From Liolophura sinensis (Eukaryota > Mollusca > Polyplacophora > Chitonida > Chitonidae): a stretch of 64,000 bases of DNA. A program made the translations under genes and the position numbers. The notes beneath the pieces were generated by a model, which was not told where the DNA came from, did not search any database, and saw only the letters and a program-made list of their open reading frames with translations. Location: positions 7,451,704 through 7,515,703 of the forward strand of contig NC_088304.1 of assembly GCF_032854445.1 (NCBI RefSeq), given 5' to 3'. Shown piece after piece: positions 1-64,000 of this stretch. The stretch's first letter is position 1, and each line of letters starts with the position of its first letter.

Positions 1-121
1 TTTTAAAACCATATTCAAAAACTTTTTACTTCTACAAGGAGATCATTACGTTTTGAAGAGCCTTAAAAATGACACAGCATTAAAGTGACAAATGAGATCA
101 GGAAAAGCAAGAAAATGTACC

Positions 122-3100
122 CTGATGTGGAAGTCGGTCAGGCCAGTTCTCTCAGTCTTCCAGTGGACATGAACCAGGAAGAATGGGGCTGAGCTGGGAT
201 AGTCCGGCTTCAACACTATCTGAGAGGTCAGCTTGGCTGAAAACACAAACAGGCACAGGTGTCTCATAATAGTAGGCCTGTGGTATGACAGTTGGTTGGA
301 AACATTAAAAGGCCTATCTACATGTATTATTTATTTCCAAACTTCTTGATACATGTATAAAACAAACAGAGCACACCATTCAAAGAAATGAAACAAGAAA
401 AAGGGTGATCAGATGCAGCACTGAAAATTATATCCAAAATACCTTCACTTCTCGGCATTCGAGTACTCTTGTATAGAATTATAAAATGCAATTGAATATT
501 TGAATTCTGACCTTGTCTTTATGGATCCTACCAACTCTCAAGGGTGTTGCTAACATAACAGGTTTATCTTTTTGGCCCTACACCTTGTTTTAAAAGGTCA
601 GATTAGCTCTTTAAGTGCATCAGTGCATATTGTGCGCATTGAGGGTGAGGGCGTACTGAATAATTTCAAACTTTACATTTATACAACAAGATTACCTATG
701 TTGTATTAGAACAGTTTTTCTTTCAAAATCATTCTGTTACCAACATACATTTTATAGCTTCCTTTGTTTTACAATTACTTGTACATCATGGGCAAACATA
801 ATCCAACTACATAAAAACCTGAGCCTCTGTCCACCACAGCTGTGAAGAAGATGTCTGCCTCCTCCGCAAGACCACTGTCTATTGCCGTCTGTGTGTAGGG
901 GAGGCTCTGGAAGGGGTAAAACAATGTATCAATATCAGGAGGTAATAAGGCTTTAAACAAACTGTTTAAACTGAGGCGCCTTACCGAAGGCAAGTAAGCC
1001 ACCCCGGCCACGGGTCAACCAGTAATTGCACTATCCCCTTCATGCTAAACGCCAGGTGAGGAAGTTACACACAGAATAATGAAATGTGAAATTATAATTA
1101 TAAGCCATGATGTGAACATGATACATAATGCCAATGCCCCACAGCATCCTACACTACTAACCTGGCTAGCTTTGGTCATGATACATAATGCCAATGCACC
1201 ACAGCATCCTACAATACTAAGCTGGCTAGCTTTGGTCATGACATGTATGAGGACTACACAGGATGAAAGCTTGATTTGTGAACTCAGTGAAGAATCTGTA
1301 TACATGAACTGACAATTACATCTTTATGAATGAAGTCTTGATACAAGAACTAACAATGAAATCTTGATTCTTGAATCTTGAAGAACTTACAATTAAGTTT
1401 TGATACGTGAACTTAAAATGAAGTCTTGACATGTGAACTTTCAATGAAGTCTTGATATGTCAATTGGCAATGAAGTCTTGATATGTTATCTTACAATGAA
1501 GTCCTGATATGTGATCTTACAATAAAGTCTTGACACGTGATCACACAATGAAGTCTTGATATGCCATTTTACAATGAACTCTAGATACATCAACTAATAG
1601 TGAAATCTTGACACGTGATCATACAATGAAGTCTTGATATGTGAATTACAATGAAGTCATGATAGGTGAATTACACTGAAGTCTTCATGCGTGAATTTAC
1701 AATGCAATCTTGATATGTGAACTTACAATGAAGTCTGCATATGTAGACCGTCTCCAGGAAGTGAGTTGAGACAGGATTTTGGTTGGGAATAGATTCTGAT
1801 GTTCACTGGACACAGGAACGCTGTACCTCTCTGGAGAAACACAAGAGATCAAAAATAAAACCTCTGGTGGTTACATGTGGGTGCTCAATCCAAGGCCACA
1901 GATATTCAGTACTGTTCTCGGTTTTGTTCACTGGCACATCTACTTCCTTTGGTCATGCAAGGCAGTCTCCTCATTAAAAATCAAGCATGCCAATTTCTAA
2001 TACATTTTCAAAAATTGTGAATATATCCTCTTTTCATTGGGAAGATGGTATATTTTTTAACTCTGTTGATGCCAATTTCCAGTGCACGCCGGGCAACCAT
2101 TTCCACTATGCTCGGCGTGGCTCCAGTGCACATCATTTTCTGCGGAGCAGCTCAATAACTTTTCCATCTCGGACTGAAGACGATCTTTTCCCTGAAAAAC
2201 TCATCAACCTTGTTTCTGAATGACCAGGTTTCTTTAACAAAACCACTAATGATTACAAAGATCTAAATATTCATGACAATGCCTGGCAGTAAATGGCCGA
2301 GCAGCTACTGTAAACCTAGGAGTTAGTTAACCTAGGAAAAAAAATGTAGCCCAAGATCAGAACGTACACCTGCGGCCCAAATAGGCCGTATTTCCTCACT
2401 CAACTCCTCTATGCAGGTGATCCTGGAAATCTGCTATGTTGACACTAGGCTGGAAAATTTGTCCAGATTCAGAACCGGTTTTTGGCCTGTTGGTTGCATT
2501 CATACCTATACAATTTTAATCATGGTGTGTGTGTATGTTACCCAATTACAGACGGAGTTAACCTCCTGATAATTTGATAAGTACAACCAGTGAACGATTC
2601 TTGTGACAAGCCACAGTGCAACCACTATGACTGTGAATTTCATGATTCATAAATAAAAACGTAATGAGAGAGGAGACATGAGGGAGAGAGTAGAAACGTA
2701 CATGCGCATGGTTTTATGTAAGAAACATCATACAGGAACCACACTAATGTAGGTCAACGTCATCCATGCTGATTGGTGACAATTAAATTGAAATTAATTA
2801 AATTCAATTAAATTCGGTCACTTCACATTTTTCTACCCCAAACTTGAAAATATGGGTCTAGCCACATCAGACTTTCACACAAGGTAGCCCTGGCTGATTA
2901 TTTCACACCTCTCCCCATAATGAGAGATATGATATAGCCACCTCAGACTAGCCCCATTACAAAAACTACAACGACCATAATCTAGGTAAATTATATTGTC
3001 ACATTAAAACATACATGTCACATAGACATAAAAACTTTGATATAGTTCATTTACCAGAAATCGCTAGCTCAGCGTCATGACCCAGAAGCCTCTCACGAAT

Positions 3101-6100
3101 GCGGTCGCTGTGAGTTCAAGTCCAGCTCATGCTGGCTTCCTCTCCGACTGTACATGGGAAGGCCTGCCAGCAACCTGTGGATGGTCGTGGGTTTCAACCG
3201 GGCTCTGCCCCATTTTCTCCCACCATAATGCTGGCTGCCGTCATATAAGTGAAAAGTTCTTGAGTACGGTGTAAAACACCAATCAAATAAATAAATAAAG
3301 AAGTAAGAGAAGAAAGAATAATAACTAAAAAAAAAGAAAAGAAAAAAATGTGACTGTTAGAGATCCGTTTCCGCTGTCGCATGGCCACAATAAGTGAAAC
3401 AAGCAATTCTTCTTCTGAGTCGTCTTCAGCAGGGTCGCGGTTGCTATGTTTGGCGGTGGCAGCCACTTTGTATCAACAACTGGCTCGTTCGTCATCCGCG
3501 ATGTTCGGCAGACATCGGATGTACGGCGCAAAGGGAAACTGCCCATGTGGCGTGACGTTGCAACGTGCTGCGAGGATTTTGCAGCGAGCCCGGCAGTGGA
3601 AATTGGCCTTAAGATGGAGATAGTGTAAAGTAGGACCTCAATCTAGTGTTACGTGAAAAAATGATTGTTGCAATAATGAAGTGTATTAGTTTCTACTGTA
3701 ACGTAATTCTTCCTTTACTGTGATGTCATATTGACGAGCAGGGAAACGAACATTTGACTTCAATGAAATGGCGTCAAGGTCCTACTGCCGGGCATTTGAC
3801 AGGATCCCATTTATAGCAAGCATAATAATGTTAAAGCAAAAGTACAGAATGTATCTAGGGTTCAACAGAATCCTGTTTTTGTAGCCTAGGGCTTTGACAT
3901 TTGAGCACAGCATAGGCAGAATAACTTGATTTCAGTCAACACAACCATACAAGGGTCAATAATGTGATAGTGAAACTGGGAAAATGGTCAACCAATCAAA
4001 AGTAAATGGGAGAATGGTTAACCAATCAAATGTAAATGGGAAAATGGTCAACCAATCAAAAGTAAATAGGAGAATGGTTAACCAATCAAATGTAAATGGG
4101 AAAATGGTCAACCAATCAAAAGTAAATGGGAGAATGGTTAACCAATCAAATGTAAATGGGAAAATGGTCAACCAATCAAAAGTAAATGGGAGAATGGTTA
4201 ACCAATCAAAAGTAAATGGGAAAATGGGTAACCAATCAAAAGTAAATGGGAAAATGGTCCACCAATCAAAAGTAAAGATGCAGTCCTATCCCATAAACAG
4301 TTGCAGCACTACGTTTCTCTATGATATTACTTGTGACAAAAAAAAACATATAATATTATTTTTTAATATTAACGCATTGAAAATAATGGATTCTGCATTG
4401 GCCTGTTGAGTCCACGATGGCATACAGTGATGGCACATGGCATGATACATGCTGGGATTCCATGATTTCTAAATTTTAAATTGATGTACCTCTCTGTAGT
4501 GCTATGGATTCGGACTGATGACAAATGTTACATGTACTATTTAAAACAGAAATATGTCCTAAGGGCAAACAGACCACAATGTAATCCAAATACTTTTAAA
4601 AAGTCATAAAAAAAATATATCTAGTTGTTTTCTTGGAACATTTTAGACTCCTTTTTTTTTTTTTTGATGTGTGCTTCATTTTTTTTTTCTCTTAAATATT
4701 CTGAGTACATCCACTAGCCAGATTGCCTTACCCAATGAGATGAGCTGTTTGAGCAGAGCAAGGCGTGCTTTGAGCCGTTGTCGTAACAGACGGATAGTCT
4801 CCTGCATATAACTCGCGCTGACTGTGCTTCTGGCCTTGACCTGTTCGGTGTCCGCCAGGAACTGGAGGCCTCCAAGCCACTGCGCCCAGCGGTACGGCTT
4901 ACCAGTGTGGCAGATATGCTCACTGAAATCTGTGGATCTGTAGAGAAACACAAATATTCTGGCTGACTTTGGATTTGATGAAAGAATTCATGTATGCAGA
5001 GTAAATGACCTAAACTTCGCCCAAAGCAGTGCAATTTTAGAAGCAAATAAAATACTATTATTGGTGCTGAAAGTTTTTCCAGTAGGATATCATCATACCT
5101 TTCAAACAAACCTTAAAACCACATTTCTACAGTCACTAGATCTCTCCAACTCAGACAAGATGTGAAAAATCTGACATGGGCGAAAATGTAAGATCAATTA
5201 CCATACTGTGAACTTTTAGTCTTTAAGTACTTACATTTTCTGAAGAAACAGCCAAACATACAGATTGACATCTCAGCACAAAATGGTCAGGTAAACGATC
5301 TTTAATAAATGCAGAAGTGTTTTCATGGTTTCATAAGAATAGGACATACCCAACTCGTCGTAAGTCATAGTGATTGGCCGGATTGGGCGTGTTGTTACCA
5401 TGGTCACCAGGATAAAGATCATCTAAAATGGAATCCGGTGACAGCAGATCACTGGAGAGAAAAACAGATAAAACATAAATTATTGAACAATGTTTATGTG
5501 TTTTATTTAAAACCTTTTAGGACTTAAATGCCCTTCAATTTTCCATACGTGAGTCTAATTATCTAATTATAACATGTCACACATTCATATTTGCCGACTT
5601 ACTTGTACATAAAGATTTATTGATTTATTTGATTGATGTTTTACGCCATACTCAAGAATATTTCACTTATACGACGGCGGCCAGCCGGGCAGAGGGAAAC
5701 CCACGACCATCCACAGGTTGCTGACAGACCTTCCCACTTCTGGCTGGAGAGGAAGCCGGCTTGAGCTGGAGTTCAACTCACAGCGACCGCATTCGTGAGG
5801 GGCTTCCGGGTCATTACGCTGCGCTAGCCCGCTAACCAACTGAGCCACGGAAGTCCCCTGTACCATATAAGTCATAACTGCAGCTGTTTTGGAGGATGGT
5901 GTAACCATAGTTACCACATGATGAGACAGACACCAAGTGAAATCTACCTCACATGCCTCATAATTTTGTCAATTTTAACACTTCCATGCCAAATCCTGAG
6001 CATTTTTCTGAAAATTGTTTGAAATAAAAAAAAGGAATTCCTCTAAAATGCCAGTTTTGAATACTAAGACTCACCCTCCAGAAATAGAGTTCAAATTGGT

Positions 6101-9100
6101 GTCTCCAGCAGCCTGAACTTTGACACCTACTGTGACGATGTTTAGCATGACGATGTATGTAAAACTCAACTGGAGAGAGCTGCCATCTGGGAAAAAACAG
6201 TTATATCATAAATTACAAAATGAGACAGATCACAGGAGTAAACTCAAATGTGACATTTGTACTATAATTTACTTCCTACATCACAGAAACTACAACTGTC
6301 TGGCTCATTCTTGCAATTAACAACATGCTTGGTTTTTGCTCTGCATTTCCACATTTCGTCTACCCTAATTCTTCTGTTTTTCGAGACAGTTATTAGTACT
6401 GCTGAAAGCAGAATATTGCGTTTCTTTCTCAGCTTTTTGGGAAAGTAAAGATGCAAGTATGCTGTTCATTATGAAAATGAAACTAAATATTCTTGCTACA
6501 GCTACATGCACATTGGCAAACAAGAGCAGGCCAGGCGTCCCAAAAATGAGAATAGGGTAGTTTTTACACAGCCAAAATAGCTAGTTACCCTGCCTTCCAC
6601 ATCTCCTTTAAGCACAGTGTAATAGTATGCCAACTGGTAGAGCCTTGAATAACTTGATCATGTTCTGTTTTATTACTTCTGACTTCCTGTTGATTAAGGC
6701 CACACCAGTTTAAATGGTTGTTTTACAGATGGAGCATATCTTATGTCTGGGTTGAAAGGGAATATTATTTTCTGGGAAATGTGGACTGTCCCAGCACTTT
6801 TGAAAATAAAGACATATTTGTATGATCAGAAAACTTCGAAATAAAAACAGGAAAATCATGAAAATATCAAGATCAGACAAAACATATAATTGTGCATTTA
6901 CTGTTAAATTTTTATTTGATTTGTGGACTTTTTTGCATTAGCTTGAGTGCAAAACATTTACAATGCAAACTAAAACAGGTGTCAAGAAAAATGCACCCGA
7001 CCTTTACAACGTATTTCCAGAGTGATGAACAAAGGATGCTTCCTGAAAATTCTGTCTTTGGCAGTACTGTGTCTCTCATCATGGGTCTTGCGCCTCCGCT
7101 TCTAAAAACAGGCAAGGAAGAACAGAATTTAGCTTACACAAGGTTAATATGTGATAAATCATTGATAACAAACCAAAGTAAACACACACACAGAGAGAGA
7201 TGATTGCCACTATGTTATTTGATAGTTTGCATGTCTGTACTCCATCGAGTCTGATAGCTCACTGGATCAATGCTACTAAAATACCAAAGACCATACTGAG
7301 GAATTCTGGGAAGTATGGTTGCAAGAAGTCAGTTTTGTCTCTCAGTAAAAGTGAGTGAGAGTACTTAGACTGGGAATCATATGTGTACACCAATCAATGT
7401 GGAGTGGGAGTACTTAGACTGGGGATCATATGTGTACACCAATCAATGTGGAGTGGGAGTACTTAGACTGGGAATCATATGTGTACACCAATCAATGGGG
7501 AGTGGGAGTACCTAGATGGGGAATCATATGTGTACACCAATCAATGTGAGTGGGAGTACTTAGACTGGGAATCATACGTGTACACCAATCAATGGGGAGT
7601 GGGAGTACCTAGATGGGGAATCATATGTGTACACCAATCAATGTGAGTGGGAGTACTTAGACTGGGAATCATATGTGTACACCAATCAATGTGAGTGAGA
7701 GTACTTAGACTGGGAATCATATGTGTACACCAATCAATGTGGAGTGGGAGTACTTAGATGGGTAATCATATGTGTACACCAATCAATAAGGAGGGAGGAG
7801 TACCTAGATGGGGAATTATATGTGTACACCATTCAATGTGAGTGAGAGTACTTAGACTGGGAATCATTTACACCAATCAATGTCGAGTGGGAGTACCTAG
7901 ATGGGGGATCATATGTGTACACCAATCAATGTGGAGTGGGAGTACCTAGATGGGGAATCATATGTGTACGCCAATCAATGTGAGTGAGAGTACTTAGACT
8001 GGGAATCATGTGTACACCAATCAATCAGGAGTGGGAGTACCTAGATGGGGAATCATATGTGTACACCAATCAATGTGGAATGGGAGTACCTAGATGGGGA
8101 ATCATATGTGTACACCAATCAATGTGGAGTGGGAGTACTTAGACTGGGAATCATACGTGTACACCATTCAATGTGAGTGGGAGTACTTAGACTGAAAATC
8201 ATATGTGTACACCAATCAATGAGGAGTGGGAGTACCTAGATGGGGAATCATATGTGTACACCAATCAATGTGAAGTGGGAGTACCTAGATGGGGAATCAT
8301 ATGTGTACACCAATCAATGTGAAGTGGGAGTACTTAGATGGGTAATCATATGTGTACACCAATCAATGTGGAGTGGGAGTACTTAGACGGGGAATCACAT
8401 GTGTACACCAATCAATGTGAGTAGGAGTACTTAGACTGGGAATCATATGTGTACACCAATCAATGTGAAGTGGAAGCACTTAGACTGGGAATCATATGTG
8501 TACACCAATCAATGTGGAGTGGGAGTACTTAGACTGGGAATCATATGTGTACACCAATCAATGTGGAGTGGGAGTGCTTAGATGGGGAATCATATGTGTA
8601 CACCAATCAATGTGAAGTGGGAGTACCCAGATGGGTAATCATATGTGTACACCAATCGATGTGAGTGGGAGTATCTAGATGGGTAATCATACGTGTACAC
8701 CAATCAATGTGAGTGGGAGTACTTAGACTGGGAATCATATGTGTACACCAATCAATGAGGAGTGGGAGTACCTAAATGGATAATCATATGTGAAGTGGGA
8801 GTACCTAGTGGAAGTGGAAGCACTTAGACTGGGAATCATATGTGTACACCAATCAATGTGGAGTGGGAGTACTTAGACTGGGAATCATATGTGTACACCA
8901 ATCAATGTGGAGTGGGAGTGCTTAGATGGGGAATCATATGTGTACACCAATCAATGTGAAGTGGGAGTACCTAGATGGGGAATCATATGTGTACACCAAT
9001 CAATGTGAAGTGGAAGCACTTAGATGGGAATCATATGTGTACACCAATCAATGTGGAGTGGGAGTACTTAGATGGGGAATCATATGTGTACACCAATCAA

Positions 9101-12100
9101 TGTGGAGTGGGAGTGCTTAGATGGGGAATCATATGTGTACACCAATCAATGTGAGTGGGAGTACCTAGATGGGTAATCATATGTGTACACCAATCAATGT
9201 GAGTGGGAGTATCTAGATGGGTAATCATACGTGTACACCAATCAATGTGAGTGGGAGTACTTAGACTGGGAATCATATGTGTACACCAATCAATGAGGAG
9301 TGGGAGTACCTAAATGGGTAATCACATGTGTACACCAATCAATGTGAAGTGGGAGTACCTAGATGGGGAATCATATGTGTACACCAATCAATGTGAAGTG
9401 GAAGCACTTAGACTGGGAATCATATGTGTACACCAATCAATGTGGAGTGGGAGTACTTAGACTGGGAATCATATGTGTACACCAATCAATGTGGAGTGGG
9501 AGTGCTTAGATGGGGAATCATATGTGTACACCAATCAATGTGAAGTGGGAGTACCTAGATGGGTAATCATATGTGTACACCAATCAATGTGAGTGGGAGT
9601 ATCTAGATGGGTAATCATACGTGTACACCAATAAATGTGGAGTGGGAGTACTTGGATGGGGAATCATATGTGTACATCAATCAATGTGGAGTGGGAGTAC
9701 CTAGATGGGGAATCATATGTGTATACCAATCAATGCGAGTGGGAGTACTTAGACTGGGAATCATATGTGTACACCAATCAATATGGAATGGGAGTACCTA
9801 GATGGAGAATCATATGTGTACACCAATCAATGAGGAGTGGGAGTACCTAGATGGGGAATCATATGTGTACACCAATCAATGTGAAGTGGGAGTACTTAGA
9901 TGGGGAATCACATGTGTACACAAATCAATGAGGAATGGGAGTACCTAGATGGGGAATCATACGTGTACACCAATCAATGTGGCGTGGGAGTACCTAGATG
10001 GGGAATCATATGTGTACACCAATCAATGTGAGTGAGAGTACCTAGATGGGGAATCATGTGAGTACACCAATCAATGAGGAGTGGGAGTACCTAGATGGGG
10101 GATCATATGTGTACACCAATCAATGTGAGTGAGAGTACCTAGATGGGGAATCATATGTGTACACCAATCAAGGTGAAGTGGGAGCACTTAGACTGGGAAT
10201 CATACGTGTACACCAATCAATGAGGAGTGGGAGTACCTAGATGGGGAATCATATGTGTACATCAATCAATGTGGAATGGGAGTACCTAGATGGGGAATCA
10301 TATGTGTACACCAATCAATGAGGAGTGGGAGTACCTAGATGGGGAATCATATGTGTACACCAATCAATGTGAGTGAGAGTACCTAGATGGGGAATCATGT
10401 GAGTACACCAATCAATGAGGAGTGGGAGTACCTAGATGGGGGATCATATGTGTACACCAATCAATGTGAGTGAGAGTACCTAGATGGGGAATCATATGTG
10501 TACACCAATCAATGTGGAATGGGAGTACCTAGATGGGGAATCATATGTGTACACCAATCAATGAGGAGTGGGAGTACCTAGAATGGGGATCATATGTGTA
10601 CACCAATCAATGTGAGTGAGAGTACCTAGATGGGGAATCATATGTGTACACCAATCAATGAGGAGTGGGAGTACCTAGATGGGTAATCATATGTGTACAC
10701 CAATCAATGTGAGTGAGAGTACCTAGATGGGGAATCATGTGAGTACACCAATCAATGAGGAATGGGAGTACCTAGATGGGGAATCATGAGTACACCAATC
10801 AATGTGGAGTGGGAGTACCTAGATGGGGAACCATGAGTACACCAATCAATGTGAGTGAGAGTACCTAGATGGGGAATCATGTGAGTACACCAATCAATGA
10901 GGAGTGGGAGTACTTAGGCTGGGAATCATATAAAGAGAGCATCACACACTTCTCTTTATTTATGTGCTTCTGATAACAACAAATGACAAATTATTGTGAA
11001 TAACAAATGACAAATCAATGTTTCATTTGACTACTCAGGGCTTACAATTTGGCCCTTGTTCATTGTGGTAGGTCTGTCCCATGAAAACATATCTATAGTG
11101 AATCTTGATGAATCTCTGGATATCACCTGTGACCAGATGGCTGTTGATAGTGCAAGAAGTTATGGATAATGCCAGTGAGTCTTGATGAATCTGAGGATAT
11201 CACCTGTGATCAGAAGGCCATTGATAGTACAAAAAGTTACGGAGAATGCCGGTGAATCTTGATGAATCTCTGGACATCACCTGTGACCAGAAGGCCACTG
11301 ATAGTAGAAGAAGTTATGGAGAATGCCGGTGAATCTTGATGAATCTCTGGACATCACCTGTGACCAGAAGGCCAATGATAGTACAAGAAGTTATGGAGAA
11401 TGATGGTGAATCTTGATGAATCTGAGGATATCACCTGTGATCAGAAGGCTGTTGATAGTACAAGAAGTTACGGAGAATGATGGTGAATCTTCATGAATCT
11501 CTGGACATCACCTGTCACCAGAAAGCCACTGATAGTACAAGAAGTTATGGATAATGCCAGTGAATCTTGATGAATCTGAAGATATCACCTGTGATCAGAA
11601 GGCTGTTGATAGTACAAGAAGTTACGGAGAATGATGGTGAATCTTGATGAATCTATGGACATCACCTGTGATCAGAAGGCCAATGATAGTACAAGAAGTT
11701 ATGGATACTGCCAGCGAGTCTTGATGAATCTGAGGATATCACCTGTGACCAGAAGGCCATTGATAGTACAAGAAGTTACGGAGAATGAAGGTGAATCTTG
11801 ATGAATCTCTGGACATCACCTGTGACCAGAAGGCCAATGATAGTACAAGAAGTTATGGATAATGCCAGTGAATCTTGATGAATCTGAAGATATAACCTGT
11901 GATCAGAAGGCTGTTGGTAGTACAAGAAGTTACGGAGAATGATGGTGAATCTTCATGAATCTCTGGACATCACCTGTGACCAGAAGGCCACTGATAGTAG
12001 AAGAAGTTATGGATACTGCCAGTGAGTCTTGATGAATCTGAAGACATCACCTGTGATCAGAAGGCTGTTGATAGTAGAAGAAGTTACGGAGAATGATGGT

Positions 12101-15100
12101 GAATCTTGATGAATCTCTGGATATCACCTGTGATCAGAAGGCTGTTGATAGTACAAGAAGTTATCAAGAATGCCGGTGAATCTTCATGAATCTCAGGACA
12201 TCACCTGTGATCAGAAGGCCAATGATAGTACAAGAAGTTATGGATAATGCCAGTGAGTCTTGATGAATCTGAGGATATCACCTGTGACCAGAAGGCCATT
12301 GATAGTACAAGAAGTTACGGAGAATGATGGTGAATCTTGATGAATCTCTGGACATCACCTGTGACCAGAAGGCCACTGATAGTACAAGAAGTTATGGATA
12401 ATGCCAGTGAGTCTTGATGAATCTGAGGATATCACCTGTGACCAGAAGGCCACTGATAGTACAAGAAGTTATCAAGAATGCCGGTGAATCTTCATGAATC
12501 TCTGGATATCACCTGTGATCAGAAGGCCACTGATAGTACAAGAAGTTATGGAGAATGTTGGTGAATCTTCATGAATCTCTGGATATCACCTGTGATCAGA
12601 AGGCCGCTGGTAGTACAAGAAGTTATCGAGAATGCTGGTGAATCTTGATGAATCTGAGGATATCACCTGTGATCAGAAGGCTGTCAGAGTGGTCACAAAG
12701 CTATCGTTGGGTATCTTCATTCTGATTAATCTCCACTGGCTGGGTTTTTATCGAAGAATTAAACATCATATACCATCGTTATGAACTACAAGCATATTTT
12801 TGTCACCAAGTGCCTTTGATTTCAACCAATCAATCAGTGATTACAAAGGCCAAATAAAAGTCCTGTAAAGAACTGAATGGTCAGTTTTATGTGCATGGAT
12901 GATTATGGATTAACATCACTTCGGCAAAATGATGGCAACAGTTTTATAGGAGTGACTTTAAACAACTTTTTGGGGTTTCATAAGGCGATGAATAGGCTAC
13001 AACTGCCCACGAGCTCTTGGGTGACTGAGCACCAAAATTAACGTTCTACAAAGTCACAGTGCAAACAATAGGCCAATAGCTTTAGGCTTAGAGCTAAGTG
13101 ATTAGCAAAAAGGCTGATTTTACAAGTTTTAGATGAACAGAATTTTTTTAACAGTTAAAACTGGTGTGGTAGACTCACCGACTTGGCTTTCTCCTGCTCT
13201 TCAGTTTCACTATCGCTGTCCTCATCTGTCAATTACAACATTTCAATCATACATGTACATATCACAATTTCGGCAGTATTTTTTTTTACATATTCTCAGT
13301 TTTCCAAAGAATATTTTGTAAGAATACTTTTTGAATTCTTATTTGTCACTAGCATTATTAAGTGGCATGTTCAAGAATATGTTGTTGAAACAAGTTGATG
13401 GTTATTGATGGTGGAGATTGAGGAGGCCATGAAACTAAGTTGACAATCCATAAGGCTCCATCAAAACTTCGTGTCAATTTACATTCCTTACAACCGGAAC
13501 ATTTAGATCAAACCAGTGCACTTTTGGGGGGCAACAATAGCCACATTAGTAAAAACGTATTAAAGAAAAGCACAAGACAAATGTTCTGTACTAATGCAAG
13601 ACCCAAGAAAGTCTCATTCTTCATCAGGAATTATAGCTAATATAAGCCACATTCATTTTATTGTTGTACCACACTGAACTGCCACCTGTCTGTATCTGAC
13701 AACACTCACCTAACACCATGTTGTCCCAGTTACTTCCCTTGGCAGCTTGGTAATCCCCTTCAATAGTCACAGTGAGGTACTTGTCTAAAAACGAAAATGA
13801 AAGTGATGACCAGACACAACAGAGAAATTATTACATTCACAATGTATTAAGGTGACAAGAACTTCATTTTGTGTTTTAAGATGACATTAGAAAAATCCAA
13901 ATGTGGAATAAAATAAAGATGAAAATCGGCCATTTTATTTTGTCTGATGTTCCTATTTTCCATGGCTAATTTTTACATGATAGGCTTTTTGCATGTAGTC
14001 TAATCTTTATATGATAGACATTTTGCATGTGGTCTAATCTTTATATGATAGGCTTTTTGCATGTAGTCTAATCTTTATATTATAGACATTTTGCACGTAG
14101 GCTAATCTTTATATGATAGGCATTTTGTATGTAGTCTTATCTTTATATGCTAGGCATTTTACATGTTGTCTAATCTTTATATTATAGACATTTTGCACGT
14201 AGGCTAATCTTTATATGATAGGCATTTTGCATGTAGTCTAATCTTTATATGCTAGGCATTTTACATGTTGTCTAATCTTTACATGATAGCCTTTTGCATG
14301 TAGTCTAATTTTTATATGACAGGCATTTTGCATGTAGTCTAATCTTTATATGATAGGCATTTTACATGTTGTCTAATCTTTATATGATAGGCTTTTTCCA
14401 TGTAGTCTAATTTTTATATGACAGGCATTTTGCATGTAGTCTAATATTTATATGATAGGCATTTTACATGTTGTCTAATCTTTATATGATAGGCTTTTTG
14501 CATGTAGTCTAATCTTTATATGATAGGCTTTTTGCAGGTAAATTATAGGCTTTTGCAGGTAATCTTACCGCAGGCCTCTTTGTAGGCGCTGGACTGCATG
14601 TAGAGAACATACAGAGGTAACGGGAGATGTGAGGCAATCTCATGCTGCTCGCAGATCTTGTCAAATGGCATGCACAGGTACTCCTGCACTGGTTTGGTCG
14701 ACTGTGAAGAGACAAATAGTGAAGTCATGATTTGTTTCCTATTAAATGTCTAGAAACACCCTCTCGCAGGCTTCCTCTCCACCCATACGTGGGAAGGTCT
14801 ATCAGCAACCTGCAGATGGTCATGGGTCCCCCCCCCCACCATAATGCTGACCACCGTCATATAAGTGAAATATTCTAGAGCATGGTGTAAAACACCAAAT
14901 AAATAAATAAATACTATCACTACCCCATCTACAAAAATCTGAATTTAAAAGTAAAAAATTACAATAGATTGGGACCTACTTAAAATATTCACAAGCTCAT
15001 CAACGATAAGAACAAATACCTGCCTCAGACGGACTGCTACATATTGATATTAGATCCAAAATGACTACAGGGGCCTCTGTGGCTCAGTCGGTTAGCGCGC

Positions 15101-18100
15101 TAGCGCAGCGTAATGACCCAGGAGCCTCTCACCAATGCGGTCGCTGTGAGTTCAAGTCCAGCTCATGCTGGCTTCCTCTCCGGCCGTAAGTGGGAAGGTC
15201 TGCCAGCAACCTGCAGATGGTCGTGGGTTTCCCCCGGGCTGTGCCCGGTTTCCACCCACCATAATGCTGGCCGCCGTCGTATAAGTGAAATATTCTTGAG
15301 TACGGCGTAAAACACCAATCAAAAAAAAAAAAAAAATGACTACATAAAAATCTTTTAAACCTGGATGTAGGCAGCAGTCACTCACGTACATTGTTCATTT
15401 CTACAAAAAATCAGTACAACTGCTTTGAGTAAGCACCCTTACCTATGTGTACAATGGACTGTGCAGACATTTGTGTGATATACAGCTGTAAATACGTGTA
15501 AGTTTGCAGGATCTAGAGGAAGAATTATCAGTGCCAGCATTGTGGTTACCTGTAGGATATCCCGGAGTTTGGGCTGTAGGCTCTCCAGCTGATCTCTCTT
15601 CTCTCTGATCTCATTCTCTATCTGCTCCTTGCTATTCTCAGATTCCTGCAGCTGGGTCGACAGTCTACAACAACAACAACAAATTTATTATGTTCTCTGA
15701 ATTAATGTGTAATTTACAGTAATTCTTATCTGCTTCAAATATAGAGGCATCTTTTCAGTTACATGTATATTTAAAAGCACTGATTTAGAAAGCTTAAAAA
15801 AAAGTAAAATAACTGAATAATTTGTTGATAAAATAAAGGAGATAGCACCTTTTCCTCTGTTCCAGTTCCCAGTCCAGCCTTGCTAAGGTCTGCTTGTGAA
15901 GGTTCTTCTCAGTCTCTGTCTATAAACAGACAACGACTCACATGAAAAACAAAACTAAAGCAAATATCCTACCCATTAACACACAGTGTCAATCAATTCA
16001 TAATCTGATAAGTGCTTAATGCCAAACAAGAAGTTTTTCTTGATCAAGGTGCTTTTTTTCTCCTGATGGAGGAAAACTGAGAGCATGGAAAAATACACCA
16101 GTCGTAGAACAAGCATGTGACATATCTTCTGATATTTAAGGGACACCTAGTGTAACCAGTGACAGCTCAAATCCAGCATCAAAAATACTGTCATCATTAT
16201 GTTAGATGTTAACAAATAAAAATGTTTAAAATAACGTAAATACTGTAGTTCATTTCACTTCATCCCATTAGCTTTAAGAGGAAGCAGGACAAGGCCGACA
16301 CTGCTACATTTTATTTATTTATTTATTTGATGTGTTTGGTGTTTCATGCCGTACTTAAGAATATTTAATTGCAGTGGGAGGAAACCAGTCTTGGGGGGAA
16401 ACCCCACAACCATCCACAGGTTGATGGCAGGCCTTCCAACTTACAGCCAGAGAGGAAGCCAGCATGAGCTGAACTTGAACTCGCAGCGATGCCATTGGTG
16501 AGAGGCCCTTGGGTCATTGCGCCATGCTGGCATGCTAATCCCCTCAGCTGCGGACGCCTGTCCGACACTGCTACGGATTGCCACACACCTGACAACTCCG
16601 AACAACTCACCGGTTTAGAGATCTCTTTGGGGGCCTCTCTGTAAAACTTGTCCACGGGCACCAGCTCTATCTCCTCATCTTTGGATCTGATACATTCAGT
16701 ATATTATTTATTTGATCGTTGTTTAACACCATACTCAAGAAGTTTTCACTTCTATGATGACAGTCAACTTTATGGGAGTACAGGTTACCAGATACTCGCA
16801 GTTAAATGTGCTCATGAATTTCGCCTGTAGAACTAGTGTGTGCTGGATGAAATCAGGGCTTGATCTGCATCACCAAGAATGACTATTTACATAGTGAATC
16901 CTTCATCTTCACAGAGAATAAAATTCAGATCTGGAAATCCACAAATAAAATGCTAAACAAAAGTTTCAAATTTAGGCTGCCCAAATTCCTCAACCTTTTG
17001 GCATATAAAGGAGTGACTTTCAGTGCATTTTATGTATGTTTTTAATTTGATTTTGATGACTAAACTACACTGGTTGTATTGGCCAGTATCAGGGCTTCAC
17101 AAAAAGTATAATTTCATCACTCAACACAGAATAATGAATTCAGAATATGCTTGAATAAACATGCTGCAAAGAGGTTGAAGAATTACAGTAGTAAAAAGCG
17201 AGAACATGTTTCTTACTATTTACAGCAATTTACAAAAATGTGCCATTCTGTTGTGAACATTTCTGCTGATGACCCAAATAGAAGACTCACTTGAACTCCA
17301 GACATTTGGTGATTTCTTTTTGTAGATGAGTCACCTCATACAGCAGATTCTCCAGCTGTAAATGATGCTGATCAATCTTCTGTTTAGCCTGAAAATGAGT
17401 CAACAAATTTGTATAGAGAACATGAAGACGACTAGTATCTATACCAAAATGTTACACAAGTAAACAGATGCTTTTAGTAAACAAATAAACAGATCCACCT
17501 TAGATTCGAAATGCCACAGAAATGTTCATGTATAGAGAACATTATAAAAATTTATTTGCTTAGTTATTTATTTATTTTTTTTTTTTGGATACTGTTCTTG
17601 TCATCACAAATTTGACAGCTGAATATATCATCACGTATATGTAGTGATCTGCTGCCACTATTAATTCTTCTACAGCTTCCATACCTCATTTGTTCCTTCT
17701 CTGACTTTCTTACAGCGGATATGTGCAAGGCGATTCATCTTCTTTAGAATGATAAACTGGAGCGTAGCCTGAATCCGCTTCTCCTCTATGGCCTGAAGAA
17801 CAATTCCATACGCCAGATTTAGTCAGATTAATTTGTCTTTTCTTTTAATGGCAAACATCCCAATTTTCCAACTCATGACAGCTGTCAGTTTTATGAGCAG
17901 AAGACACCAGAGTGCAGTCACCTTTTGCCAAGTTACCTTTCCTCGAGTGACATTAGGATTTGTACGCCTCACTTGTTGAACTTGTTGGGATGAACCACTT
18001 ACTGTCACCAAGACCCCATGAGAGCAAGGGGATGTAAAAAAAAAAAAACCTATCTAAGGCCATGACTGAACTCTCATTTAGAATTGCCGACCATAGCCAC

Positions 18101-19752
18101 AAGTGGCTAGTCTACCATCCCTTTAGGTCACTTGGCCTAAGGCTGACTCGGATAAGTCTTCACCAATATTCAAGTGTGTAATTAAATAAAAGACAACACT
18201 AGACCAAAGATATATATGCACCAATACAGTATCCAACATACATACCACTTAATATTTATTTTTGCTCTAACATAACCAAGACATCACAGTTCAAACTAAA
18301 CAAAATCAGGCTAACACTGTTTTGCCTTTTAGCCAACTGGGTGTGGGGTATGAGTGATATGACATCATATTTGCAGTTTCTTTTAAATGGTATACCCAGA
18401 AGTTTTAAAAACTTTAAATCAGAGTACCTGCAATTAGGTTGATCAGGTTTTTGGCAATTCAATCAAATGCATTCTGCATTCCCAGCTTACCGATTCTTTT
18501 CCCTGGGCTGATTTCAGCTTTCGGACGTCGGCAATACAGCGCCTAATTTCATCACAGGCTGCTTTGTGCATCTCTAGATCTTCCTGAGGGTCACGATTCA
18601 ACACTTCTTCTTCCTCGGCATAAAACAGGGAAACCTTTGTATCCTTCAACAAGATGAAGACAACGTCTGGATAGAAGATGATTAATTGGTATTTGATGGG
18701 AAGAAAAAAATTCAGACCAAATTCCAGACAGGAAGCCAGCATGAGCTGGACTCACAGGGACTGCGTGTGTGAGAGGCTTGATCCTGGCTGATTATACTGT
18801 GTTAGCATGCCAACCACTAGATCAGGGCAGCTCCCACAACTGGATATTCATTTTCCTATTATAGCTGTTAGGAATATATACATATCATTTCACATGAGCT
18901 TTCATCCAGTTTATCTACACTTAAATCCAATTCAGTCTCTCAACAATTAAATTCCATTTAGTTATTTGATCTGTGTTTTACGCCGTACTCAAGAATATTT
19001 CACTTATACAACCGAGACCAGCATTATGGTGGGTGGAAACCGGGCAGAGCTCGGGGGGAAACCTACGAACACCCGCAGGTTGCTGGCAGACCTTCCCACA
19101 TACCACCGGAGAGGTAACCAGCATGAGCTGGACTTGAACTCACAGGTGAGACACTCCTGGGTCATTACGCTGTGCTAGTGCGCTAACCAACTGAGCCACG
19201 GAGGCCCCCTCAACACATAAATATTTATTTATTTATTTATTTGATTGGTGTTTTACGTCATACTCAAGAATACTTCACTTATACGACGGTGGTCAGCATT
19301 ATGGTGGGAGGAAACCGGGCAGAGCCCGGGGGAAACCCACGACCATCCACTTCATGGAGATGAAGCCAGCATGTCAACAACTAAATATAACAGAGAATAA
19401 AAAGGTCCATGGATATACAACTCACTCCTTCAGTTACATGGTACGTGGAGTTCTATTTTCAACAATTTCTGGTGAGGCAGGTAAGTATCAGACATTGCTG
19501 AATACAGACCTCAACGTTTCAACAACTGATGAGAGCGACTTTGTATCATTCACAAAGTGTTCAATTTTCGTCACTGTAACACGAGTTTGATTTCAAGTTA
19601 GTCTCATTCATTTTCACTCATTCCAACCTTGCTACATTTCTCACCTCTCCATCTGTTTTAGATTTCTTGTTGTCACCTGATCCTCCACGGTCCTCGCTTC
19701 GAATCGCACGCTTTCGCTTAACTTTATCTTTTTCTTTATCCTTAGTCGACAT
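122..19752 (-). CDS. THOC5: THO complex subunit 5 (mRNA export), 17 coding exons, 3' end outside window
   Basis: Subunit of the nuclear THO/TREX complex, which couples transcription and splicing to mRNA export. Coding exons in transcript order: 19645-19752, 18491-18643, 17685-17792, 17291-17388, 16611-16686, 15849-15919, 15550-15664, 14569-14701, 13710-13784, 13179-13225, 7002-7101, 6075-6186, 5350-5451, 4732-4937, 1727-1830, 819-906, 122-236. All join in one open frame (1811 nt, 603 residues so far; vertebrate THOC5 is about 680). Diagnostic stretches: [12 protein letters not shown] (about residues 169-181), [13 protein letters not shown] (192-204), [11 protein letters not shown] (247-257), LYPGDHG (415-421), [14 protein letters not shown] (about 445-458), [10 protein letters not shown] (513-522), [12 protein letters not shown] (573-584). 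The N-terminus is basic and probably carries a nuclear signal; residues about 130-240 look coiled-coil; residues 313-328 are acidic. The start ATG opens exon 1 with [10 protein letters not shown]. It is head-to-head with MYBBP1A. The last coding exon(s) lie left of position 1. Exon 11 uses a weak donor (GTCGGG) but the phase and next exon support it. Confidence 0.93.
237..818. other. THOC5 intron 16, no recognised content
   Basis: AT-rich intron sequence between the last two visible THOC5 exons. I see no SINE, array or conserved reading frame in it. Confidence 0.6.
1118..1237. repeat. Tandem duplication, 60-bp unit, two copies
   Basis: Two adjacent copies beginning ATGATACATAATGCCAATGC at about 1119 and 1179 differ at only a few sites. 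They lie in THOC5 intron 15, about 210 bp upstream (in transcript sense) of exon 16. The high identity suggests a recent duplication. Confidence 0.85.
1318..1740. repeat. Degenerate minisatellite, about 26-bp unit, overlapping the THOC5 exon 15 splice donor
   Basis: About sixteen degenerate copies of a unit containing AATGAAGTCTTGATATGT with spacers of 8-18 nt. The copy at 1721-1740 is the end of THOC5 exon 15 plus its donor: read on the minus strand it is GACTTCATT followed by GTAAGTTC. Copies near 1385, 1492 and 1517 keep a GTAAG on the minus strand; most others have lost it. The array therefore appears to have grown from the exon-intron junction into the intron. Confidence 0.8.
1831..3062. 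other. THOC5 intron 14, first part; one unexplained open stretch
   Basis: No SINE or array here. A 78-codon plus-strand open stretch at 1987-2223 has more GC than its surroundings but neither strand gives a family I recognise, and it fits no THOC5 exon. A short AATTAAATT-rich stretch lies at about 2785-2815. Confidence 0.4.
3064..3299 (+). mobile_element. tRNA-derived SINE, 5' truncated
   Basis: Member of the window's dominant SINE family. Intact copies have a tRNA-like head with an A box (GTGGCTCAGT) and B box (GAGTTCAAGTCC), a central body with CAACCTGCGGATGGTCGTGG, a conserved tail with ATAAGTGAAATATTCTTGAG and GGCGTAAAACACCAATCAAA, and an AATA repeat end. This copy lacks the A box. Confidence 0.9.
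3340..3628 (-). other. CpG-rich island-like stretch, possible transposase N-terminal remnant
   Basis: Richer in CG dinucleotides than the flanking intron. On the minus strand it can encode an acidic then hydrophobic then basic peptide containing [19 protein letters not shown] (from about 3421 downward), a layout seen at the start of some PIF/Harbinger-type transposases. The frame continues into low-complexity T-rich DNA with no catalytic part. A decayed 5' end of some other gene or element is equally possible. Confidence 0.25.
3629..3786. mobile_element. Candidate short MITE with 10-bp inverted ends
   Basis: AGTAGGACCT at 3629-3638 is perfectly inverted as AGGTCCTACT at 3777-3786, bounding about 158 bp of non-coding DNA. 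No clear target duplication is visible. It may instead be a chance inverted pair. Confidence 0.35.
3978..4277. repeat. Minisatellite, 30-bp unit (60-bp dimer), about 10 copies
   Basis: Unit contains AATGGTCAACCAATCAAAAG. Successive units alternate between CAAAAGTAAATGG and CAAATGTAAATGG in the first part, so the array is a 60-bp dimer. The 30-bp period leaves both strands open in one frame, which makes long but meaningless reading frames. Lies in THOC5 intron 14. Confidence 0.95.
4278..4731. other. THOC5 intron 14, last part, with a poly-T tract
   Basis: AT-rich, with a near-continuous T tract at about 4652-4665 and another at 4679-4688. Nothing else recognised. Confidence 0.5.
5618..5858 (-). 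mobile_element. tRNA-derived SINE, near full length
   Basis: Reverse copy in THOC5 intron 12, running from a TTTATT tail through the conserved body to the tRNA-like head ending CACGGAAGTCCCC. Body sequence is moderately diverged. Confidence 0.9.
6187..7001. other. THOC5 intron 11, no recognised content
   Basis: AT-rich intron without visible SINE, array or conserved frame. Confidence 0.5.
7340..10930. repeat. Large minisatellite, about 46-49-bp unit, more than 70 copies
   Basis: Unit contains GGGAATCATATGTGTACACC and AATCAATGTG, joined to GAGTGGGAGTACCTAGATG or GAGTGGGAGTACTTAGACT. Units differ in length by 1-3 bp and fall into at least two sequence types. Combinations of variants recur, for example the block near 8688 recurs near 9222, so a higher-order repeat of roughly 530 bp exists in the middle. 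Lies in the 6.1-kb THOC5 intron 10. The unit is not a multiple of three and is non-coding. Confidence 0.97.
11090..12690. repeat. Minisatellite, 77-bp unit in a partly dimeric arrangement, about 21 copies
   Basis: Unit contains ATCACCTGTGATCAGAAGGC and AGTACAAGAAGTTATGGA. Two subtypes (GAATCTCTGGACATC and GAATCTGAGGATATC) partly alternate, suggesting a 154-bp dimer. It shares no sequence with the 49-bp array that precedes it in the same intron. Together the two arrays make up most of that intron. Confidence 0.96.
12700..13178. other. THOC5 intron 10, donor-side part, unique sequence
   Basis: No repeat or frame recognised between the 77-bp array and exon 10. Confidence 0.5.
13965..14555. repeat. 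Minisatellite, about 34-bp unit, abutting the THOC5 exon 8 splice donor
   Basis: About sixteen copies of a unit with TAATCTTTATATGATAGGC and TTTTGCATGTAGTC. At the donor end the copies become partial and merge into the splice site: on the minus strand the donor GTAAGATTA is followed by CCTGCAAAAGCCTATAAT and a second ACCTGCAAAAAGCCTATC before regular units begin. Most units carry AAGATTA, the intron side of that donor. Some AGGCATTTTACATGTTGTC variants form a subtype. Confidence 0.93.
14762..14914 (+). mobile_element. tRNA-derived SINE, 5' truncated
   Basis: Body and tail only, with a run of Cs at about 14830-14838 replacing part of the body. Ends in AAATAAATAAATA. Confidence 0.85.
15070..15336 (+). 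mobile_element. tRNA-derived SINE, full length with target duplication
   Basis: Intact head, body and tail. TGACTACA occurs at 15062-15069 and again at 15337-15344, each preceded by As, so the target duplication is visible. Its end is a run of As rather than AATA repeats. Probably a fairly recent insertion into THOC5 intron 7. Confidence 0.95.
16308..16562 (-). mobile_element. tRNA-derived SINE, near full length, diverged
   Basis: Reverse copy with a TTTATTTATTTATTTATTTGA tail side and a decayed tRNA-like head ending GCGGACGCC. It lies only about 50 bp into the intron from the donor of THOC5 exon 5 (16611). Confidence 0.85.
16702..16790 (-). mobile_element. SINE tail fragment
   Basis: Reverse tail of the same SINE family (TATTTGATCG, ACTCAAGAAG), decaying after about 60 bp. 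It begins 16 bp upstream of the exon 5 acceptor. Confidence 0.6.
16978..17191 (+). mobile_element. MITE-like element, family B
   Basis: Bounded by CCCAAATTCCTCAACCTTTT and GAGGTTGAAGAATTACAGTA, which are imperfect inverted repeats. The interior contains AGGGCTTCACAAAAAGTATA and TTCAGAATATGCTTGAAT. No coding potential. Related copies are at 31957-32179, 41668-41786 (one half) and 46797-47010 (inverted). Confidence 0.75.
17793..18490. other. THOC5 intron 2, no recognised content
   Basis: AT-rich with a short A run at about 18037-18048. No SINE or array. Confidence 0.5.
18727..18836 (-). mobile_element. SINE head fragment
   Basis: Reverse copy of the tRNA-like head half only (AGGAAGCCAGCATGAGCTGG onward). 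Body and tail are missing. Confidence 0.7.
18958..19208 (-). mobile_element. tRNA-derived SINE, near full length
   Basis: Reverse copy in THOC5 intron 1, ending in GAGCCACGGAGGCCCCC. A short deletion lies in the B-box side of the head. Confidence 0.9.
19217..19352 (-). mobile_element. tRNA-derived SINE, tail half
   Basis: A second reverse copy immediately after the previous one, keeping tail and part of the body and stopping at CCACGACCATCCACTTCATGG. The two lie head to tail, as if the second inserted at the first copy's edge. Confidence 0.85.
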
Positions 19753-20004
19753 GTTGTCGTGTAGTTAGTATCAGCAATACAATCTAACACTCGGACTACA
19801 TATTACTAACGAAATAAGGACTCACTGGTCCAAGTAAAGTGTTTCCATTATTTACCATGATTTCTAAATAAAATTACTCCCAAAATTAATAATCAGTTCC
19901 AAGGCAAAGAATTTCAAGAGTTTTGAAGAAAAAAAAGGTAAATGCATTACAAAAGAGTAAACGTGTTCGGTTATGGGTCTGGTTAGACAATTCTAACCAT
20001 TCTG
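19753..20004. promoter_or_regulatory. Putative bidirectional promoter between THOC5 and MYBBP1A
   Basis: The two start codons are divergent and only 252 bp apart, so both 5' UTRs and both core promoters must fit here unless a non-coding first exon lies elsewhere. The stretch is AT-rich, has no obvious TATA box placed for either gene and is not a CpG island by eye. No repeat is inserted in it, unlike most non-coding DNA around it. Assignment is by position only; transcription start sites cannot be seen. Confidence 0.6.
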
Positions 20005-23000
20005 ATGGTTTACAAATCAAGCATGGAGGCAAACCACATGGGCGACGCTGGAGGGATTCAAAAAGTTAAAACAACAGATGTCAGTAAGGATATCTTAGAT
20101 AAATTTTGGGTTCTTTCAGAGGGAAAAGAAGTAAAGAGACTGCGTGAAACGAAGAACCTGTTGACTGTGCTGAAAACTAAGCAGTTGGATCATAACAATC
20201 TCCCGAACAAGGTACGTGTATGTAAGTGTAGGCTTGAAGTTGACTACAGCCAGAAAGACTGTGCAGAGTGCAGGCAGTGGCTTTGGAAGTGGTAATGGCA
20301 TTTTGGCAACACATCCTCGGATAAATATGTCGTTAATCATCATACGAAGTAAACAGCTTCTGAGAGACAATGTTATGTTAACTTAAGGAGCAAAGTGTTT
20401 TTCATTTAGATTGTTTTTTTCTTCGCAGTAAGTGAATTCATCTGCTCAGAATTACCTCCCTTGTTACCGGACCTCGACTAAGAGATAACGCGAAACTAGT
20501 TTTTGAGCAGTGAAACTACGAGAGTTTGGACTGAGTCTATTAAATCATGCAGCATGTAGGTTATTTCATGACAGACACAAATATTTTCTAGGCAACAAAA
20601 TGTAAAAAAAAAAAAAAAAAAAACATTGTCCGTTGAGAGTTGCAGATGTCCAGATATGCTAAATGAAGTCCATATTTTTCAGTCTAAAAGAGTTCGGCGA
20701 AGCTGTCTGTCATATTTGCTCGGGGCAGGATTATAAAATTAGCTCTGAATGAATTTGAAAAAAAAATACACGACGAGGCTTTCCAGCTATGTTTACAAAA
20801 ATAAAATTTGTCTTAAAGCTAGGTCTTCAACTAGTTCACCCTCCTGTAACGACAGAAATTGTCATTAGGGATATAGCACTGACGGAAATTGTCATTAGGG
20901 ATATAGTACTGATGGAAATTGTCATTAGGGATATAATACTGACAGAGATTGTCATTAAGGATATAGCACTGACGGAAATTGTCATTAGGGATATAGTACT
21001 GATGGAAATTGTCATTAGGAATATAGTACTGATGGAAATTGTCATTAGGGATATAGTACTGACGGAAATTGTCATTAGGGATATAGTACTGAGGTCTCAC
21101 AGTTTTACTCCAAAAAACGGACCTTTTAAACGGGAGAGTGACCTCAAGGAAGGTAATTCGGTGTGGCTCTGTTGAAGTAAATGTTGATAGTGGTGATATT
21201 TGATGATCTGATAGTAGACAGCAGCATTTTATGACTTAATGATTATGGCGAAAACCCAGTTCCATAGTGTTGTAGCTCTATCGCAACTGAGGAAGTGACC
21301 AGGCAGGACTAGACCAGATTGATAGCCGAGATGATAAGACTAGATTTGAGAGGGGTGGGCTACACATGTTCCAGTAACAAAAACAAATTACTGTACAGAC
21401 ATCTATCACAGCAACAAAGTCAAAAAGAGCGCATTTCAGGATAGATGAATACTGATTTTGTCAAAGTATAAGGAGGAGGTCTGCCTCATGGATCAGCAGT
21501 GTAGACGTGTTGCTTTGGACTTTGACCGCACACTTGGAATGAAAATAGGATAATGCTAGAATGCAGTTTCCAGGCTGCAGAAGGCTCACTGGTTGTCTCA
21601 GAAGCTGCAGACTGAAGGGGAGTCACGAGACACATCTATACTTTGCATATCAGAGTACGGCGTGAACACCAATGAAATAAATAAATACCTTGTCGATCTG
21701 TCAACTGATCCACAATTTGGGCGCACCATTATATAGTGGGAAACAGAACAGAAGTTATTCAAAAGCCTTTCATTCTCTTTTCTTTCAAAACTAGTCAGTT
21801 AAATGAGCTGATGCACATACCTGTCTGGAAATTCCAACTGGGTTTAGAAATTCTTTTATTAAGTGTCGTTGTGATTGTTAACCACCAGATTGTCAGCTAT
21901 TAACTCAATTGATCTAGGACTGGCCCAAAGATGAGAATGACAGATTGGGTTTGAGAGGGGTCAACTACATTTTAGAAGTGACGGTAGAACAAAAACTACG
22001 GCACGGATATTTATCATGGTAACAGGCTATCCAGGAATGTATTGTATGTGGAGAATGGCAGTATTTTACAGATCAAAAATTCCTTGGATAAGGTTAACTC
22101 CCTGTTTACTGTGCAGGTATTAATCACATGACTCAAACATCAAGGCCCTTGGGTAGCAGACTTTTATCGCATTCATCTTCAGTCCTGTCTCGTGTAGAAA
22201 TAAGTGTGTTCTCACATGTTCAAAAAGAAAGCAACTGCATAAAACATATCTTTTTGGATTCATGATTGAAATGTGCTCTTGTTTCATATGTTTTGTGTGA
22301 TTGTGTGTTGTAGAATTTTCCCTTATGTGGAGATCTTCAGTATTCATTGAGAAGACTAGTAAAAGGGTTACCCTCTAGCAAAAAATGGGCCAGAGTGGGA
22401 TTTGCCACAGCTCTAACTCAGGTAATGTAGCAAGGTTGAATGCCATGGCACAGTGGTGTTCAATTGATTGCCATGGCACAGTGGTTTTAAACCGATTGCC
22501 GTGGCAAAGTGGTGTTAAATTGATTGCTGTGGCACAGTGGTGTTAAATCGATTGCTGTGGCACAGTGGTGTTAAATTGATTGTCATGGCACAGTGTGGCT
22601 AAATCGACTACCATGGCACAGTGTTGTTAACTTGATTGCCTTGGCACAGTGGTATTAAATTGATTGCCATGGCACAGAGGTGTTAAATCAATTGCCATGG
22701 CACAGAGGTGTTAAATCAATTGCCATGACATGATGATGTTGAATTGATAGCATAGATTTCATGTTAAAGCTGGTGAAATCTTTTAAAAAGTACAGAAGTA
22801 ATAATATTTGAAAAGTAAGAATTTTGTTTCTTCCTGAGAAGCTCTATGGTGTTCAGATTGATATAAACTCAGATTTATATCACAACAAAACCTCCATTTA
22901 GTTGTAAGAAGCTGGTCAGGAAAACTGAGAGCAAGATACAGGCCTCTAGTCTTCTACAAATTGCACAATTTTTATCCATATATGTAAACATAAACCATTT

Positions 23001-26000
23001 CTACGTTTGTTTTCGTCCAGATCCTGTCGGAGTTTCCAGAGGTGCAGATCAGAGATGTGCTAGCCCTAATCAAGGAGACCTTGACCTTCACACAGCAGGA
23101 GAGTAAAGCGGTAAGTTTGTGATGTTGTGTACATGTGACTTTGACCTTCACTCCCCAGGAGAGTAAAGGGGTAAGTTTGTGATGTTTTGCACAGGTGATC
23201 TTGACTTTCATACCCAAGGAGAGTAAAGGATAAGTTTGACTTTGACTTTGACTTTGACTTTCTTAAAACGGGAGAGTAAACGGGGGAAGTTTGTAATGTT
23301 TTGTACAGGTGACTTCCACCTTCACTCCCTAGGACAGTAAAGGGGTAAGTTTGTGATGTTTTGTACAGGTGACTTTGACCTTCACTCAGTCTGTGTCTTA
23401 GTTTGCTCCCTGAATTTTGTTGCCTTACTAGCAAGTCATATATAACATTTATATCATTTTTTACTGTTTAAATCTTTGCATTGTTGTTAACAAATCCTAT
23501 TTGTTTATTGATTTTATTCTGTCTGATCTAATAAGGATAGATTCTGGATTGACAGCTATCCAATTGGCTGTGTGTTTGCAGTGTACATACATGCGAGTAC
23601 CTGTTCTGCTAGTGTAGACATGATTCTCTGTTCACATAAATACTTGACAAACTGAGCCCAAGGTTACAAAAACTCTGGCTAGGCTGAACATAGTCTCAAG
23701 CCCAGGTGAGTTTTGCTCAGGATCTGAGGTTACAAGGTATCTTCTGACCTCGACTGAGCACAGAACCAGTGTTTGCGAGCATCCTGTTTGGTACTCTTCA
23801 GTTTGGAGACTCAAAGGCACAAAAGTTCCAAAATTAAACCAAATCTGATTCCCATCCTTCTACCGCAGGATATGTATTTCACACGTGTATATCAAGCAGG
23901 GTGGGAAGGTCTGGCAGCAACCTGCAGATGGTAGTGAGTTTCCACTGGGCTCTGCCCGGTTTCCTCCCACCTTAATGCTGGCCACCATTGTATAAGTGAA
24001 ATATTCTTGAGTAGGCGTAAAACACCAATCAAATAAATAAATATATCAAGAAGGGAAAAGTTTGTCATTATCTTGCCAAAGGTCAGTGGTTTGCCGTGGG
24101 CCCTCCCTTTTCTGCCAATGCGGTCGCTGTGAGTTCAAGTCCAGTTCATGCTGGCTTCCTCTCCGGCCGTACTCGGGAAGGTCTGACAGCAACCTGCGGA
24201 TAGTTGTGGGTTTCCCCCGGGCTGTGCCCGGTTTCCGCCCGCCATAATGCTGGCCGCCGTCGTATAAGTGAAATATTCTTGAGTACGGCGTAAAACACCA
24301 ATCAAATAAATAATAAATAAATCCCTTTTCTGCCTTCTAACAGCCTTTGTATCGCTCAGTGAAAAATTCCTGCATAAGGCATTAAACAAGAGTCAAATAA
24401 ATAGTTATGTGTATGTCACATAGAATGACATTATGAATTTTGGTTGTCTTTGTCAGGAGCAGGGGAACATTATGTTTGGTAAAGTGACAGCCCTGATGGC
24501 AATCATACGCTCACGAAGACTTGATCAGGTATGTGCAGCACAATTATTTGTTTGGGGGAAATTCACGTATAGAGATGATTCGGTAACCTCGTACACCCTC
24601 TACCTGATTGGATGATTGGGGTTTCCATAGCCAAGTGGTGAGCGTGCTAGCATAGCACAGTGACCCAGGAGCCTCTCATTAGTACAATTGTCAGTAGTTG
24701 AAGTCTGTTTCGTGCAGGCTTCCTCTCCGGTGGTAAGTGGGAAAGTCTGCTGGGAATCTGTGGGCTGTTTGTGGGTTTTCCTGAGGCTGTACTGGTTTTC
24801 ACATAGCATAATGCTAGTAACCGAGGATAAAATTTAATGAAGAAATATTAATAATTGTAAACTTCCACTGTGTGATAACGTTGTCTTCCATGTTATGAAG
24901 CAAAAACCACAAACAACATACAGTAAGGCTTGGCTGTGCAGGTGAAAATTTATGTGTCACAAGTCGGAAAGCTTCTCTCAGTTACATGCCAAAGGTCAGG
25001 TGGTTTAAATAATAATCACTAATAAGTTAATCAGTCAAATAATCAATTATTGTTTGTGCTTATTTTTGTTTGTTTTGTTTTTTGTTTGTTTTTTTCTCTT
25101 TTTCAGTAATTAAAACATTCTAACATTGTAGGGTTGTGGAGAAGAGACTGAGGGTGTGGTGTCATCTCTGATCCAGCTCCAGGGGAAGAAGAGTTACCTA
25201 CAACAGCCTTGTGTCTGTGGACTACAAATCCTCATCAACTCTGTGAGTACACTCTGAGGGGAAGGGCGGGATGGAGGTGGGGGTGGGGGTGTTAACAAAC
25301 TGTCTATGCCTGTGGATCTGATCAAATGCAGGATAATGCATTTCAAATTATGAAGCATACAAGTATTACATTACTTTGCGGAGAGTACTCCCCATACATG
25401 TATTGGGAGAGAAGATGGGGACAGTGTTAACGAGGCTAGTAGAATTCGTCCCATGGTTAGGGTGCACAAACTTTGGCCATTAATATCTCGAGCCTAAACA
25501 CTTGGTTTTGTGATGAGATTTGTCAAGCACCTTTGAGGGTGGGGGTAGCTTTCTTGGCTTTTTGATGAGATTTGTCAAGCTCCTGTAAGGGTGGGGGTAG
25601 TTTTCTTGGCTTTGTGATCAGATTTGTCAAGCACCTGTGAGGGTGAGGTTAGTTTTTTTGACTATATGACGAGATTTGTCAAGCACCTGCTAGGGTGGGG
25701 TAGTTTTCTTGGCTTTGTGATGAGATTTGTCAAGCACCTGCTAGGGTGGGGTAGTTTTCTTGGCTTTTTGATGAGATTTGTCAAGCTCCTGTAAGGGTGG
25801 GGGTAGTTTTCTTGGCTTTGTGATGAGATTTGTCAAGCACCTGTAAGGGTGGTGGTAGTTTTCTTGGCTTTGTGATGAGATTTGTCAAGCTCCTGTAAGG
25901 GTGGGGGTAGTTTTCTTGGGTTTATGACAAGATTTGTCAAGCGCCTGCCAGGGTGGTGTAGTTTTCTTGGCTATATGACGAGATTTGTCAAGCACCTGCC

Positions 26001-29000
26001 AGGGTGGGGTAGTTTAGGGGGAGCCTCCAGACTGACCGCATGAGATTTGTCAAGCACCTGCTAGGGTGGGGTAGTTTAGGGGGAGCCTCCAGACTGACCA
26101 CACGAGATTTGTCAAGCACCTGCTAGGGTGGGGTAGTTTAGGGGGAGCCTCCAGACTGACCACACGAGATTTATCAAGCACCTGCTAGGGTGGGGTAGTT
26201 TAGGGGGAGCTTCCAGACTGACCACACAAGATTTGTCAAGCACCTGCTAGGGTGGGGTAGTTTAGGGGGAGCCTCCAGACTGACCGCATGAGATTTGTCA
26301 AGCACCTGCTAGGGTGGGGTAGTTTAGGGGGAGCCTCCAGACTGACCACACGAGATTTGTCAAGCACCTTCTAGGGTGGGGGTAGTTTAGGGGGAGCCTC
26401 CAGACTGACCACACGAGATTTGTCAAGCACCTGCTAGGGTGGGGTAGTTTAGGGGGAGCCTCCAGACTGACCACACGAGATTTGTCAAGCACCTGCTAGG
26501 GTGGGGTAGTTTAGGGGGAGCCTCCAGACTGACCACACGAGATTTGTCAAGCACCTGCTAGGGTGGGGTAGTTTAGGGGGAGCCTCCAGACTGACCACAC
26601 GAGATTTGTCAAGCACCTGCTAGGGTGGGGTAGTTTAGGGGGAGCCTCCAGACTGACCACATGAGATTTATGGCTCTCATTACTCTTGACACGATACTGT
26701 GTTTGTGGCGTTGCTGGTTCGCTGTGACCATCAGGCTGTTTTGTCTGTGAGTCAAAAGATTGGCCAGGTACCTTGTGGAGGTCGGTCGTTTTCTCTGGGT
26801 ACTCTGGTTTCCTTCACCTTTAAACTTCACTGCCAGCTTACACATGAAAAATGTTTAAGCACAGCGTTTTAAAAAATTCAAGCAAAGAAATAAATCCACA
26901 TATGTCCACGTGACCTTAAGTCTAGGGTGTATATTGTGTCTGTGTGAGCATTGTATTTACCAGGGCTGTAGTGTAAGTTGAAATAAGACTGATTATTCAT
27001 CTCACCTAAAAGTTAAATGTAACCAGACTCAACAGCTAGGGATTTGAACCACAGATGTCTAGATTTCCAGTCCACACTTCTACCACTAGGCTGAAGGGAA
27101 AATTCCTGCAACCCAGAGGCACATCGTCATTAACAGAAAACTCTAATATCAAGAATATTACACAGTGAAGCTTAAAGGAGAATATTTCTTCTGGAAATGT
27201 ACTAACTGCACTTCGGCGGTTTCCAAAGGCAATTCTCCTCCTAACGCAGAAGACTTCAGGACTAGGCAAAATGGAGCCACCCACAGCTGATTTTGGCGCT
27301 GACTTTATGTATATTTATCGACTTGAAGTACATATTAGAATTTCTTTATATCCTGCACCTGTGAGGAATTGCATACTCTTTTCAGTGGTATTTGATTGAT
27401 ATTTAAATTTTCTTCTCCTTTAAAACACCGTAAGTAGTGTGTAAGGGAGAGGTGGAAATAACAAGTACGTCTTATGGGTTATCCTTTTCACCTTTCATAA
27501 GAGCTTTTTTTTTTTTGACCTCGTCATACATGGTGCCTATAAAACGCATGTTGCATGATGTAGGAATGTTAAAAGATTAGAATGTCATGAAACAAATGTT
27601 CTTTTTTTGATGTCATGGCATCTGGGTGTGAAATATCAAATGTAGTAACAAAAGAAATATCTAACATGGGGGGCCTCCATAGCAGGACAGCAAGGCGCAA
27701 TGGCCCAGGAACCTCTTACCAATGCGATTGCTATGAGTTCAAGTTCAGCTCATGCTGGCTTCCTCTTTTGTCGTATGTGGGAATGTCTGGCAGCAACCTC
27801 CTGATTGTCTTGGGTTTCCCACAGGCTCTGCCCAGATTCCTCCCATTATATTGCTGAACGCCGTCGTGAAATATCTTTGATTACTAGGTAAGACTCCCAT
27901 CAAGTAAATTCATAGATAAATAAAATATCTAGCATGTGAAATTACACTTGAAGACTTTTGTCAGTCATTCATCTGACATTTCAGCTATCTATAAGTAATA
28001 AAGTGATATTCCTCAGGTATATTCACAACTCTTCAGATTACCTGACTTCTTCCTATTGCAGGTGGATAAGGTGACATTCACACAGCACATCCTGCCCCAG
28101 CTGAGAGGAGAACTATCTGCGGGGTGGGAGGGGTGTACCCCTGACAGACTGCTGCTGGCTATCATGGCAGCCAGCAAGGTGAGACCTATTGCCAAGGCAC
28201 TTGTGTACATGGACAACAGGGGTCACATTCACATAATAATAATGTCATATTTATCATAACTTTATTTTGTGAAAGACATTGTCAAGGTTTTAGCTTCATA
28301 ACGTGATGTGACCTACATAGTTATGCGAGATTTTCATATTTCACATTTTCGCAAGTGTGAAAATTTTGTTGTTGTTGTGTACTATTATGGTAATTGTTAC
28401 TTTATTTATTTCATTTTTCTTGCACCCACTGCCCATGATAGCACAGTTTGTAGATCATCCGCTTCGGGAGTGGTAGATTCAGGGTCAATCCTGGGGCGAA
28501 TCACATCTAAGAACTTAAAAAAGGAAGTTCTAACTTCCTCGCTTGGAGTTCAACATAAAGGGGATACGGGTGCAACAAACGGTTGACCCGTATCAATATA
28601 ATGGCTCAGGTGGGGTGGCGTACTTGGCTTCGGTAAGGTGTCTCAGTGAAGCAGCGCTAGATAAAAGTGGAAATCCGTCTTGCAACAAGGAGGCTCATTA
28701 TGTGCACTCGTTTTCGTATGACTGAAAAATTGTATGACCTTAAACGTCAAGCACTTACTCACTCACTTCTTGCATCTGACCAGGCTGTTCTGGAAAATTC
28801 ATTGTGGGCTGTAAATTTGACCTGAAATAATAAGGTCAGCCTGTGGGCAATTCTTTCTTACACTGGTTAATGATAAATACATAGAGAGAGTACAAAAAAT
28901 AACAGTGAATTTTCAGAATTTGAATTAAAACTTTAAAAGTAGAGCTTTTTGTTTTTGGTTTTTTTTTTTGTGGGTGAACATATTTTTAATGCATGCAGAG

Positions 29001-32000
29001 GCATCATCCAAAGGATACAGTTGTTCAGAAGTGTATTAAGAGTTATACCAGGCTTAACTCTTAATACCAGTATTGTTCTTTTAATCACAAAATGAAATGG
29101 GAAACTGGGTTTGACTGCCTGGTTATGGTTGTTGCGCAGAGGTACCTGGTTAAGGGTGGCACGGACAGGTGCCTGGTTATGGTTGGTATGGACAGGTACC
29201 TGGTTAAGTTTGGTATGGACAGGTACCTGGTTAAGTTTGGTATGGACAGGTACTTGGTTAAGGTTGGTATGGACAGGTGCCTGGGTATGGTTGGTTTGGA
29301 TTTTGGTTTTGGTTAAGGTTGGTGTGGACTGGTACCTGGTTAATGTTGGTATGGACAGTTACCTGGTTAAGGTTGGTATGGACAGGTACCTGGATAAGAC
29401 TGGTAATGAAAGGTACATAGTTAAGGTTGGTATGGACAGGTGCCTGGTTAAGGTTGGTATGGACAGTTACCTGGTTAAGGTTGGTGTGGACAGGTACCTG
29501 TATAAGATCGGTAATCAAAGGTACATAGTTAAGGTTGGTATGGACAGGTACCTGGTTAAGTGGGGAGGAGTGGTTTACTCCACTTGAAAACTTGGCCACC
29601 TGTCTTTGAAGTCTTTTGAATATTCAAAACCAGTCCTATTAATAAATCAGTGATAATTTTGATCTGTATGCTTTCAGGGTTTTCTGGACAGGAAGTTCCT
29701 GAAGAGCTGCTGGAATGGGCGATCAATAATGGATAAACAGAATTGGAGTAAAATTCAGGAGGTAGTGCTGGTAAGTTCTGTTTGGTAGGTTCTGTTTGTA
29801 GGTTCTGTTAGGTAGGTTCTGTTAGGTAGGTTCTGTTAGGTAGGTTCTGTTATTGTAAGTAGTAGAACTTGTTAAAAATAAGTCATCTAAAGAAACATAT
29901 TGTGTGCAACTTTGGCTATGTTTTAATCACAAACTGATTTAAAATAAATATTTCTAACACGTCATGGGATAATGTCTTCAAAGTAAATCTGAGATAATGA
30001 TGCTTTCCGAAACTTTCAGAACAATTTCATTGGTTAAATTATATTCAGTTTGTTTGTTTGTTTATCTATGTCAGTGTGTTTATAGCAAAACTGTTTTGAC
30101 ACTTAATGATTTAAGACCTGTGTAGAAGAGATGTTGTAAAGGAACATTAATGTGAAAATGAGTGCACTAAAGTTTGAAGACAAAGATTGTCCGAATTTGA
30201 AGAATGAAGTGAAAAAGTAAGTAAGTAAAACTTGCAAAATGTCGGTTACATATTGTTGTTGTCTCTTATCTGTTATTTCAACCCATAACCTATGCATATA
30301 CAAATATTGTAATTAATAGTAAAACGTCGCAAATTTCACTTAGCCCATTTAATTTTTTGTTTTGTTGTAGAATTCTGCGTCAATTCCACCGATCATCCAT
30401 CCAGTGAATGAGCTTATACTGGAACAAGTGACAGCTGACCAATCACTGCTGGAGTTCTGGTCACATGTCTCAGGTTAGCAATCACAGATGACAGTTAGCC
30501 TGTAATGTTAAAGAATCTAAAGGGGCAATTGCTGGTCAATCTCTCAAGAGTGCCATGTTTCAAAATACAGTCTGAAAGAGTTTTAGTTACATGACAAGAT
30601 GTGATGGTTGTTTACACTGTCTGGCATATTGTCTTCATAAAGTTGATGGAAATATTTGATAAACAATCAAAAAAAAAATGACTAAAGGTTTTTAAAAAAT
30701 TTCAAAGCTCCAGGCTCTAGGTTTGTTTTTTCCCCATTGTTTTTTTTGAAAGTTTATTCTACCATGACTGAACATTTGAAATATAATAAATTAAAATCAT
30801 AAAACTCGCCGAAATTACAGAATTCATTGTTACTTGTACAGTGTACACCATTATGTTTTATTTCTTTCCTGTCTCTCCAGCCGAGCTATTCCAGCCAGAA
30901 AAGAGGAAGCTGAATTACCTGGGATTGTTTTATCTGAAATCTGTCATACCGGCCATAACCACAACAACACAGGTGAGTTGGCAGTGAACTGGTTGGCAAT
31001 GAATTGGTTATTCTTCACATAGAGGTTTTATTAAAAAATACATCATTTGTGGGCAAATACACATGGACAAAAAGTATTAAAATAATTGAACATTAGCTGT
31101 TCAGGGCACCTGGCATCTGCATTCAGCTAAAACCGGGGCTGGGTCATACCAAAGACTTTAAAAATGGTATTTGCTGTTGCCTCGCTTAGTGCTCAGCGCT
31201 GAGAGGTTAGAACAAGGAAACAGGACTGGTTGGCTGGTGTTAGTGTAATGTGGCTGGGCGGGTTGTCATATTTGGTTTTTCTTCAGTGTGATACTTCAGT
31301 GGTGGCAGCACTTAGGCAGCATGAGCTCACCCTGCCACACGGAGACACAATATATGTAGACACACCTAATGACTCCTTAAACTCAAGCATAGACCCCTAG
31401 CATATATACATACATACATACTGCCATTTTATAAATTAATAAAGGATTTTAATTCTTTGGGCTGCCAAACTGTTGTTTTTCAGAACAATTTTCTTCAGTT
31501 CAGTGTTATGATAGAATATTAAATGTTGACATACGATATGACTGGTCACATCACATACTTGTGATCCAGGCCAATCCAGGTCGATTGAAACGTAATAGCG
31601 CAGTGTTAAAATAGACAAATACTTATGTTTTGATATCTTGTTTCTTTCTCTATCACTAAAACCATTATATTTTACCCTACTTTTAATTTTCACTTTTCAG
31701 TTTGTGGAGGTTTTCTCCCATGGTGTTTCTCAGTGTGTGTTGCGAAATCTCTTCTCTAAGCACGGAGGTTTATGGGAAATCACCAAGTCTGTGGTGAGTA
31801 GCAAGAAATAAAGTCACGATCCAGCTGTAGGATTGTGACGTTTTATAATACTGACGTAAGGTTTACTTATCTACGTGTACTCATGGTCTAATGTGTTTAG
31901 TTGGAAGGTGATAATGTTAATAAAACATCACTGCTTTATCTATTACCTCTCATTCCCAAATTCCTCAACCTATTCGCGAATGAAAGAGCAACTCTCAGTG

Positions 32001-35000
32001 TAATCTATGCACATTTTTAATTTGACTGTGGAGACAAAACCTCATTGGTTGGATTGGCCAGTTTCAGGGCTTCACAAAAAGTATTATTTTATTAGTCAAC
32101 ACAGAATAATGCCTTCAGAATAAGAATATGCTTGAATTAGCACCTTGGAGACATACAAAAAGGTTGAAGAGTTTCACTATTTAGACAATGGGGGGCCCCG
32201 TTTCCCCACGGTGGTTAGCATGACCGGCAGTGACCCGGTAGCCTGTCAATATTGTTGTCACCAGCTCATGCTGGAAGGTCTTCCAGCAACCTTCAGATGG
32301 TTGTGGGTTTCCCCTTGGCTCCAATGAAAAGCCTCCTTTCCTCCCACCATGATGATGGCCACTGTTGTCTGCAGGAAATATTCTTGAGTATGGCATTAAA
32401 ACACCATGACCAATTAAATTTATAAATAAATATGGAGATACGCTAACTGATTTAAAGTTTCGCCTTGGGAAAGTGTATCATTGGTCACATGCTTTGGTTG
32501 TGGGTGTTACTTACTGATCACTGTGGGAGAGCATCCAGTACATTTACACGTGTGGAACGTCCTGTCAGATATCAGTTTTATACTGTAGGACTCTCCATAA
32601 ACAAAACTGTAGCAGAATTTAGCACACCGCTAATCCATACCTGCAAACTAGGCCTACCAGCAGACAATATGAAGATGTCAAATTGCGATCAAAGCAACAC
32701 CTACACAAATGCGTTTGCACCACTGCAGCTAAACATTTCTTGTTCATTCTGACGTAATTTGAAAGACTGTCAACTTCCGCCCATATTTCGTTAACAGGAA
32801 TATTGAGTTTTCTTAAAAGAGAAGAACACATTTATACAACCCTAAATGAAAGGGCTATACTTCACGTTAGATAAAATATCTAAATTTTCTCTCAGCAAGG
32901 CTTGTTATTTGAGTATTTAATAGTCATACAGTCTCCTTTAATAAGTCTCCTTTACACTGCCATTTGAACAGATTACATATGTCATCGTGCTTAGCTTTGC
33001 CCAGTAACTTTTCAGGTCATGCAATTACAGACGCATTTTTGGCAGACAACACCCATCAAGGAAGGCATAATGTGATCCTCTAGTATATCCCAAACTCTTC
33101 CTTTTTAGAGTTGGCTTTCACAAACTAAAAATCCTTGATGATAATCACGATATTTAACTGAGACTGGGAAATGAACCTTAATCATATGGTAAGAGTAAAA
33201 TGTTAAGCCACTTGATATCACAATGAATATTCAAGAGGAGGAAAGGAGGCTTTTCATTGGACAAGCCTAAAACATGGCAGAACTTCCAATGTACCACAAA
33301 TTGGTGGATTTTGCAGAAAATGACAATGTTTAAAACCATTTTTCTCCCTTATGAAAACTTTCAAAAATCTTTAAAAAAAAAAAAATAGAATTTCACACAA
33401 CTTGTACAACTTTTTCTTTTAAAGTATAGTTTGTATAAATGTGTTCTTTTCTGTTAATATCTAGTCCCCTCGGATGAAATTTTGAAAAGCAAAACAATAA
33501 CATCATCTGTTGCTGGCAGAATCAGGTCTCAGAATCAGGTCTGGACAAAATCATAAAACATTTTGTTTATAAAACCAGTGACGGTGTTGTGCGAACTCCT
33601 AATGTGATAACTCAAACAAACCAATACGGTCGCTGTGAATTCAAGTCCGGCTCATGCAGGCTTCCTCTCCGGCCATACATGGGAAGGCCTACAGCAACCT
33701 GCGGATGATCATGGTTTTCCTCCCACCATAATGCTGGCAACCGTCATATAAGTGAAATATTCTTGAGTACACCGTAAAACGCTAATCAAATAAATAAATA
33801 AATAAGTACAAAACATTGTTACATGTATTGCTTTATTCTTGGTTACCAGGGAGACAGTATCGTAACCTTGGCAGCTACCAGTCAAGATGGCCACCTTCAG
33901 TCTGCCATTCTCCGTCACCTGTTGTGTTTGAGCATCCGCTATGCTCAAGCTCAGTTCTTTCTGGCAATCATTAAAAAGGTAAATGTGATAACCTAGCTTT
34001 TCTTCAGAGAGATATGATAGGGGCAGACTTAAACGTGCTTTTTGCCTTACTACCTCAAGAGTTGTTGATTCAATCCCAGATTTGTATAGGAATTTTGAAA
34101 TTTTTAATGTAAATTTTCTTACATTCCCTAATTCTTCAACCCTTTCTGAGAGGACTATGGGGAGAAGAGAAATAATTTGCCCTGTTTTATGAAGCTTCCA
34201 TCTTTAGTGACACAAATAAATCGTTTTTAGCATCATTTTCATAATAATTGTACACATAAATTCCACTAAAAAAAAAAGTGCTTTAAAGGTCAAAAAGGTT
34301 GAAGATTTACAGTATACCACTATTTAAGTCTGCTCTACTTTAAAGGGATGCTGAAACAGTTATCAACGCTGAGTGGCTGACAATGGAGATAGGTCTCCTA
34401 GGTTAAATTTTGCAGCCTAGTTCACGCATGAATGAATGTACCATACCTAAACTTCAGCATAGAGAAGGCATAACCTGGACTTGCCTATCTCTCACATCAG
34501 CCAATCAGAATCGATTCTGTATCCCTTTAACTTGGTTTTAGATATTTCCCCCAAAACATTGTGATTACAGGCCATAATAAATGTATTTTATAAAACGTAA
34601 CCCACATATCTGAATTGTGACAATGTCACCTTTAAAATTTGAGCTCCGAACCAGGGTGTATATGGCCCTGGTAATATTAACGAACGAGTCTCAACTTGGC
34701 TATCTTTTCAGTTGAACCCAGAGGGGGCCAGCATGTTTTCCTGTGACCTCATGAAGCTGTTGATCGGTGAAAAACTCAGGTGTTGTATCTAAAATGATGT
34801 TAATTTATTTTGTCAGCTTGTGATTTTAAGCCAAGTGTAGCGGATAGATGTGAAGGGGACTTTTGCTAGCTCATACGACTAACATTGTTCTCGCCTCCAC
34901 AAAGTCTCTACTAACTAATGAGATTGGGGCTGTAAGTTAGATACTCGGCTAAGTTGGTGGCATACTCTGGTCACAACCATAAACCTGGCAGACATCTTGA

Positions 35001-38000
35001 AAGTAAAAATTCTTCAACATCTGTGAAATAAATGAAAAAAATCAAAAAGTCACTGTGCAACACATTTTTTAAAAAATTTTTAGAGGGGGATTATTTCTAA
35101 TTTCCATTTGTTGTTCTTTGTTCAGGAAGGATGTGTCTTTCACTCAAGACTCCATTAGGAAGTGGGCAGCACTACAGCTCAGATTTCTGGTCTCTAAGCC
35201 TGCTCTGGTTGTTGACAATAACCAGTTACTCAGCATTCTCCAGTTCTTGTGTCTTCATTCCTTCTTCACTGTCAACTCATCTGCTGATCAATTGAAACAT
35301 GTACGTGAAAAGATAACCTTGAAAATATATTGTAAATATATACATGCAGCTTGTATTTGTCATGTGTTTGTCCTACAAATGAGGTTGGTCACGTACCTGG
35401 GTGTACTAGGGTTTCACCCCGACACTGTTGGTTCCTTCATACCATAAATTAGACCGCCATTATTCAAGTGAAGGTCTGTCAACAACCTGCAGATGGTCGT
35501 GGGTTTCACCTGGGCTCTTCCATGTTTCCTGCCACCATACTGCTGTTTCCTCCCACCATACTGCTGATCGTCATCGTATAAGTGAAATATTCTTGAGTAC
35601 AACGTAAAACACCAATCAAATAAATAAATATATAAATTATTCAAGTGAAAATTCAGGAATACAGTGTTGAAAACACTAATCACATAAATATGTAGATATT
35701 ACATGTACCTTGAAATTCACTCTTAAATTTGTAAGCCAAACACTTCATTGTTTCAGAAATTGATATTAAAGATGAAGTAGGTAATGATTATTAAAAATTC
35801 TATAGAAAGTCGCAACTACCACCCCCCACCCCCCAATAAAGTCAGATGAAATTGTCTTAAATATTACTATTTTTACAGATGTACCCTGAATTAATTGGTT
35901 GTTGAGAATAGAAAGAATTAATATTTAAATACTGTATTTGACTTTTAACTTTTGCCTGTAAAAAAGCTCGTTCAGAAACACTTAAAGGTCTAAAAATTTA
36001 ACTTTTGGTGTTAATACTGAATTTGTTCATAGAAGTTGAATCAGAATCTAGCAAAATGTGTCGCTTGAACAATTAATTTGTTTGGTGTTTTACTGCCTAC
36101 TCCATAGCCTATTTCACTCATGCAATGACGGCCAGTAAACTAGGTAGGGTCTGGGAGAACAGACTAGGAACAGCTATAGAGAAAGTCAGTATGAGCTCAC
36201 AGCGACAGCATTGGTGAGAGGCTCCTGGGCCATTTTGCTGTGCTGCTGAGCTTTATGTAAAATGCATTGTTTTTTCTATCAATCTTGTGCTTTCCTTTAT
36301 CTCCAGGTGAATGGCCCAGTGCCTCAGCCACTGTTAGACCCTGTTAGAATTTGTGTACAGGATTGCTTCTTTGGTGCGATCAACAACCTTAATATTCCAG
36401 GTTAGTGCATTGATTTGGTTTTGTCATCGTACTGCTGCTGTTTCTTCCCTTCCCTTCCCCTTTTTTCCTTTTCCCCTTTTTTCCCTTCCCCTTGTTTCCC
36501 TTACTTTTTCTTCCCCTTTCTTTTTCTTCCCCTTTCTTTTTCTTGCCCTCCATTCTCTTTCCCTTTCTTTCCATTTTGCCTTCTTTCCCCTTTCCTTTCT
36601 TTTTCCCCTTTCCCTTCCTCTTTCTTTTCCAATTTTCCTTCCTTTCCTATCTATTTTCCCTTCCTTTCCCCTTTTCCATTCCTTCTCTTTGCCCTGCTGT
36701 GTGGTGTTGGATCCTGGTGTTGGACAGAGAATTGGTAGGTTCAGTGACAATAAGCAATTTGAAGTTTATTGAAGACAACTTTATCTTCCACCCTAGTGCA
36801 GCGTAATGACCTAGGAGCCACAGTGGGAAGGTATGCCGGCAACCTGCGGATGGTCGTGGGTTTCACCTGGGCTCTGCCTGGTTTTCCTATAACCACAATG
36901 CTGGCTGCTATTGTATAAGTGAAATATTCTTGAACATGGCGTAAAACACCAATCAAATAAATAAATAAATAATCTTATACCAATATAGTGAGTAAGATAA
37001 TTCCTCACTGACGCCCCTGATCTGTAGTGTGCCCCTGGCACTCCAGTTTCCTCTGTCCATAAAACTGACTGCCATTGTACAAGGGAAAATTTATTGAGTG
37101 TGGCATTAACCAATAATCAGATAAATAAATAAATAAATAAATCTAACATTGAATAATTGACAGTTTCAGAGAAATCTCAGAGAAGAGACTTGAGCACCTA
37201 CCTGCAGGTTTTGTACAAATTAACGAGGTATGCTCAATCTCTGCTGGCTGCAGACGCTGTCTCGACGGTTAAGGAACTTCCTGAACAGGTATGTTATGTT
37301 GGGTGATTCCAGGAGTCTCTTTTACTGTGAGCCTAATATTGTCATCTCCATGGTAACAACCCTGAAGGTTGATTGTGTTTATCAGTATGACAGGATTGAC
37401 TGTGCTATTGAATCATATGACACACACAGAGTGTTCTGTCCCAGCCAGGGTGAATTAAGGTGATATTTATTGAGAGCGGCGTCAACCAATAATTGAGTAA
37501 ATAAAGAAATAAATCTAACAATGAATAATTGACCGTTTTGACTGTGCTATTGAATTATGCAACACCCGAGAGTGTTCTGTCCCAGCTAGGGTGAATGAAG
37601 CTGATATTTGAAAAATTTTGTTCATCCAAGGATAGTCTCAAACCAACATCAGAGCGCGCTCCATTTGAAAACATCATGCAGTTACCCTGCCCTTACCCAA
37701 TAATGACGAGGCTGTCAGTACAGCCGTTTGCTTTGTGAATCACCAAGGAATCTCGGGCCCACAGTCTAGGAAATAACCAGTCGACGTTGTGCTTTTGGTA
37801 AATCGACAGATAAAAAGATAAGGAATATGTCAGCAAACTGAAGTTCGTGAAGATGTATTTAATATAATATTTTTATATTATATTTAATATTTTTAAATGG
37901 AGATGCTCTCTGACATTAGTTTTGGGCCAACATGGTCAAACGAAATTTGCACAATATATGTTCTCTCAAGATACAGTTTTCAGAGACTGTATATTTATAA

Positions 38001-41000
38001 GATATTGTAAAATTGTATATTTCTGAATTAGGTTGTTGAGGAACTGGAGATGGCACTGGACACAGTACAGAAGATACAAGCAAAGGTGCAACCCTACTCT
38101 TGTCATGTGTTCTATCAAATTTCGTTAATTTTTTGGGTTTCTTATCCCTTTAACTCTATCTTATGTTTTTAATATGAAGGCAAAACTGCGGAATCAGCAT
38201 AAACCCACACAGTAATCATTCAGTCATTCAATAAGTCAAATGAGTTTTTCAAATTTTCATTTGCAGAGGTTTTCAGCTTTTTTCTAGTACTTTGATGACT
38301 ATTAAATGAATTTACGTATAATTGCAAAGACTGTACTGTATTGTATTGGATTTATTCCCCATAGGTATAATTAGAAAACATGTACTGAAATGAATTATGT
38401 ATATCTGCAATCTCACTTAAGATAAGACATATATAAAAAGCACTTTCCTACTGCCTTCTGAACGACTTTATGAGCAGAAGCACTAATAGCTATGTTGAAA
38501 TTCCACAGAAAACATCTAGCACCCCTGACAGCCAGGCCTTCCAGATGCTGTATCTCCATCTCAGTCTCCAGCTGCTGGCAGAACCCAAAGATGCCTTGGA
38601 AATCTTAAAGGTAACCCTCTCCCCACAGAGGATGTTTGTGAAGTTAATGTTTATTGTAAGAAAGTTTTGCATCTTCTCAGAGATTTTGACAAAATTAAAA
38701 AAGTTTATTCTTTCCCTGATGATATGAATTGCACCAGTACTGCTTTCCTGGACAAATTTATTTATTTATTTATTTATTTGATTGGTGTTTTACGCCATGT
38801 TCAAGAATATTTCACTTATACAACAGCAGCCAGCATTGTGGTTATAGGAAACCAGGCAGAGCCCAGGTGAAACCCACGACCATCCGCAGGCTGCTGGCAG
38901 ACCTTCCCACGTACAAGTGCAGAGGAATCCAGCATGAGCTGAACTTGTAGCAACCACATTGGTGAGAGGCTCCTGTGTCATTGCGCTGCGCTGGAGTGCT
39001 AACCCCCTTCTCCATGGAGGCCCCTTTCCGTACAAAATAAAGTTCATTTAATTAAATGTATTTCTGTTGAGTTTTCAACATGTTTAGGAACAAATTACAA
39101 TGTCATGATGAATTATTTTAATGTGTAACAATTATGTTATCATTTGCTATTTTCTATGTTTTGCTGACAGGATCTTCACATTTGTTTTGAAAAATCTCAG
39201 AAAAAGGTCAAGAAATCCAGCAAAAATAAGGAAGGTATGAAATAAATCAACCATACCCAAACAAAATATCACTTAAAAATTATTCTGTGATCCTCACAAG
39301 GCTGCTCAATGTTGTTCGTTCTCACTTCTGTGAATGTGAATTCATCTCAAGATGTGAATCTGTGGTACAATATGAATCTGTGGTACGATGTGAATCTGCA
39401 GCAAGATGCGAATTTGCCGTAAGATGTAAATTTGCCTCAAGATGCAAATCTGTGGTAAGATGCGAATCTGCCGTAAGATGTGAATCTGCAGTATGCTGTG
39501 AGTCTGCATTAAGATGTGAGTCTGCAATAAGATGTGCCTCTACAGTAAGATGTGAATCTCTAGTAAGATGTGAATCTACAGTAAGATGTGAATCTCTAGT
39601 GAAATGTGAATCTGCAGTAAGATAGCAGATTGTATAACCTGTGAATCTGTTAGACCTAGTTAGTGTCAAAGCTGAAAAACTCTTCACCATGTTTACCATT
39701 CATGTGTTGTATTATAGGGGATGACCTAGCGTGGATTGAGGTGCTCACAGAGTTACTCATCAGCATGATGTCACAGGAGTCCCGACTCACGAGGAGCGTA
39801 TCCAGAATTGTGTTTCGTCTTCTATCCCAACATGTCACCAAAAATGCCCTTGATCTTATCATTAATGTGAGTAGGCCTATGCCATAAGTCTAAATTCTGA
39901 AGGCTTGTAGGTGAGAAGGTCTGCAAGCAACCTGCGGATGGTCGTGGGTTTCCCCCGGGCTCTACCCGGTTTCCTCCCATCATAATGCTGGCCACCGTTG
40001 TATAAGTGAAATATTCTTGAGTACGGCGTAAAACATCAATCCAATAAATAAATTCTGGAGGTGGAGGAGCCATGTTTTTTCCCAACTCCAGATTTGTTGC
40101 ATACAGAATTTAAGCTGAACTTGAGCATTTTTAAAATGATACATTTTCCTGATTCTGATTGATTCATCCATCTTATAAGTCAGCTAAAGGATTTTGTTTT
40201 TATTAATTTTGATTAATTTTTATCATTAAGTATCATTTTAAGGCCTTTATATGCTTCTGCAAAGGCATTATTATGTGGTAAACTTTACCTGAAATACTGT
40301 GAATAGAGAAGGAAGATATTACAAAGGTGTTCCATGGAAGATTTTTTCCTACGGTTGTACCTATAATATTAACCCTTACACTTCTGTTTGTCCTGCACTG
40401 TAAGCTTGGTGCCAGGTGTTCAGAATTGTAATTAAGTTAATCCAAGCTTAAATCTTACTACCAGTGTTATCTGAATATAAACATAAATACAGGGCTCAAG
40501 TCATTATACTCTTGTCAACACATGGCACCTGGAGATGACTTCTGACCTTTGACATCTGATCTTTGATATCTGACCTTTGACCTCTGACAGGTGCTCCATA
40601 CCACAGATGATGAGGGTGAGGAAGGACCAATCACATTTGAGGATGAAGGTAAAAATGAATATTGTTATAAAGCTCCAGTTTTCATCAAAGGAGACAAAAA
40701 TTCTTCTTGAAGTATGTTATGAAATTGATATGATTTCAAATTCAGGACGACATGCAGTTGTGAAACATCATCTGCCAATCAAATAAATAAATAAATCACA
40801 GTGACTGCATAGTTACAATGTACTGTAAAGTAAAGTATAGTGGGAAAGGGACATAATTACTTATATGTGTTTTGTTAGCACTGTGTAGCCTGGAGTTTTG
40901 GAGGTACTTTATGAGAAACTGAAATTATGGAATTTCAGCTGACTGTCCGCTTTTTTTTTTTTTCATATTTTTTATGAATCTGATTACTGCCATGTACATA

Positions 41001-44000
41001 TAAAATGAAACAATTGCTAAATGAGGTACAAAGAAGTCGTCAAAATTTTAGATGCTGATAGCAATGAAGAAGATGATGACAAACAGGATGACACAACTGT
41101 AAATGGTAACCATGACAAGAATGGTAATCATGACAATCATGGTGATGATGATGTCAGCGAAGATGATGATGATGTTGACATGGGTGATGACAGTGGTGAA
41201 GATGTTGATGTTGATCATTTGAGACAGACGGTCAAGGCAGCGCTAGGCCCAGCAGCTGCTGAGTCGGACAAAGATGAGGAAGTAAGTGCCATTCAGAGTT
41301 GCATTTGCACACCAGGGACAGATTCCACAAGACTATTGTTGACTTGTTTCAGAAGCTGAAATATGATTTAATTGCTTATTTTTAGACCATATGAGTAAAA
41401 CAGTTTACAAGTCAACCGCTTCTCTGGACAGTTGGTTAGAGTGTCTGGCTTAGAGTAGGAATCAAACCTGGGTCAGGTGAAACCAAAGGCTTAAACTGCC
41501 TCACTTGGCGCTCAGCACTGAGAGGTCAGAGCAAGAAAACTGGACTTGTTGACCTGGTGTCGGTGTCATGTCTGGTGTCTTTTGATACTTCAGTGTCAGC
41601 TGCACTTTAGAGGTATGGACTCGCCCAGCTACAAGAAGATACAGCATACATCTATGTACATGTAATGACCATTTTCGGGGCTGCACAAAAAATATAATTT
41701 TATCAGTCTACCCAAATTAATGTCTTCAGAATATGCTGAAATAAACACCTTGCAAACATGCAAAAGGGTTGAAGAATTACAGTACAGCAATAAAATATCC
41801 CACAGGAATTTTAAAGACATAATGTTTCATCCTTGTAATGTTACACAGTGGCAGTTCATGTAAAGAAAAATCATGCACATTGAGACAGTTGAAATCACAG
41901 CCATAGTTTTATCCAATCAACTACAAGCCGAGGTAGCTTCTGTTTCTGCTTATGTCACTCGAACAATGAGTATGGCGTAAAACACCAATGAAACAAACAA
42001 ATAAATTTACGAATTTTGGGTATGAGTGAGGCGACATATACTTTCCGGTTGCTTTGAGCTGTTACATTCTCATCTCGTAAGAATTCCTTAGTAAAACTTA
42101 CCTGTCAACTCAGAAAAAAAAATCTGTGACCGCTTAGGTCTGTTTTCACCCGTGTTTCTAAATACCTCCGGTTATATTATTAGGTGTAATGCCTTTATCT
42201 AAGCACTCTGCTTTGAAAATTCTTTCATAATTTCAGTGGAATAAGTAAATCATCGTGTCATAATGCTGGTTGTCATCGTATAAGTGAAATATTCTCTTGG
42301 CGTAAAACACCAATCAATCAAATAACTAATGAAATAATATCTGTAAAGCTTCAAATGTTCCAACCACTAAAACACATTTTTCAGTGGAATGTATGATACA
42401 GTTATTGTGAAAATGGATCTATAAATGACTCGGTTGTGTCATTAAAGATGCAAGCGTCATAAAACTGTGCACATTATTTCTCTACACACTGTTACTCTCT
42501 CAGAATGTTTCAAAATATTGGTTGCAGATGAAGGTTAAAACGTTGAAGAATTAGGGTAGATACATAAGCCGTAGTTTGTTCATGGTTGTACATGTAGTCT
42601 TGTAAATTGGACTAACCTCTTCATCATTGTTCTTCTCTCAGAGTGATGAGGAGATGGGAGATGAAGAGATGTTCAGGATTGATGATACTCTGTCTGAAGC
42701 ATTCAAAAGTATGCAACGAGGCAAAACAAAGGAGATGAAAAAACGCAAACAACAGTTGCTGAAATTCAAGTTACGGTAAGTCTTAAAACTCTTGTGGACA
42801 GTGTGATAAATCTGGGGAAAAGTAACAAATACTGATAAGAGTATTCAGCCACAGAAATATCTACTATATCTACCCTGAATGACCTCAATTTTCACCCGCA
42901 AAAGAGCATTTCTAAAGGCAAATAAATGCCATAAAATATCATTTTTGGCGCTGAAACATACATTTTTCCAGCAGAATTTCATAATTCCTTCCAATCCAGC
43001 CTTAAAGTAGTTTTCCAGAATCATCAGAATATAGTAAACTGAGTAAAAAGTTAGTCATGGGCGAAATTTTAGGTTATTTAGGGTACCTGTAAAGTTTTGT
43101 CAGAGACTTGGGTGGATTTTCAGATAATCAGACAACATATCCCCCACTTGATAAGATCACACTTTTGACAATGATGCATTCTCAACAAATTTCACTACCT
43201 TTACATATGTATATTGCATTTTCGACCTCTAGCGCTTATTTTCAGTGGAGTTTATGCATATAATTATTATAAAATTGACACTAAAGACTGATTTGTTTGT
43301 GTCAAGCTTCATAAAACTGTGCAAATTATTTCTCTACACCCTGTAGTTATCTCAAAATGTTTCAAAAGATTGGTCACAATGTTGGTTGACAAGGTTGGAG
43401 AATTATAAGGGCTGCATGTGAAAATCCATATGGTGCTAAAACTGAGCAAACTAAACGGGATGATACATAAGGCAGCTTTTTACAAAAAATTGTATCAAAA
43501 TTTCCCTTTAAATTCATAATATTAAGAGTACTAGTGGCTTTGGTAAGTGTTAAGAGAAAGCGTAAAGATATTAGATTGCTGATTGTGATTTCAGAACTGT
43601 GGATCTTGTGGAGACATTTGTGAAAAGTCAACCTCCAGCTGGGCTGCTTGTGGTAAGATGGTCAAAATTAGTTGTAAAATGAGACTTATTGTATAACAAA
43701 ACTTGAAAGTGAGAGAGAAAGAAAATCATGAGTTATGATTTATGGGGAAATTAACTCTTCAGCTACATGTCCACTTGTTAGTCTGTTAGTCCTGTGCTTA
43801 TCACCCATGATTTGTCCTTCACACTTACACGGGAGTGGTAGATCCAGGATCAGTCCTCGTTTGAGTCACACCTAAGACCTTAAAAGAGGAAGTTGTAACT
43901 TCCTTGCTTGGCGTTCAGCATGAAGGGGATAGTACAACGACTGGTAGACCCATATCAGTATAATGGCTCGGGCGGGGCCGCTTACTTGCCTTCGGTAAGT

Positions 44001-47000
44001 CATCTCAGTGAAGCAGCCCTAGATAAAAAGAGTGGTGGAAATCCGTCCTACAAGGAGGCACATTGCATGCACTCTAAAGAGTCCTTCATCGTCATATGAC
44101 TGAAAAATTGTTAAGCAAGCACTCACTTACTCACTTACACGAGACTAGATCCTTTGCTCTGATCAGTAAGTGACATGTGTACTCTTTATGTGTTTGTCAG
44201 CACCTGGTAGGTCCTATGTTAGACCTGATGGAGTCTGGGTACAGGCACAAGGAAGAGTCATCCTTGGGGAAGAGGGCTGCTACAGTTCTACACCACATCC
44301 TCAAGTTACGGAAGGTGAGGCCACACTTGGGGGGCAATGCCTGAGCCGATACCTAGTGGGTGGAATGTCATCAGACTTCAATCCAGATGTTCCAGAGAAA
44401 GTGTCGTGAAAATTCCTCCAGGACAAAAGCCATATTTTTTTTTATTCTATTATCATGCCAGTGCCAAACAATGACTTGAGGGCCTTTCACAGATGCGATC
44501 AATGTGAGGTTAAATACAGCTCATGCTGGCTTAATCTCCGGTTGTACGTGGGAAGGTCTGTTGATCGTTGTGGGTCTCCCCCAGGCTCTGCTCGGTTCCC
44601 TCTCACCATAATGTTGTTTGCTGTAGTATAAGAGACATATTGTTGAGTATGACAAAAAGCACCAGGCACATATAAAATAAATGAGTATAAAACTCATGAT
44701 CTGTCAGCAACCTGTGGATGGTTGTGGGTTCCCTTCTGACTCTGCCCCTTTTTTCTCCGCTGACCATCATCATATAAGTGAAACATTCTTGAGCACAGCG
44801 TTAAACACCAATCAAATAAATAAATGAATATAAACCCTACTCACGTCGCATACATGTACGAGGAGAAAAAAAACACCTGTGTACAAACGTGGGTGTGATT
44901 AAGATGGGTTTTTATTTTTCACTTGTACATGTAGCATCATTTGGGAATTTCTGTTTGCTCTTTGGTAGGTTAATTTTACACTTACATAAATAATTTTAAA
45001 ACTGATCAATTTAAGTGAGAGTTGCTCCGATAGTAGACTAGCCTCTGGGCTGGAGGCTGTAGATAAGACTGTGTAGAGATTCATGTTGACCTTAAAAATG
45101 AAGTACACATCACAGGAAATAGACTGCCCAGTGAAATAGTCCCGTTTTTGTGTATGGAGGCCTGTTTAGAGACATCACAGGACATGTGGATTGTTTGCCA
45201 TTATTTGTGTTGTGATTACAAAATTTTTACATTTTAAATAAATGTGATGCCGTGGAATCGAGATGATTTCCCGTAAGATAAACTGTTTAAAGCAAAACTG
45301 TTGTCCATGGTAGACTCCAGTATTTTATTTTGAAGTAAATATCAATAATTCGTTGCACAATTTTGTTTCAAGAGACACACAGACCCAGATGTGGACAAAG
45401 AGGAAGTTCTGGAGAAAATGGACGAACTCATTCAGTATTCCACAAAAGGTCAGCAAAGATCCAGCCCCCAGTTTCACAAAGCAGAGTACAACATTTTTCT
45501 TATCGTATGTTTGTCCTGCGATATTTTATACGTCACAATTACCGTACCATTGTCGCATACGTGCGATCATCTTACATGTAGGACATCTTTGTGAAACCGC
45601 ACCCTAGAGTGCAACTTTTAACACAACCTGACAGCAATATAAATCAACTTTCACAGTCTGTACAAAAATGAATGATTTTTTTGAAAGACATAGTATTTGG
45701 TCTTTTTTTCTATTTTTCAGTCTCAAGTCTTCATATGGTGAAGGAAGTATCGTTGGCATTTAATTTTCTGGTAAGATATACAGTGGTAAATCACTTTATT
45801 TAGACTTTGATGGCCAAGGTATGATAACACTGAAAATGGCACACAGTAATGAAACAGCTACATATGTGGTTTATCTTTACACCATATGTTCTGAAAAAAA
45901 AAAAAAAAGAATTGTAAGGCGTTCGTTAAAAATAGTAAAAGTTGGCATTTTCCCGTAATTTGGGTTCAACATTCTATAATATGAACACTCTACTTAGCCA
46001 AGGGGGCCTCCGTGGCTCAGTTGGTTAGCGCGCTAATGCAGCGTAATGACCCAGGAGTCTCTCACCAATGCGGTCGCTGTGAGTTCAAGTCCAGCTCATG
46101 CTGGCTTCCTCTCCGGTGGTACGTGGGAAGGTCTGTCAGCAACCTGCGGATGGTCGTGGGTTACCCCCGGGCTCTGCCCGGTTTCCACCCACCATAATGC
46201 TGGCCGCCGTCGTATAAGTGAAATATTCTTCAGTACGGCGTAAAACACCAATCAAATAAATAAATCTACTTAGCCACACCTTATTAAACAGATGCAGAAC
46301 ATGTAGTAATGGTCGTGAAAAAGATCACATTTGAATGAGATGCTGCTTGTTCCCTCATCCATACAGTGATTGAGAAATTCTTGCGCACGTCGTTAAACAC
46401 CTGTCGGGTAATGGAGATAAATACTAGATGATGTATTTCAGATGCGTGTTATATTGAACTGTGAGGTAGAGGCAGATGTACGTGTATCCCCTGTCAAGAC
46501 AAGATCCAGAGCCACCTCCAAGAACACGACGGAAGAGAAAACCATACGCCTACAGGTAGGATTTCAATAAAGTAAATCAATCTGTCAAACCCGTACATTT
46601 GTTGTATGATTTCAGCTTTTGCATTCTTCTTCTTATTTAAAAAAATAATGCCTTGAGTAGCCCATTGAGTTTTTATCCCTCTCAGAAACTTTCCTAATGC
46701 TATATTTGCATGGAGACTTGCATAGTTTTGTGTGTACTCTCTTAATTACCACTCTTGCTGATAAAAATTGACATTGCAATCTTGCCTTAGATTTTATTAC
46801 TGTAACTCTTCAACCATTCCGTATATCTGCAATGTGTTCATTCAAGCATATTAATATATCATTCTTCCTTGTAGACTGATAAAGTTATACTTTTTGTGAA
46901 GCCCTGAAATCGACCAACGCAACCAGTGTAGTTTTGACTCCACAAAATGTGCATAAATAGCCATAAAAGTTGCTTTTTCATATGCAAAATGGATGAGGAA

Positions 47001-50000
47001 TGAGGGTAGATCTATACAATCTCATTTCTTTTGAACACTTGGCCCTGAGCAGACTCGGAAGGCTAAAATGCTGACTCACTGACTTGGACCAATTATATCG
47101 AGTGTTAGAATTCATCTCTCGCTAATTCCATCGTGTCCATGAGTCATCACTTTTGTCAGGTGCCCGGAGAAGACTCGCGCTTTTGCTCCAGACATTCTCA
47201 TTTCCTCCAGTCGTTCTCATTTCCTCCAGTCGTAAAACTTTCTGCCATCACATACTAATTCTCCAACTTTTCCAACCGCCTCTGCAACCTATATTTTGAA
47301 ATATCCTGGGAGAACTATGGGGGTGTAGAGAAATAATTTACTCAGTTTTATAAAGCTTGCATCTTTAATGACGCAAACAAATCGTTTTTAGCATCATTTT
47401 CATAGTAAGTGCATGCATAAATTCCACTGAGAAAAGTGCTCTAGTGGTTGAAAAGGTTGAAAATTCACAGTATTTGGAAAATTCTTGAGCTTGATGTTAA
47501 AAACGAAGCATTCAGCATTAAGGGGATAGTACAATGACTGGTTGACCCGTATCAGTATAATGGCTCGGGCGGGGCGGCTTACTTGCCTTCGGTAAGGCGT
47601 CTCAGCACTAGATAGGCAGCACTAGATAAAAGAGCAGTGGAAATCCGTTATGTAACAGAGGCACATTACATGCACTCTAAGGATTCCTTGGTCATCATAT
47701 GACTGAAAAATTGTTAAGTACGACGATGAACCCCAAGCACTCACTTCAAAACAAATCCAATAAATAAATCATGGGTAATGAATTCAGTTTGAATGGTTTG
47801 TTTTGTTTGAATAGAAATGTGACATTTACCTGGAGAAAGCCCTTGGTCTGCTGAAGTCAGCGCTGACAGATTACTTGCAAAAGAAGTAAGTTAACACTAT
47901 GTCATGAGACATTTTGTTATTTTGTTTTCTTAAATTTGATAGTATTTCTCAACTAAACAAAAAGTAATTACACCATCTGCCTCCCTGCTCAATGTTCAGC
48001 TTTTTTTAGGTTTGAGGTCAGTTGTTTTCATTTGTATTTGGTACAGGACTTGTCGCCTTTTATTGCCTGAGATGTTAACAGTGTCCAGCTACTCTAGGTG
48101 CACATAGTAAATGAGATATTAGATATTTACTGCATCATGGTGACATCTGACTAAAGGGCAGCCAGGTGTCCTTGTGCTGTGATTGAGTGGGTGTGTGATA
48201 TTTGGTGCCTACAGCATGGTAATCTGGTAATGTGGCACTATATTTATTGTTTTGTTATTCTGTTTTTTACCATTCTTTTTTGTTCACTTTTGCAGAAATG
48301 CCCGTCTGCATTATATATTTTTTCAGACCACCTTGGAGAGGCATTGGGTAGGTACTTGTAGATTTGAATCTAGATAGGATAAGGTGGATAAAGTGTTGAT
48401 TTATCAAACAGTAACTCCACAAAATTCAGAAATTATGCAAAGAACTTGAATAACATACCTGTATCTCAAAGCTGTCTTATGCTGTAGTTGATGGTAACTA
48501 TGGCAACATACGGTAAATGACTTAAAGTTTTGCATGTGAGTTGCTGTCGTTTACTTTTGCATGATCTGAATTGGCCGCAAGATGACAGAAGAGAGTGATT
48601 AGCCTCCCCCCTCCTACCCTCCACAATCTTCGTTCCATTACTCTGCATTGCACTTAGCAGCTCTGGTTGTTAATCCTCGCCACAATGGGTCAAGTCACTG
48701 ACAGGGAGGTGTGCAGGTCTCCCAACTTGTAGGCCTACACGTACATCTGTACATCTCTAAATATACCCATGAATGAAACTGGAGAAAGTGTTAAAACGGG
48801 CAGTGTTCATTACAAACCTTTAAATTTCAAACACTGTTTGAAAGCATGACCCCGCCAAACAAGGAAAGTACATACACAATATACACTGCAGACATACTGA
48901 TTATTCGGGTTAGGCCTGCGTGGAAGTCAACTCACACCGTTATCTGTATGCTGCGAGCCGTCATTATGCATCAAGTATGTGTACAAATGCATTTTAGCTG
49001 AAAACGAATTTCACTGAGAAATATCTGTCATCAGCTTCCCGTATGTAGATGTTGCTTTGATGGCAATTTTGACATCTTCATCTCGTCTGCTGGTAGGCTT
49101 AGTTTGCAAGTATTGATTCGTAGTATGCTAAATTCTGCTACAGCTTTGTATACAGAGAGCCCTGCAGTCAAAAACGGATATTTGACATGACACTCCACAT
49201 GTGTAAAGGTAGTCATGCTTAATCTCCACAGAGTGTTCTCGTAAACTCCTATTTATTACAAAATAACAGTGATAAAACAATCAACATGTTGTGAAGTGCA
49301 TGTACCAAAATTATTATGATTAAAGGTGAGAAAAATAGAAACTGTTGGTGGTAGGAGCATAGACTGACTGCTCAGTAAAGTGTGAGCTTGTTTATTACAT
49401 TCTAGAACTGCCAGTATAAGCCCCTGACCACCCCTGATGCTCTCCCGCGACACTCAGTCAGTGACAACCACAACTAATGCAATGAATCCTGGGGTACACT
49501 TTCCCGGGATTTCCGGGTCCCAGGGCGAAACCTTAGGTCCCTTACTGTATGTCTTTATCATATGTTACCATGGTTACTGTTCATTGTGACCCAGGAACCT
49601 CACACCAATGCGGTCACTGTGAGTTCAAGTCCAGCTCATGCTGGCTTCCTCTCCAGCCGTAAGTGGGAAGGTTTGTCAGCAACCTGCAGATGGCTGTGGG
49701 TTTCCCCCGGGCTGTGCCCGGTTTCCACCCACCATAATGCTGGCCGCCGTTGTATAAGTGAAATATTCTTGAGTACAGCGTAAAGCACCTATCAAATAAA
49801 TAAATAAATAAAATACTGTTGATTGACCTTTACCTTCATTCAGGTGAAACACAAGTTAAAAAAAAAACAAATAAGACCTCACTGCAATAGAGTTTCTGCC
49901 TCATGAGCAAAACATCCAGAGCTTCCAGAATTCAGGTCATATGTGCACCTACAATGTTATATCCAGGGTCCATTCTAGGTGGGAAGGTCTGCCATCAACC

Positions 50001-53000
50001 TGCGGATGGTGGTGGGTTCCCCCGGGCTCTGCTCGGTTTCCTCCCACCATAATGCTGGCCAGTGTTGATTAACTGAAACATTCTTGAGTATTGCATAAAA
50101 CACCTCAAATAAATAAATAAATATTCAAGGTCCAGGTGTTCAAAAGTGTAATAAAAGTTAATCCGGGCTTAAATTTTAATATCACTCATTGACACCTTAG
50201 AGTCTTGGTTGCCACCTGATTGTGATAACCGGTGCTTGTTATTTATGTTCTAGTCTACCACTTGGCCTCTGTCTGATGTGTTACTGGACTGTGTCAAAGA
50301 CGAGTCTGTCAGAGTTTTCCTTAGGGTAAGTCTGATCAGTCTTGAGGTTTGTTTGTGTAAAGTCGCTCTTACACTCTGAGAATTTGGTTGTTGAGTTGAT
50401 TGCCAAGTCAGCTTGTGTCAAACTAAAATGGCAATGCAGCATAAATATAGTGAATGTAGTAACTTGGGATATAAGTGTTAGCTGGCTTAGCACTCCTTGT
50501 GTCACACTTAGGATAAAATCATAATGCATGTATTGTTCTCATAGACATCAGTCAAGACAATGTGGCAGCAGTATTGCCCAAAAGTAGCTTTAAACCAAAA
50601 TCATTCATTTATAGACATCAACTGGGAGAGATTTTCAGAGCGAGAAAGATTGGGAGCAACTTTTGCTAAGCATAAGGCTTAAGTGATGATGTTCTTTAGG
50701 GAAAGCTGGTAAATAAATAAATAAAATCATAAGATGTTATGATTTATTTAAATTTTAATATTTTTTAAAATCATAGTTTAACACTATGCCTAATAGACAC
50801 CTGTGTAATTTCAGACCCAGGCCTGTTCAATGTTGTCATCGCTTCTGAAACCAGATATGGTAAGTGTTTGACCGTAAAAGTACTTTTTCATTGACGTTAG
50901 TTTACTTGTGACAATATACTTTAAATCACTTTTTTATTGTTCAGGAAAATGTTTTCAAACATATTTATTTTTTTAAACATTTTTCATTTGTATTTTCTAT
51001 TCAGCAAGTTCAAGTTGGAGAGGAAGAGTGGATCAAATTTACCAAAAAGTTTACTGCTTCACTTACCCCAGTAAGTCCTCTTGTATGATATTGAACTGAA
51101 CACAACATATTTATTTATTTCTGTAAGATATCTTCATTCAGGCCTATATGTATCCATTGTTTTCCTTAGTATTGCCTTAGGTTTATTTGTACTTTTATAG
51201 AAAAATAGGACGGTTTTTCCTAGCCGGTTTCTTCGCTTGCTGCCGTCCAATAACATAAGTGTAATAATCTTGAGTAAGGGGTAAAATACCAATAAAATAA
51301 ATGCAGTGTTCAGGTTCAATCATCCTTCATCTACCTGCTGTCTGTGTGACTTAATAATCTTGTAAACAAGGTGGGGCCGAAGTGGTTAGCAAATTAGCGC
51401 AGTGCAGTGACCCAGTAGCCTCTCACCAATGCGGTCGCTCTGATTTATTTGTATATTTGATTGCTGTTTAATGTAGTACTGAAGAGTATTTCACTTATAT
51501 GGCAGCGGCCAGCATTATGGTGGGAGGAAACTGGGCAGGGCCCGGGGAAAACCCACAGCCGTCCGCAGGTTGCTGGCGGACCTTCCCACTTACAGCCAGA
51601 GAGGAAGCCAGCATTAGATGGACTTGAAACTCACAGTGACCTCATTGGTGAGAGGCTTTATGGTCATTACGCTCCGCTAGCGCGCAAATCAACTGAACCA
51701 CAGTGGCCCCTCGGTCACTGCGAGTTCAAGTCCAGCTCATGGCTTCCTCTCCAGCCGTACGTAGAAAGGTCTTTCAGCAGCCTGCTGATGATCGTGGGTT
51801 TCACCGGGGCTCTGCATGGTTTCCTCTCACCGTAATGCTGGCTGCAGTCACATAAGTGAAATGTTGTTGATTACGGCATAAGTGTAAAAAAGGTATCTCA
51901 AAAACTGATAAAGCAAGAGCAATCAAATTTTGTGCACGCTTTTCAGACCATTATATTACAATAAAGATCTCAATATTTGGAAGATTTTTGCTGTATGTTT
52001 TTTTTCTTTTTTTTTTTTTTCTTTTTTTTTCATGTTTATCACATGTTACTGATTTTCTGTTTCGTTGTTCTAACTGCAGATCTTACTCCGTCTAAAGAAG
52101 GAAGATTTCAAACCGAAGCACACTCATGAAATGACGGTTTTGCTGCTCAGATTTCTGATGGCAGACAAGATTCAGGGCAAGGTGAGCAGTGCACAGTGAT
52201 TACAGAGATACTCAGTTATGATGTAGATAGGCCTCCGTGGCCAAGTGGTTAACATGCCTGCACAGCACAATACTTCTCACCAATACATCCATCTAGCTTT
52301 CCGGAAAGGCCTTCAAACAACCTGTGGATGGTCACGGGCTTCCCTAGATAGAGCTCTGACCTGTTTCTTCCCACCATGATGATGACAGTCGTGATTTAAG
52401 TGAAATATTCTTGAATATGGTGTCAGACTGTAATGAGATAAATATACACTACATGGAAAAGAGAGTTATTAGATAATACTAGAGTGATATAAGCATGGGA
52501 AAGCTTATCAGCTGTATGCCAAAGGCTGATGGTTCTACTCATGAAATTGATAAATACATGCAGGTGTGACTGCTTTAGCTTTCGGTTTGGTGTTTGTTGT
52601 GTTTTATCTGGCTGGTGTTATGTATCTTATAAGAGTATCACTTCTGAGAAATTATGAAAAGAAATATGAAATATAACAGTAAAATTTTTTGATCAGGAAC
52701 CATAGTGTGTGTACTTGTATTTTAGCCAATAACATGCTGATTAGATAGGCAACTATAGATTTGCGTACAGCCTTGCCCCAGTAGAGTTATAAGTTTCCTG
52801 ACTTCTCTTTACAACATTTGACATGGTCGTTTCTTTTTAGAAATTGGTGGAAAATGTGAAAGACAACCTGAAATCATTAAGCAGTGCCATGAACAGTGAC
52901 TGTAAGAAGGTGTGGAAAAAAATCCTAGCACAAGCATAGTAAGTAACTTTTCCCTCGCAACTCGAGAGAGTACTCTACAAGAATCTGCTCAGACAATTGA

Positions 53001-54141
53001 TGGGCAAAGAGAAAAATATTAGATTACTGTTGTCTCCCTTTGTGCCAAAGTCAAGACTCTTAAGGTATTAGACAGAGGCATGAAGAAGGAAATGTTTTGG
53101 AATGAATGAGTTTGACAAACTTCAGTTTGACAGTCAAGACCAACTCATGGTGGCTTCCAAGCCAGCCGTATATGTACGTGGGAAGGTCTTCCAGCAATTT
53201 GAGGATGGTCATGAGTCTCCCCGGGCTCTGTCCATTTTCCTCCCACTGTAATGTTGGCTGCCATCATATAATTGAAAAATTCTTGAATGCAACATAAAAC
53301 ACCAGTCAAATAAATCACTCAGTCAATGGCTGTTGAAGAGCTTCGCTTTACTTTGAGCTGACCCCAGTTTCCTGCCCCCGTAAACCTTTATTGGGTCTAT
53401 TGGGTCATCAATATATACTCATAAGCACAACATCAGTCCCTAATCAGGTAAATGAACAAGAAAAAATCCTGAACATGTGTACAGTTTTCAGTGTAAATAT
53501 TTATTTATAAATTTCATTGGTGTTCTTTGCAAATATTTCACTTCTTCGATAGCAGCCAGCGTTTTGGCGGAAGGAAATAAGCAGATCCAGGGGGAACCCC
53601 ACAACCATTCTCAGGTTGCTGCAGACCTTCCCTCGGAGCAGTGTAATTTTTATCGTCACATAATGAAATGTACAACTGACTTGCATTTCTTTGTTTATGT
53701 TGTAGTCCCAACACAAAGTTGGCACAGAGGAAGAAAAAAAAAGGAAAGAAGAGGAAGATACATAGCCATGAGGTGGTTGGAAAGATGGAGATAGGTAGTC
53801 CGGCAAAGACACAAAAGTTGGCCCATGAGAAAATCACTGAGCCGCCTCCATCGCCAAGCAAACACAAAAAGGGAACCAATTCCTCAGGAAGCGGTGAGCA
53901 AACTGCTTCACCACAGAAAATGGGAACTAAGTCTTCAAATAACAACGATGAAAATGGAGATTTGTTGAGCGACTCCACAGTTACCTCTTCTTTGAGTGAA
54001 GCTTCAGGGGACGTAACTCCCCAAAAAAAGTCAAAGCTCGAATCAGGGGATGATATCATAGCGGTCTCAGAAGATAGTGTCTTATCGTCGCCTTCTACAA
54101 AACGGAAATGTAAAACCCCACGTAAATCTATGGTCTCTTGA
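20005..54141 (+). CDS. MYBBP1A: Myb-binding protein 1A-like / Pol5 family nucleolar protein, complete, 35 coding exons
   Basis: Nucleolar HEAT-like protein of the Pol5/MYBBP1A family, linked to rRNA transcription control and ribosome biogenesis. Exons: 20005-20211, 22341-22421, 23021-23110, 24457-24528, 25132-25242, 28062-28178, 29678-29770, 30371-30473, 30881-30972, 31701-31793, 33850-33978, 34712-34779, 35126-35300, 36307-36400, 37164-37288, 38032-38085, 38509-38610, 39171-39234, 39718-39866, 40591-40648, 41052-41281, 42642-42775, 43595-43652, 44201-44314, 45373-45448, 45721-45770, 46442-46555, 47815-47885, 48296-48347, 50254-50325, 50815-50859, 51005-51070, 52080-52181, 52841-52938, 53706-54141. 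Total 3795 nt including stop, 1264 residues (human about 1330). Family marks: YSLRRLVKGL (70-79), FLCLHSFF (about 456-463), WIEVLTELL (about 628-636), an acidic Asp/Glu/Asn stretch (about 674-775), then EEMGDEEMFRIDDTLSEAF, and a Lys-rich C-terminus (about 1120-1264) opening with KKKKGKKRK. Exon 2 may start at 22314 instead, adding nine residues. The ATG at 20023 has a better Kozak context than the one at 20005, so the start may be 18 nt downstream. Confidence 0.93.
20600..20622. repeat. Poly-A tract in MYBBP1A intron 1
   Basis: An uninterrupted A run of about 20 nt without recognisable SINE sequence on its left. Confidence 0.7.
20855..21092. repeat. Minisatellite, 30-bp unit, 8 copies
   Basis: Unit contains GAAATTGTCATTAGGGATAT followed by AGTACTGACG or AGTACTGATG. 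Very uniform, so probably young. Lies in MYBBP1A intron 1; the 30-bp period keeps three frames open without being coding. Confidence 0.95.
21177..22313. other. MYBBP1A intron 1, distal part
   Basis: Only a SINE tail fragment at about 21652-21690 (GTACGGCGTGAACACCAATG and AATA repeats). The remainder is unrecognised AT-rich intron. Confidence 0.5.
22437..22740. repeat. Minisatellite, about 28-bp unit, about 11 copies, starting 15 bp after the MYBBP1A exon 2 donor
   Basis: Unit contains GATTGCCATGGCACAGTGG and TGTTAAATT. The first unit begins within about 15 nt of the donor at 22422. Unlike the arrays at exons 3 and 7, the units do not clearly contain the donor. Confidence 0.93.
23086..23390. 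repeat. Minisatellite of about 57-60-bp units that copy the MYBBP1A exon 3 end and its splice donor
   Basis: Five diverging copies. The first is the genuine end of exon 3: CAGGAGAGTAAAGCG then GTAAGTTTGTGATG. The copy at about 23157-23186 reads CAGGAGAGTAAAGGG then GTAAGTTTGTGATG, exactly 60 bp on. The third (about 23219) and fourth (about 23271) have damaged donors (ATAAGT, GGAAGT). The fifth (about 23333-23360) again has GTAAGTTTGTGATG. Each unit also carries the exon stretch TTTGACCTTCAC. Confidence 0.92.
23906..24049 (+). mobile_element. tRNA-derived SINE, body and tail
   Basis: Truncated copy in MYBBP1A intron 3, ending CAAATAAATAAATA. Confidence 0.88.
24113..24325 (+). mobile_element. 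tRNA-derived SINE, lacking the A box
   Basis: Close to the family consensus from CCAATGCGGTCGCTGTGAG to AATAAATAATAAATAAAT. About 60 bp after the preceding copy. Confidence 0.92.
24617..24850 (+). mobile_element. tRNA-derived SINE, old diverged copy
   Basis: Recognisable by GTGACCCAGGAGCCTCTC, GGCTTCCTCTCCGGTGGTA and CATAATGCTAG, but the tail has decayed. Confidence 0.75.
25465..25990. repeat. Minisatellite, about 52-bp unit
   Basis: About ten copies of a unit with GAGATTTGTCAAGCACCTG, AGGGTGGGGGTAG and TTTTCTTGGCTTTG in MYBBP1A intron 5. It passes without a break into the next array, with which it shares the first half of its unit. Confidence 0.93.
25978..26668. repeat. Minisatellite, about 62-bp G-rich unit, 11 copies
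   Basis: Unit contains GAGATTTGTCAAGCACCTGC, AGGGTGGGGTAGTTTAGGGG and GAGCCTCCAGACTGACCAC. The second half replaced the TTTTCTTGGCTTTG part of the preceding 52-bp unit, and the new unit was then amplified. Copies are nearly identical, hence young. Confidence 0.96.
26690..27168. other. MYBBP1A intron 5, middle part
   Basis: No repeat recognised. Confidence 0.4.
27169..27426. mobile_element. MITE-like element, family C, shortened copy
   Basis: Begins CTTAAAGGAGAA and ends CTTCTCCTTTAAAA, an inverted pair. The interior (ACTTCGGCGGTTTCC, GAAGACTTCAGGACTAG, GATTTTGGCGCTGACTTTAT) matches the element at 55424-55973 but lacks about 290 bp after the left end. Confidence 0.8.
27665..27922 (+). mobile_element. 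tRNA-derived SINE, full length, diverged
   Basis: Head with GGGGGCCTCCATAG, then body and decayed tail ending AATTCATAGATAAATAAAAT, in MYBBP1A intron 5. Confidence 0.82.
28425..28766 (+). mobile_element. Interspersed repeat, family D
   Basis: Shares GACCCGTATCAATATAATGG, GTGTCTCAGTGAAGCAGC, GGAAATCCGTC and a CAAGCACTTACTCACTCACTT end with copies at 43783-44142 and 47500-47756. No protein. The left part (GGGAGTGGTAGATTCAGGGT) resembles a tRNA-like or SINE head, so a second SINE family is likely. Confidence 0.75.
29125..29572. repeat. Minisatellite, about 27-bp unit, about 16 copies
   Basis: Unit contains GGTATGGACAGGTACCTGG and TTAAGGTT, in MYBBP1A intron 6 about 100 bp before exon 7. A 158-codon open frame through it is a by-product of repetition. 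Confidence 0.95.
29771..29862. repeat. Short-unit minisatellite (14 bp) built from the MYBBP1A exon 7 splice donor
   Basis: The donor GTAAGTTCTGTT is followed by GGTAGGTTCTGTTTGTAGG and three further GGTAGGTTCTGTTA units, ending near TTGTAAGTAG. Each unit contains G followed by GTAGGT, itself a usable donor-like site. The array begins with the splice site itself. Confidence 0.93.
30474..31700. other. MYBBP1A introns 8 and 9; diverged repeat at 31100-31410
   Basis: Apart from exon 9 (30881-30972), the only content seen is a diverged repeat at about 31100-31410 (GCTAAAACCGGGGCTGGGTC, GTGCTCAGCGCTGAGAGGTT, GATACTTCAGTGG), which also occurs at 41410-41665. Confidence 0.55.
31957..32179 (+). mobile_element. 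MITE-like element, family B
   Basis: Begins CCCAAATTCCTCAACCT and ends AAAAGGTTGAAGAGTTTCAC, with the family B interior. Confidence 0.75.
32189..32433 (+). mobile_element. tRNA-derived SINE, diverged
   Basis: Head decayed, with an internal loss joining GCTCATGCTGG to AAGGTCTTCCAGC; ends TTATAAATAAATAT. It inserted about 10 bp after the family B element. Confidence 0.78.
32500..32755 (+). mobile_element. Repeat family E with a shared reading frame
   Basis: About 200 bp match, in inverted orientation, the sequence at 49040-49215. Both can encode related peptides: here GLSINKTVAEFS then CKLGLPADNMKMS, there GLSVYKAVAEFS then CKLSLPADEMKMS. The family is unknown to me. Confidence 0.45.
32770..33620. 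other. MYBBP1A intron 10, no recognised content
   Basis: Low-complexity A and T stretches only, with an A run at about 33372-33384. Confidence 0.45.
33621..33806 (+). mobile_element. tRNA-derived SINE, lacking the A box
   Basis: Body shortened between GATCATGGTTTTCC and TCCCACCATAATGCTGGC. It ends about 43 bp before MYBBP1A exon 11, so it lies close to the branch-point region. Confidence 0.88.
34126..34316 (+). mobile_element. MITE-like element, family A
   Basis: Begins CCCTAATTCTTCAACCCTTT and ends AAAAAGGTTGAAGATTTACAG, near-perfect inverted repeats. The interior contains GAGAAATAATTTGC, AAATCGTTTTTAGCATCATT and AAATTCCACTAAA. Other copies: 42341-42560 and 43218-43410 (inverted), 47253-47474, 55312-56084. 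Confidence 0.8.
34780..35125. other. MYBBP1A intron 12, no recognised content
   Basis: AT-rich intron only. Confidence 0.5.
35471..35632 (+). mobile_element. tRNA-derived SINE body and tail with a short internal duplication
   Basis: TGCCACCATACTGCTG and TCCCACCATACTGCTG follow each other, a roughly 22-bp duplication inside the body not seen in other copies. Confidence 0.85.
36079..36246 (-). mobile_element. tRNA-derived SINE, old copy with internal loss
   Basis: Reverse copy recognised by TTGGTGTTTTACTGCC, CTATTTCACTCATGCAA and GAGAGGCTCCTGGGCCATTT. It lies within 60 bp of the MYBBP1A exon 14 acceptor. Confidence 0.7.
36430..36692. repeat. Long polypyrimidine tract on the MYBBP1A sense strand
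   Basis: About 260 nt composed almost only of C and T on the plus strand, with units such as CCCTTTTTTCC and CCCCTTTCTTTTTCTTCC. It begins about 30 nt after the exon 14 donor. Confidence 0.95.
36795..36974 (+). mobile_element. tRNA-derived SINE, lacking the A box
   Basis: Short head joined to the body by a deletion (GTAATGACCTAGGAGCC then ACAGTGGGAAGG), ending AAATAAATAAATAAT. Further decayed tails of the family lie at about 37060-37142 and 37455-37515. Confidence 0.87.
37520..38031. other. MYBBP1A intron 15, distal part, no recognised content
   Basis: AT-rich, with a TTTAATATAATATTTTTA-like stretch near 37857-37895. Confidence 0.45.
38086..38508. other. MYBBP1A intron 16, no recognised content
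   Basis: AT-rich unique sequence. Confidence 0.5.
38755..39027 (-). mobile_element. tRNA-derived SINE, full length, diverged
   Basis: Reverse copy with a long TTTA-repeat end and the head ending CCATGGAGGCCCC. Its CATGTTCAAGAATATTTCAC variant is shared with the copy at 36795-36974 (AACATGGCG), suggesting a subfamily. Confidence 0.88.
39344..39632. repeat. Minisatellite, about 18-bp unit, about 16 copies
   Basis: Unit contains GTAAGATGTGAATCTGCA or GTACGATGTGAATCTGCA. It begins about 110 nt after the MYBBP1A exon 18 donor (39235) and ends about 85 nt before exon 19. Many units contain GTAAGAT, a donor-like heptamer. The 18-bp period keeps frames open on both strands. Confidence 0.94.
39908..40053 (+). 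mobile_element. tRNA-derived SINE, body and tail
   Basis: Starts at GTGAGAAGGTCTGCAAGC and ends CCAATAAATAAATT in MYBBP1A intron 19. Confidence 0.9.
40054..40590. other. MYBBP1A intron 19, remainder
   Basis: Near the acceptor a short direct repeat (CTTTGATATCTGACCTTTGA and CTGACCTTTGACATCTGAT forms) makes a small array at about 40541-40588 immediately before exon 20. Nothing else recognised. Confidence 0.6.
41410..41665 (+). mobile_element. Interspersed repeat with a tRNA-like head
   Basis: GTTGGTTAGAGTGTCTGGCT followed by GAATCAAACCTGGGTCAGG resembles A and B box sequences, then GCGCTCAGCACTGAGAGGTC. A related diverged copy is at about 31100-31410, and family D shares the downstream CCTCACTTGGCGCTCAGCA motif. 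Probably a second SINE family. Confidence 0.55.
41668..41786 (+). mobile_element. MITE-like element, family B, right half
   Basis: Runs from CATTTTCGGGGCTGCACAAA to GGGTTGAAGAATTACAGTA. The left half is absent. Confidence 0.65.
41930..42330 (+). mobile_element. Two SINE tail fragments
   Basis: Tails at about 41965-42005 (GAGTATGGCGTAAAACACC) and about 42255-42325 (CATAATGCTGG, TATAAGTGAAATATTCTCTT), both without heads, in MYBBP1A intron 21. Confidence 0.7.
42341..42560 (-). mobile_element. MITE-like element, family A, inverted
   Basis: Begins CTGTAAAGCTTCAAATG and ends ACGTTGAAGAATTAGGGTAG, with the family A interior reversed (TTTTTCAGTGGAATG, AATTATTTCTC variants). Confidence 0.75.
42776..43217. 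other. MYBBP1A intron 22, first part, no recognised content
   Basis: AT-rich unique intron sequence. Confidence 0.45.
43218..43410 (-). mobile_element. MITE-like element, family A, inverted
   Basis: Interior markers TATTTTCAGTGGAGTTTATG and GCAAATTATTTCTCTACACC, ending GACAAGGTTGGAGAATTATA. The left terminal repeat has decayed. Confidence 0.65.
43783..44142 (+). mobile_element. Interspersed repeat, family D
   Basis: Best-preserved copy: GGGAGTGGTAGATCCAGGAT near the left, GACCCATATCAGTATAATGG, GGTAAGTCATCTCAGTGAAG and an AAGCACTCACTTACTCACTT end. It sits 60 bp before MYBBP1A exon 24. Confidence 0.78.
44462..44826 (+). mobile_element. Two adjacent tRNA-derived SINE copies, diverged
   Basis: First copy 44462-44683 (body and decayed tail AAAATAAATGAGTATAAA); second copy 44698-44826 begins GATCTGTCAGCAACCTGTGG and ends CAAATAAATAAATGAATA. 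Both truncated. Confidence 0.8.
44830..45372. other. MYBBP1A intron 24, distal part, no recognised content
   Basis: Unique AT-rich sequence. Confidence 0.45.
46003..46264 (+). mobile_element. tRNA-derived SINE, full length with a perfect 12-bp target duplication
   Basis: Best reference copy. Head from GGGGGCCTCC, A box TGGCTCAGTTGG at 46013-46024, B box GAGTTCAAGTCC at 46081-46092, full body and tail, ending AATAAATAAA. TCTACTTAGCCA at 45989-46000 is repeated exactly at 46265-46276, so this insertion is young. It lies in MYBBP1A intron 26. Confidence 0.97.
46797..47010 (-). mobile_element. MITE-like element, family B, inverted
   Basis: Begins TTACTGTAACTCTTCAACC and ends GATGAGGAATGAGGGTAG, with the reversed interior (ATACTTTTTGTGAAGCCCTG). 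Confidence 0.75.
47253..47474 (+). mobile_element. MITE-like element, family A
   Basis: Begins TACTAATTCTCCAACTTTTC and ends AAAAGGTTGAAAATTCACAG. The interior (AACTATGGGGGTGTAGAGAA, AAATCGTTTTTAGCATCATT) is close to that of the copy at 34126-34316. Confidence 0.8.
47500..47756 (+). mobile_element. Interspersed repeat, family D, right part
   Basis: Starts near GCATTCAGCATTAAGGGGAT and ends AAGCACTCACTTCAAAAC. It contains an internal duplicate (CAGCACTAGATAGGCAGCACTA). It ends about 60 bp before MYBBP1A exon 28. Confidence 0.75.
47886..49039. other. MYBBP1A introns 28 and 29 (first part), no recognised content
   Basis: Apart from exon 29 (48296-48347), no SINE, array or frame is visible. Confidence 0.45.
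49040..49260 (-). mobile_element. Repeat family E, inverted copy
   Basis: Counterpart of 32500-32755. On the minus strand it keeps an open frame with VKYPFLTAGLSVYKAVAEFS-like sequence. The two copies differ at many sites but keep the same frame across about 45 codons. Confidence 0.45.
49583..49811 (+). mobile_element. tRNA-derived SINE, lacking the A box
   Basis: Runs from TTGTGACCCAGGAACCTC to AATAAATAAATAAAAT, close to consensus. Confidence 0.92.
49976..50124 (+). mobile_element. tRNA-derived SINE, body and tail
   Basis: Begins AGGTGGGAAGGTCTGCCATC and ends CAAATAAATAAATAAATA with a decayed TATAAGTGAAAT motif. Confidence 0.85.
50326..51371. other. MYBBP1A introns 30 to 32, little content
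   Basis: Contains exons 31 and 32. A SINE tail remnant lies at about 51254-51303 (ATAATCTTGAGTAAGGGGTA). Otherwise AT-rich. Confidence 0.5.
51372..51895. mobile_element. SINE nested inside a SINE of the same family
   Basis: The outer plus-strand copy (51372-51440 and 51711-51895) is interrupted inside its head, between CGGTCGCT and TCGGTCACTG, by a full-length reverse copy (51441-51710). The outer sequence resumes in register at the B box (GAGTTCAAGTCC). The CGGTCGCT/CGGTCACT pair is the probable target duplication with one later change. Confidence 0.9.
52228..52447 (+). mobile_element. tRNA-derived SINE, old diverged copy
   Basis: AGGCCTCCGTGGCCAAGTGG head, then a shortened body and tail ending ATGAGATAAATATA, in MYBBP1A intron 33. 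Confidence 0.75.
52450..52840. other. MYBBP1A intron 33, distal part, no recognised content
   Basis: AT-rich unique sequence. Confidence 0.45.
53120..53320 (+). mobile_element. tRNA-derived SINE, lacking the A box, diverged
   Basis: Recognised by GGGAAGGTCTTCCAGC, CTCCCACTGTAATGTTGGC and AACATAAAACACCAGTCAAA, in MYBBP1A intron 34. Confidence 0.8.
53494..53634 (-). mobile_element. tRNA-derived SINE, tail half, old
   Basis: Reverse copy (TTATTTATAAATTTCATTGG to CAGACCTTCCC) ending about 70 bp before the acceptor of the last MYBBP1A exon. Confidence 0.72.
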
Positions 54142-54440
54142 TGAAGTAAACAGAGAGAATCAGTGATTATGCCTAAATCTTGGTTCATTATTGTTGATAT
54201 ACTGTCTGGATGAGTAAGATATTGGAAGAAAATCTAATAATCAGCATTTCCATAAAGATGCAGAGACTAAAGGTATTAATGCAAATGCTCTTCATTTCAA
54301 CAATCCGTTTCTTGTGGTGTAGACAGTTTTGTGATTGGTGCATTGTTTTGTTTTCTTACACTTAAGAAAGGAAAAACTCCAGCAATGTTGACTTTCCAAA
54401 TTGTTGAAAATTGAAAAAGTTTCTGATGGTCTGGTTGTTC

Positions 54441-54446
54441 ATTAAA
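54441..54446 (+). terminator. Possible MYBBP1A polyadenylation signal (ATTAAA)
   Basis: ATTAAA 300 bp after the stop codon at 54141; I saw no better-placed AATAAA in between. Variant signals of this kind are common, but cleavage cannot be seen in the sequence. Confidence 0.3.
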
Positions 54447-55311
54447 CTAAGTATGAGGTCAAATGCATAAAACTGCCATGTTCGCCTGAAAGACGCAAAC
54501 TAGTCAGTTAGTTTTGGGCTTTTTCGTGTTTACTGTGTCAGCCAACACAGGGCGCTCTGTAAGTTGTGAGAACTGTAAAGGATACATGTAGCTTGAACTC
54601 TGCTAACAGACCACAGATCTACTTGGAAATAGAGGTTGACAGTGCTCATTGATTTTCCTTACTATTTATGTAGAAAATTTGTCAACTTAACCTCCAAAAA
54701 TATATATCCCCTAACTTTCGCGTGGTACAATGACATACCACCACATGCAGCTTGCACTTTTCCTACAAAATATGAAAAAATCATCTTAGGATGACTACCA
54801 TTTTTTTTTTTTGAGCAGTGGTTGCTAGAAATGAAATCACAGCATTTTGTTACCTTGGTAACTTCCACTGGCAAAAAAGTTTTCAGTTCTGTCTAAAACA
54901 GACAAAATTCTGATATATATTTTACCTAGGTGCATACAGTGCAGAAATTTATTGTCCATATACAACCTAAAATGTCTCTGTGGCAGTCCTGCACTCTTCA
55001 GTTTGGAGGCAAATCGTGGATTGAGTTGCGCATGTGTAACCTAGCTGCAACTCTGTGTTCTCATAGACTAATAGACCACAGATCTACATGTAAATACAGG
55101 CTGACATTATGGCAAAAAGATGTCAAAAATTTTACTTGAGGGCCCATAGGCTTTTGTTTCCAGTATATTCAAACTAATGTGAGTTTTTGTTTTTTCTTTT
55201 CTTTTAACTTGAGGAACCAAGCTGGTTGTATATTATTGTAGGGATAGTTTGGTTATGTTTTAAAGAGCTTAATTATGTTAGGGGAGGAAGCCTGCAAAAT
55301 CTGTTACAGCT
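54447..55311. other. Intergenic DNA after MYBBP1A with a dispersed direct repeat
   Basis: ACAGACCACAGATCTAC near 54607 and ATAGACCACAGATCTAC near 55072 belong to two similar stretches about 465 bp apart (CTCTGTGTTCTCATAG and GTAAATACAGGCTGACA neighbours). This may be an old segmental duplication; the rest is unrecognised. Confidence 0.4.
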
Positions 55312-56084
55312 ACCCTACTTCTTCAACCTTTTCAACCGCCTCTGCAACCAGTATTGTAAAACCCTCTGAGAAAACTATGGGGTGTAGAGAAGTAATTTGC
55401 ACAGTTCTGTTAAAGGAGAAGAAAACCTAAAAACATGACACATAGGCTGAAAAGAGCACATTTTTTTTCTATCTGGTGGTGCCTGCTGCCTAAATTTGCC
55501 ATTACTTGCCATACACGCAGTTGGCATAAATTGCGTTCGAGTCCATCGTGTTCTCCATCTTCAACACCCTGTAATTTATGCTAGGGGTGTGTTGCCTCTC
55601 AGCCAGTGAGAGCCGTTAAAACTGCCGGCTTGTTCGTGTAAACTCAGAACCTACGTCCCATATTCCAGTTTCCCGATCATCGAGCGGAAAACGAACTGTA
55701 CTGTTTCTACCTTCTGGGAAGAATATTTCTTCTGGAAATGTACGAACTGCACTTTGGCGGTTTCCTACGGCAGTTCTCCTAACACAGAAGACTTCAGGAC
55801 TAGTTCTTAGCCAAAATGGAGTCGCCCACAGCGGATTTTGGCGCTGACTTTATTTATAATTTATCAGTTGGAGGTACATATTCGAATTTTTTATGGCATG
55901 CACCTGTGAGGAAAAGCATACTATTTTCAGTAGAATTTGATTGATATTTAAATGTTCGTCTCCTTTAAGGTTGCATTTTCTTTGAGACAAACACATTATT
56001 TTTAGTGCAGTCTTCATAATAATTGTATGCACAAATTCTACTGAAAAAAGTGCTTTAGTTGTTGAAAATGTTGAAGATTTACAG
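55312..56084 (+). mobile_element. MITE-like family A element interrupted by a family C element
   Basis: Family A ends are present: CTACTTCTTCAACCTTTTC at the left and AATGTTGAAGATTTACAG at the right. The interior is split after GCACAGTTCTGTTAAA and resumes with AAGGTTGCATTTTCTTTGAG, with the insert in between. Confidence 0.8.
55424..55973. mobile_element. MITE-like element, family C, long copy
   Basis: Bounded by TTAAAGGAGAAGA and TCGTCTCCTTTAA, imperfect inverted repeats, with TTAA at both edges as a possible target duplication. Shares its right 260 bp with 27169-27426. No transposase frame. Confidence 0.78.
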
Positions 56085-56359
56085 ACATATCCAATTTTGT
56101 TAATGATAATTACATTAATGAAAGTGTATACCTTTATTACAAAGCCATTTTGCGTAAATGGTGTTGATTTTTACCTGTAGGTATAAGGAATTATCTATGT
56201 TTAATACATGTCCGAGGAAAGTCTTATCAACAATGTACAAGTAGCTTACATGATGTACAGAGACAAATTAATCACTGTAAAATCCATTTTTGTCCTGTTG
56301 TTATTTTGTACATACACCAATTATATGGTATAGTGAGGTGGTTTATTTTGCAGTAAACT

Positions 56360-57480
56360 CTGCCAAATTTCCTGTGTAGCGAACTCTTCCAACTTCCTTC
56401 GACATTAAGCTCTGCCTCATTTCCGAGCACCAAGCTCTGCCGAGGTACCTTTGCGCGGAACTCCTCAGTAGTCTGTTAAGTTGAGTTTACAAAGTTTCCT
56501 CTGTAGTGAGTTCTGCCGTGTTTCCTCTGCATTGAGCTCTGCCATGTTTCCTCTGCATTGAGCTCTGCCATGTCTCCTCTGTAGTAAGTTCTGCCATGTT
56601 TCCTCTGCAGTGATCTCTGCTAAGTTTCCTCTGCAGTGAGCTCTCCCAAGTTTCCTCTGTAATGATCCCTGCCATGTTTTCTCTGTGGTGAGCTGTCAAG
56701 TCTCCACTGTAATGAGCTCTGTCATGTTTCCTCTGCAGTGAGCTCTGCCATATTTTCTCTGTAGTGAGCTCTCCTTTTCAGTGAGCCCTGCGAAGTTGCC
56801 TTTCCAGCAAGGTCTGAAAAGTTTCCTCTGCAGTGAGCTCTACCTAGTCTCCTCTGTAGTGAGCTTTGCCATGTTTCCTCTGCAGTGAGCTCTGACAAGT
56901 TTCCTCTGTAGGGAGCTCTCCTTTTCAGTGAGCCCGGCGAAGTTGCCTTTCCAGCAAGGTCTGAAAAGTTTCCTCTGCAGTGAGCTCTGCCAAGTTTCCA
57001 TTACAGTAAGGCCTGACAAGCTTCGTCTAGTTACATTTCGAGCGAGATCTCCGAAATTTCCTCTGTAGCGAGTTCAGCCAAGTTTCTTCTGCCGTGAGCA
57101 CCCTCCGCAGTAAGCTCCACCATGTTTCCTCTGCAGTGAGCTCTGTCAAGTTATCTTTCCAGTAAGGCTTGACAAGTTTCGTCTACGGTGAGCTCTGTCA
57201 AGTTACCTTTCCAATAAGGCCTGACAAGCTTCGTCTACAGTGAGCTCTGTCAAGTTACCTATCCAGTAAGGCCTGATAAGCTTCGTCTACAGTGAGCTCA
57301 GCCAAGTTCCCTCTTCGGTGAGTTCTGTCAAGTTACCTTTCGAGCGAGGTCCCACAAATTTCCTCTGCAGCGAGTTCAGCCAAGTTTCTTCTGCAGTGAG
57401 CACCCTCTGCAATAATCTCCGTCATGTTTCCTCTGCACTGAGCTCTGTCAAGTTTTCTTTGCATTGAGCTCTGTATACAT
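56360..57480. repeat. Degenerate minisatellite, about 26-bp unit, about 40 copies
   Basis: Unit contains TTTCCTCTGCAGTGAGCTCT and GCCAAG. The array is intergenic. Variants based on AAGTTACCTTTCCAGTAAGG form local blocks (about 57140-57260), and a block of about 150 bp (TCTCCTTTTCAGTGAGC to TTTCCTCTGCAGTGAGC) is present twice near 56770 and 56920. Confidence 0.9.
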
Positions 57481-57865
57481 CTGGTTTGTCAGTCGGTCAG
57501 CGTGTCGGTCCATCAAGAATCAGTTTTCGGGATTTGTTTTTTTTTTTTTTTTTCAAAACGGATGATCGTGTTGCGCTGAAACTTGGTTGATGACTCCACA
57601 ATGACAAGTTACAGATCATATATATATATTTTCCACTTATTCGATGGTGGTCAATTTTATTGGTGGGGGAAAATCACCAATCGTTGACAAGATACCGGCG
57701 AATTACTCGTGTGGGAGTAATGTGATGAATATATGTGTGCAGTATATTAGAGGATGCATTCATCGAGAACAATGAGCCGTCGTTTTATGGGCGGAGTAAT
57801 CTCCCACCTTCGCTTCCTACCCCACTGCATAATAGCCGAGTCACTATTTTTTTTTTTTTTTTTTT

Positions 57866-58136
57866 TTTTGTTTATTTATTTATTTGATTGATGTTTTACG
57901 CCGTACTCAAAAATATTTCACTTATACGACGGCGGCCAGCATTATGGTGGGTGGAAACCGGGCAAAGCCCGGGGGAAACCCACAACCATTCACTGGTTGC
58001 TGACAAACCTTACCACTTACGACCGGAGAGGAAGCCAGCATGAGCTGGACTTGAACTCACAGCGACCACATTGGTAGGAGACTCCTGGGTCATTACGCTG
58101 CGCTAGCGCGCTAACCAACTGAGCCACGGAGGCCAC
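57866..58136 (-). mobile_element. tRNA-derived SINE, full length, between T tracts
   Basis: Reverse copy close to consensus, with the head ending GAGCCACGGAGGCC. T tracts of about 20 nt (57848-57869) and about 17 nt (58141-58157) flank it, so the target was probably T-rich and the target duplication hidden in T runs. Confidence 0.93.
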
Positions 58137-58157
58137 CTCCCTTTTTTTTTTTTTTTT

Positions 58158-59542
58158 GTCGTCACTGGAATCATTGCATAGCATTAAATGATATAGATAA
58201 AGAATAAATCTCTGTTCACATGTATTGGAGCATGAAGAATATAAACTCATCGCATTTTATAAACGGCCAATTAAGAAATTGTCTCGAAGAGTGCGTCCTA
58301 TTTTCCAGTTCTCGCTGGTTCTGCTGTAGCCTACATGATTTTATATCCCAATGAGAGTTGTGGCGTGGGTACTTGACGCAGAGTGTTGGTGTACCTTTTT
58401 GGGGGGATTATCTAATGTACTTTCTGTGACATGAGAATACTGATGTCTGATTATTTAGGCGGTTTTCTACACAATAGTAATTTTACAGTGTCGTTATATA
58501 ATATATGCGTGCATGAAAAGGTCAAAACTGAAATTACAAATTGCTGACAATATAATTCTACGAATAGTCACTGGCAACAGTGAAAGCCGTAGGCCTATAC
58601 TGGTTTCCAGTGGGAATGGTATAAAGTGCTAGCTTTTGGGGGAGTTTTGAACGCGATTACTCAATACTGATAGATTATGACAATATAATGCAACATAATT
58701 CATCCATACCGCGTATTACATTTGATGGAAATCTGAAAATTATTCACTTCCAATTTTCCTCAAGCTCGATTGTATCCACACTTTTGTATACCTCCGGGCT
58801 TTGGAGTGCTCCACCCTGAAATTCTTGAGTACTCAATGCCGCCAAACACTACTTTATTAATTTTTTTAAAGTTTAAATTGCAGTACACGCCTAAGTAAAG
58901 TAATAAGTCATGTGTGCTTCAAACGAAAGGCAATAGTGAGAGAACTGTGAGAACCCAGAAATTATTTTTCACATTTTATGGTTAGGAAAAAAAAATGGTT
59001 GGCAGGCAGTTGTTTTTCATGGCGGGGTTTTGAGGCTTCCAACTGTCAGTGCATTATTACTTGTATAAATTGTTTTAAGCGCCTCAAAAATGAAAGTTAT
59101 TAGAATACTCTTAAGACTTGTTTATCACAAAATGGATTTACAAAAATGAAAAATTTCTAAAAAGTTACGTACCGGTATTCAATAACAGAAACTATTAGGG
59201 TCCGAACAGTTAGGTTTTGTGGGGAAAATGCCTCTGTATTTTCTACTGTTTTAAAATACTTTTCTATGACGTAGAAAGTATTCTAAAAACAGAAAGGAAA
59301 TATAGGTTTGGGAACGGTTTGGCCTATCGCTTTAATTGGTAGACCCGCTAACTGTCTCGATCGTTTACGTTCAGTCGAAGGTAAATGTACAAGTCCAAAA
59401 ATGTAATCCATATGCTCCTGTGCAGAAAAATAAGCATTCATTTTTGGTGCATAATCAACTGACCAATCGGGTAAAAAAAAGGCTATACATGTAGGCCTAT
59501 ACCGGTAGGCCTGTTGGCTATATTTAACTTCATATCACCACC
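58158..59542. other. Intergenic DNA before EIF4H, no recognised content
   Basis: AT-rich unique sequence on both strands, with no array, SINE or conserved frame seen. Confidence 0.45.
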
Positions 59543-59690
59543 GCACGTGGGAAGGTCTGCCATCAATATGCGGATCGTCGTCGGTTTCCCTAGGGCTCTG
59601 AAAGGTTTCCTCACTGCTGGGCACTGTTGTAAGTGAAATATTCCTGAGTACCGGTACGGCGTAAAACACCAATGACATAAATACAATTTT
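59543..59690 (+). mobile_element. tRNA-derived SINE, body and tail
   Basis: Begins CACGTGGGAAGGTCTGCCAT and ends AATGACATAAATACAAT, with a deletion in the body. It is the last repeat seen upstream of EIF4H. Confidence 0.82.
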
Positions 59691-60295
59691 ATATCACCAA
59701 TATCTCCATGCAGATTATCACAACCGTGCATTAAACTCTGTTGTGAGAACTCAGCAGTTGGTAAATTATTTGTGTCCAATCGCTAGTCGAGGGTTTACTT
59801 TCAATCGCCGGGAACATGACGTGTGAATTGGGGGCGCCATCTCGACTTTCCATGTGCATATTACCCTACATATTGTAGGGCCTATCTGTATTAAGCCCAT
59901 GTAGGCATACATGTACAAGAAGACATGTGAAAAATAAGCTGTTAAATTTAACAGAAATGAATTTTCTGCCTTTTCTAATAAATCTCCGCGGGGAATTGGT
60001 ATCCGGCATTAGGCCCTATCTATCTTTAATGATAGGCTACATTTCATTCTTCTTTAATGTCACAGTTTTAATATACAAATTTTTTCAGTGATCACATTTT
60101 TATGGGTGTGGGAAGCAAAATATAAATATATATAAAACAATAATGAAAGCATCATCTTTGGTGATAAGGCCAGGAAGGTCTAGCTTTTTTGTCGACATGG
60201 GCATGAACACAGACAGAGAAATGTTGTGAAAAGGTCAACGGGTACAAAACCAGAAGTCGCATGCGCAGATAAGGTTACTATTATATCCGGTCAAT
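59691..60295. other. EIF4H upstream region
   Basis: About 600 bp free of recognised repeats, presumably holding the EIF4H promoter and 5' UTR. No TATA box is clearly placed, and the last 60 bp contain CGCATGCGC and TATCCGG. Exact start sites cannot be seen. Confidence 0.4.
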
Positions 60296-63200
60296 ATGGC
60301 GGATTCTTACGATGATCGGTACGGAGACCGGGGCTACGATGATCGCGGTTATGGCGGGTACGTATTGTAATCAGGGGAAACCAAAGCTATGATTACAAGG
60401 AAAACCAACCAATGAACAAAACTGCTTGGATTTCCCTGTCGCGAATTTTACTTGATCGCTGTTTGCCTCAAGCTGTTGCCTACCTCTTTGCAACGCATGT
60501 GGATGCGCAAGCATGTATTGTATTTGTGTGCAACAACAACGTCACCGCGCCTGATTGAAAGTTTAGACCATGGTGTGATGTAAGCCGAACTAAAACAAGA
60601 CAAGACTGATCAGTGGTGCTGAAATAATCGCTCTGTTACATGATAGCGATAACCTTGTCTGTGTTATATCCGTGTTTTTGTTTGATTTTTCAGAGATGAT
60701 TATGGTTATAATAGCAGCCGGGGCTATGGCGGAGGTGGAGGAGGACGTAGCTACGGAAGAGATCGCGGGGGCGGCGGTTACGGGGGACAGAGAGGACCCA
60801 AACCTCTCCCCACTGAACCTCCCTACACAGCTTACGTTGGGAATCTGCCAAATGGAATTGTCCAAGGAGATTTAGAACTAATTTTCAAAGGTTTAAAGGT
60901 GTGTAATTATAAATAGGCATTACAGATCCTTGCCATGCATCTTCGAAAGTCAGAATGAATGCTTATGGCACTTCCGGCCAATCTCAAATTGAGAGTTGGG
61001 AGCCTTTACCTGTGCATAAAGATTCAGAATTTCATATGGACAGGCTTTTGTATACATTTTTTACAGTGATAAGGATATTTGAAAATAGAATGAAACTGGA
61101 CTTTTAGAAGAGCTGTTTTACCCCATCTTGTCTTGTCTGCCTCTTGGTTTAGAAATATGGACGAGAGTATGCCAGAGTCAAAGGTGGCAAAATGTTGTAG
61201 GGGTCATTTATTCTTACCGCTGTTTGTCTTTATTTTACAGCAATATTTGTAATGGAGATTATTCTATTTTTTGGGATATATGCATGGCCCCTTGATAGAT
61301 GACCCCTTTGTTTTCTGCATAAATCAGGAAATAGGTGTCGCTTTGCATTACATTTTGACAGTTCCAACAGACTTAACTATTCATGATGTATATTCAGTCT
61401 TTGAACTATCATAAATATATCATAATAATATCATAAATTTGATTATGGGCTGTTCTGACCAAAGTTTTGCTTCATTTAAAACCATTTGAAAACCATAACC
61501 TAACACAGATGAGCATGTGCATTTCAAAAACAGGAAAGCAGACAATTTGTATGTGACATATAGTAAATAGACAAGGAAACGGGTACTGGACTGCTGCAGA
61601 AAGCATTGCTTAATAGTAGTTATATATAAACGTTGTACATTCTATGCTATGGCTCTTCAGCTTATGATACCTGTAGCAACAAACAAGCATTAAATACTGT
61701 AAATCTTTGGTCTCTTCAAACTCTAAAGCAGTTTTTGTCAGTGGAATATAATATGATATGCATACACTTATTATGAAATGACGCTACAATGATTGGTTTG
61801 TGGTTTCTTTAGATTAAAGAAATATTATTTAACACAAGAAATATGCTGTGGTAAACATCAAATAACTGGTAAAGTGAAAGGATACATAATGTTGAGTAAT
61901 ACATTGACACTATTTGTATCTATTATACTCCACAGGTGAGAGGCGTCCGAATTGTTAGAGATAGAGAAACGGACAAGTTTAAAGGTAAAAACTTATATAG
62001 GTTCATTTTACAGAATTTGCATTTTAATGAAATTTGTAATTGTGTTACTTGGACAGTTATTGTCAACATTATTAGACACTGAACAACTATTAAACATTAC
62101 CTGTATTAGTTTTGTTGAGTGTTGGTTATCTTCTGTTATGTCTTTCTCATTTTAAGTCTGTTTTATTATGGCTTTGAACAGAAATAATGAATTACTTATC
62201 TCTGATAGGTTTGAAAGTATTATTGTTTAGGAATATTTCGTTTACATAAGGGGACCTTAGTGGCCTAGAGGTTAGCATACCAGCTCAGTGCAGTGATCCA
62301 GAAGTCTCTTCCCCTGTGCAGCAGCTGCAAATGCTGTTATCAAAGTCTACCTCATGCTGTCTTCCTCTCTGGTCATAGGTGGGAAGTTCTGCCAGGAATG
62401 TGCTACTAGTCCTCAGTTTCTGCCATGCTGTGCTTGGTTTCCATCCATCATAATGCTGGCAGCCGTTGTATAAGTGAACTGTTCTTGAGTACGGCGTAAA
62501 ACACCAGTGAAATGAATACATAATTGTGTACATGCTTTGAACAGTGGTAAATGTTTTTGTACTTCAGGTTACTCATATGTTGAATTTGATGATGTGGAAT
62601 CACTTAAGGAAGCTCTTACATTTGATGGAGCTGTAAGTATACATATTTAAACGTGTGACCCAAATTGCGTCTATAAGGTGTCAGTTCAATCCCAGCCTCG
62701 TACTAACAGGGAATGTTCAACATTCCTCGTGTAGGGTGTACGGGTGTGGCAGTCATTAAGTTTGCATAATCTGCCAGTGAATGATTTGAGTATGGTGCTC
62801 AAGAACAACCAGTTTGTCAATCCTCTCAGCCACGGCTGTATAAATGAGAATGCTGTTTAATCATGAATCAGTCAATCAAATAACCAGTCCACGCCAGGTG
62901 CCTTCGTTTCTACACCGCTTAGGGGACGGTACATCCAGAGTCAATCCTGGGTCGTGGGATCGTCTGCAGCAACCTGCAGATGGTGGTGTGTTTCTTTTGG
63001 GCTCCAACCCGTTGTCCTCCCACCTATGCTGGTGCTGAGTATATGAGTGAAATATTCTTGAGTACAATGTAAAACATGAATAATCAGGGCACAGTTTCAC
63101 AAGATGGCGTACAACATTTTTTTTATTGTATATTTGTCGTATGATAATTTATGTATGTCACTATAACCGCACCATTGTTCTTTATGTGCGATTAGCCTAG

Positions 63201-63335
63201 AGAAATATTTGAGCAAGCTGACATAGTTATGTTATATTTGTTTGCAGCTGTTCGAGGATAGAAACCTCCGTGTAGATATTGCTGAGAGTCGGTTTAAGGA
63301 CAGAGGAGGCCGGGGACGGGGACGAGATGATCGAG
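60296..63335 (+). CDS. EIF4H: Eukaryotic translation initiation factor 4H, first five coding exons, 3' end outside window
   Basis: Cytoplasmic RNA-binding cofactor that stimulates eIF4A helicase in translation initiation. Exons: 60296-60357, 60694-60898, 61936-61984, 62568-62632, 63248-63335; phases agree and give 156 residues plus 1 nt. The start opens [18 protein letters not shown], close in style to vertebrate eIF4H. A Gly/Arg/Tyr-rich stretch (about 20-50) is followed by [16 protein letters not shown] with RNP2 (AYVGNLP, about 62-68), then RNP1 (KGYSYVEF, about 105-112), [20 protein letters not shown] and a second Arg/Gly-rich stretch with DDRG at the window-side end. One RRM, as expected. 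The human protein is 248 residues, so roughly 90 remain to the right. All introns are GT-AG, and the donor after exon 5 is a perfect GTAAGT. No repeat lies in exon 1 or its immediate upstream sequence. Confidence 0.94.
60899..61935. other. EIF4H intron 2, no recognised content
   Basis: AT-rich unique intron. Confidence 0.5.
62250..62522 (+). mobile_element. tRNA-derived SINE, full length, old
   Basis: Head GGGGACCTTAGTGGCCTAGA, diverged body, tail ATAAGTGAACTGTTCTTGAG and GGCGTAAAACACCAGTGAAA. It ends 45 bp before EIF4H exon 4. Confidence 0.85.
62960..63085 (+). mobile_element. tRNA-derived SINE, body and tail, old
   Basis: CAGCAACCTGCAGATGGTGG through ATATGAGTGAAATATTCTTG to AAAACATGAATAATCA in EIF4H intron 4. 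Confidence 0.75.
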
Positions 63336-64000
63336 GTAAGTGAGGTATATACACACACATGTAAGGGCGGCCTTGTAGGGTCATATGATTGAACAGTGTG
63401 CGAAATGCTCAATAAAATTGACTAAATCCAGTTCAAATCAGTGTGTATCACTAGATAAAAAAAAAGTCAGGTGTTGAAAACGTAAACATCTGTTTTCGAT
63501 GACCTAAATTGCAACTGTGACATGTATACTGGCATTGTCTTTTTTGGCAGTACAAGCTTACAACTGGAAGAGGATTGTCAGAGATGATAGCTAATATATT
63601 TTTAACACGAATGTCAGAGTTATTGTCCATAGGGGAAACTTTATTCTTTGGTGTGCACATCGTAAACTGTTATTAAAAATGGAATGTTTCTTCACATAAA
63701 AGCCACCTACTGTATCTATGGAAATCAGCGAGTCTCAACCTTCTCATCCTATTATTAAAGATAATTTGGCCGACTGTAATGTTGATGAAAACACAGATTC
63801 TTGTATAAGTACGCGTACAAATGCAGTGAATTTGAACCAAACATTCATAGAATAAATTTGTGAATATTCAATAGAAATGTTACTAAACACTGGTACAATT
63901 AAAATTCAGGAGAGACATGTAAGAAAAGTCTGTGTCTGATGCATATGACAGGTCAAACCAAAACAACATTTTGTCCCTAAAGGTAAAGCTCTGGCTCACT
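63336..64000. other. EIF4H intron 5, to window end
   Basis: Nothing recognised; the next EIF4H exon lies to the right of the window. Confidence 0.5.

Follow-up and report, generated by a model that had tools for sequence, protein, structure and literature searches.

Why should minisatellite arrays in the introns of a chiton lie at 5' splice sites? The question arises from a 64,000-nt stretch of the Liolophura sinensis genome, referred to here as the window (C10:7451704-7515703 of a 609-Mb, 632-contig assembly). An earlier note had described five arrays at or close to donors there, judged the pattern far from random and suggested a donor-linked process, such as R-loops or U1-related effects, as its source. 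Here we examine the arrays in the window, the frequency of such arrays in an independent sample of exons, and the explanations that could account for them.

Results

The window contains the minus-strand gene THOC5, identified by its match to human THOC5 (7apk_E, E=4e-56), and the plus-strand gene MYBBP1A, located through two exon matches to PF04931, at ~39.6 kb and ~42.6 kb; a putative third gene, from 60.7 kb onward, was recognised from its sequence as eIF4H-like. The sites at 1727 and 14569 are exon ends of THOC5 by homology to the human protein, and those at 22421, 23110 and 29770 end open exons with splice signals within MYBBP1A (Table 1). The earlier count of 56 donors could not be reproduced: we found 29 supported donors plus a few uncertain ones, and examined 33 acceptors.

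TRF detected 15 substantial arrays in the window, and all five of those reported near donors are present. Four had been said to begin at the donor itself. That description fits the array at 29770, which starts at -1, but those at 1727 and 23110 extend across the donor, and the one at 14569 starts 28 nt inside the intron. The fifth does begin where it was placed, at +15 from donor 22421. To score this arrangement, we counted gene-sense 5' array edges within -40/+30 nt of a supported donor and placed the 15 arrays randomly, a definition chosen post hoc: five edges were observed against 0.48 expected, and none of 20,000 placements reached five. The departure from randomness is thus borne out. None of the 33 acceptors in the window carried an array, as had also been noted.

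The earlier note did not mention that the repeat unit itself includes exon sequence together with the splice site. Array 1383-1744 extends 18 nt into the THOC5 exon, and its first copy consists of 17-18 nt of exon (the extent of its exonic homology) and the intron start. The overlap with the exon is 38 nt for array 23073-23385, whose unit comprises ~37 nt of exon tail, ending ...GACCTTCACACAGCAGGAGAGTAAAGCG, and ~23 nt of intron, starting GTAAGTTTGTGATG...; exon tail and donor travel together in the copies, and the copy at +60 retains AAAGGGGTAAGT. Array 29770-29852 spans the boundary by one base, its first copy being the donor itself (G followed by GTAAGTTCTGTTT). The arrays after 14569 and 22421 sit just within the intron. 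For the former (13966-14540), one or two degenerate copies lead back to ~+5 from the donor, and a search for exonic homology found none.

Some further features of the window were apparent. The 49-bp array in the interior of a THOC5 intron (3.6 kb) has higher-order periods of 97 and 146 bp. The adjoining 52-bp and 62-bp arrays of MYBBP1A have half of the unit in common, and the 62-bp array is far more uniform (96%) than its neighbour, as if a recombinant unit had taken over. A dispersed SINE-like element recurs on both strands (e.g. 5521-5795, 18951-19360, 24021-24336, 45985-46240).

Table 1. Exons and arrays of the window, with the junction-spanning loci of the independent exon sample.
Feature	Position in window	Strand	Basis and remarks
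THOC5 exon	1727..1830	-	donor after 1727, exon end ttcatt then GTAAGT on minus strand; 7apk_E homology, splice signals
THOC5 exon ending ...YKEAC	14569..14701	-	donor GTAAGA; THOC5 homology, splice signals
MYBBP1A exon (NFPLCGDLQYSLRRLVKGL...)	22314..22421	+	donor GTAATG; gene identity from PF04931 hits further along
MYBBP1A exon (ILSEFPEVQIRDVLALIKETLTFTQQESKA)	23021..23110	+	donor GTAAGT; splice signals
MYBBP1A exon ending ...KIQEVVL	29678..29770	+	donor GTAAGT
26-bp array, 14 copies, spans donor	1383..1744	-	TRF and sequence
34-bp array, 17 copies	13966..14540	-	TRF; follows donor 14569
28-bp array, 11 copies	22436..22748	+	TRF; follows donor 22421
60-bp array, 5 copies, spans donor	23073..23385	+	TRF and sequence
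14-bp array, 6 copies of GGTAGGTTCTGTTA	29770..29852	+	TRF and sequence
Comparison: 49-bp array, ~74 copies, THOC5 intron interior	7351..10931		TRF
Comparison: 77-bp array, ~21 copies, THOC5 intron interior	11098..12681		TRF
Comparison: 52-bp and 62-bp arrays, MYBBP1A intron interior	25501..26669		TRF
Comparison: 27-bp array, MYBBP1A intron interior	29118..29560		TRF; ~118 nt before acceptor
Donor-spanning, first set: L005, L030, L086, L106, L109, L110, L117, L146, L147			
Donor-spanning, held-out set: L152, L153, L161, L180, L183			
Acceptor-spanning: L035, L089, L099, L151, L162			

Donor-spanning arrays in an independent exon sample

We sampled exons through Pfam searches of the genome, blind to repeats, and called splice sites by reading frame and signal scores. 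A first set of 195 exons (myosin head, kinesin, TCP1, adaptin) and a held-out set of 76 (SNF2, dynein) gave 250 donors and 253 acceptors from ~92 other genes, 66 donors and 67 acceptors of them held out. An array was scored as junction-spanning if it covered at least 5 nt of exon and at least 10 nt of intron. We found that 14 of the 250 donors (~6%, in 12 genes) were spanned, compared with 5 of the 253 acceptors (in 5 genes). The junction arrays are of minisatellite size, with units of 14-125 bp in ~2-18 copies (TRF).

Under a null of uniform seeding, with the rate taken from interior arrays and a junction counted as spanned when it fell inside the first copy, 2.2 donor-spanning arrays were expected (Poisson P=1e-7). 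A more generous zone raised the expectation to 3.7, a 3.8-fold excess over intron interiors (95% CI 1.9-6.3, bootstrap over 92 gene clusters); the corresponding value for acceptors was 1.2-fold (95% CI 0.3-2.6). A self-match test with 24-mers, which does not rely on TRF, gave 16 donors against 7.9 expected (P=0.007) and 6 acceptors against 7.3. The donor excess over intron interiors is 2- to 6-fold, varying with the test. These data replicate the donor bias of the window in independent exons, the held-out set included. They also uphold the claim that donors exceed acceptors, for junction-spanning arrays: this asymmetry is moderately significant (Fisher P=0.037, gene bootstrap P=0.014).

The freedom of acceptors from arrays, by contrast, is confined to the window. 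Across the genome sample, besides the spanned acceptors, nine more array ends lie 0-50 nt upstream of an acceptor, and edges within 50 nt number 18 at donors and 14, these nine among them, at acceptors. Around donors, 5' array edges occur at 0.88 per kb from -50 to 0, 0.56 from 0 to 50 and 0.48 from 50 to 100, then at ~0.1-0.3; near acceptors, 3' edges occur at 0.40 per kb inside the exon, 0.71 at 0-50 nt upstream and 0.32 at 50-100. Arrays therefore cluster at both exon ends, those on the acceptor side mostly halting before the AG, and because edges gather near acceptors too, the effect is partly exon-linked.

One kinesin intron of the sample (L003 and L004, C1:4560448-4563627) is seemingly filled in its 3' part by a 31-bp array, which stops 34 nt short of the acceptor; upstream of this array lies a different one, with a 73-bp unit, that begins 43 nt past the donor. 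Through another kinesin intron (L111 and L112, C9:760288-762777) runs a 47/94-bp array whose unit includes GCAGAGTAAGTC.

Anatomy of the copies

The exonic homology of the copies extends over 93 nt at 96-100% identity in L030 (four full-length copies), 45-46 nt at 91-100% in L086, 44 nt at ~89-98% in L109, 38 nt in L005, and 29-30 nt in L152 and L106. In L180 the unit is almost wholly exon, as read by eye, the automatic donor call being off by one unit. Many but not all copies keep the AG/GT signals. Donor strength is kept in copies of L030 (3/5), L109 (10/11), L147, L152 (6/6) and L161 (9/10); the copies of L146 and L005 have weaker donors, those of L086 have lost the donor, and at window 1727 most copies show one or the other. 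Base changes from exon to copy drift to AT (93 S->W vs 53 W->S).

Conserved domains stop at the first donor, and in several cases extending the exon as far as the second donor brings in a stop or a frame shift. We also considered unit lengths in multiples of three, as selection on read-through would favour; the proportion, 7 of 14, was indistinguishable from one third.

Discussion

Our results make it probable that these arrays are junction-spanning tandem duplications ('mirage minisatellites'), which are commoner near exons and are tolerated at donors. A tandem duplication would take the last tens of exon bases and the first intron bases, 5' splice site included; the extra copies would fall on the intron side, where they would go on to multiply and become homogenised as minisatellites generally do. 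If the spliceosome uses the first, 5'-most donor, the protein would stay intact, and such duplications would therefore be nearly cost-free. A duplication across an acceptor, on the other hand, would create decoy AGs ahead of the true acceptor and presumably be removed more often, so that acceptor-side arrays would tend to stop just short. Tolerance explains the difference between donor and acceptor, but not the donor excess over presumably neutral interior arrays. Because tolerance alone cannot lift donors above a neutral interior, a further mutational or persistence-related factor is needed. The birth bias near exons that is thus required would act partly through GC and is only partly accounted for: array birth would be raised on both sides of exons, in part since arrays favour GC-richer sequence, and splicing tolerance would then set how far each array may cross.

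Could the missing factor act at donors themselves? One proposal has the arrays seeded by a mutational process tied to donors, be it R-loops, stalled transcription, or breakage and repair linked to U1 at 5' splice sites. It agrees with the excess at donors over both interiors and acceptors, and with the raised number of array starts in the first 100 nt of introns. R-loop seeding, however, predicts raised G-skew on the non-template strand, and the sense G-over-C skew of array units is no higher than that of non-array intron (0.04 vs 0.05), leaving an R-loop cause unsupported; the gathering of edges at acceptors also argues against donor-linked seeding. Nor does the donor motif appear to attract arrays, so that a U1-related cause is likewise unsupported. 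Intron-interior arrays show no enrichment of donor-like motifs (2/70 sense and 5 antisense, 3.1 expected), and among the matches listed, the loci that are arrays amount to 5/45 for CAGGTAAGT and 4/58 for the reversed control (hand count). Genome-wide, triples of CAGGTAAGT exceed those of the reversed motif (237 vs 93), but single matches do so as well (9837 vs 4862); distinct arrays in roughly C1-C3 number 14 and 6, respectively (hand count). We rejected the motif as an attractor, given this matching excess of singles, the similar per-motif array rates and the lack of interior enrichment. A ~50-copy array at C1:93392582-93394463 has a 36-bp unit with a perfect CAGGTAAGT in most copies. We regard donor-linked seeding as unlikely, and give the same low standing to its broader form, that 5' splice sites are true birth hotspots for tandem duplications through a co-transcriptional process. 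Were such hotspots real, several per cent of introns would start with a young array in which a functional donor is duplicated.

Base composition offers another account: arrays would arise randomly but prefer GC-rich, exon-like DNA, and that preference plus sampling noise would be all that lies behind the excess at donors. Interior arrays are indeed GC-richer than their flanks (0.43 vs 0.38, P=0.001; exons, 0.47), and since the copies themselves drift to AT, GC-rich seeds rather than GC gain are indicated. This account could also accommodate the 24-mer test, which shows a 2-fold excess only, and the motif test, which is not significant. The preference predicts, however, only ~1.5-fold at donors (~1.3-fold at acceptors), and the gene-bootstrap interval for donors excludes 1. 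GC preference accounts for part of the donor excess only, and as the whole explanation it seems to us rather doubtful, slightly more so than donor-linked seeding. It is highly improbable that the extra donors are retained by positive selection as spare splice sites: full strength in many copies (L109, L152 and L161, for example) would fit, but intact copies are equally to be expected of young or homogenised arrays, and the donor is lost or weakened in L086, L005, L146 and the copies at window 1727. The Rogers model, in which an intron is gained when an exon segment containing AGGT is duplicated in tandem, has, in our judgment, the slimmest chance of all. The units do carry AG/GT, and an intron in fission yeast that extends over several 24-bp AGGT duplicates has been described (PMC4974935). 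The window arrays, however, fill the 5' part of long introns and stop far from the next acceptor (array end 23385 vs acceptor 24457; array end 1383 vs the next THOC5 exon), and none of them forms an intron that opens at one copy's donor and closes at the AG of a later one.

An intron with as many as 18 near-identical tandem donors offers a natural test of spliceosomal choice between equal 5' splice sites. Such introns may also supply raw material for sliding of introns and lengthening of exons. The arrays extend mirage minisatellites from amphioxus to a mollusc, where they are common (~6% of donors) in an unselected exon sample; the literature that we searched, to which most subscription journals did not belong, held no report of them in molluscs.

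The closest known system is that of the amphioxus 'mirages', minisatellite-like duplications of exon-intron boundaries in Adh3 and the globins BflGb6 and BflGb9 (PMC3087553), and also in TnC and PGBD5 (PMC3902484). These were reported without disturbance of splicing and were proposed as a source of new introns (PMC3087553, PMC3902484). The chiton arrays share with them units of minisatellite size, a unit that spans the exon-intron boundary, AG/GT kept in many copies, and the involvement of either boundary, 5' or 3' (outside the window, 14 donors and 5 acceptors). Within the window the boundary is crossed at 1727 and 23110, and by one base at 29770, but not at 14569 or 22421. The chiton arrays differ in their mollusc host, in their presence at ~6% of sampled donors and in a donor bias that has been measured.

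Other systems are more distant. In ATP2A1 and the potato RdRp gene (PMC4974935), splice-signal sequence was likewise duplicated in tandem, in potato across an intron-exon boundary; the chiton copies, however, lie inside an existing intron without creating a new one, and those checked end short of the acceptor. Human segmental-duplication genes (PMC2812944) have variable internal tandem repeats at exon-intron boundaries, as do the minisatellites here, but the human repeats alter transcripts and can form novel introns, whereas the chiton ones adjoin an unchanged coding exon. Finally, CeRep25B of C. elegans (PMC4039745) is similarly an intronic minisatellite enriched around splicing regions, in its case near alternative exons. 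It is one dispersed repeat family, whereas each chiton junction array copies its own junction locally.
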